Part shown: in pieces, positions 1 through 63,017 of the stretch
Numbering within the stretch: the stretch's first letter is position 1
Layout: every line of letters begins with the position of its first letter
Assembly: GCA_017460835.1 (NCBI GenBank)
Contig: JAFUAD010000016.1
Location: 1 to 63,017 of the forward strand
Reading direction: 5' to 3'
Length of the DNA: 63,017 nucleotides
Source of the DNA: Oscillospiraceae bacterium
Lineage (GTDB): Bacteria; Bacillota; Clostridia; Oscillospirales; Ruminococcaceae
Made by a program: the position numbers and the translations under genes
Notes under the pieces: generated by a model
What the model was told of the DNA's origin: nothing
Databases searched by the model: none
The model's input: the letters and a program-made list of their open reading frames with translations, nothing else

Positions 1-351
1 AATATGAACCTTCCCGTCATCGTTGATCGTATAATAGATCAAACTCCAAATTTTTTCCTCACCGAATCGTTCAAGATACGCATTATAAAGCTCTGAAACT
101 AACTGATGCAGTTTTCTATGAGCCTCTCTTCTCTCGAAGGGGTAAGTATCATAGCGATTCCAAAAGAATTCACTGCAACAGATCACATCTGTTTCTTTCT
201 CAATAAAGCCAAACCAAGGCGATGAAAAGCCTGGAGCAACTCTTGCATAATAGCAGATTTTTGTCCACGGCACAGGCATCATGCTGATAAGAAACTGACC
301 GAGTTCGGTCTGCGCGGCTTCGATTTTCGCCATGTTTTCAAGCTGTTCCAT
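1..351 (-). CDS. YezG-like (DUF600) immunity protein, 3' end cut by window
   Basis: The frame runs from ATG at 351 to the window edge (117 codons, no stop). It begins MEQLENMAKIEAAQ and carries the pattern of the DUF600/YezG antitoxin family: an early 'P-W-T-K-I-C-Y-Y-A' strand, an aromatic 'SPWFGF' strand, and a late 'W-S-L-I-Y-Y-T-I' strand followed by 'DDGKVHI'. Members of this family usually neutralise secreted LXG/YeeF-type nuclease toxins in the cytoplasm; that role is inferred from family knowledge. No toxin gene is visible, but one could lie beyond the left edge. AAAGGAA lies just upstream of the start. The gene is driven by promoter-module copy A. Family assignment is moderate. Confidence 0.6.
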   Translation of the reverse strand, partial: MEQLENMAKIEAAQTELGQFLISMMPVPWTKICYYARVAPGFSSPWFGFIEKETDVICCSEFFWNRYDTYPFERREAHRKLHQLVSELYNAYLERFGEEKIWSLIYYTINDDGKVHI

Positions 352-380
352 TGGTAGTTCCTTTCTGTACTGACTTCCGA

Positions 381-400
381 CAGCGCACGGAAATGCGCTG
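381..400 (-). promoter_or_regulatory. leader hairpin between promoter and RBS of the YezG-like gene
   Basis: A perfect 7-bp inverted repeat (CAGCGCA / TGCGCTG) with a 6-nt loop lies between the predicted transcription start near 405 and the ribosome binding site near 360. It may affect mRNA stability or translation. No known riboswitch is recognised. Confidence 0.4.
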
Positions 401-409
401 CTTACCAAC

Positions 410-520
410 ACATTATATCTGGTTATAGAGGAAATTTCAATGGGAGCGGGTGAAAAAAGTTTAACGGGGAATTGCCGGGGAGTAAACCCGGAGGCCGGCA
501 CTGCCGGCTTATATCACATC
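410..520 (-). repeat. dispersed promoter module, copy A
   Basis: This is one of four full copies of an approximately 110-bp repeat. Reading away from the -10 box it holds TATAAT, a 17-nt spacer, TTGAAA, a pyrimidine-rich tract equivalent to CACCCGCTCCCA, a T-run, a conserved GCCGGGGAGTAAA-CCGG block and a hairpin (GCCGGC-ACT-GCCGGC, 494-508). The other copies are at 5890-6000, 41435-41541 and 46256-46365. All have the same orientation relative to the downstream gene. Confidence 0.75.
412..440 (-). promoter_or_regulatory. sigma-A promoter of the YezG-like gene (module copy A)
   Basis: On the minus strand the sequence reads TTGAAA, 17 nt, TATAAT, a near-consensus housekeeping promoter ending about 60 nt before the ATG at 351. 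It is the core of the dispersed promoter module described at 410-520. Confidence 0.75.
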
Positions 521-568
521 CATTCTGCAAAAATCAAGGGCGCATGCCGTGCTTTTTCGACAAACTGA

Positions 569-594
569 CGCAGACGGTCGTGTGATCGTCTGCG
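569..594 (-). terminator. inverted repeat downstream of the XRE regulator, possible terminator
   Basis: An 8-bp inverted repeat (CGCAGACG / CGTCTGCG) with a 10-nt loop lies about 55 nt beyond the stop of the regulator at 648. No strong T-run follows on the minus strand; a short one (CTCGTTTTG) follows on the plus strand. The terminator role is tentative. Confidence 0.4.
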
Positions 595-647
595 CCTCGT
601 TTTGATTCGGTTACCAGCCCCGGCCGGGGCGCTTTATCCGGAACCGT

Positions 648-1754
648 TTATTGCGCGGTCCTCTCTTTCAGCTTCTTCATGAGCCTTTCAAAGCGCGCAT
701 TGCCGCTGAATGCCGCACAGAAATTCGTCTCCGGGTCGGTGATGATTCTGAATACGTTATCATATGCCGTATCGGGACTCGTTTTGCCGGTATATTCGCG
801 CTTGTCGTCCAGCTCGGAGAGCCAGCAGGGCGCATATTTTTCACCGTCCGGGCGCGTCTCAAAGCGGTCGGCATGGCCGTATGCGGCTTCCAGCATTTCG
901 AGCGCTTTTTCTTCTTCGCCGAGCTTTAAGAAGCACATTGCCTCTGTCACAGCATTGACCGACAACGCACCGTGAAACACATTTGCTTTTCCGCCGGTTA
1001 TGAGATCAATCAGGGCATCGTCCGCCTTCAGAATTTCAATTTTCTGTTCATCGGTGTATGCATCATCGCGGCAGATTTTCCAGAACAGAGCATGCATCAT
1101 CTGCGTAAAGCTGTTCAGCAGCGCCGACTGCCTCCGCGCCAGTGCTTCCTTTCCTTCGAGCACATCCGCTTCATACATTTCTCTCGTGCCCGTGATATCG
1201 GGAAGCGACGCGATGATCTCCCTTGCCTTTTCCTTTTCATTGAGATGCAGGTACTGGAAAATCAGAAGCTGCTTCGGAAAGCTGCTGTCTGCGGTCGGCT
1301 TGCAGTATTGCAGCGCCCTCTCGCACAGCGCGATGATCTCGCCGGACTTTTCCCTTTTCAGCTCCTCCGTATCCGCCCTGCCCTGCCGGAAATAGAGACT
1401 CTGCAAAGCGAATGCAAGCTGACTGAGCAGCTCGGGCTCGTTGGGATACGTTTTCAGCTGCTCTCTGAGATACTCCGCAAGCCCCTCCTGATCGCCCTGC
1501 TCGCTGAATTTCATCGCATGACGAAGAATCTTCTGCACCTCGTCCTCCTTGCGGCGGATGTCCACACCGAGCAGCCGGTCGGTCGTGACATCAAAGAAAT
1601 TTGCAAGCGCCGGAAGCTGCGAGATATCGGGTGCGGTTCTGCCGCATTCCCACTGGCTCACCGCCCGCGAGGTGATGCCGAGCGCTTCCGCGAGCTGTTC
1701 CTGTGTAATGTTCTGTTCATGCCGAAGCTGCCTGATCGTTGCTCCGATTGCCAT
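648..1754 (-). CDS. XRE-family transcriptional regulator with helical repeat C-terminus
   Basis: The N-terminus (about residues 3-60) is a Cro/CI-type helix-turn-helix: IRQLRHEQNITQEQLAEALG, then SRAVSQWECGRTAPD and LPALANFFDVTTDRLLG. The remaining ~300 residues are alpha-helical and TPR-like (for example LLSQLAFALQSLYFRQGR and ALEMLEAAYGHADRF), as in cytosolic regulators that bind a peptide or small ligand. The ATG at 1754 is preferred to the GTG nine bases upstream because AAGGAG lies 8 nt before the ATG and overlaps the GTG. It has its own promoter and a palindromic site just upstream, which suggests autoregulation. Target genes are unknown. Confidence 0.8.
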   Translation of the reverse strand: MAIGATIRQLRHEQNITQEQLAEALGITSRAVSQWECGRTAPDISQLPALANFFDVTTDRLLGVDIRRKEDEVQKILRHAMKFSEQGDQEGLAEYLREQLKTYPNEPELLSQLAFALQSLYFRQGRADTEELKREKSGEIIALCERALQYCKPTADSSFPKQLLIFQYLHLNEKEKAREIIASLPDITGTREMYEADVLEGKEALARRQSALLNSFTQMMHALFWKICRDDAYTDEQKIEILKADDALIDLITGGKANVFHGALSVNAVTEAMCFLKLGEEEKALEMLEAAYGHADRFETRPDGEKYAPCWLSELDDKREYTGKTSPDTAYDNVFRIITDPETNFCAAFSGNARFERLMKKLKERTAQ

Positions 1755-1776
1755 AATCCTCACTCCTTGTTTGATT

Positions 1777-1790
1777 CAAAGGCGCCTTTG
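1777..1790. promoter_or_regulatory. 14-bp perfect palindrome, candidate operator
   Basis: CAAAGGCGCCTTTG lies between the predicted promoter (1799-1827) and the RBS of the XRE regulator, just downstream of the expected start point. That is a usual place for an autoregulatory operator. The protein-binding role is inferred. Confidence 0.4.
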
Positions 1791-1798
1791 CTGATATC

Positions 1799-1827
1799 AT
1801 GATAGCGCATTTGCGCGTGATTTGCAA
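1799..1827 (-). promoter_or_regulatory. promoter of the XRE regulator
   Basis: The minus strand reads TTGCAA, 17 nt, TATCAT, ending 45 nt upstream of the ATG at 1754. The spacer contains an internal GCGCAAATGCGC inverted repeat. Confidence 0.6.
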
Positions 1828-1919
1828 GGAAGTATTTGTGCAGCGGAAGTATCGCGCAGCTTTGATTCTTCATGATCCTCCGGCTCGCCGCTGCCGCAGG
1901 CATAACCCTTTCCTGTGTA

Positions 1920-2456
1920 TCACACGATCGAAAGTCCCAGCCTGTATGCCGCATCCGTTTCGGCACGCCCGATGATATCGCCCTTGTCCTTCACGCCGCG
2001 GACGAGTATTTTGCCGCAGTCCTGCAAGTGAAAGAAATCAAGAATCATCTGATACTGCATCAGAATCGGATCAAACAGATTCGGAAGTTGTGCCGCGCCG
2101 ACCAGAAGCAGCGCGAGCTTCCGGATTGCAAATGTGTTTCGCATCGGTGTGTGCAGACGGTCGATGATTGCCTTCAGTTCGGCGCTGATGCCGTAGAAAT
2201 AAACCGGCGACGCGATCACCAGAACATCCGCACACCGCAGCTTTTCATAAATCGCGTCCATGTCATGATTGAAGCACGCATTGCCCTCGCGGGTGAAGCA
2301 GGTGTTGCATCCGATGCACGGCGCAATCCTGTAATCTGCAACCGAGATCATCTCGACATTGTTGTGCTGTGCCGCGCCCTCCGCAAATTTCCGTGCAAGC
2401 AGATCGGTGTTGCCGCCTTTTCTCATACTGCCGATCAGTATGACAATCTTGCTCAT
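1920..2456 (-). CDS. NADPH-dependent FMN reductase / flavodoxin-like protein (chromosomal copy)
   Basis: The protein has 178 residues. The N-terminal GSMRKGGNTDLLARKF is the phosphate-binding loop of the NADPH-dependent FMN reductase (iron-sulfur flavoprotein) family. CIGCNTCF resembles the Cys motif of iron-sulfur flavoproteins, and 'VIASPVYFYGISAELK' is the usual second FMN-contact region. It is probably a cytoplasmic electron-transfer or quinone-reductase-like flavoprotein. A longer frame to 2684 exists, but the ATG at 2456 has GGAGG nearby and matches the start of a close paralogue at 10892-11428. The two proteins differ at only about 20 of 178 positions. Confidence 0.85.
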   Translation of the reverse strand: MSKIVILIGSMRKGGNTDLLARKFAEGAAQHNNVEMISVADYRIAPCIGCNTCFTREGNACFNHDMDAIYEKLRCADVLVIASPVYFYGISAELKAIIDRLHTPMRNTFAIRKLALLLVGAAQLPNLFDPILMQYQMILDFFHLQDCGKILVRGVKDKGDIIGRAETDAAYRLGLSIV

Positions 2457-2656
2457 TGTGCTTTCCTCCGCTCCTTTTGATGATTGCAGAATTCCGTTTC
2501 GCTTGTCGATGCCGTCTGCGCGGCGCGGCCGCTTCCCGATTGTCGAAAAGCGGCCTGATCCGTTTCTTTTAGAGATCAATTGCTTCATCCGCCCGTCTGC
2601 GTTCTTCGGTAAAGATGTGCGATCGGCATTGCAGCGAAATGATCTGAAGGCTAATT

Positions 2657-2820
2657 TAGGGCGTGTTGACACTAAGCCTAACACGCGTCTTTTTGGCTGA
2701 TTTCATCCTGTTCGTCGTTAAAAATCCTTGCCGTGCGAAAGCACGCCTGCGGATTTTTGCCTAGAACGGAATAAAATCATCTCAAAAATCCGCATATTAT
2801 TTTAGTGTCAACACGCCCTA
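2657..2820. mobile_element. MITE-like element (164 bp) with long terminal inverted repeats
   Basis: TAGGGCGTGTTGACACTAA at 2657 reappears inverted at the right end (2802-2820). ATT at 2654-2656 and 2821-2823 is a possible 3-bp target duplication. There is no coding capacity. The inside carries a hairpin (CGTGC-GAAA-GCACG, 2732-2745) in an outer AAAAATCC/GGATTTTT stem. It is non-autonomous; similar end sequences occur in some DDE-transposase IS families, but the parent IS is not identified. Confidence 0.65.
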
Positions 2821-4222
2821 ATTCTGTTCCGCCCCATTCTACAGCCGAATACCCCGTCCGGTCAAAGGGGACAAGCGTTTGCGGGGCGATTTCTCTTTCC
2901 TCCTCCAGAGGAATATAAGCCATGAATACGCGCAGCATGCTGTCCGGCTTCGGTGTGATGTCCAGCTCCGCCGCGTCTGTATATGCATCGCTCTGGAAGG
3001 AAATCAAATTATAATTGTTGTGCTCCATTTTCGGGAGCCAGTATACAATAAAATCATTCATTTCCGACTCTGTCAGTCCCATATAGGTCAGCTTGTCTTT
3101 CAGAAATGCCTCAGTCTCCGGGCCCGGAACACAGAAGCCGTTTGAAAAATCGTAGTGTGTACGGTCGTCGCAGCTATCCCAGAACAGGTAGGAATGGTGT
3201 GTTCCGTCTGACAGATTCACCAATGAACCGTCCGGCTTCGCAATGACCCTCCAGCCGTCACCGTAATGCGGATAGGATGTTGACAGCCTGCTTGTATGCA
3301 GCGTCAGCTTCACAGATACAACGGTTTCGGCTGTAGGATACAGGTATATCACAGGCTTTGCCATTTCGCCGGAAAACTCAATATATGTTTTTCCGTTATG
3401 GAAGGTTTTAGCCCAGCCGTACTGACCGTTATAGCAGGTGAAAATCCATTCCGTATTATTATAATTATAGCCGATTTCCTCCAGCTCTGTGCCCTTCGGA
3501 ATCTTCAGAAATGACGAATATTCTTCGCCGGGTCCGCTTCTTAAATTCAGCCCCCCGACTACTGTCTCACAGTGCGAGGGGTAGTCAAGATAACAGTCCG
3601 GAACAATAAAGCCGTTTGACACGGAATCTCTCGGCGGTTCGGTCTGAGCCGGCGGAGCATCTTTTGTAATGTAAGCCGATTTACACCAGCCCTCATATCC
3701 CTTATACTTGACAAAATACCACATCGTCCCGTCTTTTCCCTGGCCGGTCCCGTATATTTCGACAAGCGTTCCCTTTTTGATCCCTTCACGAAATACATAA
3801 TCCGCATCAGGATCCGGCTGCTTTCTCATCATCAGATTGGACTTATTTGTGTTGACATATCCGCTCATCATATATGCGTAGTTCTCCGGGTAGGATACGA
3901 CATCCGATTCCGATAAGGCGGTGACAGTCTCCGTAACAGACGTTTCAGTCTCAGATGCTTCGGCCTCATAGGTTTCGGTCTCGGATACATCGGTCTTTGA
4001 TCTTTCCGTAATCTCAGCGGGAGCGGTTGTTTCTGTCAGCGCGGAGGAAGAATCCGAAACAGCGGGAGGAGCGATTTCTGTAATATCGCCGGCAGTTATG
4101 AGCGAATCGTCCATTCTGCCTTTGTCATTGGGATTCCGCATCAGCTTATACCCGATGAGAAACGCGCCGATTACAAGCAGGAGTGTTCCGCCCGCCCAGA
4201 AAATGATCAGTTGTTTTTTCAT
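2777..4222 (-). CDS. membrane-anchored SH3b-domain surface protein, 3' end modified by MITE
   Basis: The protein has 481 residues. Residues 5-28 form an N-terminal membrane anchor (IIFWAGGTLLLVIGAFLIGY). A Ser/Thr/Glu-rich spacer follows (to about 110), then two bacterial SH3-like domains (about 112-190, with MYFVKYKGYEGWCKSAY-like strands, and 210-285, with LNLRSGPGEEYSSFLKIPKG). The C-terminal domain starts KPVIYLYPTAETVVSVKL and contains PHYGDGWRVIAKPDGSL and YLFWDS, a conserved module of unknown function in secreted Firmicute proteins. SH3b domains suggest binding to peptidoglycan or glycans outside the cell. The last 14 residues (LGRVDTKIICGFLR) and the stop lie inside the MITE, so the native C-terminus was replaced. 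The junction falls at EWGGTE, where relatives seem to end, so function may survive. Confidence 0.75.
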   Translation of the reverse strand: MKKQLIIFWAGGTLLLVIGAFLIGYKLMRNPNDKGRMDDSLITAGDITEIAPPAVSDSSSALTETTAPAEITERSKTDVSETETYEAEASETETSVTETVTALSESDVVSYPENYAYMMSGYVNTNKSNLMMRKQPDPDADYVFREGIKKGTLVEIYGTGQGKDGTMWYFVKYKGYEGWCKSAYITKDAPPAQTEPPRDSVSNGFIVPDCYLDYPSHCETVVGGLNLRSGPGEEYSSFLKIPKGTELEEIGYNYNNTEWIFTCYNGQYGWAKTFHNGKTYIEFSGEMAKPVIYLYPTAETVVSVKLTLHTSRLSTSYPHYGDGWRVIAKPDGSLVNLSDGTHHSYLFWDSCDDRTHYDFSNGFCVPGPETEAFLKDKLTYMGLTESEMNDFIVYWLPKMEHNNYNLISFQSDAYTDAAELDITPKPDSMLRVFMAYIPLEEEREIAPQTLVPFDRTGYSAVEWGGTELGRVDTKIICGFLR

Positions 4223-4419
4223 ATGCTCACATCCTTTGACAGTATCGCATCAATTTACCGTAGTCTCATCACCGGTATCAAGCTGCACGCCGATTCTGAA
4301 GTTATACATTTTCTGTATATCGGCAGGGTTGTACTTGCATGACGGCAAGCATAACGCAGTCCCGGATTCCCGGCCCGGAATCGGATTATATCAAAAAAAC
4401 CCGATTCTTATATGTGTAT
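4223..4419 (-). other. leader of the SH3b gene
   Basis: About 195 nt of leader separates the promoter at 4420-4448 from the ATG at 4222. It holds an inverted repeat (GAATCGG / CCGATTC) around a T-run near 4377-4408, which could act as an attenuator. No known riboswitch or open frame is recognised. Confidence 0.35.
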
Positions 4420-4448
4420 AATATACCATAAATTTAATAGATTGTCAA
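4420..4448 (-). promoter_or_regulatory. promoter of the SH3b gene
   Basis: The minus strand reads TTGACA, 17 nt, TATATT. It is the only good promoter in the gap upstream of the gene at 2777-4222. Confidence 0.65.
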
Positions 4449-4660
4449 TGGATATAGGTATAATTCTCCCGGATTTCGTAGCTGATCGGGATAGCAATCC
4501 ATGCTCATCACGCAGCACAAGCAGCCTGATGAAGCGTCCGCAGACGATCGCCGAAAGGCTGAATAAAAGCAAAAAGAGGGGCCCACCAAAGACGGCGAAT
4601 CCCCTCAGAATTTTTCTCCGTAGTCTCCAAATAGTGTCCAAAGCCCATTTCACAATAAGA
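4449..4660. other. gap without a recognisable gene
   Basis: Nothing coding is supported between the SH3b promoter and the left element boundary. A GAGGGG / CCCCTC inverted repeat followed by a short T-run (about 4574-4617) could be a plus-strand terminator or a gene remnant. A minus-strand 81-codon frame here has no RBS and no family signal. Confidence 0.35.
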
Positions 4661-4693
4661 TACGCTGTTCTCCGAATATCGGAAAACAGCGTA
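4661..4693 (-). terminator. former tRNA-Lys terminator, left of the element
   Basis: TACGCTGTT ... AACAGCGTA with an inner TCCGA-ATA-TCGGA stem lies just outside the left direct repeat. In the empty site this would sit directly downstream of the tRNA-Lys gene, so it is probably its original terminator, displaced by integration. Confidence 0.45.
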
Positions 4694-4710
4694 TTTACGA
4701 AATATTCATG

Positions 4711-4733
4711 AGTGAGAAATGAGGGGTTCGAAC
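4711..4733. repeat. left attachment site (23-bp direct repeat)
   Basis: This 23-bp sequence (starts AGTGAGAAATGAGG, ends GGTTCGAAC) is identical to 13556-13578, which is the 3' end of tRNA-Lys including the T-loop. Such duplications of tRNA 3' ends mark tyrosine-recombinase integration. The integrase gene is 79 bp away. Confidence 0.85.
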
Positions 4734-4783
4734 ATCCAACAATTTCTCATGAAAATCGCGTATCTATGTGACTATTTTTGCAG

Positions 4784-4803
4784 CGTGTGATATTCGTGTG
4801 ATT
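4784..4803. repeat. arm-type integrase site candidates, left end
   Basis: Two copies of CGTGTGAT spaced 11 bp (about 4784 and 4796) lie between the left att repeat and int. The same octamer occurs four times just inside the right end (13402-13454). Confidence 0.5.
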
Positions 4804-4811
4804 TTTTGGTT

Positions 4812-5849
4812 TCACTGCACGGAGCCGCCGATTGCAGACATGAAATAATCGTTGATTATCCGCTGGTATTCGGCTTCTTTGGAGACTGTCGTGTGCGTGT
4901 AAACGGACTTCATAATGTTGTCAGTTGACCAGCCGCCGAGCTTCTGGATGTAGTTGCTTGGGATGCCCAGATCGTTCAGCGTGGTCGCAAACGCATGACG
5001 CAGCTTGTGGAAAGTAATGTCATAGCCGGCATCTTTCATCAGCTTGCGAAAACGGTACTTCATGCACTGATATCCGAGCGGAACGATGAAATCATCCGGA
5101 CGCCTGTGCGGAACCTGCTGAATCAGGTGCAGCAGATACGGCGGCAGCGCGTTGCTGCGGGTGCTGTCATAGGTCTTGTTGCAGTCGCGCAGCACATCAT
5201 GCCCGTCGAGATAGATCTTTGCACGGCAGATATCAATTGTCTTGCCGTCTTTTGCAATATCCCGAAACTGCAATCCGCGCACCTCGCTGATGCGCAGCGA
5301 CAACCACATCGCCAGCAGACACGGCAGCTCCATATTCGAGCCGATAATCACCTTGAGCAGCTCGGAAGTCTCCGGCAGCGTGACGGTCTTTTTCCGCCGC
5401 GGGGGCAGTGTGATCCGCTTGGTGTTGATTTCGATCCCCTGAACCGCCAGCACGCTTTTCAGCAGTGACAGCGCCGCACGCAGCGATTTGTTTGACAGCC
5501 GCTTTGCATCCAGATTGACAGCGCGCTGAATGTCGTTGATTGTCAGCTGCACAATGTTCATGCGCATAATCGCTTGCAGACGGGTTTCCTTGATGACTGT
5601 GTACCCTCGGATCGTAGACGGAGAGAGCACTTGATCCCGCGCCTCGATGTACTGGCTGAATGCCTGCTCGACCGTCATGGCACGCGGCACAATACCGAGC
5701 GCTTTGTTTGCCTTGAAGTCCAGCGCAAGCCGGATTGCTTCTTCCGCGGTATCTGCCGTGAAGGATTTGACCGTGCGTTTGCCGTATTCGTCATAGCCGA
5801 CAATGACCTGTGTCCGGTAGCTTCCGGACGGGAGCTTTTTTGCTTTCAT
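4812..5849 (-). CDS. int: tyrosine recombinase (integrase)
   Basis: The protein has 345 residues. Residues 1-50 (GSYRTQVIVGYDEYGKRTVKSF) resemble the AP2-like arm-DNA-binding domain. Residues 60-150 form a SAM-like core-binding domain. The catalytic domain shows Arg in SLRISEVRGL, the H-x-x-R box in TFHKLRHAFATTLNDLG and the Tyr nucleophile in IMKSVYTHTT. The length is usual for Tn916-like phage/ICE integrases. It would integrate and excise the 4711-13578 element at tRNA-Lys. AAAGGAA lies before the ATG. Transcription comes from promoter-module copy B, unusual because the same module drives chromosomal housekeeping genes. Confidence 0.9.
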   Translation of the reverse strand: MKAKKLPSGSYRTQVIVGYDEYGKRTVKSFTADTAEEAIRLALDFKANKALGIVPRAMTVEQAFSQYIEARDQVLSPSTIRGYTVIKETRLQAIMRMNIVQLTINDIQRAVNLDAKRLSNKSLRAALSLLKSVLAVQGIEINTKRITLPPRRKKTVTLPETSELLKVIIGSNMELPCLLAMWLSLRISEVRGLQFRDIAKDGKTIDICRAKIYLDGHDVLRDCNKTYDSTRSNALPPYLLHLIQQVPHRRPDDFIVPLGYQCMKYRFRKLMKDAGYDITFHKLRHAFATTLNDLGIPSNYIQKLGGWSTDNIMKSVYTHTTVSKEAEYQRIINDYFMSAIGGSVQ

Positions 5850-5889
5850 ATTCGTTCCTTTCCGGGAACGAAATGCAGTAGCATTTACA

Positions 5890-6000
5890 GATACATTATA
5901 TCATATTATTACAAAAAATTCAATGAGAGCAGGTGAAAAAAGTTTCAGGATGAAATCATGGAAGTTAAAATGGAGCCGCGCACTGCGCGGTTATATCATA
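5890..6000 (-). repeat. dispersed promoter module, copy B
   Basis: It has the same layout as copy A: TATAAT, spacer, -35, a block equivalent to CACCTGCTCTCA, a T-run, then the hairpin CCGCGC-ACT-GCGCGG (5976-5990). The central block is more diverged. The stem differs from copy A yet still pairs perfectly. Confidence 0.65.
5895..5923 (-). promoter_or_regulatory. promoter of int (module copy B)
   Basis: The minus strand reads TTGAAT, 17 nt, TATAAT, ending about 45 nt before the int ATG. Confidence 0.7.
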
Positions 6001-6079
6001 GTATCGGTAAAAATGCAATAGTAAAGCCGACTGCATATTCGTTCTCATGTTCAAATGCCGATATTCCGCAAGCTCGCGT

Positions 6080-6304
6080 TTATAAGGTCATCAGCTCATT
6101 CAGTTCCATATGATTGACCTCCAAAAAGTTGTCGATCTTTTCAAGAGTGATGTGTTTTGCGCTCTTGTCATACTCATGCAGCGTTCTCTCTCCGACCTGC
6201 AAGGCGGCAGCAAGCTCTGCATCAGTAATGTCACGCAGATTCTGCCAGTAACGAATTTTGCACCAGACGATTTTGTAAAGAGTGATTCTCTGCGCTTTTC
6301 TCAT
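6080..6304 (-). CDS. small XRE-like helix-turn-helix protein
   Basis: The protein has about 74 residues: MRKAQRITLYKIVWCKIRYW, then LRDITDAELAAALQVGERTLHEYDKSAKHITLEKIDNFLEV, a compact Cro/CI-type HTH. The second ATG (6304) is preferred: AGGAGG lies 6 nt upstream of it and directly abuts the first ATG (6310). It is probably the element's regulator of int or excision. A perfect 12-bp inverted repeat lies 25 bp upstream and may be its own operator. Confidence 0.65.
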   Translation of the reverse strand: MRKAQRITLYKIVWCKIRYWQNLRDITDAELAAALQVGERTLHEYDKSAKHITLEKIDNFLEVNHMELNELMTL

Positions 6305-6328
6305 TGACATCCTCCTTTGCTTGTCCCG

Positions 6329-6361
6329 ATTTCAAAACTGCCATTTTAACAGTTTTGAAAT
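6329..6361. promoter_or_regulatory. 33-bp operator-like inverted repeat
   Basis: ATTTCAAAACTG and CAGTTTTGAAAT form perfect 12-bp arms around a 9-nt spacer. A TAAAAT hexamer within the spacer could be the -10 of the HTH gene at 6080-6304. Repression by that HTH protein is the simplest reading. Confidence 0.5.
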
Positions 6362-6797
6362 CCTGTTCTCTGTTCTTCCGATAGGGGCGAAATCAGCCGT
6401 TATAATCTATGTGATTTGTTTCATGCAATTCCTCCGCGCTTGGGTCTGGAGTACCGTTTCGGTACTGTGGGTTATGCTGCGGTTCTGCCATAACAAAACG
6501 TTCGGGCAGAGCTTATCGGGCATACAGGCCGGCTGACAGCGTATCAGCCGCATAGCACTAAGCTCTCAAACTCTGTGGGTCTCACAGAGGAGCCGCCGCT
6601 TGACGGAAGTATCATGATCGCCTGCGTTTCATCGCCCCCGGACGCTGCTCCGATCTCGAACCGTCATATTGCTCGCTCTCATGCTCTTCGCATGGTCATC
6701 GCGTATGGGTTCCGTGGCTGCCGGGTCTCACACCCCAGCCGCAGGTTAAACGTTGCCTGTATGCTGCTATTCGGTTTTCAAGATGCTGTGAGGCTCT
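6362..6797. other. non-coding or decayed region with hairpins
   Basis: No gene is supported. Visible structure includes AGTACCG-TTT-CGGTACT near 6449 and CTCTGTG-GGTCT-CACAGAG at 6571-6589. A 74-codon plus-strand frame at 6575-6799 has no RBS and an unusual composition (rich in Arg, Ser and His), so it is not called. Confidence 0.4.
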
Positions 6798-7221
6798 GAT
6801 GATGCCCCTCACTTATATGGATTGGGAAGGGCATTTCGTTTCCCCCCTTTTGACAAATTTCTGCGATTTGCACAACTGCCAAAACAGAGGGTGTTCTGTT
6901 GGTTGGTAATTTCTTCAATAGGTGCGATGAACTGAACCAATCAAACAATTTTGATATGCCCCTTCACTATTTATGGAATAAGGAAGGGGTTTTTACAGCC
7001 CCTATTGGCATATTTCTGCGAATTGCACAATCAAGCGGAAAAAGGGGGTTCTTGGGGTTGGATAATATAGCATAGAAATTTATGTTTTGCCTTGCAACCG
7101 GCAGAATCCGATAATGCCTTTCACCTATATGGACAGTTACAGCCGTTTTATCAACCCCTTTTCGCAAGAATCTGCGAATGGAACAACAACACAATAAAAA
7201 AGGAATCCACATTTGGACGAT
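6798..7221. repeat. three diverged tandem units of about 155 bp
   Basis: Units begin at about 6798, 6952 and 7109. Each opens with a TGATRATGCC block, then a TCAC-TAT-TATGGA block, then a CCCCT tract, and about 60 nt later TTTCTGCGAATTGCACAA or a close variant. In unit 2, CCCCTTC pairs with GAAGGGG as a stem around ATTTATGG. The units have diverged, but the anchors keep order and spacing. No protein frame persists across units, so a structural RNA or DNA-binding array is more likely than a gene. Confidence 0.6.
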
Positions 7222-7792
7222 TAGCCGAAGTATCTGTCTTTCTGGATATATCCGCCGTCCCTGCCGCTGGTAAGAATCTTTCGATATCCCAATAAAAAAT
7301 CTATTAGTCTCTGTTATATAGCCGTTTAGAAGGGCTTAAATGCACAGTTTTTTGCAGTTGCTTTTCAAAATCTCCTTTTTACACAGGCACAAAGAAAGAG
7401 GGTACCCGACGAATTGTGTATTTTCACAAGCAAATAATCCCGCAAGCTGCTGATTTTGTCAGCATACTTTGCGGGATTGAGAATATTGCGCTACACAAAC
7501 TATTCTCCCACGAAATCGAAAATTTTTGGAGCCGGTTTATCACGAAATCGCATACATCGTAACAAATGGGGTCGGATTCCACGACCCCATAAAACAAAGC
7601 GTCAAGGAAGCCGACGCCCTTGTTGCTCTGTCACCTGCCTTATGTCAAGGCGGGTGCGTATTGATTTTCACATCCATGCGATCAGGCAGCGTTCATGTCT
7701 GATGTTTTCTGCATGATAGGCTATCAATGCGGAAATATCAAGGAAACCGGCGGATTATTTTCAATGATTATCATATTGATTCACATTTCCCC
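7222..7792. other. AT-rich gap with strong hairpins
   Basis: No gene is supported. A long hairpin (AATCCCGCAA ... TTGCGGGATT with inner TGCTGA/TCAGCA) occupies 7436-7478. A second (ATGGGGTCG ... CGACCCCAT) occupies 7566-7590. The second may be a minus-strand terminator. The rest looks like eroded element DNA. Confidence 0.4.
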
Positions 7793-7821
7793 TTGACCTA
7801 TATACACATTCATGGTAAAAT
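7793..7821 (+). promoter_or_regulatory. promoter of the DUF1016 remnant
   Basis: TTGACC, 17 nt, TAAAAT, about 50 nt before the ATG at 7873, with AGGGGGAG as RBS. The promoter and RBS survive although the gene is broken. Confidence 0.5.
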
Positions 7822-7872
7822 ATAGATAGTATGGTATAATAAGTATATCATTAGAACAAGGGGGAGCTGTCT

Positions 7873-8144
7873 ATGAACAATGAAATCGTAACAGCAGGGA
7901 GCAATTCGGAAGAAATCTATACTTCTATTCGCTCCTTTGTAATAACAGCGCAGAACCGTGTGTATGCTGCTATCAACTCAGCTATGGTTATTGCCTATTG
8001 GGAAATCGGCGAGCAGATTTACAAGGCTTGCCAGAGGGCAACAGTCAGATATTCGCATCAAAGTATTTCACCTACCTCCCGACAGAGGAAGAATTGAAAC
8101 GTGAGCTGCGAATGGATGAGTTTAAGAAGATTGATGAAACGTGA
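7873..8144 (+). pseudogene. DUF1016 / YhcG-type PD-(D/E)XK nuclease, internally deleted
   Basis: The first ~55 codons (MNNEIVTAGSNSEEIYTSIR, then VYAAINSAMVIAYWEIGEQI) match the N-terminus of the YhcG/DUF1016 family, proteins of about 350 residues with a C-terminal PD-(D/E)XK nuclease domain, often beside type I restriction genes. The frame then shifts. From about 8030 a second frame reads LPEGNSQIFASKYFTYLPT and EEELKRELRMDEFKKIDET, the typical C-terminus. The middle ~250 residues are deleted and the two ends are joined out of frame, so the gene is dead. Confidence 0.75.
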
Positions 8145-8188
8145 AGGACACTATTCACCTATAACCAAGTCACAACGGAGGGAACAAC

Positions 8189-8494
8189 ATGACACCGAAC
8201 GAACAGAAGAAAGCTGCCGCTGAATTTGCGGAACGCTGGAAGGATCAGGGCTACGAAAAAGGACAAAGCCAGCCTTTCTGGATTGACCTGTTGGAGCACG
8301 TTTTCGGCGTGCAGGATATCAAGAGCTTCATCAGCTTTGAGGATCAGGTGCAACTAGATCACACCAGCTTCATCGACGGCTATATTCCGTCTACCCATGT
8401 CATGATTGAGCAGAAGTCGCTCGGCAAGGATTTGCGCAAGGCGATGCAATACCGAACTAATGTTATTGTTGATTTCACAAATGAATTCAAATAG
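8189..8494 (+). pseudogene. N-terminal fragment of an MmeI-like type IIG / class I DNA methyltransferase
   Basis: The 101 codons begin TPNEQKKAAAEFAERWKDQG and continue KGQSQPFWIDLLEHVFGVQD and HTSFIDGYIPSTHVMIEQKS, the N-terminal domain of MmeI-type restriction-methylation enzymes (normally 900 or more residues). After LGKDLRK the reading turns into an unrelated tail and stops, so more than 85 percent is missing. It follows the broken DUF1016 gene by 45 bp, suggesting a former restriction/defence island. No function is expected. Confidence 0.7.
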
Positions 8495-8523
8495 AAAATG
8501 GTTTATAGATCCAAGGAGAACAC

Positions 8524-8985
8524 ATGAGCTTTGTTTATGCCGAAAAGATATTTATGAATCAAGAAAAAACGGCGCAAAAAGTAAATATATTCAGCGAAAC
8601 CAAAACAACATTGATAGGCGCTGTTAATGAGATTTGGAGCGAAAAGGAAATTACAGTAATTAGAAAGTATGGGTTTATTAAAAGCGTGATTATCGGACCA
8701 ACATGCTGCATTTCTTTTGCTGGCAATAATACCATATATGCCCAAAAGCTGTTGAAGTGGATATTTGATAAAAGCATTGTAAGTGATGAAGAATTGCTTG
8801 CAGAGGCTTTTCGACTACATAAGAATGCCCCTAAAGATGATATTGAATTCATCATTTGCTCTGCTGATTCCGGTCAGCCTATTATCTCATGCATCAAGAA
8901 CGGAAAGCTTATCGAGGTGCGCATCGTTCTTCCAAGTCAGGACGCACCGCGGATTTTTCTTGCGCACCGGCATGTACCCTTTTGA
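8524..8985 (+). CDS. hypothetical protein
   Basis: The protein has 153 residues, with AAGGAG 5 nt before the ATG. It reads MSFVYAEKIFMNQEKTAQKV, then SVIIGPTCCISFAGNNTIYA and LLAEAFRLHKNAPKDDIEFI. The alternating strands and helices, with a GPTCCISFAGN turn, faintly resemble Ntn-hydrolase (HslV-like) proteins, but no catalytic residue can be assigned. The last ~30 codons lie antisense to the 3' end of the relaxase gene, so this C-terminus was probably created by a rearrangement. Confidence 0.5.
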   Translation: MSFVYAEKIFMNQEKTAQKVNIFSETKTTLIGAVNEIWSEKEITVIRKYGFIKSVIIGPTCCISFAGNNTIYAQKLLKWIFDKSIVSDEELLAEAFRLHKNAPKDDIEFIICSADSGQPIISCIKNGKLIEVRIVLPSQDAPRIFLAHRHVPF

Positions 8986-10296
8986 AAAAGCAATGGTGTA
9001 AAAGTACATCATCTGGAGCACCCGGTAATTCGGTGCTTTGCTGCGTTTGGCTTCTTCGACGTGCTGTTTCAAATTGTTCTCATAGTCATGTTTCATCGCG
9101 ATTCTGTTCCGCAGCGCATTCTCACTGTAAAACTCGCCGAGCGATTTCAGCCGGATGTAATTTGCCCCGAACTGCGGACGCACCGCGATATACTTGCCGC
9201 GCTTCACTTCATACTTCAACCGCTCCAGCCGTTCCAGAAACTCATCAAAGTTTTTTGACTGCATCAGTGCTTTGTCAACATCATCACGGAGTACATCACG
9301 CGCCGCACGTTTCGGTCGGCGGTAGTTATCCTCAACTTTACGGATTTCATCGACATAACATTTCTGCGCCTCGAATCCGTTTTCCGTTTCGCGATACGGA
9401 ATCCCTCGCCGCCGCAGCTCATCCTGCACAAAGGTCTGCTTGGTGTCATCCGCATAAAAGAACGACATATACGGCGACTCCTGCTGCGCTTCCAAAACTT
9501 GGGCATAGTGCTGCGACAGGGCAAGCTGCATTTTCAATACGCCCATGTCGTCATAGTGGCTGACCGAGCGCGATGCCCGCAGCGATTCTGTCATCCGTTT
9601 CGCTTCCTGCGAAGATTTATACTGATCGACTGTCATGTGCTGATAGCGCGCGTCTTTATCCTCGCGCTCGTAGCCGTGTCGGCGCAACAGTTCTTCCATG
9701 AACTTTCGCTCGGATTCCTCCCACATGACGAGCTGATTCACGCTGCTGTTCTTCGGCACAAATCCCATTTCCCGCAGAGCCGCACGCATCGACACACCTT
9801 TCGACAATCCAATCTTTCTGCCTTTCGAGTAAAACGGAATGAAGTCGATGTGCAAATGCGGGCTCGCCTCGTCATCGTGAAGTACGGCATTGAAGACATA
9901 CAAATTCGGGTTGCGCTGCTGAAATGACTTCATGTATTCGTCGAGCATTTCTTTGACACGGTCGCCGTCAGGTGTACCTGAAGGCGCAGTGTGACAATCA
10001 CCGAACTGCACAATCGCTTCATAGTAGGGTTCCTCTCTACGACCGCGAACGATGTGCGCATAGTAATCCTCGATCTTCCGGCACTCCTTTTTCTGTTTCG
10101 CATTGTATTCCCGCAGCGCTTTCCCGAACAATTGATTGTAGGCATCTTCGACATACTGCTGCTTGTAGGCGATGTTGGACGCAATGCGTGTCGGGTCAAC
10201 ATTTTCAGCGTTGAACTTTCGGTTGTTGTGCGAAATGTTCGCGCTGTGAACGGCACAGGCGCGACCGAGGGTAAAACTCACGCTCAAACTTTTCAT
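8887..10296 (-). CDS. mob: MobV-family relaxase (plasmid recombination protein)
   Basis: The protein has about 469 residues. The start SLSVSFTLGRACAVHSANIS is followed by a helical segment with RKIEDYYAHIVRGRREEPYY. DDEASPHLHIDFIPFYSKGR carries the HxH metal-binding motif of Pre/Mob (MobV) relaxases. It would nick an oriT and lead single-strand transfer of the element by a helper system. The ATG at 10296 follows AAAGGGGG; an upstream in-frame ATG lacks an RBS. The C-terminus after RKKNPR overlaps the opposite gene and looks altered. An oriT is expected upstream, in 10297-10444, but I could not fix it. Confidence 0.8.
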   Translation of the reverse strand: MKSLSVSFTLGRACAVHSANISHNNRKFNAENVDPTRIASNIAYKQQYVEDAYNQLFGKALREYNAKQKKECRKIEDYYAHIVRGRREEPYYEAIVQFGDCHTAPSGTPDGDRVKEMLDEYMKSFQQRNPNLYVFNAVLHDDEASPHLHIDFIPFYSKGRKIGLSKGVSMRAALREMGFVPKNSSVNQLVMWEESERKFMEELLRRHGYEREDKDARYQHMTVDQYKSSQEAKRMTESLRASRSVSHYDDMGVLKMQLALSQHYAQVLEAQQESPYMSFFYADDTKQTFVQDELRRRGIPYRETENGFEAQKCYVDEIRKVEDNYRRPKRAARDVLRDDVDKALMQSKNFDEFLERLERLKYEVKRGKYIAVRPQFGANYIRLKSLGEFYSENALRNRIAMKHDYENNLKQHVEEAKRSKAPNYRVLQMMYFYTIAFSKGYMPVRKKNPRCVLTWKNDAHLDKLSVLDA

Positions 10297-10444
10297 GCTT
10301 GTCCCCCTTTTCTCTTTTTTCAATGTGTGTTTGTTCTGTGAAAGAACGTAAAAACGTCATTTTCAGAACTTATGGGATATTTTACCCAATATCAGTCCTG
10401 TACCGCCCATTTCGGCTGAACAGGACTGACTTGGGATTCGCCGC
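10297..10444. other. gap upstream of mob, likely oriT region
   Basis: The 148 bp contains an inverted repeat near 10394-10431 (AGTCCTG ... CAGGACT). MobV origins of transfer usually lie just upstream of the relaxase gene, so this repeat is the best oriT candidate. The nic site is not identified. Confidence 0.4.
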
Positions 10445-10804
10445 TCAACTCGGCGAATGAATTTGCTCCGCTTCTTGGGAGATTCCCAAACCCTTCCGCG
10501 TCAAACCGATCTGCGGATAATAGTCGTTCGTCGGATTTCCGAACGCCGAGACATAGATGCTCGTCAGCAGAATCAGCTTCGATGCTTCTTCCTCGTAAAA
10601 GTACAGCGACACTTTTTCATCGCCGCGGTCGTCAAACGTGCGGCCGTGCAGCATGATCTTTCGTTTGAGCTTTTCGGCATCGGCGGCGAGTTTGTTGTCC
10701 GGGTCTGCCGCCGGGAAACAGTCGAGCAGATACATGATTGCATTGATCTGCTCGCGGGTGAAGTAGACCGAAATCGGTCCAACTCTTTTTCTCTTGTTGC
10801 TCAT
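10445..10804 (-). CDS. hypothetical element protein
   Basis: The protein has 119 residues and starts MSNKRKRVGPISVYFTREQI, with GGAGGAATAC before the ATG. It is mixed helix and strand, charged, with no signal peptide or membrane segment. Its place directly upstream of mob on the same strand suggests a mobilization accessory or DNA-binding role, as with small MobC-type proteins, but no motif proves it. Confidence 0.6.
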   Translation of the reverse strand: MSNKRKRVGPISVYFTREQINAIMYLLDCFPAADPDNKLAADAEKLKRKIMLHGRTFDDRGDEKVSLYFYEEEASKLILLTSIYVSAFGNPTNDYYPQIGLTRKGLGISQEAEQIHSPS

Positions 10805-10830
10805 CGTATTCCTCCAATCATCAACAGTGT

Positions 10831-10868
10831 AAAAATAAACGCAGGCGATTATTTGAATCGTCTGCGTT
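10831..10868 (-). terminator. rho-independent terminator after the second flavodoxin-like gene
   Basis: On the minus strand AACGCAGACGATT pairs with AATCGCCTGCGTT and is followed by TTATTTTTA. It separates the 10892-12220 pair from the mobilization genes. Confidence 0.75.
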
Positions 10869-10891
10869 ATGTTTACTATATGAAGTGTTCA

Positions 10892-11428
10892 TCACTCTAT
10901 TGTAAACCCCAACTGATAAGCCTCATCCATTTCCGGACGTCCGATGATATCGCCCTTGTCCTTTACGCAACGAACGAGTACTTTGCCGGCATCCATCAAA
11001 TGAAAGAAATCGAGAATCATCTGATACTGCATCAGAATCGGATCAAACAGGTTCGGCAGCTCCGCCGCGCCGACGAGCAGCAGCGCCAGCTTCCGGATTG
11101 CGAATGTATTTCGCATCGGCGTGTGCAGCCGGTCGATGATCGCTTTCAGTTCGGCGCTGATGCCGTAGAAGTAAACCGGCGACGCAATGACCAGCACATC
11201 CGCATGCCGCAGCTTTTCATAAATCGCATCCATGTCATGATTGAAGCACGCATTGCCCTCGCGGGTGAAGCAGGTATTGCAGCCAATGCACGGCGCAATC
11301 CTGTAATCTGCAACTGAGATAATCTCGACATTGTTGTGCTGTTCCACACCCTCCGCGAATCTCCGCGCAAGCAGATCGGTGTTGCCTCCGCGACGCATAC
11401 TGCCGACCAATATTACGATATTGCTCAT
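10892..11428 (-). CDS. NADPH-dependent FMN reductase / flavodoxin-like protein (element copy)
   Basis: The 178-residue protein is nearly the same as that at 1920-2456, with the same GSMRRGGNTDLLARRF loop, CIGCNTCF Cys motif and C-terminal DFFHLMDAGKVLV region. It lies 15 bp downstream of the amidase gene and ends at a terminator, so the two form a cargo operon. Its closeness to the chromosomal gene only 8.4 kb away suggests the element picked it up from a related host, or that the chromosomal copy was once element cargo. GAGGAACAGAA precedes the ATG. Confidence 0.85.
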   Translation of the reverse strand: MSNIVILVGSMRRGGNTDLLARRFAEGVEQHNNVEIISVADYRIAPCIGCNTCFTREGNACFNHDMDAIYEKLRHADVLVIASPVYFYGISAELKAIIDRLHTPMRNTFAIRKLALLLVGAAELPNLFDPILMQYQMILDFFHLMDAGKVLVRCVKDKGDIIGRPEMDEAYQLGFTIE

Positions 11429-11443
11429 TTCTGTTCCTCAGTT

Positions 11444-12220
11444 TCACATCAGCTCTTTATACAGTTCAGTTCTGCAATCGTGCAAAGCCGGAAAGCTGTT
11501 TCGGAAGTGTGCGGCTTCATCCTGAATCTCACAGAAGATGATGCCTTCACGTTCAAGCAGACATTCAACCGTTTCGCCCTCCGGATTGACCGTTCTGCTG
11601 CTGCCGTTATGGTGCAGATTCTCCTGATTGCCGACGCAGTTGATACCGAGCACCCAACACTGATTTTCCAGCGCACGGGCTTCGAGCAGCTTGTTCCAGT
11701 GTGCAATTCGCTTTTCAGGCCAGTTTGCCGCAACGACTATGACATCGACATCTGCGGCAACTGCGCGGAAGATTTCCGGAAAGCGCAGATCATAGCAGAT
11801 GAACAGACCGACTCTTTGCCCTGCAAAGCTGAAAACAGCAGTCTGACTGCCGGGGATGAAATAGTCATCCTCGCCGCTGTATGAAAACGGATGAATCTTG
11901 ATATAATCCGCGAGAATCGTGCCGGCTGCGTCCAGAACAGTATAATGGTTTTCACCTTTTTCTCCGTTTTGCTTCACCCATCCAAAGCCGACCGCGATCT
12001 GATATTTCCGCGCATATTCCTGCATGATCGAAATCGTCTCGCCGCCCAATTCTCCGATCGAAGAAACATTCATTGAAAAGCCGGTGAAGGACATCTCCGG
12101 AAAGAAGATGATCTGCGCGTGTTCCGCTGCCGCCGATGCGATCATGTGCTTGGCTCTTTGCAGATTCTTCTCCTTTTCTTCAAATTCGATCTGGAATTGA
12201 CATAATGCTGCTTTCATCAT
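11444..12220 (-). CDS. carbon-nitrogen hydrolase (nitrilase superfamily, omega-amidase-like)
   Basis: The protein has 258 residues with the Glu-Lys-Cys triad visible: Glu in IIFFPEMSFTGFS, Lys in DYIKIHPFSYSGED, and Cys in GLFICYDLRFPEIFR. The pattern is that of small cytoplasmic amidases of the omega-amidase/YafV type, which hydrolyse alpha-keto amides or similar compounds. The exact substrate cannot be read. The first of two adjacent ATGs (12220) is chosen because GGGAG lies 7 nt upstream. It is co-transcribed with the flavodoxin-like gene downstream. Confidence 0.85.
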   Translation of the reverse strand: MMKAALCQFQIEFEEKEKNLQRAKHMIASAAAEHAQIIFFPEMSFTGFSMNVSSIGELGGETISIMQEYARKYQIAVGFGWVKQNGEKGENHYTVLDAAGTILADYIKIHPFSYSGEDDYFIPGSQTAVFSFAGQRVGLFICYDLRFPEIFRAVAADVDVIVVAANWPEKRIAHWNKLLEARALENQCWVLGINCVGNQENLHHNGSSRTVNPEGETVECLLEREGIIFCEIQDEAAHFRNSFPALHDCRTELYKELM

Positions 12221-12351
12221 CTGCATTCTCCCGTATATCAGATTCGCACGCCGATTCTCATGCAAAAACATTGGCGACTGTTTTCAGTATATCATGTTTT
12301 GCTTGAAAATGCAAGGGAACATTTCGTTATATCCATTGTGATCAGCAGCGA

Positions 12352-13245
12352 TTATGTGAATATCCCGGTCAGATCATAAATCTGCTGCTGCTCCCGACGA
12401 AGCTGCTCGTCTGCCTGCCGGTTCTCGGTGTTCGTCCGGAGATGTCGCCCGTTTGCTTCATTGAACAATGTGCTGAGCAGATAGCGCTCATAGTTGCGGA
12501 TATGCTCGGTGTGCTTCATGGTGTCGATCGTCCGCTCGATACAGGCGCGGTCAACCTTGAGCATTACCGACCGGATGACCTCCCGCGGGTACTCCTGTCC
12601 GCAGATGCGGTCGCTTTTCTTTTCAGAGATGATTGCGTTCACGATCATCGTCACGATCTCGTCCAGCTCCTGCACGGTCATGTAGTCGCCGGCAAAGAGC
12701 CTGATCCATTCGGCATACTCCGCATACTCGATGTTCACTTTCACCAGCTCTGTATACTGCTCACGATCTGTCAATCCGTCCGATTGATTGATGGATGCTT
12801 GATCCGATAATATTTGATCTTTTGATATTTGATTCTTGTTTCTTTGATTATTGTCGGGGTTTTCTTGATCTAGGTTACCTTGATTTAGGTTTTCTGAATC
12901 TAGGTTTTCCAGATCAAGGATTTCCGGTTCTTGCGGCGAGTTTTCAACATCGGTCATCGGCTCATCGCTGAACGTATACTCCCAGTCGGTGATCTTGCCG
13001 TCTGAGTAGACACGTCGCCGAACCAGATAGCCGCTCTTGGCGAGATTCTTGAGCGCAGTTGCGATCTTAGTCGCGCCGTCCGGCAGGATTCTGGACAACC
13101 CCCTGATCGAGAAGTTCCAGTTGTCCGGCAGCGAGAGCATAGTCAGCAGCAGACCGCGTTCCGTCGCACCGAGCCGCATATCACGGAGCATTGTATTATG
13201 TATAGTCGTGAAATCCCGAGTGATCTTCTTTTTGAGCTTCGGCAT
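12352..13245 (-). CDS. helix-turn-helix / DUF6017 protein, probable replication initiator
   Basis: The protein has 297 residues. The N-terminus (1-100: DFTTIHNTMLRDMRLGATER, GLSRILPDGATKIATALKNL, SGYLVRRRVYSDGKITDWEY) is a winged HTH as in plasmid replication proteins. Residues 105-155 form an Asn/Asp/Gln-rich linker of five-residue repeats (xxNLD type). The C-terminus (LVKVNIEYAEYAEWIRLFAG to HIRNYERYLLSTLFNEANGR) matches the DUF6017 domain found in many Firmicute integrative elements. Winged HTH, variable linker and C-terminal domain recall RepA_N initiators, whose origin lies within the gene. AAGGAG precedes the ATG. Confidence 0.7.
   Translation of the reverse strand: MPKLKKKITRDFTTIHNTMLRDMRLGATERGLLLTMLSLPDNWNFSIRGLSRILPDGATKIATALKNLAKSGYLVRRRVYSDGKITDWEYTFSDEPMTDVENSPQEPEILDLENLDSENLNQGNLDQENPDNNQRNKNQISKDQILSDQASINQSDGLTDREQYTELVKVNIEYAEYAEWIRLFAGDYMTVQELDEIVTMIVNAIISEKKSDRICGQEYPREVIRSVMLKVDRACIERTIDTMKHTEHIRNYERYLLSTLFNEANGRHLRTNTENRQADEQLRREQQQIYDLTGIFT
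12796..12923. other. candidate in-gene replication origin: 15-bp iterons plus AT-rich stretch
   Basis: Four 15-bp units (12864-12923) share a TTGATCTAGGTTTTC-like core and encode the pentapeptide linker of the DUF6017 protein. They adjoin an AT-rich stretch (12796-12855) with TTTGAT repeated several times. Iterons next to an AT-rich unwinding region are the usual plasmid-origin layout. The function is inferred. Confidence 0.45.
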
Positions 13246-13401
13246 CCGTTTCTCCTTCCCATAGACGCAGAAAGCCCTGCGATCAGTTGGTCGCAGGGCT
13301 TCTGGGTAAGAATATTCGGTTTTCTCATATGATAATCATAGAGGGGAAAAGTGTATGCTACTGCACTTCGTTCCTCTTTAACATGGCGCAAGGGAATCCT
13401 G
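13246..13401. other. leader of the DUF6017 gene with strong hairpin
   Basis: AGCCCTGCGA pairs with TCGCAGGGCT across an 8-nt loop (about 13271-13301), some 25 bp upstream of the DUF6017 start. It could be an attenuator or antisense-RNA target controlling the initiator, as in plasmids. No gene is supported in the rest. Confidence 0.4.
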
Positions 13402-13454
13402 CGTGTGATTTCGTGTGATTTTCGTGTGATTTCCGATACGGTTTCGTGTGATTA
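13402..13454. repeat. arm-type integrase site candidates, right end
   Basis: Four copies of CGTGTGAT (about 13402, 13412, 13423, 13445), spaced 10, 11 and 22 bp, lie 100-150 bp inside the right att repeat. The first three are on one helical face. They mirror the pair at 4784-4803, as expected for arm sites bound by the AP2-like N-terminus of the integrase. Confidence 0.55.
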
Positions 13455-13504
13455 TTTGCGGTTAAAATGTCACACGCGCAGTTTTAACTGCATTTTTGTA
13501 AAAT

Positions 13505-13546
13505 GAAAAATCGCGTATCTGCGCAATTTTCAAGCAGATACGCGAT
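13505..13546 (-). terminator. terminator of tRNA-Lys supplied by the element
   Basis: On the minus strand ATCGCGTATCTGC pairs with GCAGATACGCGAT and is followed by TTTTTC. It lies inside the element's right end, directly after the tRNA, so the integrated element replaces the terminator displaced to 4661-4693. Confidence 0.7.
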
Positions 13547-13555
13547 AATATTTCA

Positions 13556-13578
13556 AGTGAGAAATGAGGGGTTCGAAC
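13556..13578. repeat. right attachment site (23-bp direct repeat)
   Basis: Identical to 4711-4733; it covers the acceptor 3' strand and T-arm of tRNA-Lys, leaving the tRNA gene intact at this end. Confidence 0.85.
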
Positions 13579-13630
13579 CCTCGACCCTCTCCTTAAAAGG
13601 GAGATGCTCTGCCAACTGAGCTAATTTCTC
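13558..13630 (-). tRNA. tRNA-Lys(UUU)
   Basis: 73 nt without an encoded CCA. The acceptor GAGAAAT pairs with ATTTCTC, the D-arm is GCTC/GAGC, the anticodon stem TCTCC/GGAGA surrounds loop CTTTTAA (anticodon TTT), and the T-arm is GAGGG-TTCGAAC-CCCTC. Discriminator base A. Its 3' end is the integration target of the adjacent element. A consensus promoter lies 17 bp upstream. Confidence 0.95.
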
Positions 13631-13646
13631 GTATGTCACGCCCTAT

Positions 13647-13675
13647 ATTATAGCACGGATCCGCGGGTTTGTCAA
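13647..13675 (-). promoter_or_regulatory. promoter of tRNA-Lys
   Basis: The minus strand reads TTGACA, 17 nt, TATAAT, a perfect consensus ending 17 bp upstream of the tRNA 5' end. Confidence 0.85.
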
Positions 13676-13818
13676 GGCTTTTTTGAAAGAAAAGCGCGGT
13701 TTTTGCTGCTGTGCCCGGGCTCTGCGGCGGGGATGCGCTGCCGGGCGGCTTTCTCTGCGGCGCGGCGGGCAGGCTGCGGGGCGGCGCCGGAAAAATATAA
13801 TTTTTCGCGCAGAACCCC

Positions 13819-13847
13819 TTGCTTTTTTGCGGCATATGGGGTATAAT
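13819..13847 (+). promoter_or_regulatory. promoter of the GT2 gene
   Basis: TTGCTT, 17 nt, TATAAT, 68 nt before the ATG at 13915. It probably also serves genes downstream, since no terminator is visible before purE. Confidence 0.7.
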
Positions 13848-13914
13848 GTATGGTGTATGATTATGCGAATCAGGCGGTGCCCCCGGCATCTCCCGCAGAC
13901 AGGAGGAAACCCGA

Positions 13915-15981
13915 ATGGATGAAAAGAAACTGATTTCCGTCATTGTTCCCTGCTATAACGAGGAGGAGGTTCTTCCCCTCTTTTACAAGGAAATTACGAA
14001 GATTTCGGCACAGATGCAGGAGCAGCATCCGGAGCTGAGCTTCGAGTATCTGTTTATCGACGACGGCTCGAAGGACCGCACGCTCTCCAAGCTGCGCATC
14101 ATGGCGAAATATGACTCCCGCGTGCGGTATGTATCGTTCTCGCGGAATTTCGGCAAGGAATCGGCGATGTACGCCGGCCTGAAGGAGTCGAAGGGCGACT
14201 ACTGCGTCATCATGGACGCGGATCTGCAGCACCCGCCGGCGTTCCTCCCGAAGATGTATGAGACGGTCGCGAGCGGCTATTACGACTGCGCGACGACACG
14301 CCGGGTCAGCCGGGAGGGCGAATCGAAGGTTCGTTCGTGGTTTGCGCGCCGGTTTTACGGCATCATGAACAAAATTTCGCAGACCGAGATCGTGGACGGC
14401 GCACAGGATTTCCGCTTCATGACGCGGCAGATGGTCGATGCCGTTCTGTCGATGACCGAGTACAACCGGTTCTCGAAGGGTATCTTCTCGTGGGTCGGCT
14501 TCCGGACAAAGTATCTGGAGTATAAGAATGTCGAGCGCGCGGCGGGCAAGTCCTCGTGGAGCTTCTGGGGGCTGTTCCGCTACTCGATCGAGGGCATCAT
14601 CGGCTTCTCGACGGCGCCGCTTTCGGCTTCCGCAATTATCGGTGTGGTGATGTGCCTGCTCGGGCTGATTATGCTGATCGTGACTGTCATCAAGAAGATC
14701 GCGGTCGGGGAGCCGGTTGCGGGCTATCCGACGATGATCTGCACGATTCTGCTGTTCGGCGGCTTGCAGCTTTTCTGCACCGGCATTGTCGGGCTGTATC
14801 TCGGCAAGACCTTCCTTGAGGTCAAGCGCCGCCCGATTTACATTATTCGCGAGACTGAGAAGAATGCGGATCAGTTCCCGGAGCTTCCGGAGCCCGAGGA
14901 GAAGCCCGCTGAAAAGCCGGCACAGAAGGCGGTCGGCGCACAGGCCGGAAAGCCCGCCGCGCCCGCAAAGCAGGCGCAGAAGCAGCCTGTCCGGGCGGAG
15001 GTAAAGCGCGTGCAGCCGGAGAAGGACGCTGCGCTGGAGAAGGCAAGACAGCTCAAGGAGGAGACCGACGCGGAGTTCGATGCGCTGGTCGATGCGGCAT
15101 TTGAGGAGGCGGATGCAAAGAAGGCCGCCGCGGATGCTGAGAAGAAGGCTGCTGCCGAGGCTGCGAAAAAGGCTGCCGAGGAGGCAGAGCAGAAGGCCGC
15201 TGAGGAGGCTGCACAGAAGGCTGCCGATACCGCAGAGCCCGAGCAGAAGCCGGAAAAGGAAAAATTCGTTGTAGAGATCAACTATGACAACGATGACCTC
15301 TATGAGGATCTGGAGGACGAAGAAGAAGATTACGACGACGAGGATTATGACGACGAGGACTACGACGACGAGGATTACGATGACGAGGATTACGACGACG
15401 AGGATTACGACGACGAGGACTATGATGACGAGGATTATGACGACGAAGACTACGATGACGAAGACTACGATGACGAAGACTACGATGACGAGGATTATGA
15501 CGACGAAGATTACGACGATGCACCGGCAAAGCCCGTTACCAGAAAAGCGGCGCCCGCTGATGATGACGAATCCGGTCAGCCGACCTTCGGCGACAAGGCA
15601 AAGGCTGTCCTGAAGTCGATCGGCGGGAAGCTGAAGGCTCTGAAGGATAAGATCGCGGCGGCGTTCGCGGACAACAATGCGGAGAAGGCGCTGCCCGATG
15701 ATGAATACGACGATGACGACTATGACGATGAAGATTACGACGATTATGACGACGACGATTACGAAGACGACGGCTATGATGATGACGATTACGACTATGA
15801 CGACGAGGATGATGACGACTACGACGACGATGATTACGATGATGATGACTATGACGATGATGATTATGATGACGATGATTTCGATGATGATTATGACGAC
15901 GACGATTTCGATGACGACGATTTTGACGATGACGACTACGACGACCGGGGCGGAAAAAGCGGCTACCGCAGCGCGCACTGA
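13915..15981 (+). CDS. GT2 polyprenyl-phosphate glycosyltransferase with long Asp/Tyr-rich tail
   Basis: The protein has 688 residues. Residues 1-235 are a family 2 glycosyltransferase (SVIVPCYNEEEVLPLFYKE, IDDGSKDRT, MDADLQHPPAF), similar to DPM1/GtrB-type enzymes that load a sugar onto a lipid carrier at the inner membrane face. Two membrane helices follow (about 240-262 and 275-303). An Ala/Lys/Glu-rich helical segment (330-455) and two runs of a DEDYD-type repeat (about 470-535 and 595-680) form a tail as long as the enzyme. Typical family members stop near residue 320. AGGAGG lies 8 nt before the ATG. The tail is strongly acidic and probably disordered; its role is unknown. Confidence 0.85.
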   Translation: MDEKKLISVIVPCYNEEEVLPLFYKEITKISAQMQEQHPELSFEYLFIDDGSKDRTLSKLRIMAKYDSRVRYVSFSRNFGKESAMYAGLKESKGDYCVIMDADLQHPPAFLPKMYETVASGYYDCATTRRVSREGESKVRSWFARRFYGIMNKISQTEIVDGAQDFRFMTRQMVDAVLSMTEYNRFSKGIFSWVGFRTKYLEYKNVERAAGKSSWSFWGLFRYSIEGIIGFSTAPLSASAIIGVVMCLLGLIMLIVTVIKKIAVGEPVAGYPTMICTILLFGGLQLFCTGIVGLYLGKTFLEVKRRPIYIIRETEKNADQFPELPEPEEKPAEKPAQKAVGAQAGKPAAPAKQAQKQPVRAEVKRVQPEKDAALEKARQLKEETDAEFDALVDAAFEEADAKKAAADAEKKAAAEAAKKAAEEAEQKAAEEAAQKAADTAEPEQKPEKEKFVVEINYDNDDLYEDLEDEEEDYDDEDYDDEDYDDEDYDDEDYDDEDYDDEDYDDEDYDDEDYDDEDYDDEDYDDEDYDDEDYDDAPAKPVTRKAAPADDDESGQPTFGDKAKAVLKSIGGKLKALKDKIAAAFADNNAEKALPDDEYDDDDYDDEDYDDYDDDDYEDDGYDDDDYDYDDEDDDDYDDDDYDDDDYDDDDYDDDDFDDDYDDDDFDDDDFDDDDYDDRGGKSGYRSAH
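15328..15950 (+). repeat. 15-bp tandem repeats encoding the acidic DEDYD-type tail
   Basis: About twelve near-perfect 15-bp units occupy 15328-15520, and a less regular array occupies 15700-15950. The unit length is a multiple of three, so slippage would change tail length without breaking the frame. Confidence 0.85.
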
Positions 15982-16034
15982 CTGATGCGGCAACGGAAAC
16001 CGGCGGCTGCTTTTGCTGAAAGGAGCTGCTGCCT

Positions 16035-17027
16035 ATGAACCGCCGCTTCCGCGTTCTGGTGCTGGTTCTGCTGACTGCCGTGCTCCTTCTGAGCGCCGCG
16101 ATCGCAAATCTTGCCTATTCCGGCTCCGGCAATCAGGGAAAGAAGCCGAATGAAGAAACGCCGGAATCCGGCTCTGCCGTGACGCTCTATGTGCAGAACG
16201 GACTCTGGGGCGCACGCTCCAAAAGCGGGAGAGTGCTGATCGAACCGACATGGTATTATCTGCGTGCGATGAGCGATTCCGTGCTGATCGCGCGGCGGAA
16301 TGACGGCAGAGAGGACCGCTTCGGGCTGCTGCGCACGAACGGCGAGCAGCTTGTCCCGTTCCTCTACAATGCCTTTGAGCAGAAGGAGACCGACCTCTGG
16401 GTCGCCTCTTTGACCGAGAACGGCGTGCCGAAATATCACCTTTACCATTCCGACGGCACGCGCTGGATCAACCGGTCGTGGGACAGCGTGTCGCTTGCCG
16501 GCGATGCGCTGACCGTCACCGAGGGCGAGAGCACCTATACCGGCCGGCTCTCTGCGCAGGCGGGCAGGATCATCTGGGATGACTGGCATGCGGTGTTCCC
16601 GGTCGGGCTCTATAAGCTGACGATGAATCTGGATGCGCAAAGGCTGCGGGCTCTGCCTGCGGAGGATGTGCTCACGCATCTGGGCGCTGCGAGTGCAGAA
16701 TATCTCGAATACCTGTTCATCACGCGGGAGGCGCCCGAGGATGCACGCATCAGCGCGGAAAACAGCAGTGAGATCCGTGCCGCGCACGCCTATGCGGGCT
16801 GCCAGCTCAAGGAGGCGGATATCACCCGCATTTCCGTGCAGCAGACCGAGACCTTCCCGGTCTATACAGTCTGGATGATCGTGCAGTATCATGAGCTGAA
16901 CAGCAGCGGCGAGGCGCAGACCGTCCGGACGGGCATGACCCTGCGGATCAGCAGAAACGCAATGGGCGATTATACATATTTCGGATTTACCGATGCGCGG
17001 ACGGCGGCTTCCGGAAACGCATCATAA
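16035..17027 (+). CDS. secreted or membrane-anchored WG-repeat protein
   Basis: The protein has 330 residues. Residues 5-28 are an N-terminal signal anchor (RVLVLVLLTAVLLLSAAIA). It then shows WG-type beta repeats: LWGARSKSGRVLIEPTWYYL, FGLLRTNGEQLVPFLYNAFE, YHLYHSDGTRWINRSWDSVS. The rest is a mixed alpha/beta domain with no recognised catalytic motif. WG repeats are common in extracytoplasmic proteins of gut Firmicutes and probably mediate binding. AAAGGAG lies 9 nt before the ATG. It sits 54 bp after the GT2 gene and 20 bp before purE, likely in one transcript. Confidence 0.7.
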   Translation: MNRRFRVLVLVLLTAVLLLSAAIANLAYSGSGNQGKKPNEETPESGSAVTLYVQNGLWGARSKSGRVLIEPTWYYLRAMSDSVLIARRNDGREDRFGLLRTNGEQLVPFLYNAFEQKETDLWVASLTENGVPKYHLYHSDGTRWINRSWDSVSLAGDALTVTEGESTYTGRLSAQAGRIIWDDWHAVFPVGLYKLTMNLDAQRLRALPAEDVLTHLGAASAEYLEYLFITREAPEDARISAENSSEIRAAHAYAGCQLKEADITRISVQQTETFPVYTVWMIVQYHELNSSGEAQTVRTGMTLRISRNAMGDYTYFGFTDARTAASGNAS

Positions 17028-17046
17028 CAGAAGGGAGACTTACCAT

Positions 17047-17544
17047 TTGAAAAAGGTCGCAGTGATTATGGGCAGCGACAGCGATTTTCCTGTTGTCAAG
17101 AATGCAGTCACCGAGCTCAGGAGCTTCGGCGTGCCGTATGAGGCACATGTCATGAGCGCGCACAGAACCCCTGCGCTTGCGGCGGAATTTGCAGAAAATG
17201 CGGAGAAAAACGGCTTCGGGGTCATCATCTGTGCCGCGGGCATGGCAGCGCACCTCGCGGGCGTCATCGCCGGGCACACGACCCTGCCGGTCATCGGCAT
17301 CCCCTGCAAGGGCGCACAGCTTGAGGGGCTCGATGCCCTGCTCGCAACGGTCATGATGCCGCCGGGAATCCCGGTCGCGACGGTCGCCGTGGACGGCGCA
17401 AAGAATGCCGCGATCCTTGCCGTGCAGATGCTCGCGCTCTCGGATGAAGCCTTGGCGGAGCAGCTCAGAGCGCGCAAGGCCGAGATGATCGAGGGCGTGC
17501 AGAAGAAGGATGCCGCGCTTCAGGAGAAGCTCGCGGCGCTGTGA
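17047..17544 (+). CDS. purE: N5-carboxyaminoimidazole ribonucleotide mutase
   Basis: The protein has 165 residues. VAVIMGSDSDFPVVKNAV, VMSAHRTPALAAEFA, VIICAAGMAAHLAGVIAGHT and LPVIGIPCKGAQLEGLDALL are the class I PurE motifs. It moves the carboxyl group of N5-CAIR to form CAIR in purine synthesis; a purK partner is not in the window. The start is TTG at 17047, with GAAGGGAGA upstream; in-frame ATG codons farther upstream have no RBS. The stop overlaps the GTG start of the next gene (GTGA). Confidence 0.93.
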   Translation: MKKVAVIMGSDSDFPVVKNAVTELRSFGVPYEAHVMSAHRTPALAAEFAENAEKNGFGVIICAAGMAAHLAGVIAGHTTLPVIGIPCKGAQLEGLDALLATVMMPPGIPVATVAVDGAKNAAILAVQMLALSDEALAEQLRARKAEMIEGVQKKDAALQEKLAAL

Positions 17545-17975
17545 GTACAGAGTCCGGGCTGAAGCTGTGTGAACAGTGCGGCAAAGAGCCGGCAGCCGTG
17601 TTTTTGTATGAAAAAAACAACGGATCCGGAAACCGGCGTTCGCTCTGTCTGAACTGCGCGAAGCAACAGAATATTCCGCAGGTGCAGGAGTATCTCCGGC
17701 AGAACAAAGCACCCGCCGCCGGAAAGCAGATGTGCATGCAGTGCGGAAAGCAGCCTGCACTGATCTGGATTTCAAGGACATCGGGCGGCCGGATGCGGAG
17801 AGAGGGTCTCTGCGTTTTCTGCGCAAGGGAACAGAATATCCCGCAGATTGAAGAATTGCTTGCGGGCATGAACCGCTCCGATGCGGAGCTGCGGGTGATC
17901 TGCGAGGAATACATGCAGCAGACCGATCAGCCGAAGGGGCTGCTGCAAAGGCTCAGACGCTTATTCAAACGTTAA
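17541..17975 (+). CDS. double zinc-finger protein, McsA-like
   Basis: The protein has 144 residues with a GTG start overlapping the purE stop, so translation is probably coupled. It has two copies of a treble-clef-like unit: [16 protein letters not shown] with [12 protein letters not shown], and [16 protein letters not shown] with [12 protein letters not shown], then a basic tail. Each unit resembles the zinc-binding part of McsA, the adaptor of the McsB/ClpC system, but the UVR motif is not evident. The role is unknown; it could be a metal-dependent adaptor or regulator. Confidence 0.7.
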
Positions 17976-18036
17976 GCAATGCGGGAAACCGCAGTTTCAT
18001 TTCATAATGTATTCAAAATTCAGGAGGAAGATTACA

Positions 18037-18756
18037 ATGGCAAACGTAACAAAGGGCGAACAGCTTTATGAGGGCAAGGCAAAGAAGGTCTTTGCGACCA
18101 GCGACCCCGATCTCGTGATCGTCGATTACAAGGATGACGCGACCGCAGGCGACGGCGCAAAGCGCGGCACGATCAAGGGCAAGGGCGTCATCAACAACCA
18201 GATGACCAATGTCATGTTCTCGATGCTCGAAAAGGAGGGCGTCCCGACGCATCTCGTCGAGGAGCTCAGCGAGCGCGAAACCCTCGTCAAGAAGGTCGAG
18301 ATCGTTCCGCTGGAGGTCATCGTCCGCAATGTCGCAGCGGGCAGCTTCTCCAAGAGAATGGGCGTTGAGGAGGGCAGAAAGCTCCTGACCCCGATCCTCG
18401 AATTCAGCTACAAGAACGATGATCTGCACGATCCGTTCATCAACGATTACTATGCACTGGCACTCGGCCTCGCAACAAAAGAGGAGCTCGACAAGATCGC
18501 GGAGTATGCATTCAAGGTCAATTCGTTCATGCTCGGCTTCTTCAAGAAGCTGAACATCGACCTGATCGACTTCAAGATCGAATTCGGCAGATTCCACGGC
18601 CAGATCGTCCTCGCAGACGAGATTTCGCCCGATACCTGCCGCTTCTGGGATTCCACCACGCACGAAAAGCTCGACAAGGACCGCTTCCGCAGAGATATGG
18701 GCGGCGTCGAGGAGGCCTATCAGGAGATCATGAAGCGCCTGAAGGAGAACGCTTAA
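18037..18756 (+). CDS. purC: SAICAR synthetase
   Basis: The protein has 239 residues. [60 protein letters not shown] and [20 protein letters not shown] are PurC signatures. It joins aspartate to CAIR using ATP. The ATG at 18037 has AGGAGG 9 nt upstream; a frame to 18007 adds residues without an RBS. It lies in the pur cluster, 61 bp after the zinc protein. Confidence 0.95.
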
Positions 18757-18799
18757 CCCGCAGAACCCGCAGGAATCATCAAATTTTTCGGAGGTATCT

Positions 18800-20200
18800 A
18801 TGGGCGGCTTATTCGGCGCAGTGTCCCATGAGGACGTAACAGCCGATCTGTTTTTCGGCACGGATTATCACACGCATCTCGGTGCGCGCAGAGGCGGCAT
18901 GACGGTCTATGACGTCAAGGACGGCTTCCAGCGCGCCATCCACAATATCGAAAATGCCCCGTTCCGCACGAAATTCGGCAACGATCTGAACGATATGCAC
19001 GGAAATATGGGGCTCGGCTGCATCAGCGACACCGACCCGCAGCCGGTTCTGGTGCGGTCGCATCTGGGCAGCTATGCTTTGACGACCGTCGGCAAGATCA
19101 ACAACGCGGACGAGCTCGTGGACGATATCATTTCGCACGGCGGGCATTTCAATGAGCAGAGCGGCAGCGTCATCAACCCGACGGAGCTGGTCGCCGCACT
19201 CATCAACCAGTGCGACTCCGTTCCGGAGGGCATCCGCTATGCACAGCAGAAGATCAAGGGCTCGATGACCCTGCTGCTCATGACAAAGGAGGGCATCTAT
19301 GCCGCCCGCGATTACATGGGCAGAACCCCGGTCATCATCGGGCACCGCGACGGCGCATACTGTGCCGCATTCGAGTCCTTCTCCTACATGAACCTCGGCT
19401 ACCGCTATCTGCGCGATCTCGGGCCGGGGGAGATCGTCTTTATGACGGCGGACTCCTGCGAGACGGTCATGCCGCCGAACAATAAAATGAAAATCTGCGT
19501 ATTTCTGTGGATTTACTACGGCTACACCACCTCCTGCTACGAGGGTGTGAACGTCGAGGTCATGCGCAATAACTGCGGCGCGCTGCTCGCAAAGCGCGAC
19601 AAGGGCATTGATGTCGATTATGTCGCCGGCATTCCGGAATCCGGAAACGGCCATGCGATCGGCTATGCAAACGAGAGCGGCATCCGCTTCGCAAGACCGT
19701 TCATCAAGTACACCCCGACATGGGTGCGCAGCTTTACCCCCGCAAAGCAGTCTCTGCGCGACCTGACGGCGCATATGAAGCTGATTCCGGTCGAGCAGCT
19801 CATCCGCGGCAAAAAGCTGCTGTTCCTCGATGACTCGGTCGTCCGCGGAACGCAGATGCGCAATACTGTCGCATTTTTATACAACAACGGCGCCAAAGAG
19901 GTGCATATCCGTTCGGCAAGTCCGCCGAGCATGTTCGGCTGCAAATACCTGAACTTCTCGCCGGGCAAATCCGATATGGATCTGATCGCGCGGCAGGTCG
20001 TCCGCGATTTCGACGGCGACGACCGCTACCTCAGCGAATACTGCACCGACAACACCGACCGCTATCAGGCGATGGTCAATGAGATCGCGAACAGACTGAA
20101 CTTCACCTCGCTGAAGTATCACCTGCTCGCCGATGTCAAGAAAGCGATCGGCATTGACCCCGATTCGCTCTGCACCTACTGCTTTACCGGCGAGGAATGA
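18800..20200 (+). CDS. purF: amidophosphoribosyltransferase-like protein lacking the N-terminal Cys nucleophile
   Basis: The protein has 466 residues with a full two-domain PurF layout: an Ntn glutaminase-like domain ([55 protein letters not shown]) and a phosphoribosyltransferase domain with the PRPP loop [17 protein letters not shown]381 and the CTYC pair (458/461) match the iron-sulfur ligands of Bacillus-type PurF. The N-terminus is MGGLFGAVS, whereas classical PurF is processed to an N-terminal Cys; no Cys is near. Glutamine use by the normal mechanism therefore seems impossible; ammonia or a partner may serve. A clear RBS (GGAGG) supports this start. It could also be a paralogue beside a true PurF elsewhere. 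Confidence 0.85.
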
Positions 20201-20241
20201 GCGGAATCGGATCATATACATCTGAAAGGGATATGTTTGAT

Positions 20242-21288
20242 ATGGGACACGCAAAGAACAGTTTTTCCGAGAGCTATGCAAAGGCCGGCGTCGATGTGAC
20301 CGCCGGCTACAAGTCCGTTGAGCTGATGAAGCAGCATGTCGCGCGCACCGTCACGGACGGCGTGCTGGACGGCATCGGCGGCTTCGGCGGGCTGTTTCAG
20401 CCCGGGCTTGCCGGTATGGAGGAGCCTGTGCTGGTCTCCGGCACGGACGGCGTCGGCACGAAGCTCAAGATCGCGTTCCTGATGGACAAGCACGACACCA
20501 TCGGAATCGACTGCGTTGCCATGTGCGTCAATGATGTCATCTGCTGCGGCGCAAAGCCGATGTTCTTCCTCGACTACATCGCCTGCGGGAAAAACTATCC
20601 CGAAAAGATCGCGACGATCGTCAGCGGCGTGGCAGAGGGCTGCGTGCAGGCGGGCTGTGCCCTGATCGGCGGCGAGACTGCCGAGCATCCGGGCATGATG
20701 CCGGATGAGGAATATGACCTCGCGGGCTTTACCGTCGGCATCGTCGATAAGAAAAAGGTGCTGAATCCGCAGACGCAGAAGGCGGGCGATGTGCTGATCG
20801 CGATTGCCTCCTCCGGCGTACACTCGAACGGCTTTTCGCTCGTGCGGAAGGTGTTTACGGTCAATGAGCAGAATCTTGCGCGGCATTTTGCCGATCTCGG
20901 CTCGACCCTCGGCGAGTGCCTGCTGACCCCGACCAGAATCTATGTCAAGCCGGTGCTCTCGCTGATTGAGCAGGTGCCGGTCAAGGCGATTTCGCATATC
21001 ACAGGCGGCGGATTCTATGAGAATATCCCGCGCAGCCTGCCGGAGGGTCTGACCGCACGCATCCCGCGCAGCAATGTGCAGGTGCTCCCGGTCTTTGACC
21101 TGATCGCGCGGACCGGCAATATTCCGGAGCGCGATATGTTCAATACCTTTAATATGGGCGTCGGCATGATCGTTTCCGTTGCGGCGGAGGATGCCGACCG
21201 CGCCGTCGCGGTGCTCAATGCCGCCGGCGAGCACGCCTATGTCCTCGGCGAGCTGGTCGCCGGAGATGAGGGCGTTATCATTGAATAA
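20242..21288 (+). CDS. purM: phosphoribosylformylglycinamidine cyclo-ligase (AIR synthetase)
   Basis: About 348 residues. [60 protein letters not shown] and [20 protein letters not shown] are PurM motifs. It closes the imidazole ring of AIR using ATP. An ATG at 20197 overlaps the purF stop, but homologues begin near MGHAKNSF, and AAAGGG lies upstream of the ATG at 20242, so that start is preferred. The 3' end overlaps the next lipoprotein gene by 8 bp. Confidence 0.92.
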
Positions 21289-22198
21289 ACGATTCCGGCG
21301 CGCTGCCGCATTGCCGCTTGCCTGCCTGATTCTTGCGGGCTGCGGCACGAAAAAGAATCCGGAGGGCGGCGGCGATCTGCACCTCAGTGAGCTGGAGATT
21401 CAGGAGGAGCCCGGCGCGCGGGAAACCGACATCTCACAGCGCTATCCGGAATATTTCAAATACTGCTTCGGCGAGGATGCTTCCTTCACCTTTCAGGAAA
21501 CAGATGAATCCGGCTATGACGGCTACCTGCTCGAATACAAAGACCGGACAGGCGCACTGCGCACGACCAGGCAGAATATTCGGCCTTATCGGCTGCGCTT
21601 TGAAGAGGATTGGGAGATGACCGAGGATACCTGGTACAGCATGTATCTGGCTGATGCGGCAGTCTGTGAGCTTCAGGCGGTTTTTGCCGAAGGCTTTGCC
21701 GATGCGCTTCTGGAGCAGGAGCTCAATGTCCGCCACAGTGTTACAGACGGCTGGGAATACAACGACGAGGTGCGTCTCATTGCAATGGGGGCGGTCGATG
21801 CATTTTCTGTCGGGGATGATAATGCGGTCAGCCGGCGCCTTGCCGCGGCGAATATCACGCCCGGAACCGGCCGGCAGGTCTGCTCCGCCGACTGGCAGTC
21901 CGTTGCGGCAGACGAGCAGATTTTTGTTTTTTGCGTTGTGTATATTGCCAAAAACGCCGATGCGGATACCTATACCGAAAAAATGAACCGGATCATCGAG
22001 GCATATGAGCATGCCGAGGGCACGCCGAAGAATTATCATTTCGTTTTGTATCAGAATGACTCGGAGGACAGTGAAGAACGGCACTCTGTAATGTCGAAGC
22101 TCGTGATTCTCGGCGAGGAGATCGACCTCAGCAAAATGGAAGAAGGCGTCAGCTATTCCGATTTCTGGAGGGAGAAGCTGATCGAAAAATACAAATAA
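21281..22198 (+). CDS. lipoprotein, tandem paralogue 1 of 3
   Basis: The protein has about 305 residues. The start is TTG at 21281, giving [20 protein letters not shown] then Cys: a lipoprotein signal with the lipobox LAGC. The TTG aligns with the ATG starts of the two following paralogues. The mature part starts [10 protein letters not shown] and then shows [12 protein letters not shown], a mixed alpha/beta domain of unknown function. It is probably tethered to the outer face of the membrane. It overlaps the purM stop, so it belongs to the pur transcript. Confidence 0.75.
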
Positions 22199-22244
22199 GA
22201 TGCATTTTTGGGGCAGCATTTGCTGCTTACGGGGGAAATACAGA

Positions 22245-23171
22245 ATGAATCATCGCAGACTGCGGCTTGCTGCTGCACTCGGCGCGCTGCTGCTGATGCT
22301 CACAGGCTGCGGCACGAAAAAGAATCCGGAGGGCGGCGGCAATCTGCACCTCAGTGAGCTGGAGATTCAGGAGGAGCCCGCCGCGCGGGAAACCGATCTC
22401 TCACAGCGCTTTGCGGATTATTTCCAATACTGCTTCGGCGAGGATGCTTCCTTTTCTTATCAGGAAACGGACGATTCCGGCTATGACCGCTACCTGCTCG
22501 AATACAAGGACCGGACAGGCACGCTGCGCACGAGCGAGAGGGAAATCCAGTCTTATCGGCTGCGCGGCGAAGCGGAGTGGGATATGAGCGAGGATGCCTG
22601 GTACAGCTATGATATGGAGGCATTGACGTACTGGGAGCTGGAAGCGGTTTTTCTCGAAGGCTTCGATTCGCTTCTGGAGCAGGAGCTCGGCGTGCATCAC
22701 AGTCCGACGGATGGCTGGGAGTACAACGGCGAGGTCGTTCAGATCATGACTGCGGTGAGCACGGACAGCTATTATGCGCCGGATGATGCGGTCAGGGAGC
22801 GCGCTCTCCATGCCCATATCGCGCCCGGAACCGGCTGGCAGGTCTGCAATGCCGACTGGAAATCCGTTGCCGCGGACGAGCGGATGGTCATTCGCTGCAT
22901 CGTGAACATCGCCTATGATGCCGATGCAGATGCCTATACCGAAAAATTGAACCGGATCATCGAGGCGTATGAGCATGCCGGGGAGACGCCGCAGAATTAT
23001 CATTTTGTTTTGCAGCAGAATGACACGGCGGACGGCGGCGGGACACACACAGTGACGGAAAAAGGCGTGGCTTTCGGCGAGGAGATCGACCTGAGCAAAA
23101 TGGGAGAAGACTACGGCTATACCGTCTATTCTGAGCATATGAAGGAACGGATGGCCGAAAAATACAAATAA
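22245..23171 (+). CDS. lipoprotein, tandem paralogue 2 of 3
   Basis: 308 residues: MNHRRLRLAAALGALLLMLT then [12 protein letters not shown] (lipobox LTGC). It is very similar to paralogue 1 through the N-terminal third and in the segment VCNADWKSVAADE, diverging elsewhere. GGGGGAAA precedes the ATG, and this upstream sequence is also duplicated before paralogue 3, so the tandem unit includes the spacer. Function unknown. Confidence 0.75.
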   Translation: MNHRRLRLAAALGALLLMLTGCGTKKNPEGGGNLHLSELEIQEEPAARETDLSQRFADYFQYCFGEDASFSYQETDDSGYDRYLLEYKDRTGTLRTSEREIQSYRLRGEAEWDMSEDAWYSYDMEALTYWELEAVFLEGFDSLLEQELGVHHSPTDGWEYNGEVVQIMTAVSTDSYYAPDDAVRERALHAHIAPGTGWQVCNADWKSVAADERMVIRCIVNIAYDADADAYTEKLNRIIEAYEHAGETPQNYHFVLQQNDTADGGGTHTVTEKGVAFGEEIDLSKMGEDYGYTVYSEHMKERMAEKYK

Positions 23172-23216
23172 TATGCTTTTTTGGCAGCCGTGCGCTGCTT
23201 ACGGGGAAAATACAGA

Positions 23217-24134
23217 ATGAATCATCGCAGACTGCGGCTTTTTGCTGCACTCGGCGCGCTGCTGCTTCTCGGCGGCTGCGGCACGAAGAAGAATCCGGAC
23301 GGCGGCGGCGATCTGCATCTCAGTGAGCTGGAGCTTCAGGAGCTCGGCGCACGGGAAACCGACCTCTCAAAGCGCTTTCCGGAATATTTCCAATACTGCT
23401 TCGGCGAGGATGCATCCTTCCGCCTTCTGCACAGGGCGGAGGACGACGGTTACGGCAGCATGGATGTATATGAGCTGACCTACCGCGACAAGACCGGTGC
23501 GCTCTGCACAACGGAATACAGTATTGAACCGTACAGCGCAGAATACACCGAAGCATATGGGAACAGTGAGATCTATTACCGTCAGGAGATGCAGTCACTC
23601 GCGGAGGTGAAGCTGCGCGAAATATTTAATCGCGGCTTTTCCGGGGAAATATTGGTAAAGCATCTGGGCGGGAGCCCGGAGGACTGGACAGACGATCCGA
23701 CGAAGGCAACAATCTGGATGGTTGAGAGCTTTCTCGTCAGTGACAGCCTTGAAGAATCGGGGACGGCTGCAAAGCTGATCGCCGATGGGGATATTGAGCC
23801 GGGAACCGGATGGCAGGTCTGTACCGCCGACTGGAAATCGGTTGCTTCCAATGAGGAATGGCTCTGCCGCTTTGATTTGTATATCCCATTTGATGCGGAT
23901 GCAAATGCCTATGAGGAAAAAATGATTCAGATTCGGAACGACTATCTGAGCTGTAACGATCAGCCGAAGTCTTTTTTGTTTCAGTTGATTCAACAGAATG
24001 AGGGCGACACTGCCCCTTATCAGGGCACGACGGTCTGGAAATCTGCCTGTGTACTTGGCGAGGAGACCGCCTTCGACAGACCGGTTCAGGTGAGCCAAAT
24101 ACTGAGAGAAAAGCTGATCGGAAAATATCAATAA
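23217..24134 (+). CDS. lipoprotein, tandem paralogue 3 of 3
   Basis: 305 residues: MNHRRLRLFAALGALLLLGG then [20 protein letters not shown]. Lipobox LGGC. It is the most diverged of the three after residue 80 but keeps EPGTGWQVCTADWKSVASNE, a segment shared by all. It ends 19 bp before purN. Function unknown; location predicted outside the membrane. Confidence 0.75.
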   Translation: MNHRRLRLFAALGALLLLGGCGTKKNPDGGGDLHLSELELQELGARETDLSKRFPEYFQYCFGEDASFRLLHRAEDDGYGSMDVYELTYRDKTGALCTTEYSIEPYSAEYTEAYGNSEIYYRQEMQSLAEVKLREIFNRGFSGEILVKHLGGSPEDWTDDPTKATIWMVESFLVSDSLEESGTAAKLIADGDIEPGTGWQVCTADWKSVASNEEWLCRFDLYIPFDADANAYEEKMIQIRNDYLSCNDQPKSFLFQLIQQNEGDTAPYQGTTVWKSACVLGEETAFDRPVQVSQILREKLIGKYQ

Positions 24135-24153
24135 ACTGTTTGGAGGTGCCGCA

Positions 24154-24813
24154 ATGGCAGAGCAGAATCATCCGAGAGACTACAAAAATATCATCGTACT
24201 GGTTTCCGGCGGCGGCACCAATTTGCAGGCGCTGATTGATGCACAGAACCGCGGCGAGCTCGGAAACGGCAGAATCACCTGCGTTATCAGCTCGAAGCCC
24301 GATGCCTATGCACTGGTGCGCGCAAAGAACGCCGGTATTCCCTCCCGCGTGATTCAGCGGAAGGCATACCCGGACACCGCCGCATACAGCGCCGCGATGC
24401 TCGAGGCGTTTTATGAGGAATACGCTGATCTGATCGTACAGGCGGGCTTCATGACGATTCTCGACGAGACGATCTGCCGCGCCTACCCGAACAAGATGAT
24501 CAACGTCCATCCCGCGCTGATCCCGAGCTTCTGCGGAAAGGGCTACTACGGCCTGCATGTGCATGAGGCCGCGCTCGAAAAGGGCGTGAAGGTCACCGGC
24601 GCGACGGTGCATTTCGTCAACGAGGTCTGCGACGGCGGGCCGATCATCCTGCAAAAGGCGGTCGCGGTGCAGCAGGGCGATACCCCGGAAACGCTGCAAA
24701 GGCGCGTCATGGAGGAGGCAGAATGGAAAATTCTGCCCGAGGCCGTGCGCCTGTTCTGTGAGGATAGGATCAAAGTGCGCGGCAATCAGGTTTTGATTCA
24801 GCAGGCAGATTAA
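24154..24813 (+). CDS. purN: phosphoribosylglycinamide formyltransferase
   Basis: 219 residues. IIVLVSGGGTNLQALIDAQN, LIVQAGFMTILDETICRAYP, INVHPALIPSFCGKGYYGLH and ATVHFVNEVCDGGPIILQKA include the catalytic Asn-His-Asp set of PurN. It formylates GAR with 10-formyl-THF. The start has GGAGG upstream. It lies between the lipoprotein triplet and the IMP cyclohydrolase gene. Confidence 0.95.
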   Translation: MAEQNHPRDYKNIIVLVSGGGTNLQALIDAQNRGELGNGRITCVISSKPDAYALVRAKNAGIPSRVIQRKAYPDTAAYSAAMLEAFYEEYADLIVQAGFMTILDETICRAYPNKMINVHPALIPSFCGKGYYGLHVHEAALEKGVKVTGATVHFVNEVCDGGPIILQKAVAVQQGDTPETLQRRVMEEAEWKILPEAVRLFCEDRIKVRGNQVLIQQAD

Positions 24814-24836
24814 AGTGTCTCCGACGGATTCATAAT

Positions 24837-24930
24837 GGGATTCCAACAGTTTGCGCAGCAATACTGTGGGATAGATATCCCTTTGGCGGGTTTGGGCAGC
24901 GCCCATTATAAATCCATCGCAAAGCGATAC
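24837..24930. repeat. multi-hairpin dispersed repeat, copy 1
   Basis: It shares GGGATTCCAA, TCCCTTTGGCGGG, TTGGGCAGCGCCCATTATAA and ATCGC-AAA-GCGAT with 39588-39662. The stems TGGGC-AGC-GCCCA and ATCGC/GCGAT are kept in both copies while loops differ. It fills the spacer between purN and the IMP cyclohydrolase gene. Confidence 0.65.
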
Positions 24931-24962
24931 CTTATTATCATCATAACAGGGAGGAAACGATT

Positions 24963-25688
24963 ATGGCAATGATTTCACTGGCACAGGAGCTTCAGGGGAA
25001 CAGCTACCCCGGCAGAGGCATCATTCTCGGCAGATCCGCAGACGGCAAACACGCCGTCGCTGCCTATTTCATCATGGGCAGAAGCGAAAATTCCCGGAAC
25101 CGCATTTTCGTACCCGAGGGCGCAAATCTCAGAACGAAGGCATATGACGAGAGCAAATGCTCCGACCCCTCCCTGATTATCTACTATCCGGTGCGGGTGC
25201 TCGGAAACAAGACCATCGTCACGAACGGCGACCAGACCGACACGATCTATGAGGCAATGGATCACCAGTTCACCTTCGAGCAGGGGCTCAGAGCGCGGAA
25301 ATTCGAGCCGGATGCCCCGAACTATACCCCCCGCATCTCCGGCATCATCCGCTGCGAGAAGGGCGGCTTCAACTATGCGCTGTCGATTCTCAAGAGCGCG
25401 GACGGCAACCCCGCCTCCTGCCAGCGGTTCACCTTCTCTTATGAGAACCCGATCGCCGGTCAGGGTCACTTCATTCACACCTATGTCGGCGACGGCAACC
25501 CGCTGCCGAGCTTTGTCGGCGAGCCGAAGCTCGTCTCAATTCCGGATGACATCGACGGCTTTACCGAGCTGCTCTGGAGCAATCTGAACCCGGATAACAA
25601 AATCTCGCTGTTTGTGCGCTATATCGACGCCGAGAACGGCAATGCCGTCAGCAAGATCGTCAACCGCTACGGCAATCAGGCAAAATAA
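24963..25688 (+). CDS. IMP cyclohydrolase (PurO-type)
   Basis: 241 residues. LAQELQGNSYPGRGIILGRS, AVAAYFIMGRSENSRNRIFV and YYPVRVLGNKTIVTNGDQTD match the IMP_cyclohyd family (PF07826), which closes FAICAR to IMP and in these Firmicutes replaces the N-terminal half of PurH. The AICAR formyltransferase is a separate gene (26480-27664). GGGAGG precedes the ATG. Confidence 0.9.
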   Translation: MAMISLAQELQGNSYPGRGIILGRSADGKHAVAAYFIMGRSENSRNRIFVPEGANLRTKAYDESKCSDPSLIIYYPVRVLGNKTIVTNGDQTDTIYEAMDHQFTFEQGLRARKFEPDAPNYTPRISGIIRCEKGGFNYALSILKSADGNPASCQRFTFSYENPIAGQGHFIHTYVGDGNPLPSFVGEPKLVSIPDDIDGFTELLWSNLNPDNKISLFVRYIDAENGNAVSKIVNRYGNQAK

Positions 25689-25727
25689 GCAGTACCGCTT
25701 TATTTGATGAACAGGAGGCGAAACCAT

Positions 25728-26432
25728 ATGAAAAAGCAATTGTTATGTCTTTCCGCCGCACTGGCAATGCTGACAGCGCTGCCGTCATGCGGCAAGAAAA
25801 ATGATGCTTCATCCGTGGCATCATCGGACGCTGCATCCTCGCAGGCACAGCAGGTGAGCGACAGCAGCAGCGATGCACAGCAGAACGGACAGCAGGCAGC
25901 ACCGGTCATTCCGGGCAAACTCTACGCGCTGAATCTTGCTGCGGATGCGCAGCCGGTCATCCGCGGCATCAGCCTTGACGGCAACCAAGCCGGAACCTAT
26001 AAGGCCACCGCCGAATCCGTCAACGGCAAAGCGCCGTCTGACAGCGATATCCGCTTTGTGTTCATGATGAACGAATGGATCTCGATTATTCCCGATACCG
26101 ATAAAACAGACGGTCTGACCGCATATATTCTCGAGCATCAGACCGACCCGGCGGTATATACGGACAGCTTTTTCGCATCGCTGACAGGCGATGTCCCGGT
26201 GGCTTCGCTGACAAAGCCCGAAGATGAGGGCGGCTACGGATACTGGGGCGAGCTGTACCTCGCCCCGGATTCGTGGCAAGCCGGCGCCTATGATCTTGTC
26301 ATCACAGACGGCGCAAAGCCTGTCGCCTGTGTGATGCTGAATATGTATGATGAAGGCGCACTGGCAGAAAAATCGGACGCGGAGCTGAATCAGATGATGG
26401 CGGATGCACGCGCCGCGGCAGAGAATAAGTAA
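25728..26432 (+). CDS. lipoprotein, hypothetical
   Basis: 234 residues: MKKQLLCLSAALAMLTALPS then Cys (lipobox LPSC), followed by a Ser/Ala/Gln-rich linker and a domain containing PVIPGKLYALNLAADAQPVI and GGYGYWGELYLAPDSW. AGGAGG 9 nt upstream decides the ATG at 25728 over a frame starting at 25704. It is unrelated in sequence to the lipoprotein triplet. It sits between two purine genes with short spacers, so it is co-transcribed. Function unknown. Confidence 0.75.
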   Translation: MKKQLLCLSAALAMLTALPSCGKKNDASSVASSDAASSQAQQVSDSSSDAQQNGQQAAPVIPGKLYALNLAADAQPVIRGISLDGNQAGTYKATAESVNGKAPSDSDIRFVFMMNEWISIIPDTDKTDGLTAYILEHQTDPAVYTDSFFASLTGDVPVASLTKPEDEGGYGYWGELYLAPDSWQAGAYDLVITDGAKPVACVMLNMYDEGALAEKSDAELNQMMADARAAAENK

Positions 26433-26479
26433 ACCGGAATATGATATGCGGCAGGATGCGCCGCGGAAAGGAAACTGTT

Positions 26480-27664
26480 ATGGAAACCGAACGTCTTTTG
26501 AAGTATGGCTGCAACCCGAACCAGAAGCCTGCACGCATCTTTATGAACGACGGCAGCGCATTGCCGATCACGGTGCTTTCGGGCAATCCGGGCTATATCA
26601 ATCTGCTCGATGCCTTCAACGGCTGGCAGCTTGTCCGCGAGCTGAAGGCTGCGACCGGTATGCCGGCTGCAACCTCTTTCAAGCACGTTTCTCCGGCAGG
26701 CGCCGCAATCGGCAGACCGCTCTCCGATACGCTGAAAAAGATCTATTTTGTCGATGACCTCGGCGAGCTTTCGCCGCTGGCATGTGCCTATGCAAGAGCA
26801 AGAGGCGCCGACAGAATGTCCAGCTTCGGCGACTGGATTTCCCTTTCCGACGAGTGCGACGCGATTACCGCAACACTGATCGCACGCGAGGTCTCCGACG
26901 GCATCATTGCGCCGGGTTACTCCGAGGAAGCACTGGCAATCCTCAAAACCAAGCGCAAGGGCAATTACAATATCGTGCAGATTGACCCGAACTATGAGCC
27001 GCCGAAGATTGAGCACAAGGAAGTGTTCGGCGTGACCTTCGAGCAGGGCAGAAATGATCTCGCAATCAACGAGGAAACGATGCTTTCCAATCTCGTCACC
27101 GAGAACAAGGATATCCCGGAGGACAAGAAATTTGACCTGATCCTCTCGCTGATTACCCTGAAATACACCCAGTCCAATTCGGTCTGCTATGTCAAGGACG
27201 GACAGGCAATCGGCATCGGTGCGGGTCAGCAGTCCCGCATTCACTGCACGCGCCTTGCCGGCACGAAGGCCGATAACTGGTGGCTCCGTCAGGCGCCGCA
27301 GGTTCTGAATCTGCCGTTCCGCGATGACATCAAGCGCCCCGACCGCGACAACGCGATCGACCTCTACATCGGCGAGGACTACATGGATATTCTCGCTGAC
27401 GGCGAGTGGGAGCGCGTCTTTACCGAAAAGCCGCCGATCTTCACAAAGGAGGAGCGGCAGGCGTGGATCGCAAAGAACACCGATGTCTGCCTCGGCTCGG
27501 ACGCCTTCTTCCCGTTCCCGGACAACATCGACCGCGCATTCAAGAGCGGCGTCAAGTATATCGTCGAGCCGGGCGGCTCGATCCGCGATGATATCGTCAT
27601 CGGGCAGTGCAACAAATACGGCATCGCGATGGCATTCTGCGGCCTGAGACTGTTCCACCACTGA
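26480..27664 (+). CDS. AICAR formyltransferase, stand-alone
   Basis: 394 residues. RLLKYGCNPNQKPARIF, ATSFKHVSPAGAAIGRPLSD (the K-H pair of the transformylase active site), YTQSNSVCYVKDGQAIGIGA and KYIVEPGGSIRDDIVIGQCN match the AICAR transformylase part of PurH. The MGS-like cyclohydrolase domain is absent; that step is supplied by the gene at 24963-25688. The ATG at 26480 has AAAGGAAA upstream. The next lipoprotein starts 8 bp after the stop. Confidence 0.92.
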   Translation: METERLLKYGCNPNQKPARIFMNDGSALPITVLSGNPGYINLLDAFNGWQLVRELKAATGMPAATSFKHVSPAGAAIGRPLSDTLKKIYFVDDLGELSPLACAYARARGADRMSSFGDWISLSDECDAITATLIAREVSDGIIAPGYSEEALAILKTKRKGNYNIVQIDPNYEPPKIEHKEVFGVTFEQGRNDLAINEETMLSNLVTENKDIPEDKKFDLILSLITLKYTQSNSVCYVKDGQAIGIGAGQQSRIHCTRLAGTKADNWWLRQAPQVLNLPFRDDIKRPDRDNAIDLYIGEDYMDILADGEWERVFTEKPPIFTKEERQAWIAKNTDVCLGSDAFFPFPDNIDRAFKSGVKYIVEPGGSIRDDIVIGQCNKYGIAMAFCGLRLFHH

Positions 27665-27672
27665 GGTATCCT

Positions 27673-28797
27673 ATGAAAAAATACGCTCTGCTCGCCGCCC
27701 TTGCGGCAGCAACGACCCTACTGACCGGCTGTGCCCTGACGGATTCGGAATCGAAGGCCGATCTTCCGCTGGCTACCGGGAAATCATCCTCGGCAGCGGA
27801 AACAGAGCCCGCTCAGCCGGAGGAGACCGAGCCCGCCGGACTGAGCGGGGATGCCGTACAGCAGGCGGCAGGCTATCTGCTGCACGCGGGCGAGATGAAG
27901 CTCCCGGTCTCGGAGGAGGATGACAAAACCGGCATGCTGTTCCGGTTCACGGCGGTCTCCGCCGAATCCTGCAACCTGACATGGGACGCTTACCGGATCA
28001 CCGATGCCGGAAATGAGATCGGGCGGGGCATTTCGGTCAACGGCAAGCTCTACGGCGATCAGCTTGTGGCCTATGCGCCGGTGGCACCGGATAACGGCAC
28101 CGTGACCGGCTATACGCTGGAGGGCGCCGTCCTGACAAAAACCGAAGGCTCCGGGCAGCGGGACTATAAGCTGTTTGTCAGCCTGACGGACGCAGAGCCG
28201 AAGCTGATGCTGCTTGCGGCGGACGGCTCCGGCGATCAGCTCGCAGCCTCCCCCTTTGCACCGGAAATGACCGAGTATGAATGGGTCGCGCTCGCCTCCG
28301 CACAGGATGCCGGCAGCGAGGCGATCGGAGGAGACAACGGGCTCTTTTATACGCAGGGCAATGTGCTGATGATGGACGGCTCGCTGTTCGGGTCGCCGAA
28401 GGATGCGGTCGAGACGCGCGTCGGGTATTCGATCGGCACGCTTCAGCCGTTTTCCGGCTGGGCGGTTCCGCTCGAATCGACGGTCCTCAGCTATAACGGG
28501 CTGAATCTGACGCTGATCTTCCGCTCCGGCAGCCTGACTGCGGTCTATGCGGATTATCTGCTGGATGACCCGTATACCTTCTTCAACGATGTCGCGGATG
28601 ACGCGGTCAGCGCATTCGGCGCGGCTGACTCCGCCTATTCGGATGAGACAGAAAACTATGTCGAATCATGGTATTTGCCGGATCAGAATGTGACGCTGTA
28701 TCTCTACACCTACACAGTCTCCGACGGCGAGACAGACACCGTTTATTTCCGGCAGGAGTACACCGTCGGCGAGACCGACCGCTTCTGCGGATTCTGA
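27673..28797 (+). CDS. lipoprotein, hypothetical
   Basis: 374 residues: MKKYALLAALAAATTLLTG then Cys (lipobox LTGC), an acidic Ser/Thr/Glu linker, then beta-rich sequence with no recognised domain (TGYTLEGAVLTKTEGSGQRD, GLNLTLIFRSGSLTAVYADY). GAGG lies 6 nt before the ATG, which is 8 bp after the AICAR formyltransferase stop: tight coupling. It is the fifth lipoprotein in the purine cluster. Function unknown. Confidence 0.75.
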   Translation: MKKYALLAALAAATTLLTGCALTDSESKADLPLATGKSSSAAETEPAQPEETEPAGLSGDAVQQAAGYLLHAGEMKLPVSEEDDKTGMLFRFTAVSAESCNLTWDAYRITDAGNEIGRGISVNGKLYGDQLVAYAPVAPDNGTVTGYTLEGAVLTKTEGSGQRDYKLFVSLTDAEPKLMLLAADGSGDQLAASPFAPEMTEYEWVALASAQDAGSEAIGGDNGLFYTQGNVLMMDGSLFGSPKDAVETRVGYSIGTLQPFSGWAVPLESTVLSYNGLNLTLIFRSGSLTAVYADYLLDDPYTFFNDVADDAVSAFGAADSAYSDETENYVESWYLPDQNVTLYLYTYTVSDGETDTVYFRQEYTVGETDRFCGF

Positions 28798-28863
28798 GCG
28801 CACCCCCTCCATCTCCCCCCTTTTTTTGAGAAAACAATACCCTTTTGAAAGGAACAGAAAAGT

Positions 28864-30141
28864 ATGAAAGTATTGGTAGTCGGCGGCGGCGGCAGAGAGC
28901 ACGCCATTGTTATGAAGCTCAGTGAGTCTCCGCTGGTGACAGAGCTGTACTGCGCACCGGGCAACGGCGGCATCGCAAAGTATGCGACCTGCTGCCCGGT
29001 CAAGGCAACCGATTTAGAGGGCATCCTCGCGCTTGCGAAGCAGCTTGCGGCGGACTGGGTGTTTGTCGCGCCGGATGACCCGCTGGTCATGGGGCTTGCG
29101 GATCTGCTGCGGGAAAACGGCTTCCGCGTCTTCGGCCCCTCGAAGGCGGCCGCGATCATCGAGGGCAGCAAGGCATTCTCGAAGAATCTGATGAAGAAAT
29201 ACGGCATCCCGACTGCAAAATACGAGATCTTTGATGATCCGGAGAAGGCGATCGCCTATATCAAGGAGCAGGACACCTACCCGACGGTCATCAAGGCGGA
29301 CGGACTGGCGCTGGGAAAGGGCGTCATCATCGCGCAGAGCGAGGATGAGGCAATCGCGGCGGTGCGCTCGATCATGGAGGACAAGATTTTCGGCGAGAGC
29401 GGCTCAAAGCTCGTGGTCGAGGAGTTCCTGACCGGCCCGGAGGTCTCCGTTCTGGCATTTACCGACGGCGAGACCGTTGTGCCGATGATCTCCTCGATGG
29501 ATCACAAGCGCGCGCTCGACGGCGACCGCGGCAAGAATACCGGCGGCATGGGCACCGTTTCGCCGAATCCCTATTACACCAAGAGCATTGCCGAGCAGTG
29601 CATGCGGGAGATTTTCCTGCCGACGATGCACGCGATGAACGGCGAAAACCGCACCTTCCGCGGATGCCTGTACTTCGGGCTGATGCTGACTGCGGACGGC
29701 CCGAAGGTCATTGAATACAACTGCCGCTTCGGCGACCCGGAAACGCAGGTCGTCCTGCCGATGCTGAAAACCGATCTGCTGGAGATCATGGAGGCCGTCG
29801 AGGAGCAGCGCCTCGCCGATATTTCCGTTCACTGGAAAAGCGGCGCCTGTGCCTGCGTCATTCTCGCAAGCGGCGGCTATCCGGAAAAATATGAGACCGG
29901 CAAGCCGATCAGCGGCCTGAACGAAAAGGGACAGGTCGAGGGCGCGGCGGTCTATCACGCCGGCACAAAGCTCGACGGCGATACCTTCCTGACGGCGGGC
30001 GGCAGAGTGCTCGGCGTCACGGCGTCCGGCGAGAATCTGCGTGCGGCACTCGATGCTGCATACAAGGCGGCATCACAGATTTCCTTTGCGGAGATGCATT
30101 ACCGGAAGGATATCGGAAAGCGCGCACTTGCTGCAAAATAA
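28864..30141 (+). CDS. purD: phosphoribosylamine-glycine ligase
   Basis: 425 residues. VLVVGGGGREHAIVMKLSES at the N-terminus, ATP-grasp motifs in YPTVIKADGLALGKGVIIAQ and LVVEEFLTGPEVSVLAFTDG, and YFGLMLTADGPKVIEYNCRF with GDPETQVVLP. It makes GAR from phosphoribosylamine, glycine and ATP. It ends the visible purine cluster; purB, purL and purK are not in the window. AAAGGAACAG precedes the ATG. Confidence 0.95.
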   Translation: MKVLVVGGGGREHAIVMKLSESPLVTELYCAPGNGGIAKYATCCPVKATDLEGILALAKQLAADWVFVAPDDPLVMGLADLLRENGFRVFGPSKAAAIIEGSKAFSKNLMKKYGIPTAKYEIFDDPEKAIAYIKEQDTYPTVIKADGLALGKGVIIAQSEDEAIAAVRSIMEDKIFGESGSKLVVEEFLTGPEVSVLAFTDGETVVPMISSMDHKRALDGDRGKNTGGMGTVSPNPYYTKSIAEQCMREIFLPTMHAMNGENRTFRGCLYFGLMLTADGPKVIEYNCRFGDPETQVVLPMLKTDLLEIMEAVEEQRLADISVHWKSGACACVILASGGYPEKYETGKPISGLNEKGQVEGAAVYHAGTKLDGDTFLTAGGRVLGVTASGENLRAALDAAYKAASQISFAEMHYRKDIGKRALAAK

Positions 30142-30169
30142 TCTGAACGGCAGGAGGCTGTGACGGAAT

Positions 30170-31216
30170 ATGGCAAATCAAAAGCGGAAACAGCCTGCTG
30201 CTTCCGCAGGGAAAAAGGCATCGCCGAAGCAGGCGGATGCACCGAAGCGGACAGATAAACCAAAGCCTGCAAATGCACCGAAGCGGAAGCAGCCGCAGCC
30301 TGAAAAGACGGCAGCGGAAGAATCCCGGAGCAAGCCGGAGAAGCAGAACCGGAAAAACGGCGAAAAGATCCGGAATTACACGCTGCTGGACTGCATGAAG
30401 CTCGGTGTGCTCGGCAATATCATGTTCGTGATCTTTATTATCATCTGCCTGATCTATTACTATTCGCTCGCGCGGAAGGGCAACTATGTCATTCCGTTTG
30501 AGGTCGTCGCATACGGCGTCGAGGCGCTCGGCTTCGCGCTGTTCACGACCAGTGTCATCTGGCTCGACCGGCTGGTGCGGGCGCGCGTTCTGATGAAGGT
30601 GCTGCTGCTCATTTATATCGTGGTCGAGGTCATTCTGATGCTGCTGGAATTCCAGTTTCTCCCGTGGACGTATTACAACGGCATCTCGATCGTCACGGTC
30701 ATCACGCATGTGATCTTCTCGGCGTGCGTCTCCTTCTCTCTGCTGATGCTGGAGCCGCACAACAAGCGTGTCGAGATCATCGTCGGCATCACGACCGCGA
30801 TCATCCTCGCGGGCATGTTCTTCGGCGCGGCAGGATACCGCGTCTATGCGAGCATTCTGGTCAATGCCTTTGCCTATATCTTCTTCTTTACGGCAATGAA
30901 GCGGCAGATCGTGCTTGAGGAGGTGCTCGTGGACTGCTACGGCGATCAGGCGAAGGTGACGAGCTTCAGCTCGACAATGTTTGAGGATACTCCGACGATG
31001 ATCGAACGCGAGCATAAGAAAAAGACCCTGAAGCAGCGCGTGAAGGATGTGCGCAATAAGCTCAGCCTTGAGAATGAGGAGCACATCGTGCTGACGGACA
31101 AGGACGAGAAGTTTGAATACGAATTCGGCGTACAGGATGACGATGACGACGACGAATACGAAGAATATGATGACGGCGGGTATGAGGACGATGCAGAGGA
31201 CGGGGATGACGCATGA
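30170..31216 (+). CDS. integral membrane protein with basic N-tail and acidic C-tail
   Basis: 348 residues. Residues 1-70 are Lys/Pro/Ala-rich and basic. About six membrane helices follow (for example GNIMFVIFIIICLIYYYSLA, VLLLIYIVVEVILMLLEF, IIVGITTAIILAGMFFGAAG, ASILVNAFAYIFFFTAM). The C-terminus is cytosolic-looking and ends in an Asp/Glu/Tyr-rich stretch (DDDDDDEYEEYDDGGYEDD). The acidic tail resembles, in miniature, that of the GT2 enzyme at 13915. No family recognised. Its stop overlaps the uvrC start (ATGA). Confidence 0.7.
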   Translation: MANQKRKQPAASAGKKASPKQADAPKRTDKPKPANAPKRKQPQPEKTAAEESRSKPEKQNRKNGEKIRNYTLLDCMKLGVLGNIMFVIFIIICLIYYYSLARKGNYVIPFEVVAYGVEALGFALFTTSVIWLDRLVRARVLMKVLLLIYIVVEVILMLLEFQFLPWTYYNGISIVTVITHVIFSACVSFSLLMLEPHNKRVEIIVGITTAIILAGMFFGAAGYRVYASILVNAFAYIFFFTAMKRQIVLEEVLVDCYGDQAKVTSFSSTMFEDTPTMIEREHKKKTLKQRVKDVRNKLSLENEEHIVLTDKDEKFEYEFGVQDDDDDDEYEEYDDGGYEDDAEDGDDA

Positions 31217-33072
31217 ATCCGAGACTTCCCTATTTGCAGCGGAAAACCGCTGTGCTGACAACTGAGCCCGGCGTCTATATCATGAAAAATGCGCAGGAGA
31301 AGATCATCTATATCGGCAAGGCGAAAAACCTGCGCAACCGGGTCACGAGCTATTTCCGCGATCACCCGGATCATACCGTCAAGACCGCGAAAATGGTCTC
31401 GCAGGTCTATGATTACGATTTTATCGTCACCGCCTCGGAATATGAGGCGCTGATCCTCGAATGCTCGCTCATCAAGCAGCACAAGCCGCCGTATAATATT
31501 CTGCTGAAGGACGACAAGGGTTATCACTATATCCGCATCTCCCCGCCGCCCTATTCGCGCATTACCGCGGAGCTGCATGCGAACAGCGAGGGCACCTATC
31601 TGGGGCCGTATATGAGCGGCTTCACCGCGCGGCAGACGGTCAATGCCGTCAACCGGATGTTCAGGCTGCCGACCTGCAATCAGCCGTTCCCGGAATCCTT
31701 CCGGAAGCACCGCCCCTGCCTCAATTACCACATCGGGCAGTGCATGGGCGTCTGCAAGGGGAATATCCCGGAGGAGGTCTATGCGGAGGCCGTCGCGGAT
31801 GCGGTGCGCTTCATCAAAAACGGCGGCGACCACACGATCACGGCGCTGGAGCAGCGGATGCAGGCTGCCGCCGAGCGGCTCGACTTTGAAGAGGCGGCAA
31901 GGCTCCGCGACCGCATTGCGGCGATCCGCGCTGCGGCCGAAAAGCAGGATATCATGGATGCCGTGACCGCGGACACCGACGTCATCGGCCTCGCGGAATC
32001 GAACGACACCACCGTGATCTCTGTCCTGATCTACCGGGACGGCAGACTCTATGACCAGAACTCCTTTTTCCTGACGGGCGAGGCGCTCTCCGGGCAGCCG
32101 CTTGACGAGTTCCTGCCGCAGTATTACAGCGGAAAAAGCGGCAAGGATCTGCCGAAAACCATTCTGATCGAGCGGATGCCGGAGGAGGCGGAGCTGCTGC
32201 GCAGTATGCTGACAGAGCATGCCGGGCACGCGGTTTCGATCGAGCAGCCGATGCGCGGCGCAAGGCTCCGGCTCTTGCAGAAGGCGAAGCAGAATGCCGG
32301 CGAAAAGCTCTCGCTGAAGGCGGGGCGCACCGGCAGAGAGCTGCTTGCACTGGAGGAGCTGGCGCGGGTGCTCGGGCTCGCTAAGCCCCCGCTCCGGATC
32401 GAATCCTACGATATCTCGAACCTCTCCTCCGCCGCGATGGTCGCGGGCATGGTCGTGTTCGAGAACGGCAGGCCGCTGAAAAATGCCTACCGCCGCTTTT
32501 CGATCAGGGAGCTGGATCAGCAGAATGACTACGCAGCCATGCAGGAGGTCATCCGGCGGCGCTTTCAGGAATACAAAAAAGCACAGCAGGAGCCGGACAG
32601 CGTGGAAAAAGCGGTCAATGCCTTCGCGGTTCTGCCCGATCTGATTTTGCTGGACGGCGGCAGAACCCATGTCGGCGCGATCGCCCCGATTCTCGAGGAA
32701 TTCGGGCTCACTGTGCCGCTCTTTGGCATGGTGAAGGATCAGAAGCACCGCACCCGCGCCATCGCGACGAACGGCGGCGAGATCGCCGTGCGCGATAAAC
32801 AGGCGGCATTTGCCCTGCTGACGCGGATCCAGGACGAGGTACACCGCTACGCGATCACCTATATGAAAACAAAGCACAAGAAATCAAGCTATGCCCTGAC
32901 GCTGACACAGGTGCCGGGCATCGGCGAAAAAAAGGCGCAGAAGCTGCTGCTGACCTATAAAACCCGCGAGCAGCTCAGAGCCGCGACCCCGGAGCAGCTC
33001 GGCAGAACCGCCGGCGTCAATGCGGAAACTGCCGCAAAGCTCTTTGCGCTGATACAGGATATGCCGGAATAA
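31213..33072 (+). CDS. uvrC: excinuclease ABC subunit C
   Basis: 619 residues, the usual length. The GIY-YIG nuclease domain (about 15-95) contains GVYIMKNAQEKIIYIGKAKN. A Cys cluster (CNQPFPESFRKHRPC, CMGVC) fits the iron-sulfur site. A UVR motif lies near 200-235, and the RNase H-like nuclease near 385-560 (ESYDISNLSSAAMVAGMVVF, LILLDGGRTHVGA). A helix-hairpin-helix (TQVPGIGEKKAQKLL) ends the protein. It makes both incisions in nucleotide-excision repair with UvrAB. Translation is coupled to the membrane protein upstream. Confidence 0.95.
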   Translation: MNPRLPYLQRKTAVLTTEPGVYIMKNAQEKIIYIGKAKNLRNRVTSYFRDHPDHTVKTAKMVSQVYDYDFIVTASEYEALILECSLIKQHKPPYNILLKDDKGYHYIRISPPPYSRITAELHANSEGTYLGPYMSGFTARQTVNAVNRMFRLPTCNQPFPESFRKHRPCLNYHIGQCMGVCKGNIPEEVYAEAVADAVRFIKNGGDHTITALEQRMQAAAERLDFEEAARLRDRIAAIRAAAEKQDIMDAVTADTDVIGLAESNDTTVISVLIYRDGRLYDQNSFFLTGEALSGQPLDEFLPQYYSGKSGKDLPKTILIERMPEEAELLRSMLTEHAGHAVSIEQPMRGARLRLLQKAKQNAGEKLSLKAGRTGRELLALEELARVLGLAKPPLRIESYDISNLSSAAMVAGMVVFENGRPLKNAYRRFSIRELDQQNDYAAMQEVIRRRFQEYKKAQQEPDSVEKAVNAFAVLPDLILLDGGRTHVGAIAPILEEFGLTVPLFGMVKDQKHRTRAIATNGGEIAVRDKQAAFALLTRIQDEVHRYAITYMKTKHKKSSYALTLTQVPGIGEKKAQKLLLTYKTREQLRAATPEQLGRTAGVNAETAAKLFALIQDMPE

Positions 33073-33107
33073 ACCCCGAACGATAAAATGAAAGGGAGCT
33101 GATATGA

Positions 33108-34093
33108 ATGGAACCTCTGAAGCTGAGCCCCGCCTTCCAGGACTATATCTGGGGCGGAACCCGTCTGCGCGATGAATTCGGAAAGGAATGCGATCTGGAG
33201 CGCGTTGCAGAGAGCTGGGAGCTCTCCTGTCATCCGGCAGGACTGACCACCATTATCAACAGCATCAACAAGGGCATGACGCTGAAGGAGTATCTGGAGC
33301 AGGACTGGGAGGTGCGCGTCGGCGAGGGCGCGGCACGCTTCTTAAAGCTCTGCATCATGACATGATCAAGCTGATCGACGCCTGCCAGGACCTCAGTGTG
33401 CAGGTGCATCCGGACGACCGCTATGCGCGTGAGCATGAAAACGGCGAAAACGGCAAGACCGAGTGCTGGTATGTCGTGGACTGCGAGGAGGGCGCTGCGC
33501 TCGCTTACGGCTTCAACCGCGAGCTGACGAAGGAGGAATTCCGCGCCGCGATCACCGACGGCACGCTGCTGGATTATGTCCGGCTGGTGCCGGTTCACAA
33601 GGGCGATGTGTTCTTCATCGAGGCCGGCACGCTCCATGCCATCGGCGCGGGCATTCTCGTCGCCGAGATTCAGCAGAATTCCAATGTGACCTACCGTGTG
33701 TATGACTATGACCGCGTCGGCGCGGACGGCAAGCCCCGCGCACTGCATATCGAGCAGGCGGTCGATGTCACGAAAACATGGTCGGCTCCCCCGCGCATGA
33801 AGCGCCCGCCGGTGCAGCACGAGGGCTATACCGCCGCCTTGATCGCGGACTGCCCCTATTTCACCGTCACTGAGCTGATTCTGACCGGTGAGGCGGCATT
33901 TGCGCCCGCGGAGGGGAAATCCTATACGCACCTGCTCTGCACAGAGGGCGATGCCGCGCTGATCTATGACGACGGCGTGGTCATGCCGATCGCAAAGGGC
34001 GAATCTGTGTTTCTGCCCGCGAATTTCGGCGCCTATTCGCTCCGCAGCGAAAGCAGCACCATTCTGATGACCCAAACCCTGCCCCGCGCATAA
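33108..34093 (+). pseudogene. manA: mannose-6-phosphate isomerase, class I, split by a 5-bp duplication
   Basis: The first frame (33108-33365) reads LSPAFQDYIWGGTRLRDEFG to FLKLCIMT and stops. The rest continues in another frame: MIKLIDACQDLSVQVHPDD with the Gln/His zinc ligands, then FFIEAGTLHAIGAGILVAEI. A tandem CATGA duplication (33356-33365) shifts the frame; removing one copy restores ...CIMIKLIDACQDL. The enzyme links mannose-6-P and fructose-6-P. The stop of the first frame overlaps an ATG of the second (ATGA at 33362-33365), so two fragments could be made by coupled translation. An assembly error is also possible. Confidence 0.85.
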
Positions 34094-34129
34094 TGCCGCA
34101 GGATATTCACAAAAAACGGAGGAAGCAAC

Positions 34130-35083
34130 ATGAAATACTACATCGGCATCGACCTCGGCGGCACGAACATTGTCGCCGGACTGGTTGACGAGAACTATCA
34201 GATTCTGAAAAAGGTCTCGCGCAAGACGAACCGTCCCCGCCCGGCGGAGGAGATCGCGGCGGACATGGCAGCCTGCGCACTCGACGCGATCAGGGAAGCC
34301 GGCCTGACGCCCGATCAGATCGAGTGGATCGGCATCGGCACGCCGGGCATCGCGAATTCCGCGACCGGCATCATCGAATATTCCAATAACCTCGATTTCC
34401 ACGATGTCCCGATCGTCAAGTGGATCTCTGAGGCGACCGGCCGGCCGGCATTCGTCGAAAATGACGCAAATGCTGCGGCATACGGCGAATTTGTCGCGGG
34501 CGCGGCAAAGGGCGCGACCAACGCGGTCTGCATCACGCTCGGCACGGGCGTCGGCGGCGGCATCATCATCGACGGCAAGATCTATTCGGGCTCGAATTTC
34601 GCGGGCGCTGAGATCGGCCACACCGTTCTGAATCTGGACGGCCCGCAGTGTACCTGCGGCAGAAGGGGCTGCTTCGAGGTCTATTCCTCCGCGACCGGCC
34701 TGATCCGCATGACCGAGGAGGCAATCGCCGAGCACCCGGAGAGTGAGATGTGCGGCATGGCCGCGGAGCACGGCAAGGTTTCTGCGCGCACCGCATTCGA
34801 CTGCATGCGCAAGGGCGACGCCGCTGCGAAGGAGGTCGTCGATTTCTACATCCGCGCACTGGCAGCCGGCATCACCAACACGATCAACATTTTCCAGCCC
34901 GATATCCTGTGCATCGGCGGCGGCGTCTGCAATGAGGGCGACGCGCTGCTGCTGCCGGTGAAGGCGCTGGTCGCAAAAGAGGTCTATACCAAGAATTCCG
35001 AAAAGAATACCGAGATCGTCATTGCGAAGCTCGGCAACGACGCCGGCATCATCGGCGCGGCATTCCTCGGAAAGGCACTGTAA
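34130..35083 (+). CDS. glcK: ROK-family glucokinase
   Basis: 317 residues. IGIDLGGTNIVAGLVDEN is the phosphate-1 motif, WIGIGTPGIANSATGIIEYS, ENDANAAAYGEFVAGAA and LGTGVGGGIIIDGKI follow, and CTCGRRGCFEVYSS is the zinc-binding CxCGxxGCxE signature of ROK kinases. It phosphorylates glucose with ATP in the cytoplasm. It lies 36 bp after manA, so the two form a hexose-entry pair. GGAGGAAG precedes the ATG. Confidence 0.92.
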   Translation: MKYYIGIDLGGTNIVAGLVDENYQILKKVSRKTNRPRPAEEIAADMAACALDAIREAGLTPDQIEWIGIGTPGIANSATGIIEYSNNLDFHDVPIVKWISEATGRPAFVENDANAAAYGEFVAGAAKGATNAVCITLGTGVGGGIIIDGKIYSGSNFAGAEIGHTVLNLDGPQCTCGRRGCFEVYSSATGLIRMTEEAIAEHPESEMCGMAAEHGKVSARTAFDCMRKGDAAAKEVVDFYIRALAAGITNTINIFQPDILCIGGGVCNEGDALLLPVKALVAKEVYTKNSEKNTEIVIAKLGNDAGIIGAAFLGKAL

Positions 35084-35105
35084 TCCGCGAAAGGACAGGA
35101 ATAAT

Positions 35106-35915
35106 TTGGAACAGGAACAAAATCTGCGCAGGCTCTCCGAGTGCCGGCGCATCGTGATCAAGGTCGGCACCTCGACGCTGACGCACCCGACCGGAAAAAT
35201 GAATCTGCGCCGGTTTCACAATCTGGTGCGCGTGCTCGCCGATCTGAGCAATTCGGGCAAGCAGCTCATTCTGGTGTCGTCCGGTGCGATCGGGCTCGGC
35301 GTCGGGCAGCTCGGTCTGCGCGAGCGCCCGACCGATACCCCCTCGAAGCAGGCATGCGCCGCAGTCGGGCAGTGCGAGCTGATGTACCTCTATGACCGGC
35401 AGTTCGGCAATTACAGCGTCAATGTCGCGCAGGTGCTGCTGACAAAGGCGATTCTGAATTCCAACGGCGGCGTCAACGCGGGCAACTGCATGGAGCGGCT
35501 GCTGGAGATGGGCGTCATCCCGATCGTCAACGAAAACGACACGGTCGCGATCGACGAGCTGGAGCTGGAAATCGGCGAGAACGATTCGCTCGCGGCGATC
35601 GTCGCGGGGCTGGTGCATGCCGACCTGCTCGTGCTGATGAGCGACATCGACGGGCTGTATTCCGCAGACCCGCACAGGGACGCGGCGGCGGAGCTGATTC
35701 CGGTCGTGCGGGAAATTGACGGGTTTATCGAGAGCATCGCGGGCGGCGCGGGCACACCGAATGCGCGCGGCGGCATGGCGACAAAAATCTCCGCGGCGAA
35801 AGTGGCAGCGGCGGAGGGCATTGATATGGTCATCATGAACGGCGAAAAGCCGGAGCGGCTCTATGATCTGCTGCTGGAGGACAAGGCGATCGGAACGCGG
35901 TTTGTAGCAAAGTGA
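35106..35915 (+). CDS. proB: glutamate 5-kinase without PUA domain
   Basis: 269 residues. CRRIVIKVGTSTLTHP, LILVSSGAIGLGVGQLGL, GVIPIVNENDTVAIDELELE and TPNARGGMATKISAAKVAAA match the amino-acid kinase fold of ProB. The RNA-binding-like PUA domain seen in E. coli ProB is absent, as in several Firmicutes. The start is TTG at 35106, with AGGACAGGA upstream and 22 bp after glcK; in-frame upstream ATGs lie inside glcK without an RBS. It makes the first step of proline synthesis with proA nearby. Confidence 0.92.
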   Translation: MEQEQNLRRLSECRRIVIKVGTSTLTHPTGKMNLRRFHNLVRVLADLSNSGKQLILVSSGAIGLGVGQLGLRERPTDTPSKQACAAVGQCELMYLYDRQFGNYSVNVAQVLLTKAILNSNGGVNAGNCMERLLEMGVIPIVNENDTVAIDELELEIGENDSLAAIVAGLVHADLLVLMSDIDGLYSADPHRDAAAELIPVVREIDGFIESIAGGAGTPNARGGMATKISAAKVAAAEGIDMVIMNGEKPERLYDLLLEDKAIGTRFVAK

Positions 35916-35931
35916 AAGGGCAGTGGGCAGT

Positions 35932-36417
35932 ATGGCATCTGCGAACGACCAAGCATTTGAGCATAAAGCAGGAGCAAGTGAATACCGTGTCTCGCCGAAT
36001 TCGGGAGAGGATGCGGACAGTGAACACCTGCTGATTCGCATGATGCCGCTGCTGATTCTCTTTGCAATCGGCGCATGGCGCGGCATTGCAGGACGAACAT
36101 TTCTGTTTATCCTGTTTTCAGGGATTGCCGCTGTCGGAGCGGCAGTGCTGCTTCTTCATAAAAGGAAGCCGCCTCTGCGTGTCCGCGAATCGTCTCTGAT
36201 CTACGGTGCCGAGGAATGGCAATGGAGTGAAGTGACCCGCATAGAAATCGGCACATTGAACCGCGTGCGGATTCTGTCCGTGAACAGAACGCTCTGCACC
36301 GTCGGAATGACATATACCGGCATGGAGGCGTTTTTACAGGACGCCCGTTCCCGCAAAATTCCGATTTACCGGGATGGCGAGGAATATATCGGAAGAATCA
36401 TTGATTTATTCATGTAA
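35932..36417 (+). CDS. small membrane protein, hypothetical
   Basis: 161 residues. A hydrophilic N-terminus (1-35) precedes two membrane helices (LLIRMMPLLILFAIGAWRGI and TFLFILFSGIAAVGAAVLLL), then a soluble domain with LRVRESSLIYGAEEWQWSEV and YRDGEEYIGRIIDLFM, a PH-like pattern seen in small membrane-bound proteins. It is unrelated to proline synthesis but wedged between proB and proA with 12-16 bp gaps, so it is in their operon. The ATG at 35932 is chosen over an upstream GTG because the AAAGGG spacing fits better. Confidence 0.65.
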   Translation: MASANDQAFEHKAGASEYRVSPNSGEDADSEHLLIRMMPLLILFAIGAWRGIAGRTFLFILFSGIAAVGAAVLLLHKRKPPLRVRESSLIYGAEEWQWSEVTRIEIGTLNRVRILSVNRTLCTVGMTYTGMEAFLQDARSRKIPIYRDGEEYIGRIIDLFM

Positions 36418-36429
36418 AGGAGCACTATC

Positions 36430-37683
36430 ATGGCTGAACTGACAGTCAGGGAGCTGGGCGCGCGGGCAAAGGCGGTCTCCGCACAGCTTGCAGCAGCTTC
36501 CCCCAAGCAGAAAAACGACGCACTTTCGGCGATCGCAGATGCACTGATCCGCAGAACAGACGAGATCATCGCCGCAAACCGGCAGGACCTTGACAATGCG
36601 GTGCAGAACAACATGTCGCAGGCGATGCAGGACAGACTGCTGCTCACGCCCGAGCGCATCAGCGGGATCGCCGACGGCGTCCGCAAGCTGATTCAGCTCG
36701 AGGAGGTGATCGGCAAGGTCGATGCGGGCTGGATTCGTCCGAACGGCCTGCGCATTCAGAAAACGCGCGTGCCGCTCGGTGTCATCGGCATCATCTTCGA
36801 GAGCCGCCCGAATGTGACGGTCGATGCCGCAACACTCTGCATGAAGGCCGGCAACTGCGTGATTCTGCGCGGCGGCAAGGAGGCGTTCTCCTCGAACACC
36901 TGCCTGACCGGCATCATGCGCGATGCGGTCGCGGCGGCAGGGCTTCCCGCGGATATCATCCAGCTTGTGCCGGATACCAGCCGCGAGTCCTCGACGCAGC
37001 TCATGCAGCTTTCGGAGTATCTCGATGTGCTGATTCCGCGCGGCGGTGCGGGGCTGATTAACGCAGTCGCGCAGAACGCAAAGGTTCCGGTCATCAAAAC
37101 CGGCGTCGGCAACTGCCATGTGTTTGTCGATGCCTCCGCCGATCTCGAAATGGCGGTCAATATCATCGACAACGGCAAGACGCAGCGTCCGTCCGTGTGC
37201 AATGCGGTCGAGACGGTGCTGATTCACCGTGATATCGCAGAAAAATTCCTGCCGATGATGAAGGCGAAGCTCGATGCGCACAGTGTCACGCTGCACGGCG
37301 ATGCCGATACAAAGGCAGTGCTCGGCGACTGCGTGCTGCCGGCGGATGAGGACGACTATGCGAATGAGTATCTCGACTATCAGCTCGCGGTGAAGATCGT
37401 TGCGGATGTCGATGAGGCAATGGCGCATATTGCGAAATACGGCACGAACCACAGCGAGTGCATCGTGACGAAATCGCTCGAAAATGCGGAGAAATTCCAG
37501 CGCGGCGTCGATGCGGCGGCGGTGTATGTCAATGCCTCGACGCGCTTTACCGACGGCGGAGAATTCGGCTTCGGCGCCGAGATCGGCATTTCGACGCAGA
37601 AGCTCCACGCCCGCGGCCCGATGGGGCTCGATGAGCTGACAACCGTCAAGTACCTCATCAGCGGCGAGGGACAGATCCGATAA
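36430..37683 (+). CDS. proA: gamma-glutamyl phosphate reductase
   Basis: 417 residues. LGVIGIIFESRPNVTVDAAT, GNCVILRGGKEAFSSN, TQRPSVCNAVETVLIH (catalytic Cys) and VNASTRFTDGGEFGFGAEIG are ProA motifs. It reduces glutamyl phosphate to the semialdehyde with NADPH, the second step of proline synthesis. AAAGGAG precedes the ATG. A strong terminator follows, shared with the convergent gatB. Confidence 0.95.
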   Translation: MAELTVRELGARAKAVSAQLAAASPKQKNDALSAIADALIRRTDEIIAANRQDLDNAVQNNMSQAMQDRLLLTPERISGIADGVRKLIQLEEVIGKVDAGWIRPNGLRIQKTRVPLGVIGIIFESRPNVTVDAATLCMKAGNCVILRGGKEAFSSNTCLTGIMRDAVAAAGLPADIIQLVPDTSRESSTQLMQLSEYLDVLIPRGGAGLINAVAQNAKVPVIKTGVGNCHVFVDASADLEMAVNIIDNGKTQRPSVCNAVETVLIHRDIAEKFLPMMKAKLDAHSVTLHGDADTKAVLGDCVLPADEDDYANEYLDYQLAVKIVADVDEAMAHIAKYGTNHSECIVTKSLENAEKFQRGVDAAAVYVNASTRFTDGGEFGFGAEIGISTQKLHARGPMGLDELTTVKYLISGEGQIR

Positions 37684-37690
37684 AACAAAG

Positions 37691-37730
37691 CAGCACCCTC
37701 TGCACGGCAGCAATGCCGCAGAGGGTGCTG
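37691..37730. terminator. bidirectional terminator between proA and gatB
   Basis: CAGCACCCTCTGC pairs with GCAGAGGGTGCTG around a 14-nt loop, with short T/A tracts on both sides. It closes the proBA operon and the gat operon. Confidence 0.8.
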
Positions 37731-37748
37731 GCTTTATGTGCTGAAAAA

Positions 37749-39146
37749 TTACAGCTTTGCGAGCTTTTCCTTGAGGAGCGCGGTTGCCTCCTGCGGGTTT
37801 GCGGCGCCCTTTGTCCGCTTCATGACCTGACCCATGAGCGCCTTGATCGCGGCCTCCTTGCCGGCTTTGTAATCGGCAACGGCCTTCGGGTTTGCGGCGA
37901 TGACCTCGTCCGCGATGCTGTTCAGCAGCCCGGTATCCTGCACCTGCTCCAGCCCGAGCTCCTGCACGAGAGCCGGGATATCCTTTCCGGATTCGCGGTA
38001 TGCTTCGAGCAGCTTTGCCGGCGCCGAGCGGTTGATTTTGTTCGCCGCGCAGAGATTTGTCAGCTCCGCCCAGATCTCCGCCGGAATCTGCACCGCATCC
38101 GCATCGGCGAGCATCAGGTTCGCGAGGAGCTTCGGCTGCTGCACCTGCTCCGCCGCGGCACTGTAAAGATTTGCCAGCGCGGGCTCATCGCAGAGCGATT
38201 TTGCAGTCGCCTCCGGCAGCTTCAGCTCATTGACATATTTCGCGAGCCGCTCCTCCGGGAGATCGGGAATCATCGCGCGGAATCTTGCATGATCCTCGTC
38301 GGTCAGAATGATCGGCACAAGATCGGGATCGGGGAAATAGCGGTAGTCGTTCGCATTTTCCTTCACGCGCATGGAATAGGTCTTGTCCTTTTCCGGGTCA
38401 TAGCGGCGGGTCTCCTGCACCAGCGCGCGCCCTGCCTCGGTCTCGTCGATCTGCCGCGCCTTTTCCGCGTCGATCGCCGCAGCGATATGCTTTAAGCTGT
38501 TGAGATTCTTGATCTCGGTTCTGGTATAGAGGTTCGTGTCGCCGACGGGGCGGATCGAGAGATTGACGTCGCAGCGCATTGAGCCGGTCTCCATCTGGCA
38601 GTCGGAGACGCCGACCCAGCGGATCAGCTCGCGGAGCCGTTCGAGATAGGCCTTCGCCTGCGCCGCCGTCCGGATATCCGGCTCGGAGACAATCTCGATC
38701 AGCGGAACGCCGCAGCGGTTGCAGTCTGCGCCGGAGCCGCCGTCCGTATGCACCAGCTTGCCCGCGTCCTCCTCGATGTGAATGCGGGTGATGCCGATGC
38801 GCTTTTCCTCCCCGTTTACGTTGATATCAATGTATCCGTGCTCGCAGAGCGGGTGGTCGAGCTGAGAGATCTGATACGCCTTCGGCAGATCGGGATAGAA
38901 ATAGTTTTTTCTGTCCATTTTCGAGAAATGCGCGATCTCACAGTTCAGCATCATGCCCGCGCGCGCCGCAAATTCGACAACGCGCTTGTTCAGCACGGGC
39001 AGTGTCCCCGGCATGCCCATGCAGACCGGGCAGCAGCGGGTGTTCGGGTCTCCGCCGTGGTCGGCGGGACAGTCGCAGAAAATTTTTGTTTTGGTACGCA
39101 GCTCGATGTGTACCTCTAAGCCGATGACGGATTCATATTTTGCCAT
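37749..39146 (-). CDS. gatB: Asp/Glu-tRNA amidotransferase subunit B
   Basis: 465 residues. VIGLEVHIELRTKTKIFCDC and CCPVCMGMPGTLPVLN carry the zinc cysteines, RKNYFYPDLPKAYQISQLDH the kinase-like active region, and the C-terminus (from about 300) is the YqeY/GatB tail. It activates misacylated Glu-tRNA-Gln or Asp-tRNA-Asn before amidation. The ATG at 39146 follows AAGGAG. It is last in the gatC-gatA-(zinc protein)-gatB operon, in an order broken by one extra gene. Confidence 0.95.
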   Translation of the reverse strand: MAKYESVIGLEVHIELRTKTKIFCDCPADHGGDPNTRCCPVCMGMPGTLPVLNKRVVEFAARAGMMLNCEIAHFSKMDRKNYFYPDLPKAYQISQLDHPLCEHGYIDINVNGEEKRIGITRIHIEEDAGKLVHTDGGSGADCNRCGVPLIEIVSEPDIRTAAQAKAYLERLRELIRWVGVSDCQMETGSMRCDVNLSIRPVGDTNLYTRTEIKNLNSLKHIAAAIDAEKARQIDETEAGRALVQETRRYDPEKDKTYSMRVKENANDYRYFPDPDLVPIILTDEDHARFRAMIPDLPEERLAKYVNELKLPEATAKSLCDEPALANLYSAAAEQVQQPKLLANLMLADADAVQIPAEIWAELTNLCAANKINRSAPAKLLEAYRESGKDIPALVQELGLEQVQDTGLLNSIADEVIAANPKAVADYKAGKEAAIKALMGQVMKRTKGAANPQEATALLKEKLAKL

Positions 39147-39192
39147 AAAGGTCTCCTTTTTACACTGCACAATGCAGCGTGAATAATGAGTA

Positions 39193-39561
39193 TTAGTCAG
39201 TCTTTTTGAGGTTCATTGGCAACACTTTGCCAGTTCCCTTATGATTGAACAGCATTTTGTCATTGTCGGAATCTTCGGGGACAAAGCAGAAGTATGCGCC
39301 GTCCGGCGATTCAATGTAAACTCTGCCGCATCCCGGACACTGGTACAGAAGCCTCGTCTGTACACAGGAATTTACGCGGTGAAGATTATGACGCAGCGTC
39401 ATGCAGAGCGTTGCGCGGTCGGGGTCAGACGATTCGATCAGACTGTCTGCCATATCCAGCAGCGGAAACCAGTCCTTGTCGGTAATCAGATGCGCTTTCC
39501 AGCTAATTGCATCGGTGTTGTCGTGAAAGACAAATCCGCATTTGCACGGCAGACTCGACAT
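39193..39561 (-). CDS. zinc-ribbon protein, hypothetical
   Basis: 122 residues. CKCGFVFHDN at the N-terminus and CPGCGRVYIESPDGAYFCFV near residue 75 give a CxC ... CxxC zinc site. The middle is helical (LLDMADSLIESSDPDRATLC). No signal peptide. It sits between gatA and gatB on the same strand and may be co-expressed, but nothing shows a role in tRNA amidation. The RBS (GAGAAGC) is weak. Confidence 0.6.
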   Translation of the reverse strand: MSSLPCKCGFVFHDNTDAISWKAHLITDKDWFPLLDMADSLIESSDPDRATLCMTLRHNLHRVNSCVQTRLLYQCPGCGRVYIESPDGAYFCFVPEDSDNDKMLFNHKGTGKVLPMNLKKTD

Positions 39562-39587
39562 TGCTTCTCACCACTCAATCTGATAAC

Positions 39588-39662
39588 GGGATTCCAAAGG
39601 GACAATGTCCCTTTGGCGGGGTATGGGGCAGCGCCCCATTATAAATCATCGCGCAGCGATAC
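39588..39662. repeat. multi-hairpin dispersed repeat, copy 2
   Basis: It contains AAAGGGAC-AAT-GTCCCTTT, TGGGGC-AGC-GCCCCA and ATCGC-GCA-GCGAT hairpins in a row. It shares sequence and order with 24837-24930. Its right end supplies the last few codons and the stop of gatA (stop at 39646-39648). Confidence 0.7.
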
Positions 39663-41097
39663 CGCTTTTCTCATAAGCCGCGGCCGCCTGATAAATCTTC
39701 GCCTCGGAGAATGCCGGGCCGATGAGCTGGAAGCCAACCGGAAGCTCTGCGCCGTCCTGCGCAATTTTCCCGCAGGGAACCGAAATCGCCGGCAGACCGC
39801 CGAGATTGACCGGCACGGTGCAGATATCGCCGAGCGCCATTTCCATCGGGTCATTCGATTTTTCGCCGATTTTGTAAGCGGGCGTCGGCGCGACCGGCGT
39901 CAGCAGCAGGTCATATTTCGCAAACAGCTCCGCAAATGCGCGGATCAGCAGGGTTCTCGCCTGCTGCGCCTTCTTGTAATACGCATCGTAATAGCCAGCG
40001 GAGAGCACATAGTTTCCGAGCAGGATTCTGCGGCGCACCTCGCGCCCGAAGCCCTGCGTGCGGGTCTTGCGGTAAAGCTGATCGAGATCCTCGATGCCCT
40101 CGGCGCGGAAGCCGTACCGGATGCCGTCAAATCTTGCGAGATTCGACGATGCCTCGGCGCAGCAGAGCACATAATATGCAGGCAGCGCATAGCTGACCGC
40201 CGGCAGCGAGCATTCCTCGATGACCGCGCCCGCCTGTTCGAGCTGCTTCGCTGCATTTTTCACAAGCTCCGCAACCTGCGGATGAATGCCCTCGCCGAAA
40301 TATTCCTTCGGCATTCCGATTCGCATGCCGCTGAGGTCTTTGCCGATCAGCGCGGAATAATTCGTATCATACTGCGGCAGAGAGGTCGAATCGCGGCGGT
40401 CGTGGCAGGAGATCGCCTCCAGAACCTTAGCGTTGTCCGCGACGGTTTTCGTCAGCGGGCCGATCTGGTCGAAGCTCGATGCATACGCGACAAGACCGTA
40501 GCGGGAGACCGTGCCGTAGGTCGGCTTCATGCCGACGACGCCGCAGAACGACGCGGGCTGACGGATCGAGCCGCCGGTGTCCGAGCCGATCGCAAAGGCA
40601 CACTCATTCGCCGCAACTGCCGCTGCCGAGCCGCCCGATGAGCCGCCCGGAACATAATCCGGCGCGGCGGGGTTTCTTGTGACGCCGAGCGCGGAATTCT
40701 CCGAGGAGCTGCCCATCGCAAACTCATCCATATTGGTCTTGCCGAGCATCACAGCGCCCGCCTTTTTGAGCTGCTCTGTGACGCAGGCGTCATAAACCGG
40801 CAGCCAGTTCCCGAGCATTTTCGAGGCGCAGGTCGTGCGCACGCCCTTTGTGCAGATGTTGTCCTTCATCGCAAAGGGAATGCCGGTCAGGGCGCCGGCT
40901 GTGCCGCTTTTCAGCATTTCATCGGCTGCGTCCGCCTGCCGGTATGCCTCCTCCTCCGCAACGGTCAGATAGGCACCGATTGTGCCGTCGGTCTCTGCAA
41001 TCGCAGAGAGGGCATCCGCAGCGAGCTCCCGCGCAGAGACCTCGCGCTTTTGCAGCAGCGCCGAGAGCGCCGCGATATCCATTTCACTGTACTTCAT
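39646..41097 (-). CDS. gatA: Asp/Glu-tRNA amidotransferase subunit A
   Basis: 483 residues. The amidase-signature triad is visible: Lys in IPFAMKDNICTKG, Ser in YVPGGSSGGSAAAVAANECA, and the cis-Ser/nucleophile region in AIGSDTGGSIRQPASFCGVV. It hydrolyses glutamine and channels ammonia to GatB. AAAGGAGAA precedes the ATG. The final residues (SGIAAR) and stop lie within a dispersed repeat, so the C-terminus may have been extended or altered by repeat insertion. Confidence 0.95.
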   Translation of the reverse strand: MKYSEMDIAALSALLQKREVSARELAADALSAIAETDGTIGAYLTVAEEEAYRQADAADEMLKSGTAGALTGIPFAMKDNICTKGVRTTCASKMLGNWLPVYDACVTEQLKKAGAVMLGKTNMDEFAMGSSSENSALGVTRNPAAPDYVPGGSSGGSAAAVAANECAFAIGSDTGGSIRQPASFCGVVGMKPTYGTVSRYGLVAYASSFDQIGPLTKTVADNAKVLEAISCHDRRDSTSLPQYDTNYSALIGKDLSGMRIGMPKEYFGEGIHPQVAELVKNAAKQLEQAGAVIEECSLPAVSYALPAYYVLCCAEASSNLARFDGIRYGFRAEGIEDLDQLYRKTRTQGFGREVRRRILLGNYVLSAGYYDAYYKKAQQARTLLIRAFAELFAKYDLLLTPVAPTPAYKIGEKSNDPMEMALGDICTVPVNLGGLPAISVPCGKIAQDGAELPVGFQLIGPAFSEAKIYQAAAAYEKSGIAAR

Positions 41098-41111
41098 CCC
41101 CGGTTCTCCTT

Positions 41112-41399
41112 TCAGCCGATGACCTTCGGCAGCGTAATCAGGCCGTCCTCGGATTCTGTGCCGGAAAGCAGCAGATCGCGGTCAAGGCGCGGGGAGAACG
41201 GTTCATCCTCGCGCAGGACGTTTTCGAGCGGGGCGATGTGCGCCGTCGGCTCGACCCCTGCGGTATCGAGCGCGGAAAGCTGCTGAAAGAAGCTCAGCAT
41301 CTCCGCAATGCTCGCGGAAAGCGGCGCCTCCTCCTCCTGCGGGATGTCCAGTCTGGAAAGCCAAGCCAGCGTTTCCATTGTTTTTGCGTCCAGTTCCAT
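41112..41399 (-). CDS. gatC: Asp/Glu-tRNA amidotransferase subunit C
   Basis: 95 residues: METLAWLSRLDIPQEEEAPL, MLSFFQQLSALDTAGVEPTA, LREDEPFSPRLDRDLLL match GatC, the small linker that stabilises GatAB. It is first in the operon, 14 bp before gatA. AAAGGAGAACTG precedes the ATG. It is transcribed from promoter-module copy C. Confidence 0.92.
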   Translation of the reverse strand: MELDAKTMETLAWLSRLDIPQEEEAPLSASIAEMLSFFQQLSALDTAGVEPTAHIAPLENVLREDEPFSPRLDRDLLLSGTESEDGLITLPKVIG

Positions 41400-41434
41400 A
41401 ATCAGTTCTCCTTTTGGGTTATTGGAATCTTAGG

Positions 41435-41541
41435 TTTATTATAACATATTATAGTGGAAATTTCAATGGGAGCAGGAAGAAAAATCCGCGCGGAAGGACT
41501 GCCGGGGAGCTGAAACGGAGCCGGATTCTGTCCGGTTACAG
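41435..41541 (-). repeat. dispersed promoter module, copy C, followed by a truncated copy
   Basis: Same layout as copy A, including a CTGCCGGGGAGCTGAAACGG block and a CCGGA ... TCCGG hairpin (41521-41535). A second partial copy follows at about 41542-41580 with a good -35 (TTGAAT) but a damaged -10 (TGTAAC), so the module can duplicate in tandem. Confidence 0.7.
41438..41466 (-). promoter_or_regulatory. promoter of the gat operon (module copy C)
   Basis: The minus strand reads TTGAAA, 17 nt, TATAAT, ending about 39 nt before the gatC ATG. Confidence 0.8.
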
Positions 41542-41590
41542 CATATTACGGCGGAAAATTCAATGGGAGTGCGAAAAAAACGGAATACAG

Positions 41591-41629
41591 AAACGATCCG
41601 CCGGGAGTCAGCTCCTCAGCGGATCGTTT
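41591..41629. terminator. terminator of tRNA-Arg
   Basis: AAACGATCCGC pairs with GCGGATCGTTT. A T-run follows on the plus strand (TTTTTCTT) and a short one on the minus strand. It lies 21 bp beyond the 3' end of tRNA-Arg. Confidence 0.65.
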
Positions 41630-41649
41630 TTCTTATTGTATGCCGAAAG

Positions 41650-41723
41650 CACCCCGAACCGGAATCGAACCGATGGCCTGCTGCTTAGGAGGCAGCCGCT
41701 CTATCCTACTGAGCTATCGGGGC
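41650..41723 (-). tRNA. tRNA-Arg(CCU)
   Basis: 74 nt, no encoded CCA. The acceptor GCCCCGA pairs with TCGGGGT (one G-U), the anticodon stem GCTGC/GCAGC surrounds loop CTCCTAA (anticodon CCT), and the T-arm has TTCGATT. Discriminator base G. Own promoter at 41761-41789. Confidence 0.93.
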
Positions 41724-41760
41724 ATAGGGCGGCACCGGGCAGCCGGGGTGCCGCATTCAT

Positions 41761-41789
41761 ATTATAGCACATTCAGATGAAATTTGCAA
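41761..41789 (-). promoter_or_regulatory. promoter of tRNA-Arg, partial form of the dispersed module
   Basis: The minus strand reads TTGCAA, 17 nt, TATAAT. The flank upstream of the -35 (CCTGCACCCATTGCAAATTT) matches the module core of copies A and C, but the distal hairpin is absent. Confidence 0.75.
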
Positions 41790-41828
41790 TGGGTGCAGGC
41801 AAAATCATTTTTGCGGTAAGGTTATACA

Positions 41829-43214
41829 TTATTCCGCAGTCTCCGCCGCAAGGTTGCTGATCCAGATACCCTTGCGGATCAGCACAGCACCGATGATGAT
41901 TTTGACAATATCAACCGCCTGCACGATCGCATAGACCGCGATGACCGGCAGCTCCGTCAGGAAGCAGAGCATGAGCGCCAGCGGGAGCGTTACAGCCCAG
42001 CTGAACATGCTGTCAAAGAGGAAGGTGACGAGCGTTTTGCCGCCGGAGCGCAGCGTGAAATAAAGCGAATTCAGGATTCCCTGAACCGGGAAAAACAGCG
42101 CTGTTACGAGAATAAACATCTGCGCCAGATGCCGGACATGATCGGTCGTATCATAGAGCAGCGGGAAGACGCCGGAGAGCGCCGCCAGAATGACGGTCAG
42201 CCCGACGCAGAGCAGCCCGGTAAACCATGTCAGCGAAAACGAGTCCCGCTTTGCCTGCGCATACTGCCCGGCACCGAGCTCCTGCCCGATCAGAATGCCG
42301 ACCGCCGCGCCGAGCGCGACAAACACGACATTGAGCAGATTGCAGAGCGCATTGGAGATGTTCATGCCGGAGACAATATGCAGCCCGCGGGTCGAGTAGC
42401 ACTGTGTCAGCGCGGCAAGCCCGCCCGCCCAGAGAAATTCGTTGCAGAAGATCGGCAGGCTCTTTTTCAGCATGCGCCTTGTCAGGTCTGCGGGGATTTT
42501 CAGCGAACGCCAGACGCCGGACAGAAACGGATATCTGCTCCGGCTCCTTTTGCCGCTGACCCAGAGGATCAGCACGCCGGCCTCGAGAAATCTTGCGATG
42601 ACCGTTGCGACCGCAGCGCCGCGCACACCGAGCCGCGGGCATCCGAATTTCCCGTAGATCAGCAGGTAATTGAGCACGATATCCGCGGCGACCGAAACGA
42701 TCCCGGCTGTCATCGGCTTGACGCTCTCGCCGGTCTCGCGCAGCGTTCCGGCATAGATCTGCGTCACGGCAAAGGGCAGGAGCCCAAAGAGCATGATGTT
42801 CAGATACTGCATGCCGTAGGTCACGGTCAGCGCGGGATCGACCTCCTCGCTCTCGCCGTGCAGATAGAGCCCGATGAGCCCGCGTCCGCAGGTGAGAAAG
42901 ACAGCCAGCCCCGCGATCAGGCAGAAAAAGCTGATCTTCACCTTCATGCGGAAGCTGTTGCGGATGCCCTCGGTATTGCCCTGTCCGTAAAACTGTGCGC
43001 CGTAGATGCCGGGGCCGGAGAGCCCGCCGAAAATTGCCAGATTGAATACAAAAATAAGCTGTCCGACGATGGATACGGCGGTCATCGCCTCGGTGCCGAG
43101 GCTCCCGACCATGACATGATCGACGAGCCCGACGGCATTGGTGATGCCGTTCTGTATCATCATCGGAACAGAGAGCGCGAGTGCGCGCCGGAAAATTGGA
43201 TTTCTGATTTGCAT
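41829..43214 (-). CDS. MATE-family multidrug/metabolite exporter
   Basis: 461 residues with about 12 membrane helices in two halves. The N-terminal MIQNGITNAVGLVDHVMVGS and the second-half LNVVFVALGAAVGILIGQEL fit the MATE fold. Such proteins export cationic compounds using Na+ or H+. The Shine-Dalgarno sequence (AAAGGA) is rather far from the ATG. The promoter is not obvious. Downstream of pyrB on the same strand with a 32-bp gap, so it may be read from the asnB-pyrB transcript. Substrate unknown. Confidence 0.88.
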   Translation of the reverse strand: MQIRNPIFRRALALSVPMMIQNGITNAVGLVDHVMVGSLGTEAMTAVSIVGQLIFVFNLAIFGGLSGPGIYGAQFYGQGNTEGIRNSFRMKVKISFFCLIAGLAVFLTCGRGLIGLYLHGESEEVDPALTVTYGMQYLNIMLFGLLPFAVTQIYAGTLRETGESVKPMTAGIVSVAADIVLNYLLIYGKFGCPRLGVRGAAVATVIARFLEAGVLILWVSGKRSRSRYPFLSGVWRSLKIPADLTRRMLKKSLPIFCNEFLWAGGLAALTQCYSTRGLHIVSGMNISNALCNLLNVVFVALGAAVGILIGQELGAGQYAQAKRDSFSLTWFTGLLCVGLTVILAALSGVFPLLYDTTDHVRHLAQMFILVTALFFPVQGILNSLYFTLRSGGKTLVTFLFDSMFSWAVTLPLALMLCFLTELPVIAVYAIVQAVDIVKIIIGAVLIRKGIWISNLAAETAE

Positions 43215-43246
43215 ATTTGCGATCGGATTCCTTTGCTGTTTGTCTG

Positions 43247-44329
43247 TTATTCCTTTGTCAGTGCCCGCTCCTCACAGTATTCGCAGACGGTTTTGCCGCC
43301 GACCTGCGTGAAGTAACGCGGGAGATAATGCTCCTGTGCGGTGATGCACTTGGGATTCACGCAGCGCAGTCCCGGATCGGGGGCGCCCTTCAGAACCGGC
43401 AGTGCGGTCTCGCTTTCGAGGAGCCGGAGAATCAGCGCCATGCGGACATACATGCCGTACTGCGCCTGCTTGAAATAGAGCGCTCTGGGGTCGTCGTCCA
43501 CGGCGATCTCGATTTCATCGACGCGCGGCAGCGGGTGCAGCACCGCAAGATCGGGCTTTGCGCGCTTCATCTTTTCGGTCGTCAGGCGATAGACGTCCTT
43601 CTGCGCGAGATATTCCGCCTCAGAGAGGAAGCGCTCGCGCTGAATCCGCGTCATATACAGCACATCCAGCTCGCCGATCGCGTTGTCGAGCGAGGCTTCC
43701 GTGCGGAATTCGCAGCCCGAATCGCGGAGCAGCTTTGTAATATACTCCGGAACCTGAAGCTCCGGTGTCGAGATCAGCACAAAGCGGTTGCCCTCATAGC
43801 AGGAGAGCGCCTTGCAGAGCGAGTGGACGGTCCGCCCGTAGAGCAGATCGCCGCAGAGCCCGACCGTCAGATGATCGAGCCGTCCCTTTTCCATGTGCAG
43901 CGTCAGCAGATCGGTCAGGGTCTGGGTCGGGTGCAGGTGTCCGCCGTCGCCGGCATTGACAACCGGGCATTCCGCCGTCAGCGCCGCAGCCTTTGCCGTG
44001 CCCGCCATCGGGTGCCGGATAATCAGGATATCCGAATAGCTGCTGACGACCTTTGTCGTATCCTTGATGTTCTCGCCCTTCGAGACCGAGCTGCTCATCG
44101 GGTTGTCGAAGCCGATGATGCTGCCGCCCAAGCGGATCATCGCGGATTGAAAGCTCATCTGCGTCCGCGTAGAGGGCTCATAAAAGAGCGTCGCCATGAT
44201 CTTTCCCGCGCATGCCTGCACATAGCGCTGGGGGTGTGCGTACATCGAAGCGCCGAGCTTGATGACCTTGTTCCACCACTCGACCGGATAATCGTTCAAA
44301 TCAATCAGATGCGAATACTGCGTGCTCAT
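43247..44329 (-). CDS. pyrB: aspartate carbamoyltransferase with C-terminal PyrI-like zinc tail
   Basis: 360 residues. FYEPSTRTQMSFQSAMIRLG (carbamoyl-P loop), NAGDGGHLHPTQTLTDLLTL and LAVLHPLPRVDEIEIAVDDD are PyrB signatures. After about residue 318 a tail reads LRCVNPKCITAQEHY and KTVCEYCEERALTKE. This CxxxxC ... CxxC set matches the zinc domain of the regulatory subunit PyrI, but the nucleotide-binding half of PyrI is missing. It catalyses the first committed pyrimidine step. The start overlaps the asnB stop (ATGA), so both are coupled. Confidence 0.92.
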   Translation of the reverse strand: MSTQYSHLIDLNDYPVEWWNKVIKLGASMYAHPQRYVQACAGKIMATLFYEPSTRTQMSFQSAMIRLGGSIIGFDNPMSSSVSKGENIKDTTKVVSSYSDILIIRHPMAGTAKAAALTAECPVVNAGDGGHLHPTQTLTDLLTLHMEKGRLDHLTVGLCGDLLYGRTVHSLCKALSCYEGNRFVLISTPELQVPEYITKLLRDSGCEFRTEASLDNAIGELDVLYMTRIQRERFLSEAEYLAQKDVYRLTTEKMKRAKPDLAVLHPLPRVDEIEIAVDDDPRALYFKQAQYGMYVRMALILRLLESETALPVLKGAPDPGLRCVNPKCITAQEHYLPRYFTQVGGKTVCEYCEERALTKE

Positions 44330-46224
44330 GATGCTGCCTTCCCTCCGATCTCCTGCTCATCCTCAAAATACACCTTGTACCAGACAAGGAACATGTAAAC
44401 CGTCCAGATCTTCCGGCTGTTGTCGGCCTTGCCCTTTTTGTGGTCATCCAGCAGCTTCACGAGCTTTTCGGTGCGGAAGAACTGTGCCGCTGCGGGAGAG
44501 GTCAGCGCCTGTTTGACGGTCTCATAGCAGGCATCCTCCTTCAGCCAGACGCGGATCGGCACGGGGAATCCGAGCTTCTTCTTCGCAGCCGTGTCCGCAG
44601 TTTCCGGCGGGGTGCTCCGCTTCGCCGCGAGCCGCATCGCATATTTCGTCACATACGGCGTATCCTTGTCGGTCACGAACTTGTGTGTGACCCGGTAGCG
44701 CGTCGGAATCTGCTCCGCGACTGCCATGAGCTTCTTGTCGAGGAAGGGCACGCGCAGCTCCAGCGAGTGCGCCATGCTCATTTTATCCGCCTTCAGCAGA
44801 ATATCGCCCGCCATCCAGAGATGCAGGTCGAGATACTGCATTTTCGTGACCTCGTCGGCATCCTGCACCTTGTCATAGTAGGGCTTGGTGACGGCGGACG
44901 GGTCGGGTGCGCCGGTCTGGATTTTCAGCAGCGATTTGCGCTCCTTCGGCGAGAAGATGTAGGCATTGCCGATAAAGCGCTCCTCAAGCGTCTGCCCCTT
45001 CCGGACGAGGAAATTGACCCCGCGCTTTGCCGGCAGCACGCCCGCCGCCTTCGAGACGCCGCGCCGCAGCGCCATCGGCAGCTTGTCATACCATGTCGCG
45101 CCCGGCTCGCTGTATACATTGTATCCGCCGAAAATTTCATCGGCGCCCTCGCCCGAAAGTACGACCTTCACATGCTCGGCGGCGAGCTTGCAGACGAAAT
45201 ACAGCGCGATGCAGGACGGGTCGGCGAGCGGCTCGTCCATCTGATACTGAATCGCCGGGAGCACATCCCAGTATTCCTTCTGCGTAATCACATGGCTGAA
45301 ATTCTCTTTTCCGATCGCTCTGGAAAAGCGCTTTGCCCAGCCGATTTCATTGTATTTCTCGTCGGTTCCGAATCCGACGGTAAAGGTCTTGTCCACATTC
45401 GCGACCGCCGCGACATAGCTGGAATCGACGCCGGAGGACAGAAAGCTGCCGACCTCGACATCCGCGATCTTGTGCGCCGCGACGGAATCCTGAAAGGTCT
45501 CGGAGATCATGCGGACCCAGTCGCCGAGCAGCGGCTGCTCGTCCGCATCGAATTTGATATCCCAGTAGCGCTCGACGGTGAGCCTGCCGTCCCGATAAAG
45601 AAAATAATGCGCCGGCGGGAGCTTTTTGACGCCCGCAAAGAAGGTATCCTCCGTCGGGGAATACTGGAATGTCAGGTATTGCTCCAGCACATCCGGATTG
45701 AGCTTCTTCTCAAAGGCCGGGTGCGGCATCAACGCCTTGATCTCGCTGCCGAACAGCAGCGTCCCGTTCATCTGCGCATAGTACAGCGGCTTGATGCCGA
45801 AGAAATCCCGCGCGCCGAAGAGCGTCTTTGCCTTGTCATCCCAGATGACGAAGGCGAACATGCCCCGCAGTTTTTGCAGGAGCTCCGTTCCGTATTCCTC
45901 ATAGCCGTGAACCAGAACCTCCGAATCGGTCTCGGTGCGGAAGCTGTGCCCCTTTTTCAGCAGATCCTCGCGAATCTCCCGGTAATTGTAAATCTCCCCG
46001 TTAAAGACGAGCACAACATCCCCGGTTTCGTTGAAGATCGGCTGATTTCCCTGCTCCGTGATGTCAATGATCGAGAGACGCCTGTGTCCGAGCGCGACCT
46101 CATCATTGAGGAAATGCCCCTCTGCATCGGGCCCCCTGTGCCGGATGCGATCTGTCATCTGCCGCAGGACGCCTTCCGCGTTCTCTGCCGCCTTTGCATT
46201 GGTAAAACCGACGATTCCGCACAT
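44326..46224 (-). CDS. asnB: asparagine synthase (glutamine-hydrolysing)
   Basis: 632 residues. MCGIVGFTNA shows the Cys nucleophile of the glutaminase domain; RIRHRGPDAEGHFL and LVFNGEIYNYREIREDL follow. The synthetase domain has the PP-loop VEVGSFLSSGVDSSYVAAVA and VKVVLSGEGADEIFGGYNVY. It makes Asn from Asp, Gln and ATP. Since GatCAB is present, asparagine for tRNA may also arise indirectly. Sharing aspartate, it forms an operon with pyrB. Promoter-module copy D lies upstream. Confidence 0.95.
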   Translation of the reverse strand: MCGIVGFTNAKAAENAEGVLRQMTDRIRHRGPDAEGHFLNDEVALGHRRLSIIDITEQGNQPIFNETGDVVLVFNGEIYNYREIREDLLKKGHSFRTETDSEVLVHGYEEYGTELLQKLRGMFAFVIWDDKAKTLFGARDFFGIKPLYYAQMNGTLLFGSEIKALMPHPAFEKKLNPDVLEQYLTFQYSPTEDTFFAGVKKLPPAHYFLYRDGRLTVERYWDIKFDADEQPLLGDWVRMISETFQDSVAAHKIADVEVGSFLSSGVDSSYVAAVANVDKTFTVGFGTDEKYNEIGWAKRFSRAIGKENFSHVITQKEYWDVLPAIQYQMDEPLADPSCIALYFVCKLAAEHVKVVLSGEGADEIFGGYNVYSEPGATWYDKLPMALRRGVSKAAGVLPAKRGVNFLVRKGQTLEERFIGNAYIFSPKERKSLLKIQTGAPDPSAVTKPYYDKVQDADEVTKMQYLDLHLWMAGDILLKADKMSMAHSLELRVPFLDKKLMAVAEQIPTRYRVTHKFVTDKDTPYVTKYAMRLAAKRSTPPETADTAAKKKLGFPVPIRVWLKEDACYETVKQALTSPAAAQFFRTEKLVKLLDDHKKGKADNSRKIWTVYMFLVWYKVYFEDEQEIGGKAAS

Positions 46225-46255
46225 CGGTTACCCCTCCTTTGTCTTCATATCCTTG

Positions 46256-46365
46256 TTATTATACCATATTATGCCCAAAAACGCAATGGGCGCGGGAGAA
46301 AAAGTCCGAGGGGAAATTGCCGGGGAGTAAAACCGGAGGGCGGCACTGCCGCCTATACTACATTT
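46256..46365 (-). repeat. dispersed promoter module, copy D
   Basis: Full-length copy. Distal part: ATTGCCGGGGAGTAAAACCGG and the hairpin GGCGGC-ACT-GCCGCC (46339-46353). Compared with copy A (GCCGGC stem) and B (CCGCGC stem), both arms differ while pairing stays perfect. Confidence 0.75.
46258..46286 (-). promoter_or_regulatory. promoter of asnB-pyrB (module copy D)
   Basis: The minus strand reads TTGCGT, 17 nt, TATAAT, about 34 nt before the asnB ATG. Confidence 0.75.
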
Positions 46366-46392
46366 TGGGCGATTTGGCAAGAGCTCCGCACA

Positions 46393-46429
46393 TCAAAAAT
46401 CCGGCTCCCCGTTATTTTCGGGGAGCCGG
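46393..46429 (-). terminator. terminator of the cohesin-WG-dockerin gene
   Basis: On the minus strand CCGGCTCCCCG pairs with CGGGGAGCCGG around a 7-nt loop, followed by ATTTTTG; strong rho-independent form. Confidence 0.85.
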
Positions 46430-46436
46430 TTCGCTG

Positions 46437-48866
46437 TTATGCGTGATCCGGGTTCAGGATTTCATCCCATGTCGGGGTTTTCTGCGAGAGGGTTGCCGTG
46501 TAATACTGCAAAATTGCCTGCGCGTCCTCGACGGTAATTGCACCGTCTCCGTTTACATCCGCAGCCGCTGTCTGTGCCGGGGTCAGTCCGGAGGCTTTAT
46601 CCGCAAGCACATTGGTATACGCCTGCAAGGTATCCTGCGCATCCTCAACGGATATTTCGCCGTTGCCGTCAAGGTCGCCGGTTTCGAGGATTTTACTCAT
46701 TTCAATAGCGTAGAGTTCATTACGATAGAAGGCGTAAATGCGTCCGTTTACCGGAGCGGTCATGCTATCGAACACCATTGGGAGAACGGTCTCGCCGTTG
46801 ATGTCGATTACGCCGTATTTGATTTCATCAGAATCACTGACATATTTTCCGACAGTGAAGAATACTCCGTCGCTTCCCTTGGCATTATCATATTCAAACG
46901 GAATCACGGTTTCACCGGTTTTGTCGATGTAGCCGAATTTTTCGCCTTTTGCGAAATAAGCATAATCATTGGAGAATGAATCAATCCCGTTGCCGTCTTC
47001 ATAATAATTATATCCAGAGTCATAATATATATATTGGTCATATTGGGGCTGAACCACAAAATTTCCTTCTTTGTCAATTACACCAAGTTTAACTGCATAC
47101 TCACCATTTTCATCCTCAGTTTCCACGCTGACAATCGCCAGACCATTTACAAAGTCGGAAGCCACATAAAACTGCGGCTCGATGATCCATGCACCGGTTT
47201 TGTCAATGTAGCCGTACATGAAACCGTATTTATCGGTTCTTATTCCTGCACAAGCAAGGCCTTCAGAAAAAGGTCCTGCATCATCAAATTGCTGGGAGAT
47301 TACAACATTACCGCTCAGATCACTGTACCCCCATGCACGCTTTGAGAAAGCATATCTAGTGCTGACTATCTCACCGCCGCCGCTAACCCAGACCTCATCC
47401 CCTATGTCTTCGCCGTTATACAGTTCCAGATCATTTAATGTGTCCCCGAGTTGGCGGTCACAATAAAATGGAATCAGATCATCTGAATAGGCACCAAATT
47501 CCAATCTGTAGTTGTAACCGGTATAAAAAAGATAGTCTCCACCTCCAACACACGCATAAAATAGACTTGGTTCATCTGTGGAAAACAAGATGTCGCCTTT
47601 GTCATTGATTAAGTGTATTTTACATGGGGTCAATTCAGAAACGGATGCTTCGTAGGGGGAATCGTATGCAACTTGCTCGGTTACTGCTGCTATTCCGTTT
47701 CGCATTGCTGTGCCGGTATAATATTTAAGGCGGGTATCATTCTGCGGATTATAATAAAAGGCATTAAAATACGATTCATTCATATCTAGGAAAGACCAAT
47801 CAAATATTGTACAAAGCGAATCCAAACAAATTGACACAGTACCATCGTCATAGTTAAAACAAAAACTCGTTCTACCATTGTTGAAGTGAGCTTCATCCGG
47901 AAAAATCTGTTTTCCATTTTGGTCAATTAAAAACCTCTCATCACCACCAATATAGGCTTCGTTGACTAAAACACAGTCTCCGACTTGTTGTCGTGCCAAA
48001 CTTGTTTCATGATCGTAATACCAATCTTCAACATAATATGCATATTCTTCTTCTTTTTCTTCCTCAGTCATTTTCGCCCATTTTTCCGCATACCACTCTT
48101 CATCATTATCTCGCTCTGCATAATATTCTTCTTTGGTAAGGGGCTGTGCCGCAGTATACCCCAACGCGCTGACATCTACTGTATACTGATCGTTTTTCAC
48201 TGCTGCCAGCACCTCTTCAAGCGGGAGGGCGGTCGTTGTGGTAGTGGTCTCGGTCGTGGTCGTTGTAGTCGTGGTTGTGGTTGTCGTTGTAGTTGTGGTT
48301 GCTTCCGTGTTTACCTTAATCCAGCCGTCCAGCGTAACATATTCAATTTTTTTGTTATTCTCGCCCAATAAATCAATGACCTCCAATTTCATCGGATAAG
48401 TATCACCCATTTGTGCAGTTTTCGGCACAGTAAACCATGTTGTTAGCAGAACTCCATTTTCCTCAGTAATGGTAGCATTACCCAAGCTGAGAGTCGCGGC
48501 AAATAAATTAATATTGAGATTCAGAGCTGCTGCGCGGTTTCCCCCTTTTGGTATACTCTCACCATATTCCACAACAGGGTCATCAGCGGTTCCTGCGACT
48601 ATTTTCGGCTGTAATGCACTGTCATACTCAAAACGCATAGCGAGAGCTGCATAGCCTGTATTGTTCAGCAGAGAAATTGAGTATGCAACTGTTTCACCCG
48701 GCGCAGCATAAACCTGATCAGCAATGACATTGATGACAGATGAGCTGAGATCGTCGCGTTCCGCCGGATCAAGCGTTTCCTGCGCACTTGCCGGAAATGC
48801 AGAAATTCCGGACGAAAACAGTGTCAGCGCGCTGCATAAGGCAACAAGTCCTTTTCTGAATATCAT
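46437..48866 (-). CDS. secreted cohesin - WG-repeat - dockerin protein
   Basis: 809 residues. The signal peptide ends near ASAQ (about 29). Residues 40-190 form a cohesin (VINVIADQVYAAPGETVAYS, LAMRFEYDSALQPKIVAG, YVTLDGWIKVN). A Thr tract links to residues 225-730, which hold WG-type repeats (SKRAWGYSDLSGNVVISQQF, YGYIDKTGAWIIEPQFYVAS, LGVIDKEGNFVVQPQYDQYI, FGYIDKTGETVIPFEYDNAK). The C-terminal dockerin has two loops (DLDGNGEISVED, DVNGDGAITVED). With both a cohesin and a dockerin it can dock to a scaffoldin and itself hold a partner, so it would be an adaptor in the cellulosome. GGAAAGGGTGG precedes the ATG. Confidence 0.85.
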   Translation of the reverse strand: MIFRKGLVALCSALTLFSSGISAFPASAQETLDPAERDDLSSSVINVIADQVYAAPGETVAYSISLLNNTGYAALAMRFEYDSALQPKIVAGTADDPVVEYGESIPKGGNRAAALNLNINLFAATLSLGNATITEENGVLLTTWFTVPKTAQMGDTYPMKLEVIDLLGENNKKIEYVTLDGWIKVNTEATTTTTTTTTTTTTTTTETTTTTTALPLEEVLAAVKNDQYTVDVSALGYTAAQPLTKEEYYAERDNDEEWYAEKWAKMTEEEKEEEYAYYVEDWYYDHETSLARQQVGDCVLVNEAYIGGDERFLIDQNGKQIFPDEAHFNNGRTSFCFNYDDGTVSICLDSLCTIFDWSFLDMNESYFNAFYYNPQNDTRLKYYTGTAMRNGIAAVTEQVAYDSPYEASVSELTPCKIHLINDKGDILFSTDEPSLFYACVGGGDYLFYTGYNYRLEFGAYSDDLIPFYCDRQLGDTLNDLELYNGEDIGDEVWVSGGGEIVSTRYAFSKRAWGYSDLSGNVVISQQFDDAGPFSEGLACAGIRTDKYGFMYGYIDKTGAWIIEPQFYVASDFVNGLAIVSVETEDENGEYAVKLGVIDKEGNFVVQPQYDQYIYYDSGYNYYEDGNGIDSFSNDYAYFAKGEKFGYIDKTGETVIPFEYDNAKGSDGVFFTVGKYVSDSDEIKYGVIDINGETVLPMVFDSMTAPVNGRIYAFYRNELYAIEMSKILETGDLDGNGEISVEDAQDTLQAYTNVLADKASGLTPAQTAAADVNGDGAITVEDAQAILQYYTATLSQKTPTWDEILNPDHA

Positions 48867-48895
48867 AAAACCACCCTTTCCGTAAATTCACACTC

Positions 48896-48918
48896 TCAAC
48901 ATGCAGTGTTGATGTTGA
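48896..48918. promoter_or_regulatory. inverted repeat at the cohesin-WG gene promoter
   Basis: TCAACAT and ATGTTGA are separated by 9 bp, directly downstream of the -10 box and near the expected start point. Possible operator. Confidence 0.4.
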
Positions 48919-48919
48919 C

Positions 48920-48947
48920 ATTATATCAAAAAAAAAAAAAAATGCAA
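48920..48947 (-). promoter_or_regulatory. promoter with a homopolymeric T spacer
   Basis: The minus strand reads TTGCAT, 16 nt, TATAAT. The spacer is almost wholly the T tract complementary to the run of 15 A at 48928-48942. Gain or loss of bases in the tract would change the -35/-10 distance. Confidence 0.65.
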
Positions 48948-49075
48948 GAGTTTTCGTGAATTTCGGAGACACATACAAAAATGCCGCGAACAATCTGTGC
49001 AAAACACCAAAAGCAGCGATACCGTCTGCGGGGCGGGGAGGGGCAGCCTTAAAGGATTTTTAATGGTTTCCCTAC

Positions 49076-49104
49076 TTGTTTCTTCATCGGATTCCCGGTA
49101 TAAT
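49076..49104 (+). promoter_or_regulatory. promoter of the ABC transporter gene
   Basis: TTGTTT, 17 nt, TATAAT, 47 nt before the ATG at 49152, divergent from the cohesin-WG gene. Confidence 0.65.
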
Positions 49105-49151
49105 TTATTCAGAAACCGGAACATCAAAGAGAAAGAAATGGGGCGGTCAGA

Positions 49152-51929
49152 ATGCTGGAAACAAAAGAATTATGCAAGCAATACAAGCCGAAAAAGGGCG
49201 TGCCGGTACAGGCGGTCGATCATGTTTCGCTGCGCTTTCCGGAGCAGGGAATGGTGTTCCTGCTCGGCAAATCGGGCAGCGGCAAATCGACCATGCTCAA
49301 CCTCCTCGGCGGACTGGACAAGTATGACAGCGGCGAGATCATCATAAAGGGCGTATCCTCAAAGGATTTCAGCCAGCGCCACTTCGACAGCTACCGCAAT
49401 ACTTATGTCGGATTCATCTTTCAGGAATACAATGTGCTGGAGGAATTCTCTGTCGGCGCGAACATCGCGCTCGCGCTGGAGCTTCAGGGAAAAAAGGCGA
49501 CCGACGAGGAGCTCAATGCGATTCTGACGGCGGTCGATCTCGCGGGCTTTGGGGACCGCAAGCCCAATGAGCTCTCCGGCGGACAGAAGCAGCGCGTTGC
49601 GATCGCAAGAGCACTGGTCAAAAATCCGCAGATCATCATGGCGGATGAGCCGACCGGCGCGCTGGATTCCGGCACGGGGCGGCAGGTGCTCGATACGCTG
49701 AAAAAGCTCTCGGCGGAAAAGCTGGTCATTGTCGTGTCGCATGACCGCGAATATGCCGAGCAGTACGGCGACCGCATCATCGAGCTCGCGGACGGCAGGG
49801 TCATCCGCGATGTCGAGGCGGTGCGGAATGAAAAGGACAAGGAGCAAAAGCAGCTCGTGTTCCGCGCGGCCACGGTCGAGATTCCGCCGGATTATCACCT
49901 GACAGAGGAAGACCGCATTCAGATCAACAACTATCTGGACAGCCTGAGATCGGGCGCATCGCTGATCCTGCCGGGGCGGTCGCAGCGCTTTGCCGATACC
50001 GACGAGAGCAAAATCCCACAGCAGGACGGCTCCGGATTTCATCTGATCCGCTCGCGCCTGCCGCTGAAAAGCGCCTTCAAGATCGGGTGCAGCAGCCTGA
50101 AGCACAAGCGCTTCCGGCTGGTGATGACCGTGCTGCTTTCGGTGATCGCATTCACGCTGTTCTCGCTGGTCGATACCTTCAGCTCCTACGATCACATCCG
50201 CGCCTGCACCGATTCGCTGATCGACAGCGAGGTCAACTTCTTCTCGGTCAACCGGGCGGTCAAGCGGGGCAGCGGCATGGACGAATACTGGTCAACCGAG
50301 GGGATGCGCATTTCGGATGACCAGATGAAGCAGATTTCCTTGGAAACCGGCATGCAGCTCACGGGGCTGTTCATTCCCCGCGGCGCAAATCTCTCCTTCC
50401 GGGATCAGTTTGATACGGAATACAAATTCTCCGAGGGCAATACGAACGCAAACATGATGCATTTCTGCGGCTTTGCGGAAATTACGCAGCAGTTTCTTGC
50501 GGATATGCACTATGAGGTCACAGCCGGCAGCCTGCCCGACGGCACAAAGAATGAGATCGCCGTCAGCAAGGCGCTCTGCGATACCTTTGTCAAGGCGGGC
50601 TATCTCAGCCCGGAGGCGGCAGAGGAAACCATCGGCAAGAAGACCTATGAAAAGATCGCAGACCCGTCGGCTATGGTCGGGAAGACGCTCCGCCTGATGG
50701 GGACGGATTACACCGTGACCGCCGTGATCGACACGGGCATGGATCTCTCGCGCTATGAGCGGCTGCTCGAAAACAGCAACCGTCTCACGAACGGCGAGCA
50801 GCTCGTCAATTATATGCTGTATTCGGAGTTCATCATCGAATCCAATTACAGCCTGAGCGGCTGCGCGATGGTCGGCGCGGGCAGGGTGCAGCAGATGATC
50901 GCCGAGGAGCCGCGCATTTATGAGCCGAAATACAATGTGAATGTCGGGCTGTACCGCGGCGGTGAGGACTACTGCTGGGCCGGTGCATCCTATTTCACGA
51001 AGCTGAGCAGCGTGCCGGAATCGGAGATCGTCTGGGCAGACGGCAAAAAGACCGCGCTTGCGGAGAATGAGGTCATCATCTCCGTGGATGAGCTGGATTT
51101 CGGAAGCGCCGGGGCACAGATGCAGCTGGAGCAGATTCAGAACGGCAGCGAGACGCTGACGCCTGAGCTGCTGCGTGAGCTGCTGAGCAAGGCGGACGAC
51201 TGGGAACTCATGATAGACAGCTTCGATGACAGCACGAATACCTACAGCGGCGATTCCTACGGGAATATCTCGATCGTCGGCTGCATCCTGCCCGGAAGCA
51301 GATACAGCAATACCACGGTGCTGCCGGACGCCTATGCCGACAAGGTCATTGCGGACGCCGAGGGCATTTATGACAGCGCGGTCGGGCCGATGCCCGAAAG
51401 CAGAGGAGGCGTCGAAAAGCTGGTGCGCTACTGCTACCGGGACGGCAGGGACATCACCGAGCGCTATGCGCTCAATGACCCGGTGGTCTATGAGCTCGAT
51501 ACGGTCAATTCCGCGCTGAAGGTGCTGGCAAAGGTGTTCCTGTATATCGGCATTGGCTTTGCGGTGTTTGCATCGCTGCTGCTGGCGAATTTCATCTCGA
51601 CCAGCATTCACTACAAGCGGCAGGAGATCGGCATTCTGCGTGCGATCGGCTCCCGCTCGAATGATGTGTTCCGCATTTTCTTCTCCGAGAGCTTTGTGAT
51701 CGCGATGATCAATTTTGTGCTCTCGGCGGCGGGCTGCTTTACGCTTGTCACGCTCATCAATTCGCTTCTGCGGAGCAGGGCAGGCATTCTGATTACCGTC
51801 CTGCATTTCGGATTCAGACAGCTGTTGCTGCTGTTTGTGATCTGTGTCGGCGCAGCGGCGATCGCGAGCTTCCTGCCCGTCCGGCGGATCGCGGCGAAAA
51901 AGCCGATTGATGCGATCCGCGACAAATAA
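49152..51929 (+). CDS. ABC transporter, fused ATPase and FtsX-like permease
   Basis: 925 residues. Residues 1-225 are a LolD/MacB-type ATPase: Walker A LLGKSGSGKSTMLNLLGG, signature ELSGGQKQRVAIARAL, Walker B QIIMADEPTGALD. A first membrane helix near 320 is followed by a large extracytoplasmic domain (about 345-780), then three helices with the FtsX motif (FASLLLANFISTSIHYKRQE, IGILRAIGSRSNDVFRIFF). This resembles MacB/BceB-type transporters that export or sense peptides, or act on envelope processes. No outer partners or two-component genes are beside it. The substrate cannot be read. Confidence 0.88.
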   Translation: MLETKELCKQYKPKKGVPVQAVDHVSLRFPEQGMVFLLGKSGSGKSTMLNLLGGLDKYDSGEIIIKGVSSKDFSQRHFDSYRNTYVGFIFQEYNVLEEFSVGANIALALELQGKKATDEELNAILTAVDLAGFGDRKPNELSGGQKQRVAIARALVKNPQIIMADEPTGALDSGTGRQVLDTLKKLSAEKLVIVVSHDREYAEQYGDRIIELADGRVIRDVEAVRNEKDKEQKQLVFRAATVEIPPDYHLTEEDRIQINNYLDSLRSGASLILPGRSQRFADTDESKIPQQDGSGFHLIRSRLPLKSAFKIGCSSLKHKRFRLVMTVLLSVIAFTLFSLVDTFSSYDHIRACTDSLIDSEVNFFSVNRAVKRGSGMDEYWSTEGMRISDDQMKQISLETGMQLTGLFIPRGANLSFRDQFDTEYKFSEGNTNANMMHFCGFAEITQQFLADMHYEVTAGSLPDGTKNEIAVSKALCDTFVKAGYLSPEAAEETIGKKTYEKIADPSAMVGKTLRLMGTDYTVTAVIDTGMDLSRYERLLENSNRLTNGEQLVNYMLYSEFIIESNYSLSGCAMVGAGRVQQMIAEEPRIYEPKYNVNVGLYRGGEDYCWAGASYFTKLSSVPESEIVWADGKKTALAENEVIISVDELDFGSAGAQMQLEQIQNGSETLTPELLRELLSKADDWELMIDSFDDSTNTYSGDSYGNISIVGCILPGSRYSNTTVLPDAYADKVIADAEGIYDSAVGPMPESRGGVEKLVRYCYRDGRDITERYALNDPVVYELDTVNSALKVLAKVFLYIGIGFAVFASLLLANFISTSIHYKRQEIGILRAIGSRSNDVFRIFFSESFVIAMINFVLSAAGCFTLVTLINSLLRSRAGILITVLHFGFRQLLLLFVICVGAAAIASFLPVRRIAAKKPIDAIRDK

Positions 51930-51968
51930 TCTGCTTGTTCCGATATTGTAATACTTCCTTTATGATTT

Positions 51969-52004
51969 GAGCCTGCGAATTCCCTCCGCAGGCTCCTTTT
52001 TTTT
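51969..52004 (+). terminator. terminator of the ABC transporter gene
   Basis: GAGCCTGCG pairs with CGCAGGCTC, followed by CCTTTTTTTTA; strong rho-independent form. Confidence 0.9.
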
Positions 52005-52005
52005 A

Positions 52006-52439
52006 TTATGCTTCGGTGCAGTCTGAGGCTGTCATGCAGTTCATAATGACATTGATCATCATTTCCTTTTCCTCCGGCGACGAATAAATCTCCACACCGC
52101 CGAACGCCTGATAAATGCCGGCGATGCTGCCCCTGAACGAATCATCCTTCTCATTCCCGAACAGCGCACTCTCCGACGCAAACCGCATCTGTTCAATCAC
52201 CTCCCGGCATCCAGTCTGTTTTCTGCTCGCTTCATAATGTGTATGACCTCACCGATCTGATTCATACGCATAGTATTGACGGCACAGCCGCGCATTATGT
52301 ACGCATGGAGAGCCCGGTTCGCCCATCTGCGGAACTCGACGCCGCGCTGAGACTTGACGCGATAGCCGACCGATATGATGACATCAAGATTATAGTATTC
52401 AACCAGTCTTGTGACCTCCCGCTTGACAACCTCCCGCAA
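52006..52439 (-). pseudogene. RhuM-Fic family protein remnant
   Basis: The upper piece (52439-52197) reads LVEYYNLDVIISVGYRVKSQ and GVEFRRWANRALHAYIMRG, then IGEVIHIMKRAENRLDAG, typical of RhuM proteins. The lower piece, in another frame (52200-52006), reads IEQMRFASESALFGNEKDDS and FRGSIAGIYQAFGGVEIYSS, the link into the Fic/Doc domain of RhuM-Fic fusions. The N-terminus, the stretch between the pieces and the catalytic HPFxxGN-type motif are absent. It is a decayed gene, formerly phage or mobile-element associated. Confidence 0.7.
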
Positions 52440-52452
52440 GCTGTGCTATAAT
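52423..52452 (+). promoter_or_regulatory. promoter of the gene at 52496
   Basis: TTGACA, 18 nt, TATAAT, 44 nt before the ATG. It lies within or at the edge of the RhuM-Fic remnant on the opposite strand. Confidence 0.65.
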
Positions 52453-52495
52453 GAAGCCGCAGCCCGAAATAAGAAAAAAGGAGCGTGTAAAATCA

Positions 52496-52867
52496 ATGGG
52501 AATGTTCGATAAGACAGAGGCACAGAGTCTGCTCTACAATTATCCGGTCGCAGCGCTCTTTCAGGCGATGTGCGCCGCCGTGCAGCAGACAAGCGGCTTT
52601 ACGGTTCAGCTCGCGAACCCGCAGACGGGTACGATCCAGATTTCAAAATCCATGTCCATGTTCACATGGGGCGAGAATCTCTATGTGCAGATCATTCCCG
52701 TCTCGGAAACACAGTCGAATTTGCAGATCACCTGCCAGAGCAAGCTCGGCACGGAGATCGCCGCAAGATCGAAGAACCGCAAGAATATTCAGGTTTTGCT
52801 CGAAAAAATGCAGCTCATCCTGAATCAGATGTACGGCATGCCCCAGCAGCCCTATTACGGCGGCTGA
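52496..52867 (+). CDS. small cytosolic protein, hypothetical
   Basis: 123 residues: MGMFDKTEAQSLLYNYPVAA, then GFTVQLANPQTGTIQISKSM, YVQIIPVSETQSNLQITCQS and a C-terminal helix ending MYGMPQQPYYGG. No signal peptide or membrane segment. The alpha/beta pattern resembles small DUF proteins near secretion or PH-like families, but none is recognised with confidence. AAGGAG lies 12 nt before the ATG. It has its own promoter and terminator, so it is a single-gene unit. Confidence 0.65.
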   Translation: MGMFDKTEAQSLLYNYPVAALFQAMCAAVQQTSGFTVQLANPQTGTIQISKSMSMFTWGENLYVQIIPVSETQSNLQITCQSKLGTEIAARSKNRKNIQVLLEKMQLILNQMYGMPQQPYYGG

Positions 52868-52880
52868 CCGCCTGACAGAG

Positions 52881-52917
52881 AAAAGCTCCGGTTCCCTTTC
52901 GGAATCCGGAGCTTTTT
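52881..52917. terminator. terminator between the 52496 gene and acpP
   Basis: AAAAGCTCCGG pairs with CCGGAGCTTTTT, with an inner TTCC/GGAA; T-tracts on both strands. It serves the two convergent genes. Confidence 0.85.
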
Positions 52918-52921
52918 GTGT

Positions 52922-53155
52922 TTACCCGTTGATATAGCTTTCGATGAATTCCACTGCATCCCCGACGGTGCTGATTTTGTCAACGGCATCGTCCTCGACG
53001 GCAATGTCAAATTCTTCCGAGATCGTTTTCATCAGCAGCGTGATGTCCAGCGAATCTGCCTGAAGATCGTCGATGAAATCCGCTTCCATCGTGACCTCAT
53101 CCTCGTCAACATCGAGCTGGTCGAGAATGATCTCCTTCAGCTTCTCAAAAACCAT
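52922..53155 (-). CDS. acpP: acyl carrier protein
   Basis: 77 residues, acidic: MVFEKLKEIILDQLDVDEDE, then DFIDDLQADSLDITLLMKTI with the DSL motif whose Ser carries phosphopantetheine, then a C-terminal helix. It carries acyl chains in fatty-acid synthesis. It stands alone here, away from fab genes. GAGGAGC precedes the ATG and a clear promoter lies upstream. Confidence 0.93.
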   Translation of the reverse strand: MVFEKLKEIILDQLDVDEDEVTMEADFIDDLQADSLDITLLMKTISEEFDIAVEDDAVDKISTVGDAVEFIESYING

Positions 53156-53226
53156 GTAATCTGCTCCTCTCTGTATGTGATGTTCTGTGCACGCATGCAG
53201 GAAAGTCTGCGGGTCACATTGCTTAT

Positions 53227-53255
53227 AGTATATCCGGAAGATGCCAAAACGTCAA
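53227..53255 (-). promoter_or_regulatory. promoter of acpP
   Basis: The minus strand reads TTGACG, 17 nt, TATACT, about 70 nt before the ATG. Confidence 0.7.
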
Positions 53256-53351
53256 TATCTTTTTTTGCGATTTCGGCAATTTTAGGCGAAAAATAATCGG
53301 CCTGAAAACGATGCAGATTTGGATGATTTGCACAAACGCCCTGCTGCGCCC

Positions 53352-54263
53352 TCACCGGAGGGCAACGCGGTACTGCGCTGCCCCGAGCATGGCGCGCCAT
53401 TTCGCCTGTCCGCAGTCTCCGGATCCGGGGATGCCGCAGCGCACGGCAGTCTCCCGCAGGAACAGGATATCCGCGCCGAACGCACCGGCGGTTTCGGTCA
53501 TCGCGGCTTGCAGCATTTGCCGGAGGATGCGCTGCGCGGCTGCGGGATTTGCGGTTTCGGCGGCGATAGAACCGGTGACGGTGAAGCAGAGCACACCGTT
53601 TTCCTCCGCGGCGGAGATGCGCAGCGCCGTATGCCGTACCGTGCAGGGCGCGCCGTCCGCATCGAACGAGAAGGATTCCCAGCGGTCACCGAGCAGCGCC
53701 AGCCCCCGGCAGGCCTGCTCCGAGAGCATCCCGCAGACCTGCTCCGCATCAAAGACCGCGAGCGTCAGCCTTCCGCCGCAGTATGCCGGCATCGCGCTGA
53801 CGCCGGAGCCGCCGCATAAGTCCCCGCAGACCGAACCGGCGGTGCGGTACGGGAGCATGCCCTCCGCAGCGGCGGCATCGAGCTGACCGGCAGTCGGAGC
53901 ATTGCCCGATCGCAGCAGCGCACAGGCGTCCTGCGGGAGATACAGCACTTTGCATGTCGGGGAGAGGTACTGCGCCTGCAAAAAATCGGGGAGCACCGCC
54001 GCGGGGCTCCCGCTGACGAGCAGCAGGGACAGGTGACCTGCGGAGATCTCGGCGCCGGCCTCCTGCCGGAGCGCCTCGCGAAAGAGCATCGGATTTTCCG
54101 TGTTTGCTGAGAAAACGGCATCATCCTGTGTCGCGTGCATCGCAGCCCGCGCCGGGCTCCCGGTCTCGATCGCCAGCACATCCGGCGAAAGCCGCGACCG
54201 GATATCCGTGCAGCCGGTCAGCAGCGGAACAGCAAAAAGCAACGGAATAATACGCATTTTCAT
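53352..54263 (-). CDS. germination receptor lipoprotein, GerC-like
   Basis: 303 residues: MKMRIIPLLFAVPLLTG then Cys (lipobox LTGC), then a domain with LAIETGSPARAAM and SLLLVSGSPAAVLPDFLQAQ, as in GerAC lipoproteins. GGAGG lies 8 nt before the ATG at 54263, which overlaps the stop of the upstream gene (ATGA). A much longer frame through this region (to 55214) is a shadow of that gene. As the third subunit of a germinant receptor it would sit on the outer face of the spore inner membrane. Sequence support alone is moderate; the operon context is strong. Confidence 0.75.
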   Translation of the reverse strand: MKMRIIPLLFAVPLLTGCTDIRSRLSPDVLAIETGSPARAAMHATQDDAVFSANTENPMLFREALRQEAGAEISAGHLSLLLVSGSPAAVLPDFLQAQYLSPTCKVLYLPQDACALLRSGNAPTAGQLDAAAAEGMLPYRTAGSVCGDLCGGSGVSAMPAYCGGRLTLAVFDAEQVCGMLSEQACRGLALLGDRWESFSFDADGAPCTVRHTALRISAAEENGVLCFTVTGSIAAETANPAAAQRILRQMLQAAMTETAGAFGADILFLRETAVRCGIPGSGDCGQAKWRAMLGAAQYRVALR

Positions 54264-55240
54264 GATTTTTGCCTCCTTGTCCGGGAAATCGGCAGCAGCA
54301 CACCGGGCAGCAGGGCGCCGAGCAGCAATGCGGCGATGCCGAGCCCGGTTCCGCGGTAATCTGCGGAGATGCAAAGCCATGTCAGCCCCGTGAACAGCAG
54401 CATGACAGTCAGCAGCGCCCGCACCGGCCTGCGCGAGGGCGGCAGTGCCAGTTGCAGAAAAAAACTCACGCAGAGCACGGCACTCCCCGCCGCAAACAGC
54501 ATCCAGAAGCCGTCCGTGCGCACGGCATCGGAGAGCGGCGCGCCGGCAAGCATCAGGAAAAACGGGCTCCCGGCGCCGCGCGTCAGCCTGCCGTTCTGCA
54601 TCGTCCCGAACAGCACCAGCCCCGGCAGGACGGCAAGGCGGCCGATCAGCCAGACGGCGAGCGCATGGGGCGCATACTGCTCCTGCTTTTTCGGATGCGA
54701 CAGCAGAACGGGAAGCAGCGCAAGCTCCGGCGAGCAGCGGAATTCGCGGAAAAATGCGCCGGAGACGCTGCCGGGCATGTGCAGCGAGACCGGGTTTGCG
54801 GTGCGGATGCCGCTGACGGGCAGCAGAAGCAGCGCGGTACTGACCGTGACCAGCAGAATGACTGCGGCGCGCGCGGTCGCAGCCTGCGGCCGTGAGACGG
54901 TGAACAGCAGCGTCAGCAGGAACATCGCGGCAAACAGCGCGGGCTGTGCACTGTGCAGTGCATGCAGCAGCCGGAAGCCCTCCGCCGCGAGGAATGCAGC
55001 GGAAATCAGCGAAAATACGCGGTAAATCCACATCATAGCGGGCGGGAACCGGCAGAATCTGCGAAAGATTGCCAGCGGGAGCAGCAGCACCGCTTCGGTC
55101 AGCGCGGCGGCGAGCATGCCCTTTGCATAGGCGGCCGTATACGGCTGATCGCAGCAGAAAAAGAGCGTCAGCCGGCAGAGCAGCAGCACGGCGGCGGTTT
55201 GCAGCGCGCTCCATGATGGCGTGCGGGCAGCGGCGTTCAT
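54260..55240 (-). CDS. germination receptor permease, GerB-like
   Basis: 326 residues with about ten membrane helices (SALQTAAVLLLCRLTLFFC, GMLAAALTEAVLLLPLAIF, AAVILLVTVSTALLLLPVSG, ALLTVMLLFTGLTWLCISA and others). This fits the APC-like GerAB subunit that binds the germinant. It starts at ATG 55240, overlapping the gerA-like stop, and its own stop overlaps the GerC-like start, so the three subunits are translationally coupled. Confidence 0.8.
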   Translation of the reverse strand: MNAAARTPSWSALQTAAVLLLCRLTLFFCCDQPYTAAYAKGMLAAALTEAVLLLPLAIFRRFCRFPPAMMWIYRVFSLISAAFLAAEGFRLLHALHSAQPALFAAMFLLTLLFTVSRPQAATARAAVILLVTVSTALLLLPVSGIRTANPVSLHMPGSVSGAFFREFRCSPELALLPVLLSHPKKQEQYAPHALAVWLIGRLAVLPGLVLFGTMQNGRLTRGAGSPFFLMLAGAPLSDAVRTDGFWMLFAAGSAVLCVSFFLQLALPPSRRPVRALLTVMLLFTGLTWLCISADYRGTGLGIAALLLGALLPGVLLPISRTRRQKS

Positions 55241-56694
55241 GGCGCCTCCTCCTGCTCCCGAACCTCCGAGACGCGGAAATTCCCCTGCGAGAGCCGCCGG
55301 AAGCCGACCCGCGCGAGGATATCCTGCAAGCGGTGCGGCATCAGCGGTGCGATCGGTGCCGAGACGGGGAACCCGAATACCTCAGTGCCGCAGATATGGT
55401 ACAGCAGCATCATGCCGACGAGCGCGATGCCGGGGATTCCGGCGGCAGCGGCGGCTAAAATAAAGACCGGGCGCAGCACCGTCAGCGCGGCGTGATGCTC
55501 CGGGATCACGAAGCCTGCGGTTGCCGAGAGTGCCGCGACCGTCAGCACCGGCGTACTGATGAGCCCGGACTTGACCGCCGTGTCGCCGATCAGCAGCCCG
55601 CCGATCATGCCGACTGCGCCGCCGACCGCCTTCGGCAGCCGCAGCCCCGCCTCCCGCACGATCTCGAACATGAACAGAATCCCGAGCAATTCGGCGGCGG
55701 GCGAGAAGGGCACGGTCTGCTCGGCCTCCGTCAGCAGAGAGAGCAGGGTCTCGTGCAGCAGCTCCGGATGCCAGAGCGCCGCCGCAAGATAGCCCGCAGG
55801 CAGCAGCAGTGCAATCAGCGCCGCGCCGTATTTCATCCAGCGCAGCAGCGTCGCATAGGCGGGCGGGTAGTTGTAGTCGTCCATTGTCTGAAAGGTCTCG
55901 CAGAAAAGCTGCGGGATGACCAGCGCATGCGGCGTGCCGTCGATGAGAATGCCGACTCTGCCCTCCAGCAGCTTTGCGCAGAGGATGTCAGGGCGCTCGG
56001 TCGTGCCGATGCTGTGGACAAGCTGCATGTCGCTCTCCTCCAGAAACGGGCGGACGTATCCGCTCGACAGCACGGTTTCCAGCGGCAGCGTGCTGAGCCT
56101 CTGCCGGATCTCACCGATCAGCCCCGCCGGGACGCGGTCGCGCAGCCAGCAGATGCAGAGCTCGGTGCGGGAGAGCGTCCCCGCGGAGACCAGCGAAAAG
56201 GTCAGCGACGGGGATTTCATCCGGCGGCGGATCAGTGACATGTTGACGCGGACGGGCTCGGAGAAGCCGTCCCGTGCGCCGTAGATGTTCAGCTCGCCGG
56301 AGGGCTCGGAAATGCTGCGGGAGGCATAGCCCTGAATGCCGAAGCAGAGCGCCGCGGAAGCGCCCTCTGCGAGCAGGACGGCGAATCCGGAATAGAGCAG
56401 GGGAAAGAGCGCGTCGGTCTGATCGGTCATGGAGGCATCCGCCGCAAGCAGCTTTTTATTATATATAGTATGCAGCAGGGCGCCGCCGCCGGAGATGTGC
56501 CCCTGCAATCCGTTCAGCGGGTCAAAGACGAGCTCGCTCAGCAGAGAGGAGGCCACCATGCCCTCACAGGTCAGCAGCGCACAGGGAATGCCGCAGAGGG
56601 TCACGCGGGTGATGATGAGGTCATCCGAGCAGCCGGCGGTGCGCTGAAGCTGCACAAGGTTTTCTTCGAGATTGTCCGTGAGTCTGATATGCAC
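55237..56694 (-). CDS. spore germination protein, GerA family
   Basis: 485 residues. The soluble N-terminal half contains RTELCICWLRDRVPAGLIGE, SSGYVRPFLEESDMQLVHSI and EGRVGILIDGTPHALVIPQL; the C-terminal half has five or six helices (LLLPAGYLAAALWHPELLHE, LLGILFMFEIVREAGLRLPK, AVGMIGGLLIGDTAVKSGLI). These are GerAA signatures. The start is GTG at 56694 after AGGAAGGGG. It is first of a gerABC-like operon and may be read by a forespore sigma factor (GCATAT and AATAATA boxes about 16 nt apart lie upstream), which is speculative. Confidence 0.88.
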   Translation of the reverse strand: MHIRLTDNLEENLVQLQRTAGCSDDLIITRVTLCGIPCALLTCEGMVASSLLSELVFDPLNGLQGHISGGGALLHTIYNKKLLAADASMTDQTDALFPLLYSGFAVLLAEGASAALCFGIQGYASRSISEPSGELNIYGARDGFSEPVRVNMSLIRRRMKSPSLTFSLVSAGTLSRTELCICWLRDRVPAGLIGEIRQRLSTLPLETVLSSGYVRPFLEESDMQLVHSIGTTERPDILCAKLLEGRVGILIDGTPHALVIPQLFCETFQTMDDYNYPPAYATLLRWMKYGAALIALLLPAGYLAAALWHPELLHETLLSLLTEAEQTVPFSPAAELLGILFMFEIVREAGLRLPKAVGGAVGMIGGLLIGDTAVKSGLISTPVLTVAALSATAGFVIPEHHAALTVLRPVFILAAAAAGIPGIALVGMMLLYHICGTEVFGFPVSAPIAPLMPHRLQDILARVGFRRLSQGNFRVSEVREQEEAP

Positions 56695-56800
56695 TCGCCC
56701 CTTCCTTTTTTTGTTACCGTATTATTCCGCGTACCGGCGGAAATATGCGCAGGATTGCCGCTGTAATGGAATTGTTACCGGAAAATCATAAAAAAGAACA

Positions 56801-56829
56801 TTGCAATTTCACCGGAGTTGTGCTATAAT
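56801..56829 (+). promoter_or_regulatory. promoter of the CapA-like gene
   Basis: TTGCAA, 17 nt, TATAAT, divergent from the gerABC operon, 85 nt before the ATG at 56915. Confidence 0.7.
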
Positions 56830-56914
56830 ATCAGAAAAGAGCGCATTTCCCCCGTATTTCATGCGCGGGAACGTCAATGATAACAGAAGGTACAAGGAAC
56901 GGAGCGAAAATAGG

Positions 56915-58168
56915 ATGAATCACTTTAGAAAACTAACGGCAGGGCTGCTGTCACTGGCCATGCTCTTTGGCATCACCGCATGCAGCATGCCGAAAACGGG
57001 CGATAATTCCGCGGAGCAGTCCGCCGAAACCACCACCACGACCACGACGGAGGCAACGACCGCAACCACGGCGCCGCCGCCCCCGCCCCCCGATATCCGG
57101 GTCAATATGCTGGCCGTCGGGGACAATCTCGTGCAGACAAAGGTCTATGAAGCGGCACAGGCAGCCGCAACCGGCGGCGAAAAGTATAATTTTGCGCCGC
57201 TTTATGAGAATGTGAAGTCCTATGTGCAGGCGGCAGATGTCGCGGTCATCAACCAGGAGACGCTGATCTGCGGCGGCGACTATGAGATCACCGGCTCAAA
57301 GCTCAATTTCAATTCGCCGGTCGAGCTCGGCGACGCGATGGTCGAGCTGGGCTTCGATGTTTTTACGCTCGCAAATAACCACATGCTCGACAAGCGCATC
57401 GACGGACTGGAGTCGTCGATCAATTACTGGGACGGCATGATGGACAAGTACCCGATTCTCGCGCTCGGCGCCTATCGGGATGAGGCGGATCAGAACCGCA
57501 TCCGGACGCAGGAGGTCAACGGCATGACCATCGCCTACCTCGCCTATACCGAGCACCTGAACGGCTATTCGATCCCCGCGAATTCGTCGGTCAAGGTCGG
57601 CATGACGGCTGATGTGGCACTGATCCAGCGGCAGATCGCCGAGGCGAAGGAGATCGCGGATGCCGTCGTCGTGGCGGCGCACTGGGGCAACGAGGATACC
57701 CATGTGATCCGGCAGGATGTGAAGGATCTCGCGCAGAATATGATCGAGTGGGGCGCGGACGTCGTGCTCGGCTCGCACCCGCATACGGCGCAGTCGATGG
57801 AATATATCACCCGCCGGGACGGCTCACAGGGCTTTGTCTATTATTCGCTCGGCAACTTCATCTCCGCGCAGACCGATAATTTCAATGTGGTCGGCGAAAT
57901 GGGGACCTTTGATCTCGTGAAGAACGGCGAGACCGGCAAGGTGACCGTCGAGAACGTCGGCTGCGTCCCGGTCATCACGCATTACGATGCCGGATACGCG
58001 AATCTGCGGCTGTATCCGTATGACAAGTATACGGCGCAGCTCGCCTCGGCGCATGCGCTGCCGTATACCCATGCATACCCGGAGAAGGCAAAGGATTTCG
58101 GCATGAATGTCATCGACCGGATTATCGAATCGAATATTCCGGAGGAATTCCGCCGGCTCGCAGGATGA
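56915..58168 (+). CDS. CapA-family lipoprotein (metallophosphatase-like, PGA_cap)
   Basis: 417 residues: MNHFRKLTAGLLSLAMLFGI then TAC (lipobox), a Thr-rich and Pro-rich linker (30-60), then the CapA domain: NMLAVGDNLVQTKVY, ADVAVINQETLICGG, FDVFTLANNHMLDKRIDG, VVVAAHWGNEDTHVIRQ, ADVVLGSHPHTAQSMEY and VYYSLGNFISAQTDN. These residues form the calcineurin-like metal site. Such proteins act in poly-gamma-glutamate capsule or related surface polymers; the substrate here is unknown. GGAGCG lies before the ATG; an upstream in-frame ATG at 56801 has no RBS. Confidence 0.9.
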   Translation: MNHFRKLTAGLLSLAMLFGITACSMPKTGDNSAEQSAETTTTTTTEATTATTAPPPPPPDIRVNMLAVGDNLVQTKVYEAAQAAATGGEKYNFAPLYENVKSYVQAADVAVINQETLICGGDYEITGSKLNFNSPVELGDAMVELGFDVFTLANNHMLDKRIDGLESSINYWDGMMDKYPILALGAYRDEADQNRIRTQEVNGMTIAYLAYTEHLNGYSIPANSSVKVGMTADVALIQRQIAEAKEIADAVVVAAHWGNEDTHVIRQDVKDLAQNMIEWGADVVLGSHPHTAQSMEYITRRDGSQGFVYYSLGNFISAQTDNFNVVGEMGTFDLVKNGETGKVTVENVGCVPVITHYDAGYANLRLYPYDKYTAQLASAHALPYTHAYPEKAKDFGMNVIDRIIESNIPEEFRRLAG

Positions 58169-58311
58169 TAGAAAAACTATCACTCTGAGGCGGCTGTCCG
58201 CACCGGATTTCCGACCTTCGGGATTGGAAATCTGATGCGGGCATTTTTGTTGTTTTGCATAAATTTTGTATAGCTGATTTATCAATAATCACAAAAACGG
58301 TATTGAAGTCT

Positions 58312-58340
58312 TGACTTTGAGACGGCGGTTTATTATAATG
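58312..58340 (+). promoter_or_regulatory. promoter of the sca cluster
   Basis: TTGACT, 17 nt, TATAAT, ahead of a 258-nt leader to the small scaffoldin at 58599. Confidence 0.75.
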
Positions 58341-58345
58341 GTAGT

Positions 58346-58598
58346 AAGCCGTATTGTGTGGATAGGTATACCCATTTGACAAACATCGGCAGCCGGATTC
58401 CGGCTCCGGAAAATGGGAACTGCTGCTGCCGCATCTAATGCGGAACAACAAGGGACGGATATGCCGCGCGTAATCCGTGAGACACACGGAGAGACCCGGA
58501 TCCCGTCCGGCAGAGCCGTAAGGCTCAATATATATGAAAAGAAATGTATCAGCGCGTTTCTTGGAGTATATCAACATCATGAAAGAAGGAGGAAAGGA
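58346..58598 (+). promoter_or_regulatory. long structured leader upstream of the first scaffoldin gene
   Basis: An outer pair CCCATTT/AAATGGG encloses a perfect AGCCGGA-T-TCCGGCT hairpin. A CCGCAT-CTA-ATGCGG hairpin follows, then ACGGAT/ATCCGT and further pairings. The segment has no conserved frame. It does not match any riboswitch I know (c-di-GMP, c-di-AMP and others were considered). It may control cellulosome expression. Confidence 0.5.
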
Positions 58599-59447
58599 AT
58601 GAAGGCGCGAAAGGCGGCTGCGGTCGGAACGGCTGCGGTTTTCGCCGCATTCAGCCTGCTGACACAGCCCGAACGGAATGCCTGCGCATCGGAATCGGAA
58701 CGCCCTGCTGCCGCGATCTCAATCGAGACCGTTACTTCGGCAGAGGACGGGACATTCTCTGCAAGGGTGTATCTGGACGAGCTGCCGGAAAGCGGACTGA
58801 GTGCGCTGGAATTTGCAGTCGAGTATGACAACGCTGCTTTACGCATCACCGAGGCAGAACTGCTGTACGATACCGGTGCACAGGGCGCGGAAAGCGGATT
58901 GCACCCGGGACTTGCGGGAACGGTCTTTACCTGCGACAGCCGAGAGGGCAAGCTTCAGGTTCGCTGGGGAACTGCACTGATGAATCCGGAATACTGGCTC
59001 AGAGAGGAACGGGCACTCTTAACACTGCGCGGTACCGTCACGGATGCAATGCATCCGGGCGATCACTGTCAATTGTGTCTGGCCCCCGCTGATGTGATGG
59101 ATCTGGCAACCGGGACGATGAAGCCCGATGCCGAAATATCAGCCGGCTATCTGGATGAAGAGGGGAATGCATACCGTTGTGCCGTCAGGATAGAGGACGG
59201 AGCGGTCTGGGTCCCGATTGACGAGACCGGTGCAACCATGTACGGAGATCTGAACCTCGACGGTCAGATCACGGTTGATGACGTAGTTTTACTGCTGAAG
59301 GTGATTGCGGAGGAGGAAAGCCTCTGCGCCGCAGCATACGCAAACGCAGATTGTGAGTCAGATAACCTGCTCTCGATGGCAGATGTGACGCTGATGCTTC
59401 GGGTACTGAGTTTTGATCCCGAAGCCACTGCACTCGGAGCCCGCTGA
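58599..59447 (+). CDS. scaC: adaptor scaffoldin with one cohesin and one dockerin, ScaC-like
   Basis: 282 residues. Signal peptide to about residue 32. The cohesin (about 38-180) starts AAISIETVTSAEDGTFSARV and has LSALEFAVEYDNAALRITEA and LQVRWGTALMNPEYWLREER. The dockerin (about 215-280) has DLNLDGQITVDDVVLLLKVI and a degenerate second loop, DCESDNLLSMADVTLMLRVL. In R. flavefaciens ScaC docks onto ScaA and alters which enzymes bind, and its gene precedes scaA; size and order match. AAGGAGGAAAGGA precedes the ATG. Confidence 0.8.
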   Translation: MKARKAAAVGTAAVFAAFSLLTQPERNACASESERPAAAISIETVTSAEDGTFSARVYLDELPESGLSALEFAVEYDNAALRITEAELLYDTGAQGAESGLHPGLAGTVFTCDSREGKLQVRWGTALMNPEYWLREERALLTLRGTVTDAMHPGDHCQLCLAPADVMDLATGTMKPDAEISAGYLDEEGNAYRCAVRIEDGAVWVPIDETGATMYGDLNLDGQITVDDVVLLLKVIAEEESLCAAAYANADCESDNLLSMADVTLMLRVLSFDPEATALGAR

Positions 59448-59704
59448 TTCTCACCCACGGGGAATGCAAAGGCGCACGGGCAGCTTTGCAGTTCCGACAT
59501 CCGTGATATGCGGCTCTTTTCAAGGGGACAGAGCGCGTATCTACTGCACATTTCATTACGGTCGGCAAAAAGCCGCAGGCTCCGTCCGGGAGCATGCCGA
59601 CGGAGACCAGCCGAACCCCAATCCAACAAAACTAAATAAACAAATGTGTTTGATCACGGGAAGGCGGCTGTCTCGGAGATCAGGCCAGAAAGGATCAAGT
59701 TGTC
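59448..59704 (+). promoter_or_regulatory. 257-nt spacer/leader upstream of the second scaffoldin gene
   Basis: No gene is supported. GGAATGCAAAG ... CTTTGCAGTTCC forms a hairpin near 59461-59495, and CGGC/GCCG-rich pairings occur near 59567-59625. No clear sigma-A promoter is seen, so it may be a processed intercistronic leader. Confidence 0.4.
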
Positions 59705-61489
59705 ATGAAGAAATTCATCTCTGCTCTTTCGTCGTTTGTAATTGCGGCGACAGCGCTGGGCGGTTCTCTTGCGATGAGCACGACAGCTGCCACCAACGGG
59801 AATGTTGACGCTACCGTCATCGACATTCGCTCCGGCGACTCCAATAAGGTCGAGGGCGCGAAGGCGGGCGATTCCATTCCGTTCAAGGTTTACATTCCGC
59901 AGTCCAACGGCTTCAATCAGCTTTCCCTGAAGCTCACCGTCAACGGTGATGAGACGAAGGGTCAGGATCCGTCCCTTTGCGGCGGCGCAACATCCTATAC
60001 CCTGACAAAGTCTTCCAAGCTCGGAAGCGCAGGCGAGACCATTACACATCCTGAGCTGTTCGGTAACTACGGCATCAAGATGGAAGGCGCAAAGTTCAGC
60101 GATCCGCTTCCGATCGACAGTAAGTACTATAAGCCGAATGATTACTGGAAGGCCGGCAAGTGGTCCGCACTCGGCCAGACCGGTTTCTCCACCGAATACT
60201 GGAATATTCTTGCTACCGCTTCCGGCGCACTGGGCGCTGAGGTCAATGTTGACTCCTATGCGGCAGCTGAGGCCGCAGGCCTTGACCGCAATGCGGACGA
60301 GGATGCAGGCGATCCGATCTTTGATTACACCAAGTACACCCCTGTTACCACCTGGACCTCCGATGAGGCATGGGCATACAAGTATTCCCTCGTAGAGGGC
60401 AACTTCGTTCTGCCGGACAACATTCCGGACGGCACCTATGTCATCGACGTATTCAAGGGTGAGTATGTCAACGCAAACTTCCTCGAGGACTTCAAGGCTG
60501 ACGGCACGCTGCCGACCGCTGAGTCCGATGTTTCCGATACCAACGGTCCGGTCGCATTCAAGTCTACCGGTCTGACGATCGTTGTCGGCGAGGGCGGCCA
60601 GAGCTCCTCTACCACCTCCACTACCACCACGAGCACTACTACTTCAACTTCTACCACCACCACCACTTCTTCTTCCTCTGAAACCAATCCCGGCGACGGC
60701 CTGATCCTCGATCTGGTCGCAGCAGGCAAGACCAACACCCTGACGGGCAGCAACAATGTTGCTGAGGTCGAGCCGGGCGAGACCGTTAAGGTCAACTTCA
60801 CTGTTAAGAACGACGCGATCACCAGCGGTATGGAATTCACCTTCGATCTCGGCGGACTCTCCTATGTTGCCGATACCCTCAAGGCCGGCAGAGCATATGA
60901 GGCTGAGATGGAGCTCAATGACGGCACCGCAGGTCAGCTCACCTTCGTTATGGCAAGCAGCATCGAAATGACTGCAAAGGACAACGCAACGATCGTTACG
61001 TTCAGCGTGACCGCTCCGCAGTCCGGCGAAGCTACCATCGGCCTGAAGGACGGCGCAAGAGCGATCGTCGCAGGCTTCAACCAGGGCGAGACCAATCCGT
61101 ACACCTTCCACGGCCTGACCCTGAAGGTCACTGAGGCTCAGGATACCACTACCACCACTTCTTCCACCAGCACCACCAGCACCACCACCACGACTTCGTC
61201 CTCCATCACCCCGGTCGGCGACATCCTGTGGGGCGATACGAACTGCGACAAGACCGTCACGATCGCTGACGTGGTTCTGCTGAACAAGTCCCTCGCAAAG
61301 AACGCTACGCTGTCCGAGCAGGGCGCGAAGAACGCTGACTGCCAGAACGACGGCACGCTCGATACCAAGGACGCAGCCGTGATTAAGGGCTACCTCGCAC
61401 TGGTCATCGACTATGAGGTCCTCGGTCAGGCAAATGCTTATGACACGCTCCAGGGCTTCTACAACGCAGAGACCGGCAACTACAAATAA
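59705..61489 (+). CDS. scaA: primary scaffoldin, ScaA-like (cohesin-like module, cohesin, dockerin)
   Basis: 594 residues. Signal peptide to about 29. Residues 34-300 are a large cohesin-like or X module (AGDSIPFKVYIPQSNGFNQL to GPVAFKSTGLTIVVG). A Ser/Thr linker follows. Residues 330-478 are a typical cohesin (VEPGETVKVNFTVKNDAITS, GMEFTFDLGG, GLKDGARAIVAGFNQGETNP). A second Thr linker leads to the dockerin (about 505-580: ILWGDTNCDKTVTIADVVLL, DCQNDGTLDTKDAAVIKGYL). Enzymes would bind the cohesins, and the dockerin would attach to ScaB. It lies between the scaC- and scaB-like genes as in R. flavefaciens. Confidence 0.82.
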   Translation: MKKFISALSSFVIAATALGGSLAMSTTAATNGNVDATVIDIRSGDSNKVEGAKAGDSIPFKVYIPQSNGFNQLSLKLTVNGDETKGQDPSLCGGATSYTLTKSSKLGSAGETITHPELFGNYGIKMEGAKFSDPLPIDSKYYKPNDYWKAGKWSALGQTGFSTEYWNILATASGALGAEVNVDSYAAAEAAGLDRNADEDAGDPIFDYTKYTPVTTWTSDEAWAYKYSLVEGNFVLPDNIPDGTYVIDVFKGEYVNANFLEDFKADGTLPTAESDVSDTNGPVAFKSTGLTIVVGEGGQSSSTTSTTTTSTTTSTSTTTTTSSSSETNPGDGLILDLVAAGKTNTLTGSNNVAEVEPGETVKVNFTVKNDAITSGMEFTFDLGGLSYVADTLKAGRAYEAEMELNDGTAGQLTFVMASSIEMTAKDNATIVTFSVTAPQSGEATIGLKDGARAIVAGFNQGETNPYTFHGLTLKVTEAQDTTTTTSSTSTTSTTTTTSSSITPVGDILWGDTNCDKTVTIADVVLLNKSLAKNATLSEQGAKNADCQNDGTLDTKDAAVIKGYLALVIDYEVLGQANAYDTLQGFYNAETGNYK

Positions 61490-62630
61490 TTGAATTGCAG
61501 CTTAACCCGATTATTACACAAGATGACGGCGTTATGTGCGCGGGAGCGATCCTGCGCACATAATCCAGAAAGGGAATAAGATGAAGAAACTCATTTCCGT
61601 CGTGTCCTCCTTGTGCTTGGCTGCAACGTCTCTCTTCTCTTCGTTCTCTGCTGTTCCGCAGATCAATGCGGCGGCAGCGGGCGACATCATCCTTGACCTT
61701 GTCCCTGCGGGCGTAGAATACGAGCTGCAGGGGAACAACAATGTCGCGACCGTTGATCCGGGCGCGACTGTCAAGGTGAATTACACCGTTAAGAATGATG
61801 CTGTTACCAGCGGTATGGAATTCACCTTCGATGTATCGGAGGTTTCGTATGTCACGGGCTCCCTTAAGGCCGGCAGAGCATACGAAGCCGAGATGGAGAC
61901 AAATGAAACAGCCGGTGCGCTGACCTTCGTTATGGCGAGCAGCATGCAAATGACTGCAACGGACGGCGCAACGATTGTTACATTTACCGTTACAGCCCCG
62001 ACCGAGAACGGTACCTATACCATCGGTCTGAAGGACGGCGCGAGAGCAATCGTCGCAGGCTTCAACAAGGGCGAGACCAATCCGTATCAGTTCCACGGAC
62101 TCACCCTGAAGGTCGGCGAAAGCACCGATACGACCTCCAGCACCAGCACCACCACAACATCCTCCTCTCAGCCGACCGGCGACGAGATCGTTCTGGATCT
62201 GATCGCGGCGGGCAAGACCAACACCCTGACCGGCAGCAACAATGTTGCAGAAGTTAAGCCGGGCGAGACGGTTAAGGTCAACTACACCGTCAAGAACGAC
62301 AAGATCACCAGCGGCATGGAGTTCACCTTCGATATCGCGAAGGCAGGCGTCACATATGTTGCCGACACATTCAGAGCCGGCAGAGCATATGATGCCGAAA
62401 TGGAAACCAACGATGCAACGGCAGGTCAGCTCACCTTCGTTATGGCGAGCAGCATTGAGATGACCGCTGAAGACGGTGCGACCATCGTTACCTTCAGCGT
62501 CACGGTTCCGGAGGACGAGGGCGAGTACACCATCGGCCTGAAGGACGGCGCAAGAGCAATCGTTGCAGGCTTCAACAAGGGCGAGACCAACCCGTACATC
62601 TTCCACGGTCTGACCCTGAAGGTCGTCGCG
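60692..62630 (+). repeat. three near-identical cohesin-coding repeats across two genes
   Basis: About 440-bp units at 60692-61135 (ScaA-like), 61680-62118 and 62180-62630 (ScaB-like). Stretches such as ACCTTCGTTATGGC and GGCCTGAAGGACGGCGCA are kept at DNA level, including synonymous positions, which suggests recent duplication or gene conversion. Confidence 0.75.
61532..61563 (+). other. intercistronic hairpin between the scaA- and scaB-like genes
   Basis: TTATGTGCGC and GCGCACATAA form a perfect 10-bp stem around 12 nt, without a T-run. It looks like an mRNA-stability or processing hairpin rather than a terminator. Confidence 0.55.
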
Positions 62631-63017
62631 GCCGAGGATACGACCACCACGACGCAGGCTACCACAACCACCACCACGACCACTTCCGCGCCGATTCTGG
62701 CAGGCAGTGCTCAGTGGGTCATCGACACCCAGACCGTCGCAGCAGGCGCAGAGGTCAAGCTCCCTGTGATCGTGACCGATGCAGCAGACGGCGGCGCAGC
62801 AGGCTTCCGTGTGAGCTTCACATATGACAGCGCACTGGAATTCACCGGCTTTAGCTGGGGCGATCAGTACACCGCGGCAGATGATGCGATCCTGAACAAG
62901 ACCGATCTGTATGTTGTCTGGGCATCCCCGAATGCAGCAGATCAGGTTGCGAACGGCGACGTTCTGTACTTCAACTTCATCGCACCGGATGCAGCAGGCG
63001 AATACCCGGTTGAGTTC
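61581..63017 (+). CDS. scaB: multi-cohesin scaffoldin, ScaB-like, cut by window end
   Basis: At least 479 residues, no stop before the edge. Signal peptide to about 31. Cohesin 1 (about 33-180) and cohesin 2 (about 200-350) are close copies of the cohesin in the preceding protein (VKVNYTVKNDAVTSGMEFTF, GLKDGARAIVAGFNKGETNP). After a Thr linker a third cohesin of another type begins (SAQWVIDTQTVAAGAEVKLP, SFTYDSALEFTGFSWGDQYT). Two cohesin classes in one protein match R. flavefaciens ScaB, where one class holds enzymes and the other the ScaA dockerin. AGAAAGGGAA precedes the ATG. Confidence 0.85.
   Translation, partial: MKKLISVVSSLCLAATSLFSSFSAVPQINAAAAGDIILDLVPAGVEYELQGNNNVATVDPGATVKVNYTVKNDAVTSGMEFTFDVSEVSYVTGSLKAGRAYEAEMETNETAGALTFVMASSMQMTATDGATIVTFTVTAPTENGTYTIGLKDGARAIVAGFNKGETNPYQFHGLTLKVGESTDTTSSTSTTTTSSSQPTGDEIVLDLIAAGKTNTLTGSNNVAEVKPGETVKVNYTVKNDKITSGMEFTFDIAKAGVTYVADTFRAGRAYDAEMETNDATAGQLTFVMASSIEMTAEDGATIVTFSVTVPEDEGEYTIGLKDGARAIVAGFNKGETNPYIFHGLTLKVVAAEDTTTTTQATTTTTTTTSAPILAGSAQWVIDTQTVAAGAEVKLPVIVTDAADGGAAGFRVSFTYDSALEFTGFSWGDQYTAADDAILNKTDLYVVWASPNAADQVANGDVLYFNFIAPDAAGEYPVEF

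Follow-up and report, generated by a model that had tools for sequence, protein, structure and literature searches.

Promoter-carrying repeats and promoter-targeting transposons are both already known. Putative mobile promoters are reportedly copied to unrelated genes, the same idea as in the element described here, and we know of no mechanism of insertion into a −10 box for them. The ISLre2 and TnGBS elements, with p-MULT 3 Mutator-like transposases, show oriented insertion at sigma-A promoters, which is seen as limiting the cost to the host (PMC3942029). As that report describes them, they insert 15–17 bp upstream of the −35 element and have inverted repeats and a transposase (PMC3942029). 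Strand-biased circularising integrative elements, which use tyrosine recombinases, commonly hold four genes and terminal imperfect inverted repeats, C and C′, in gammaproteobacteria (PMC10782965).

Here we analysed a repeat family in a 63,017-nucleotide stretch of DNA from an Oscillospiraceae bacterium (the window), in its host genome and in relatives. The family appears, at a probability of about 0.82, to be a short mobile element, non-autonomous and directed at −10 boxes, that would restore the promoter it cuts. No account of it was found in the open-licence PMC papers searched.

Results

Copies and interrupted promoters in the window

A preliminary description of the window had proposed four copies of a repeat carrying a promoter and a paired hairpin. 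We found all four where they had been placed, all on the minus strand. Each has a −35 element (TTGAAA, TTGAAT, TTGAAA and TTGCGT in copies 1–4), exactly 17 nt and TATAAT, and the stems GCCGGC, CCGCGC, CCGGA(C)-type and GGCGGC all pair, in the gatC copy over five pairs. The truncated tandem copy beside the gatC one and the partial copy before tRNA-Arg were likewise recovered as model matches, and Pfam backs the gene names int, gatC and asnB as integrase, GatC and asparagine synthetase. The gene downstream of copy 1 extends past the contig end.

410–508, minus strand: element copy 1 (hairpin 494–508, −35 435–440, −10 412–417; model E 2.7e-20)
509–537, minus strand: promoter cut by copy 1 (TATAA 509–513, −35 TTGATT 532–537, 18-nt spacer)
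5893–5990, minus strand: element copy 2, upstream of a phage-type integrase (hairpin 5976–5990, −35 5918–5923, −10 5895–5900; model E 3.0e-18)
5991–6018, minus strand: promoter cut by copy 2 (TTGCAT, 17 nt, TATAA adjoining the hairpin)
41436–41535, minus strand: element copy 3, upstream of gatC (hairpin 41521–41535, −35 41461–41466, −10 41438–41443; model E 1.4e-18)
41533–41595, minus strand: upstream family promoter, in tandem with copy 3 (model E 5.7e-5)
41759–41823, minus strand: solo family promoter without hairpin, upstream of tRNA-Arg at 41649–41723 (model E 5.2e-4)
46256–46353, minus strand: element copy 4, upstream of asnB (hairpin 46339–46353, −35 46281–46286, −10 46258–46263; model E 6.6e-21)
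46354–46380, minus strand: native asnB promoter, cut within its −10 box (TATA 46354–46357, −35 TTGCCA 46375–46380; uncut in relatives)

A second promoter, absent from the preliminary description, lies directly upstream of each window hairpin. The hairpin forms the upstream edge of the unit and begins right after the TATA(A) of this second promoter. At copy 1, an A precedes TATAA at both junctions.

Empty and filled sites

The asnB locus is empty in relatives and filled in the window. The native promoter runs uninterrupted in 19 of 27 relative loci, in the form CTTGC..AA..GTAGTATAATA, where its score exceeds that of every shuffled control (200 per locus). The window has a 94-bp unit within the native −10 box, and the unit's own −35 and extended −10 re-form TATAAT ahead of the old leader. 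Among the named relatives, the 31 asnB loci scanned (of 80 named loci) gave no model match. At apbE and araA the upstream regions are not comparable and gave no usable empty site.

The same pattern recurs within one genome. One pair of loci is 99% identical over 141 bp up to TATAA and then continues into the gene leader in one and into the element in the other; a second pair shows the filled and empty states with 87.5% identity over 336 bp. Together with the filled and empty asnB sites and the 6–8 bp duplication at the junctions, these pairs bear out the earlier suggestion of a mobile promoter cassette.

Of 18 insertions chosen by pattern whose left promoter is not of the family, 15 have the same junction base in front of TATAA at both ends (chance mean 4.8); window copy 2 and the copy at C42 fell in the family class despite partly differing left promoters. 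Leaving out four for a contig edge, irregular spacing or a family-like spacer, 11 of the 14 clearest insertions agree in this base, a level attained by 10 of 100,000 shuffles (shuffled mean 3.7), and three differ. The identical base thus implies that 6–8 bp, (TG)NTATAA, are duplicated, which is a mobile-element signature. This sequence at both junctions matches the target-site duplication of MITEs and equally the short core of tyrosine recombinases, since a duplication by staggered cuts would look identical.

A longer target duplication including the spacer was rejected. Some tandem loci do have one spacer in both promoters, but among the 18 non-family cases agreement is in no consistent excess at the positions upstream of the junction base, of which −13 alone reaches p 0.0045. 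Terminal inverted repeats were not found at the ends of 26 copies, whose left end and reverse-complemented right end gave a best 12-nt match averaging 5.5, against 5.9 after shuffling. Of the distinct hairpin copies in the host genome, 26 of 39 come after a −10-like box with TTG at 17±1 nt, as do 48 of 80 copies in relatives. Counting against the insertion model, TATA(A) directly left of the hairpin is absent in 11/39 host copies and 27/80 copies of relatives.

Family size, spread and gene context

The family is well beyond chance by the model scan that had been proposed as a check: the host genome, 88% complete, holds 144 matches at E≤1, with hairpin-less matches included and the copies of one array doubled in this and the gene-context counts by the overlap of C18 and C63. 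With about 90 bp each, these matches are short, non-coding and numerous as MITEs are. The exact sequence GGAGNNNGGCACTGCC occurs 74 times, the reversed-pattern control 0 times. Among the 41 genomes searched 19 carry the family, and every positive one belongs to the Ruminococcus-like genus of the window. A separate alignment of 30 matches from 96 chosen loci enters into none of the results given here.

A general promoter consensus was rejected as an explanation of the family, because 65 other intergenic promoters, picked by pattern in 432 kb of DNA, are without its upstream motif; CA precedes only 6 of the 65, so the motif is not common to them. Spread by phages or plasmids was rejected too: two exact family patterns matched 0 viral contigs, and copy 1 had no match among plasmid or phage records.

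The copies face genes in one direction rather than equally in all orientations. Among the best 85 of the 144 matches, less seven without a fetched locus, a same-strand gene starts within 300 bp downstream in 63 of 78 and an opposite-strand gene in 2 of 78, with genes called by a codon-usage caller. The downstream genes examined, 33 of the 50 listed being included in the Pfam scan, are unrelated to each other, so the co-regulated promoter class offered in the preliminary description gains no support. A regulator acting on the shared upstream motif is possible.

The units are also arranged in tandem arrays with a period of about 95 bp. Of 73 pairs, 55 have a left promoter that was classed as family and resembles the right one along its whole length; tandem duplication or homogenisation, rather than fresh insertion, therefore lies behind much of the family. 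Solo family promoters without the hairpin are common and are present at orthologous gatC genes.

The hairpin

The stem covaries strongly, as had been claimed: 98.5% of cells are paired, and 83 cells carry double changes against at most nine in slid controls. The claim that it is selected as structure is only half borne out. G-U pairs hardly occur (2 of 464 cells in one alignment, 1 of 156 in another), so a DNA palindrome is no worse a fit than a selected RNA helix. Read on the opposite strand, the hairpin is GGAG followed by a palindrome. The same hairpin terminates at least two other repeat families, where the tag is also GGCA.

Discussion

The proposed element would be about 90–98 bp with unlike ends, a hairpin with a 6-bp stem on the left and a sigma-A-type promoter with TATAAT at the junction on the right. 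It would insert in a single orientation directly 3′ of TATAA, within the −10 box of a pre-existing promoter, and leave 6–8 bp, (TG)NTATAA, at either end. The native −35 and spacer would stay upstream of the hairpin, and the element's −35, spacer and extended −10 would come to precede the old TATAAT and leader; a promoter should thus be retained at unchanged distance from the gene. The new TATAA beside the hairpin would be a fresh target and neighbouring units could recombine; hence we infer that arrays grow in this way, into tandem promoters about 95 bp apart.

Insertion, its site and orientation, the junction duplication, the arrays and the spread within one genus can be read directly from the sequences compared. 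Genes receiving the element probably keep their expression via its predicted promoter. This predicted restored promoter would be active, and the insertions hence tolerated.

A non-mobile origin, in which a promoter class with a conserved regulator site was inherited vertically and duplicated in place, accounts for the spacer often common to left and right promoters (the 55 family pairs show excess agreement along the promoter) and for the solo promoters at orthologous gatC genes. It is refuted for single insertions; against it stand the asnB sites, the intragenomic pairs, the junction-base duplication in non-family promoters and the unrelated downstream genes. As a whole it is highly improbable, and it is possible for part of the solo promoters. 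The hairpin might instead be an RNA device that heads the transcript of the upstream promoter and acts on the downstream gene as attenuator or stabiliser; its covariation fits this, and so does its place near where that promoter is expected to start transcription. This reading is very unlikely, however, given the near-absence of G-U pairs, a complete second promoter downstream that would bypass the hairpin, and the lack of relation among the genes. The Rfam scan, moreover, found two tRNAs alone above the gathering score and no family at the hairpin. If the hairpin were REP-like and a Y1 (RAYT/IS200-IS605) transposase moved it, this would explain both the GGAG-tagged palindrome on the other strand and its recurrence at the ends of at least two other repeat families. 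To our knowledge, a duplicated (TG)NTATAA is no feature of Y1 insertion. The REP/RAYT origin appears quite unlikely and was rejected, as a Y1_Tnp match is lacking in 27 of 30 genus genomes, including the 88% complete host genome, and present in three. GGAG also differs from the two REP tags, GTAG and CGTC, named in the title of PMC3733652, and a search of that text for words beginning with GGAG gave none.

A narrower form of the insertion reading concerns the mover. Resident phages or integrative elements may move the unit through their tyrosine recombinases, with the unit behaving like a minimal attachment-site cassette, a small circle whose core NTATAA recombines with a −10 box. A phage-integrase clade of the same genus appears to use the TGNTATAAT box as its attachment core. 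At host loci C14, C42, C78 and C92, as at G003, G023 and G024, the 3′ region terminates in TGNTATAA(T), preceded at 17 nt by a −35-like hexamer. A tRNA gene is found at none of the four integrase loci of this clade, whereas the 12 loci whose integrases are more distant all have one. The arrangement recurs, as would be expected of an attP, on a viral contig whose integrase is 63% identical; there it lies between the integrase and HNH/terminase genes. The element adjoins two of the four host region ends (C14 and C42), and its unlike ends without inverted repeats, its 6–8 bp core and its tandem arrays fit such a route. Against it, clade integrases (at least 65% identity) occur in just 4 of 30 genomes, several element-rich genomes are without one (G017 with 90 matches and G004 with 62), and the element ends, compared by eye, share nothing with the integrase sites beyond the extended −10. 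We consider this route possible and on the whole doubtful. Xer/dif was rejected as the site, the fetched host DNA having no stretch within eight changes of a Firmicutes dif consensus.

Our working hypothesis for the promoter-restoring element is mobilisation by a tyrosine recombinase using the same site. In a broader and unlikely picture, the −10 box would be a common attachment site in the genus, where temperate phages integrate and swap promoter halves; the cassette of about 90 bp, a hairpin plus a promoter, would spread by the same recombination through promoters and build arrays, its hairpin serving as a site that recombines in folded form.

An element that lands in the −10 hexamer and rebuilds a full promoter in one step would be harmless in a new way, replacing the host switch rather than avoiding it. 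Mechanism, beside selection, would then explain why the copies point at genes. If active, the element would be a natural rewiring of housekeeping promoters genus-wide, including those of asparagine synthetase, GatC, type III glutamine synthetase and methionyl-tRNA synthetase. The tandem arrays would offer ready-made promoter-dosage experiments, and the integrase clade ending at the same box makes one origin route directly testable.

Among known systems, integron cassette arrays also have tandem units with a hairpin beside the crossover point, the present hairpin being much smaller. The oriented insertion at sigma-A-type promoters is shared with ISLre2 and TnGBS as PMC3942029 presents them. Unlike these, the element lies 3′ of TATAA inside the −10 box rather than 15–17 bp upstream of the −35, is without inverted repeats and would replace the promoter instead of sparing it. 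Correia elements and promoter-carrying MITEs are similarly short non-autonomous repeats upstream of genes with sigma-70-like promoters, whereas MITEs are bounded by inverted repeats and −10-box targeting is absent from their account in the part drawn on here (PMC10969869). REP sequences, as characterised in the excerpted PMC3733652, are likewise tagged palindromes, extragenic and high in copy number; the present element differs in its GGAG tag, its predicted promoter, its junction duplication and the lack of a Y1 gene in most host genomes searched. With the strand-biased circularising integrative elements, as far as PMC10782965 details them, it shares a short junction stretch, there of 6 bp, that travels with the element.

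Element architecture and distribution

The four copies claimed in the preliminary description are all present in the window, and all on the - strand.

410-508, - strand, element copy 1
5893-5990, - strand, element copy 2
41436-41535, - strand, element copy 3
46256-46353, - strand, element copy 4

Toward the gene, the unit runs from the hairpin (6-bp stem, loop AGT) through CTCC, a variable linker and a T-rich stretch to CNCTCCCATTG, which contains the -35, then to a 17-nt spacer whose 3′ end is about ATAATATGN, and finally to TATAAT. A family consensus and a covariance model were built from 26 copies. In the host genome, a scan with this model found 144 places (E<=1), from 150 of 1919 candidates scored, with hairpin-less places included and a few counted twice due to the overlap of places C18 and C63. 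Consecutive units are often spaced by about 95 bp. Among the 41 genomes compared, which are incomplete drafts, one per species, the model is positive (E<=0.001) in 19, namely 19 of the 25 of the window's genus and none of the 16 others of the same order. Separately, window 15193-15977 is a long Asp/Glu/Tyr-rich low-complexity repeat coding region with a 15-bp period.

We called genes with a codon-usage gene caller scripted for this analysis and examined 78 matches, the 85 best of the 144 less 7 without a fetched locus, counting each tandem or hairpin-less copy. A same-strand gene starts within 300 bp of the match in 63, and within 150 bp in 55 of these. The others face an opposite-strand gene (2/78), no nearby gene (10/78) or a contig end (3/78), and one match overlaps a called gene. 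Hence, the even spread over orientations, named beforehand as contrary to a promoter role, is not what we see, with 63 matches on the same strand versus 2 on the opposite. An asymmetric target NTATAA alone would set the insertion orientation. The downstream genes are unrelated: the Pfam scan of 33 of the 50 gives asparagine synthetase, GatC, glutamine synthetase III, methionyl-tRNA synthetase, RF3, Tex, arabinose isomerase, transporters and others, while nothing matched at E<=0.001 for 4 of 30 downstream genes.

Hairpin conservation

The hairpin had been proposed to be selected as structure, and this is only partly supported. The 26 own copies carry two-sided changes in 5 of the 6 stem pairs (31 cells). 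In 79 distinct copies from relatives, in an alignment that had been fitted to the covariance model, 98.5% of cells are paired and 83 cells have two-sided changes, versus at most 9 in the slid-partner control. The variation is mostly in the outer three pairs and G-U is nearly absent. The stem palindrome is conserved as such, and DNA-level causes (folding, conversion or enzyme recognition) explain it as well as RNA does.

At least two other repeat families terminate in this hairpin, which on the opposite strand is preceded by GGAG or GGCA. There are 74 exact occurrences of GGAGNNNGGCACTGCC, against 0 in the control. The other families ending in it include CATTATGGTGCGAAGCGAAATGGAG and AAACCCGCGAAGCCAAAATGGAG (sequence loci L005:13080-13870, L007:4780-5060, L163 and L151), one of which forms ~95-bp arrays without a promoter. 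In some places (L032, L151, L031, L013:140) the hairpin is reversed and adjoins, or almost adjoins, a downstream -35 box, for example TTGACA.

Evidence for insertion inside the -10 box

TATAA lies directly above the element hairpin, and a second -35 lies 17 nt above that TATAA. Among 39 distinct hairpin copies in the own genome, 26 have a -10-like box above the hairpin with TTG at 17±1 nt, the box being exact TATAA in 24; two have a near -10 without a -35 and 11 have neither. Among 80 copies in other genus genomes, the left end is exact TATAA in 42 (TTG at 17±1 nt in 37), TATA in 11 (all with TTG) and different in 27, a few of which are one change off.

Filled and empty sites can be compared. 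In the own genome, places C42 and C92 have 99% identity across the 141 bp that end with TATAA; beyond it, C92 enters a gene leader and C42 enters the element. A second pair of this kind is C14 and C78 (87.5%, 336 bp). The window asnB promoter is cut after TATA, then come 94 bp, and the leader resumes with ATAAC. The uncut promoter CTTGC..AA..GTAGTATAATA is found in 19 of 27 relative loci by a match to the rejoined window promoter above all 200 shuffles of it, and by eye in two further loci, L139 (at 23/39) and L141 (further upstream). Family units occupy this position in genomes G001, G005, G023 and G045, with two hairpins in three of the four. G022 has a family promoter without a hairpin, and G017 neither the uncut promoter nor the family type in the stretch read. 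At gatC, the relatives differ: some have a promoter outside the family, some a solo family promoter (lacking the hairpin), and G004 has a hairpin unit. The apbE and araA genes, compared as possible empty sites, gave no informative comparison. The left and right promoter spacers at the window asnB (46354-46374 and 46264-46280) hold GCCCAAAA and its reverse complement TTTTGGGC, a match that is probably chance.

If TATAA is duplicated on insertion, the neighbouring bases should agree at both ends. We compared both junctions in 73 copies, 18 with a non-family and 55 with a family left promoter. The base before TATAA is the same in 15 of the 18 (4.8 expected by shuffling between loci) and, with four unclear cases set aside, in 11 of the remaining 14, against a mean of 3.7 on shuffling (10/100,000 shuffles reach 11). 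Most copies have TG at the two adjoining positions, which are little informative, and from position -4 on the non-family cases have no consistent left/right excess, position -13 alone reaching p 0.0045 with no excess at its neighbours. Therefore, the duplicated stretch is 6 to 8 bp, (TG)NTATAA. In the 55 family-class cases the two promoters agree along their whole length, as expected from tandem duplication or homogenisation. We infer that the restored promoter is active and that the element is mobile at present.

Mobilisation and a possible role of phage-type integrases

Inverted repeats joining the element ends were not found in 26 copies, where the best 12-nt match averages 5.5 versus 5.9 shuffled, and no Y1 transposase match occurs in 27 of the 30 genomes of the genus, including the own. 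A phage-type integrase clade of the same genus occurs at own C14 and in G003, G023 and G024, these three at 65–69% by tblastn and 68–75% in the search. On the 3′ side of these integrases lie ~200 bp whose last part is a -35-like hexamer, a 17-nt gap and TGNTATAA(T), and beyond this the sequences diverge. The apparent attachment junction takes the form of an extended -10 box, TGNTATAAT (L012:295-1880, L273, L278, L307, L308, L312, L382:566-2541). A tRNA gene is absent from the four clade loci and present in 12/12 loci of more distant integrases. In a 35.7-kb viral contig, a 63%-identical integrase is followed by a similar 3′ region that includes the box and, next, by genes for HNH endonuclease and terminase, the layout expected of an attP. 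Thus, -10 boxes appear to serve phages of the genus as attachment core, with the phage's own -35 alongside, and integration at such a box would swap promoter halves between phage and host.

The integrase clade might then be causally linked to the element mobility, as an element sits exactly at the box in C14 and C42, two of the four such ends in the own genome; the integrase gene itself is off the contig stretch seen at C42, C78 and C92. We consider this link rather unlikely: the clade is present in 4 of 30 genomes, and many elements reside in genomes without it. Behind the window integrase (4812-5849, - strand), CCATTGACA-17-TATATT at 4412-4450 could be a similar attachment box.

Comparison with known elements

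Among open-licence papers, we found none describing an element whose insertion falls within the -10 box and restores the promoter. Promoters are carried by MITEs such as the Correia elements (PMC10969869). Another dispersed repeat here has the right end CCCCGATATGCCACACC (L004:592, L006:4268, L007:8840, L019:4361, L020, L024:251, L028:188, L146). In 6 of its 8 copies the script places this end 17–18 bp ahead of a -35 that has TATAAT after it, and the other two have TTG 17 bp on by eye. This placement is near the specificity reported for the ISLre2/TnGBS type. The ISLre2/TnGBS elements aim at σA promoters, as the present element does, but they insert 15–17 bp upstream of the -35 and have inverted repeats (PMC3942029), whereas the present element inserts inside the -10 box.
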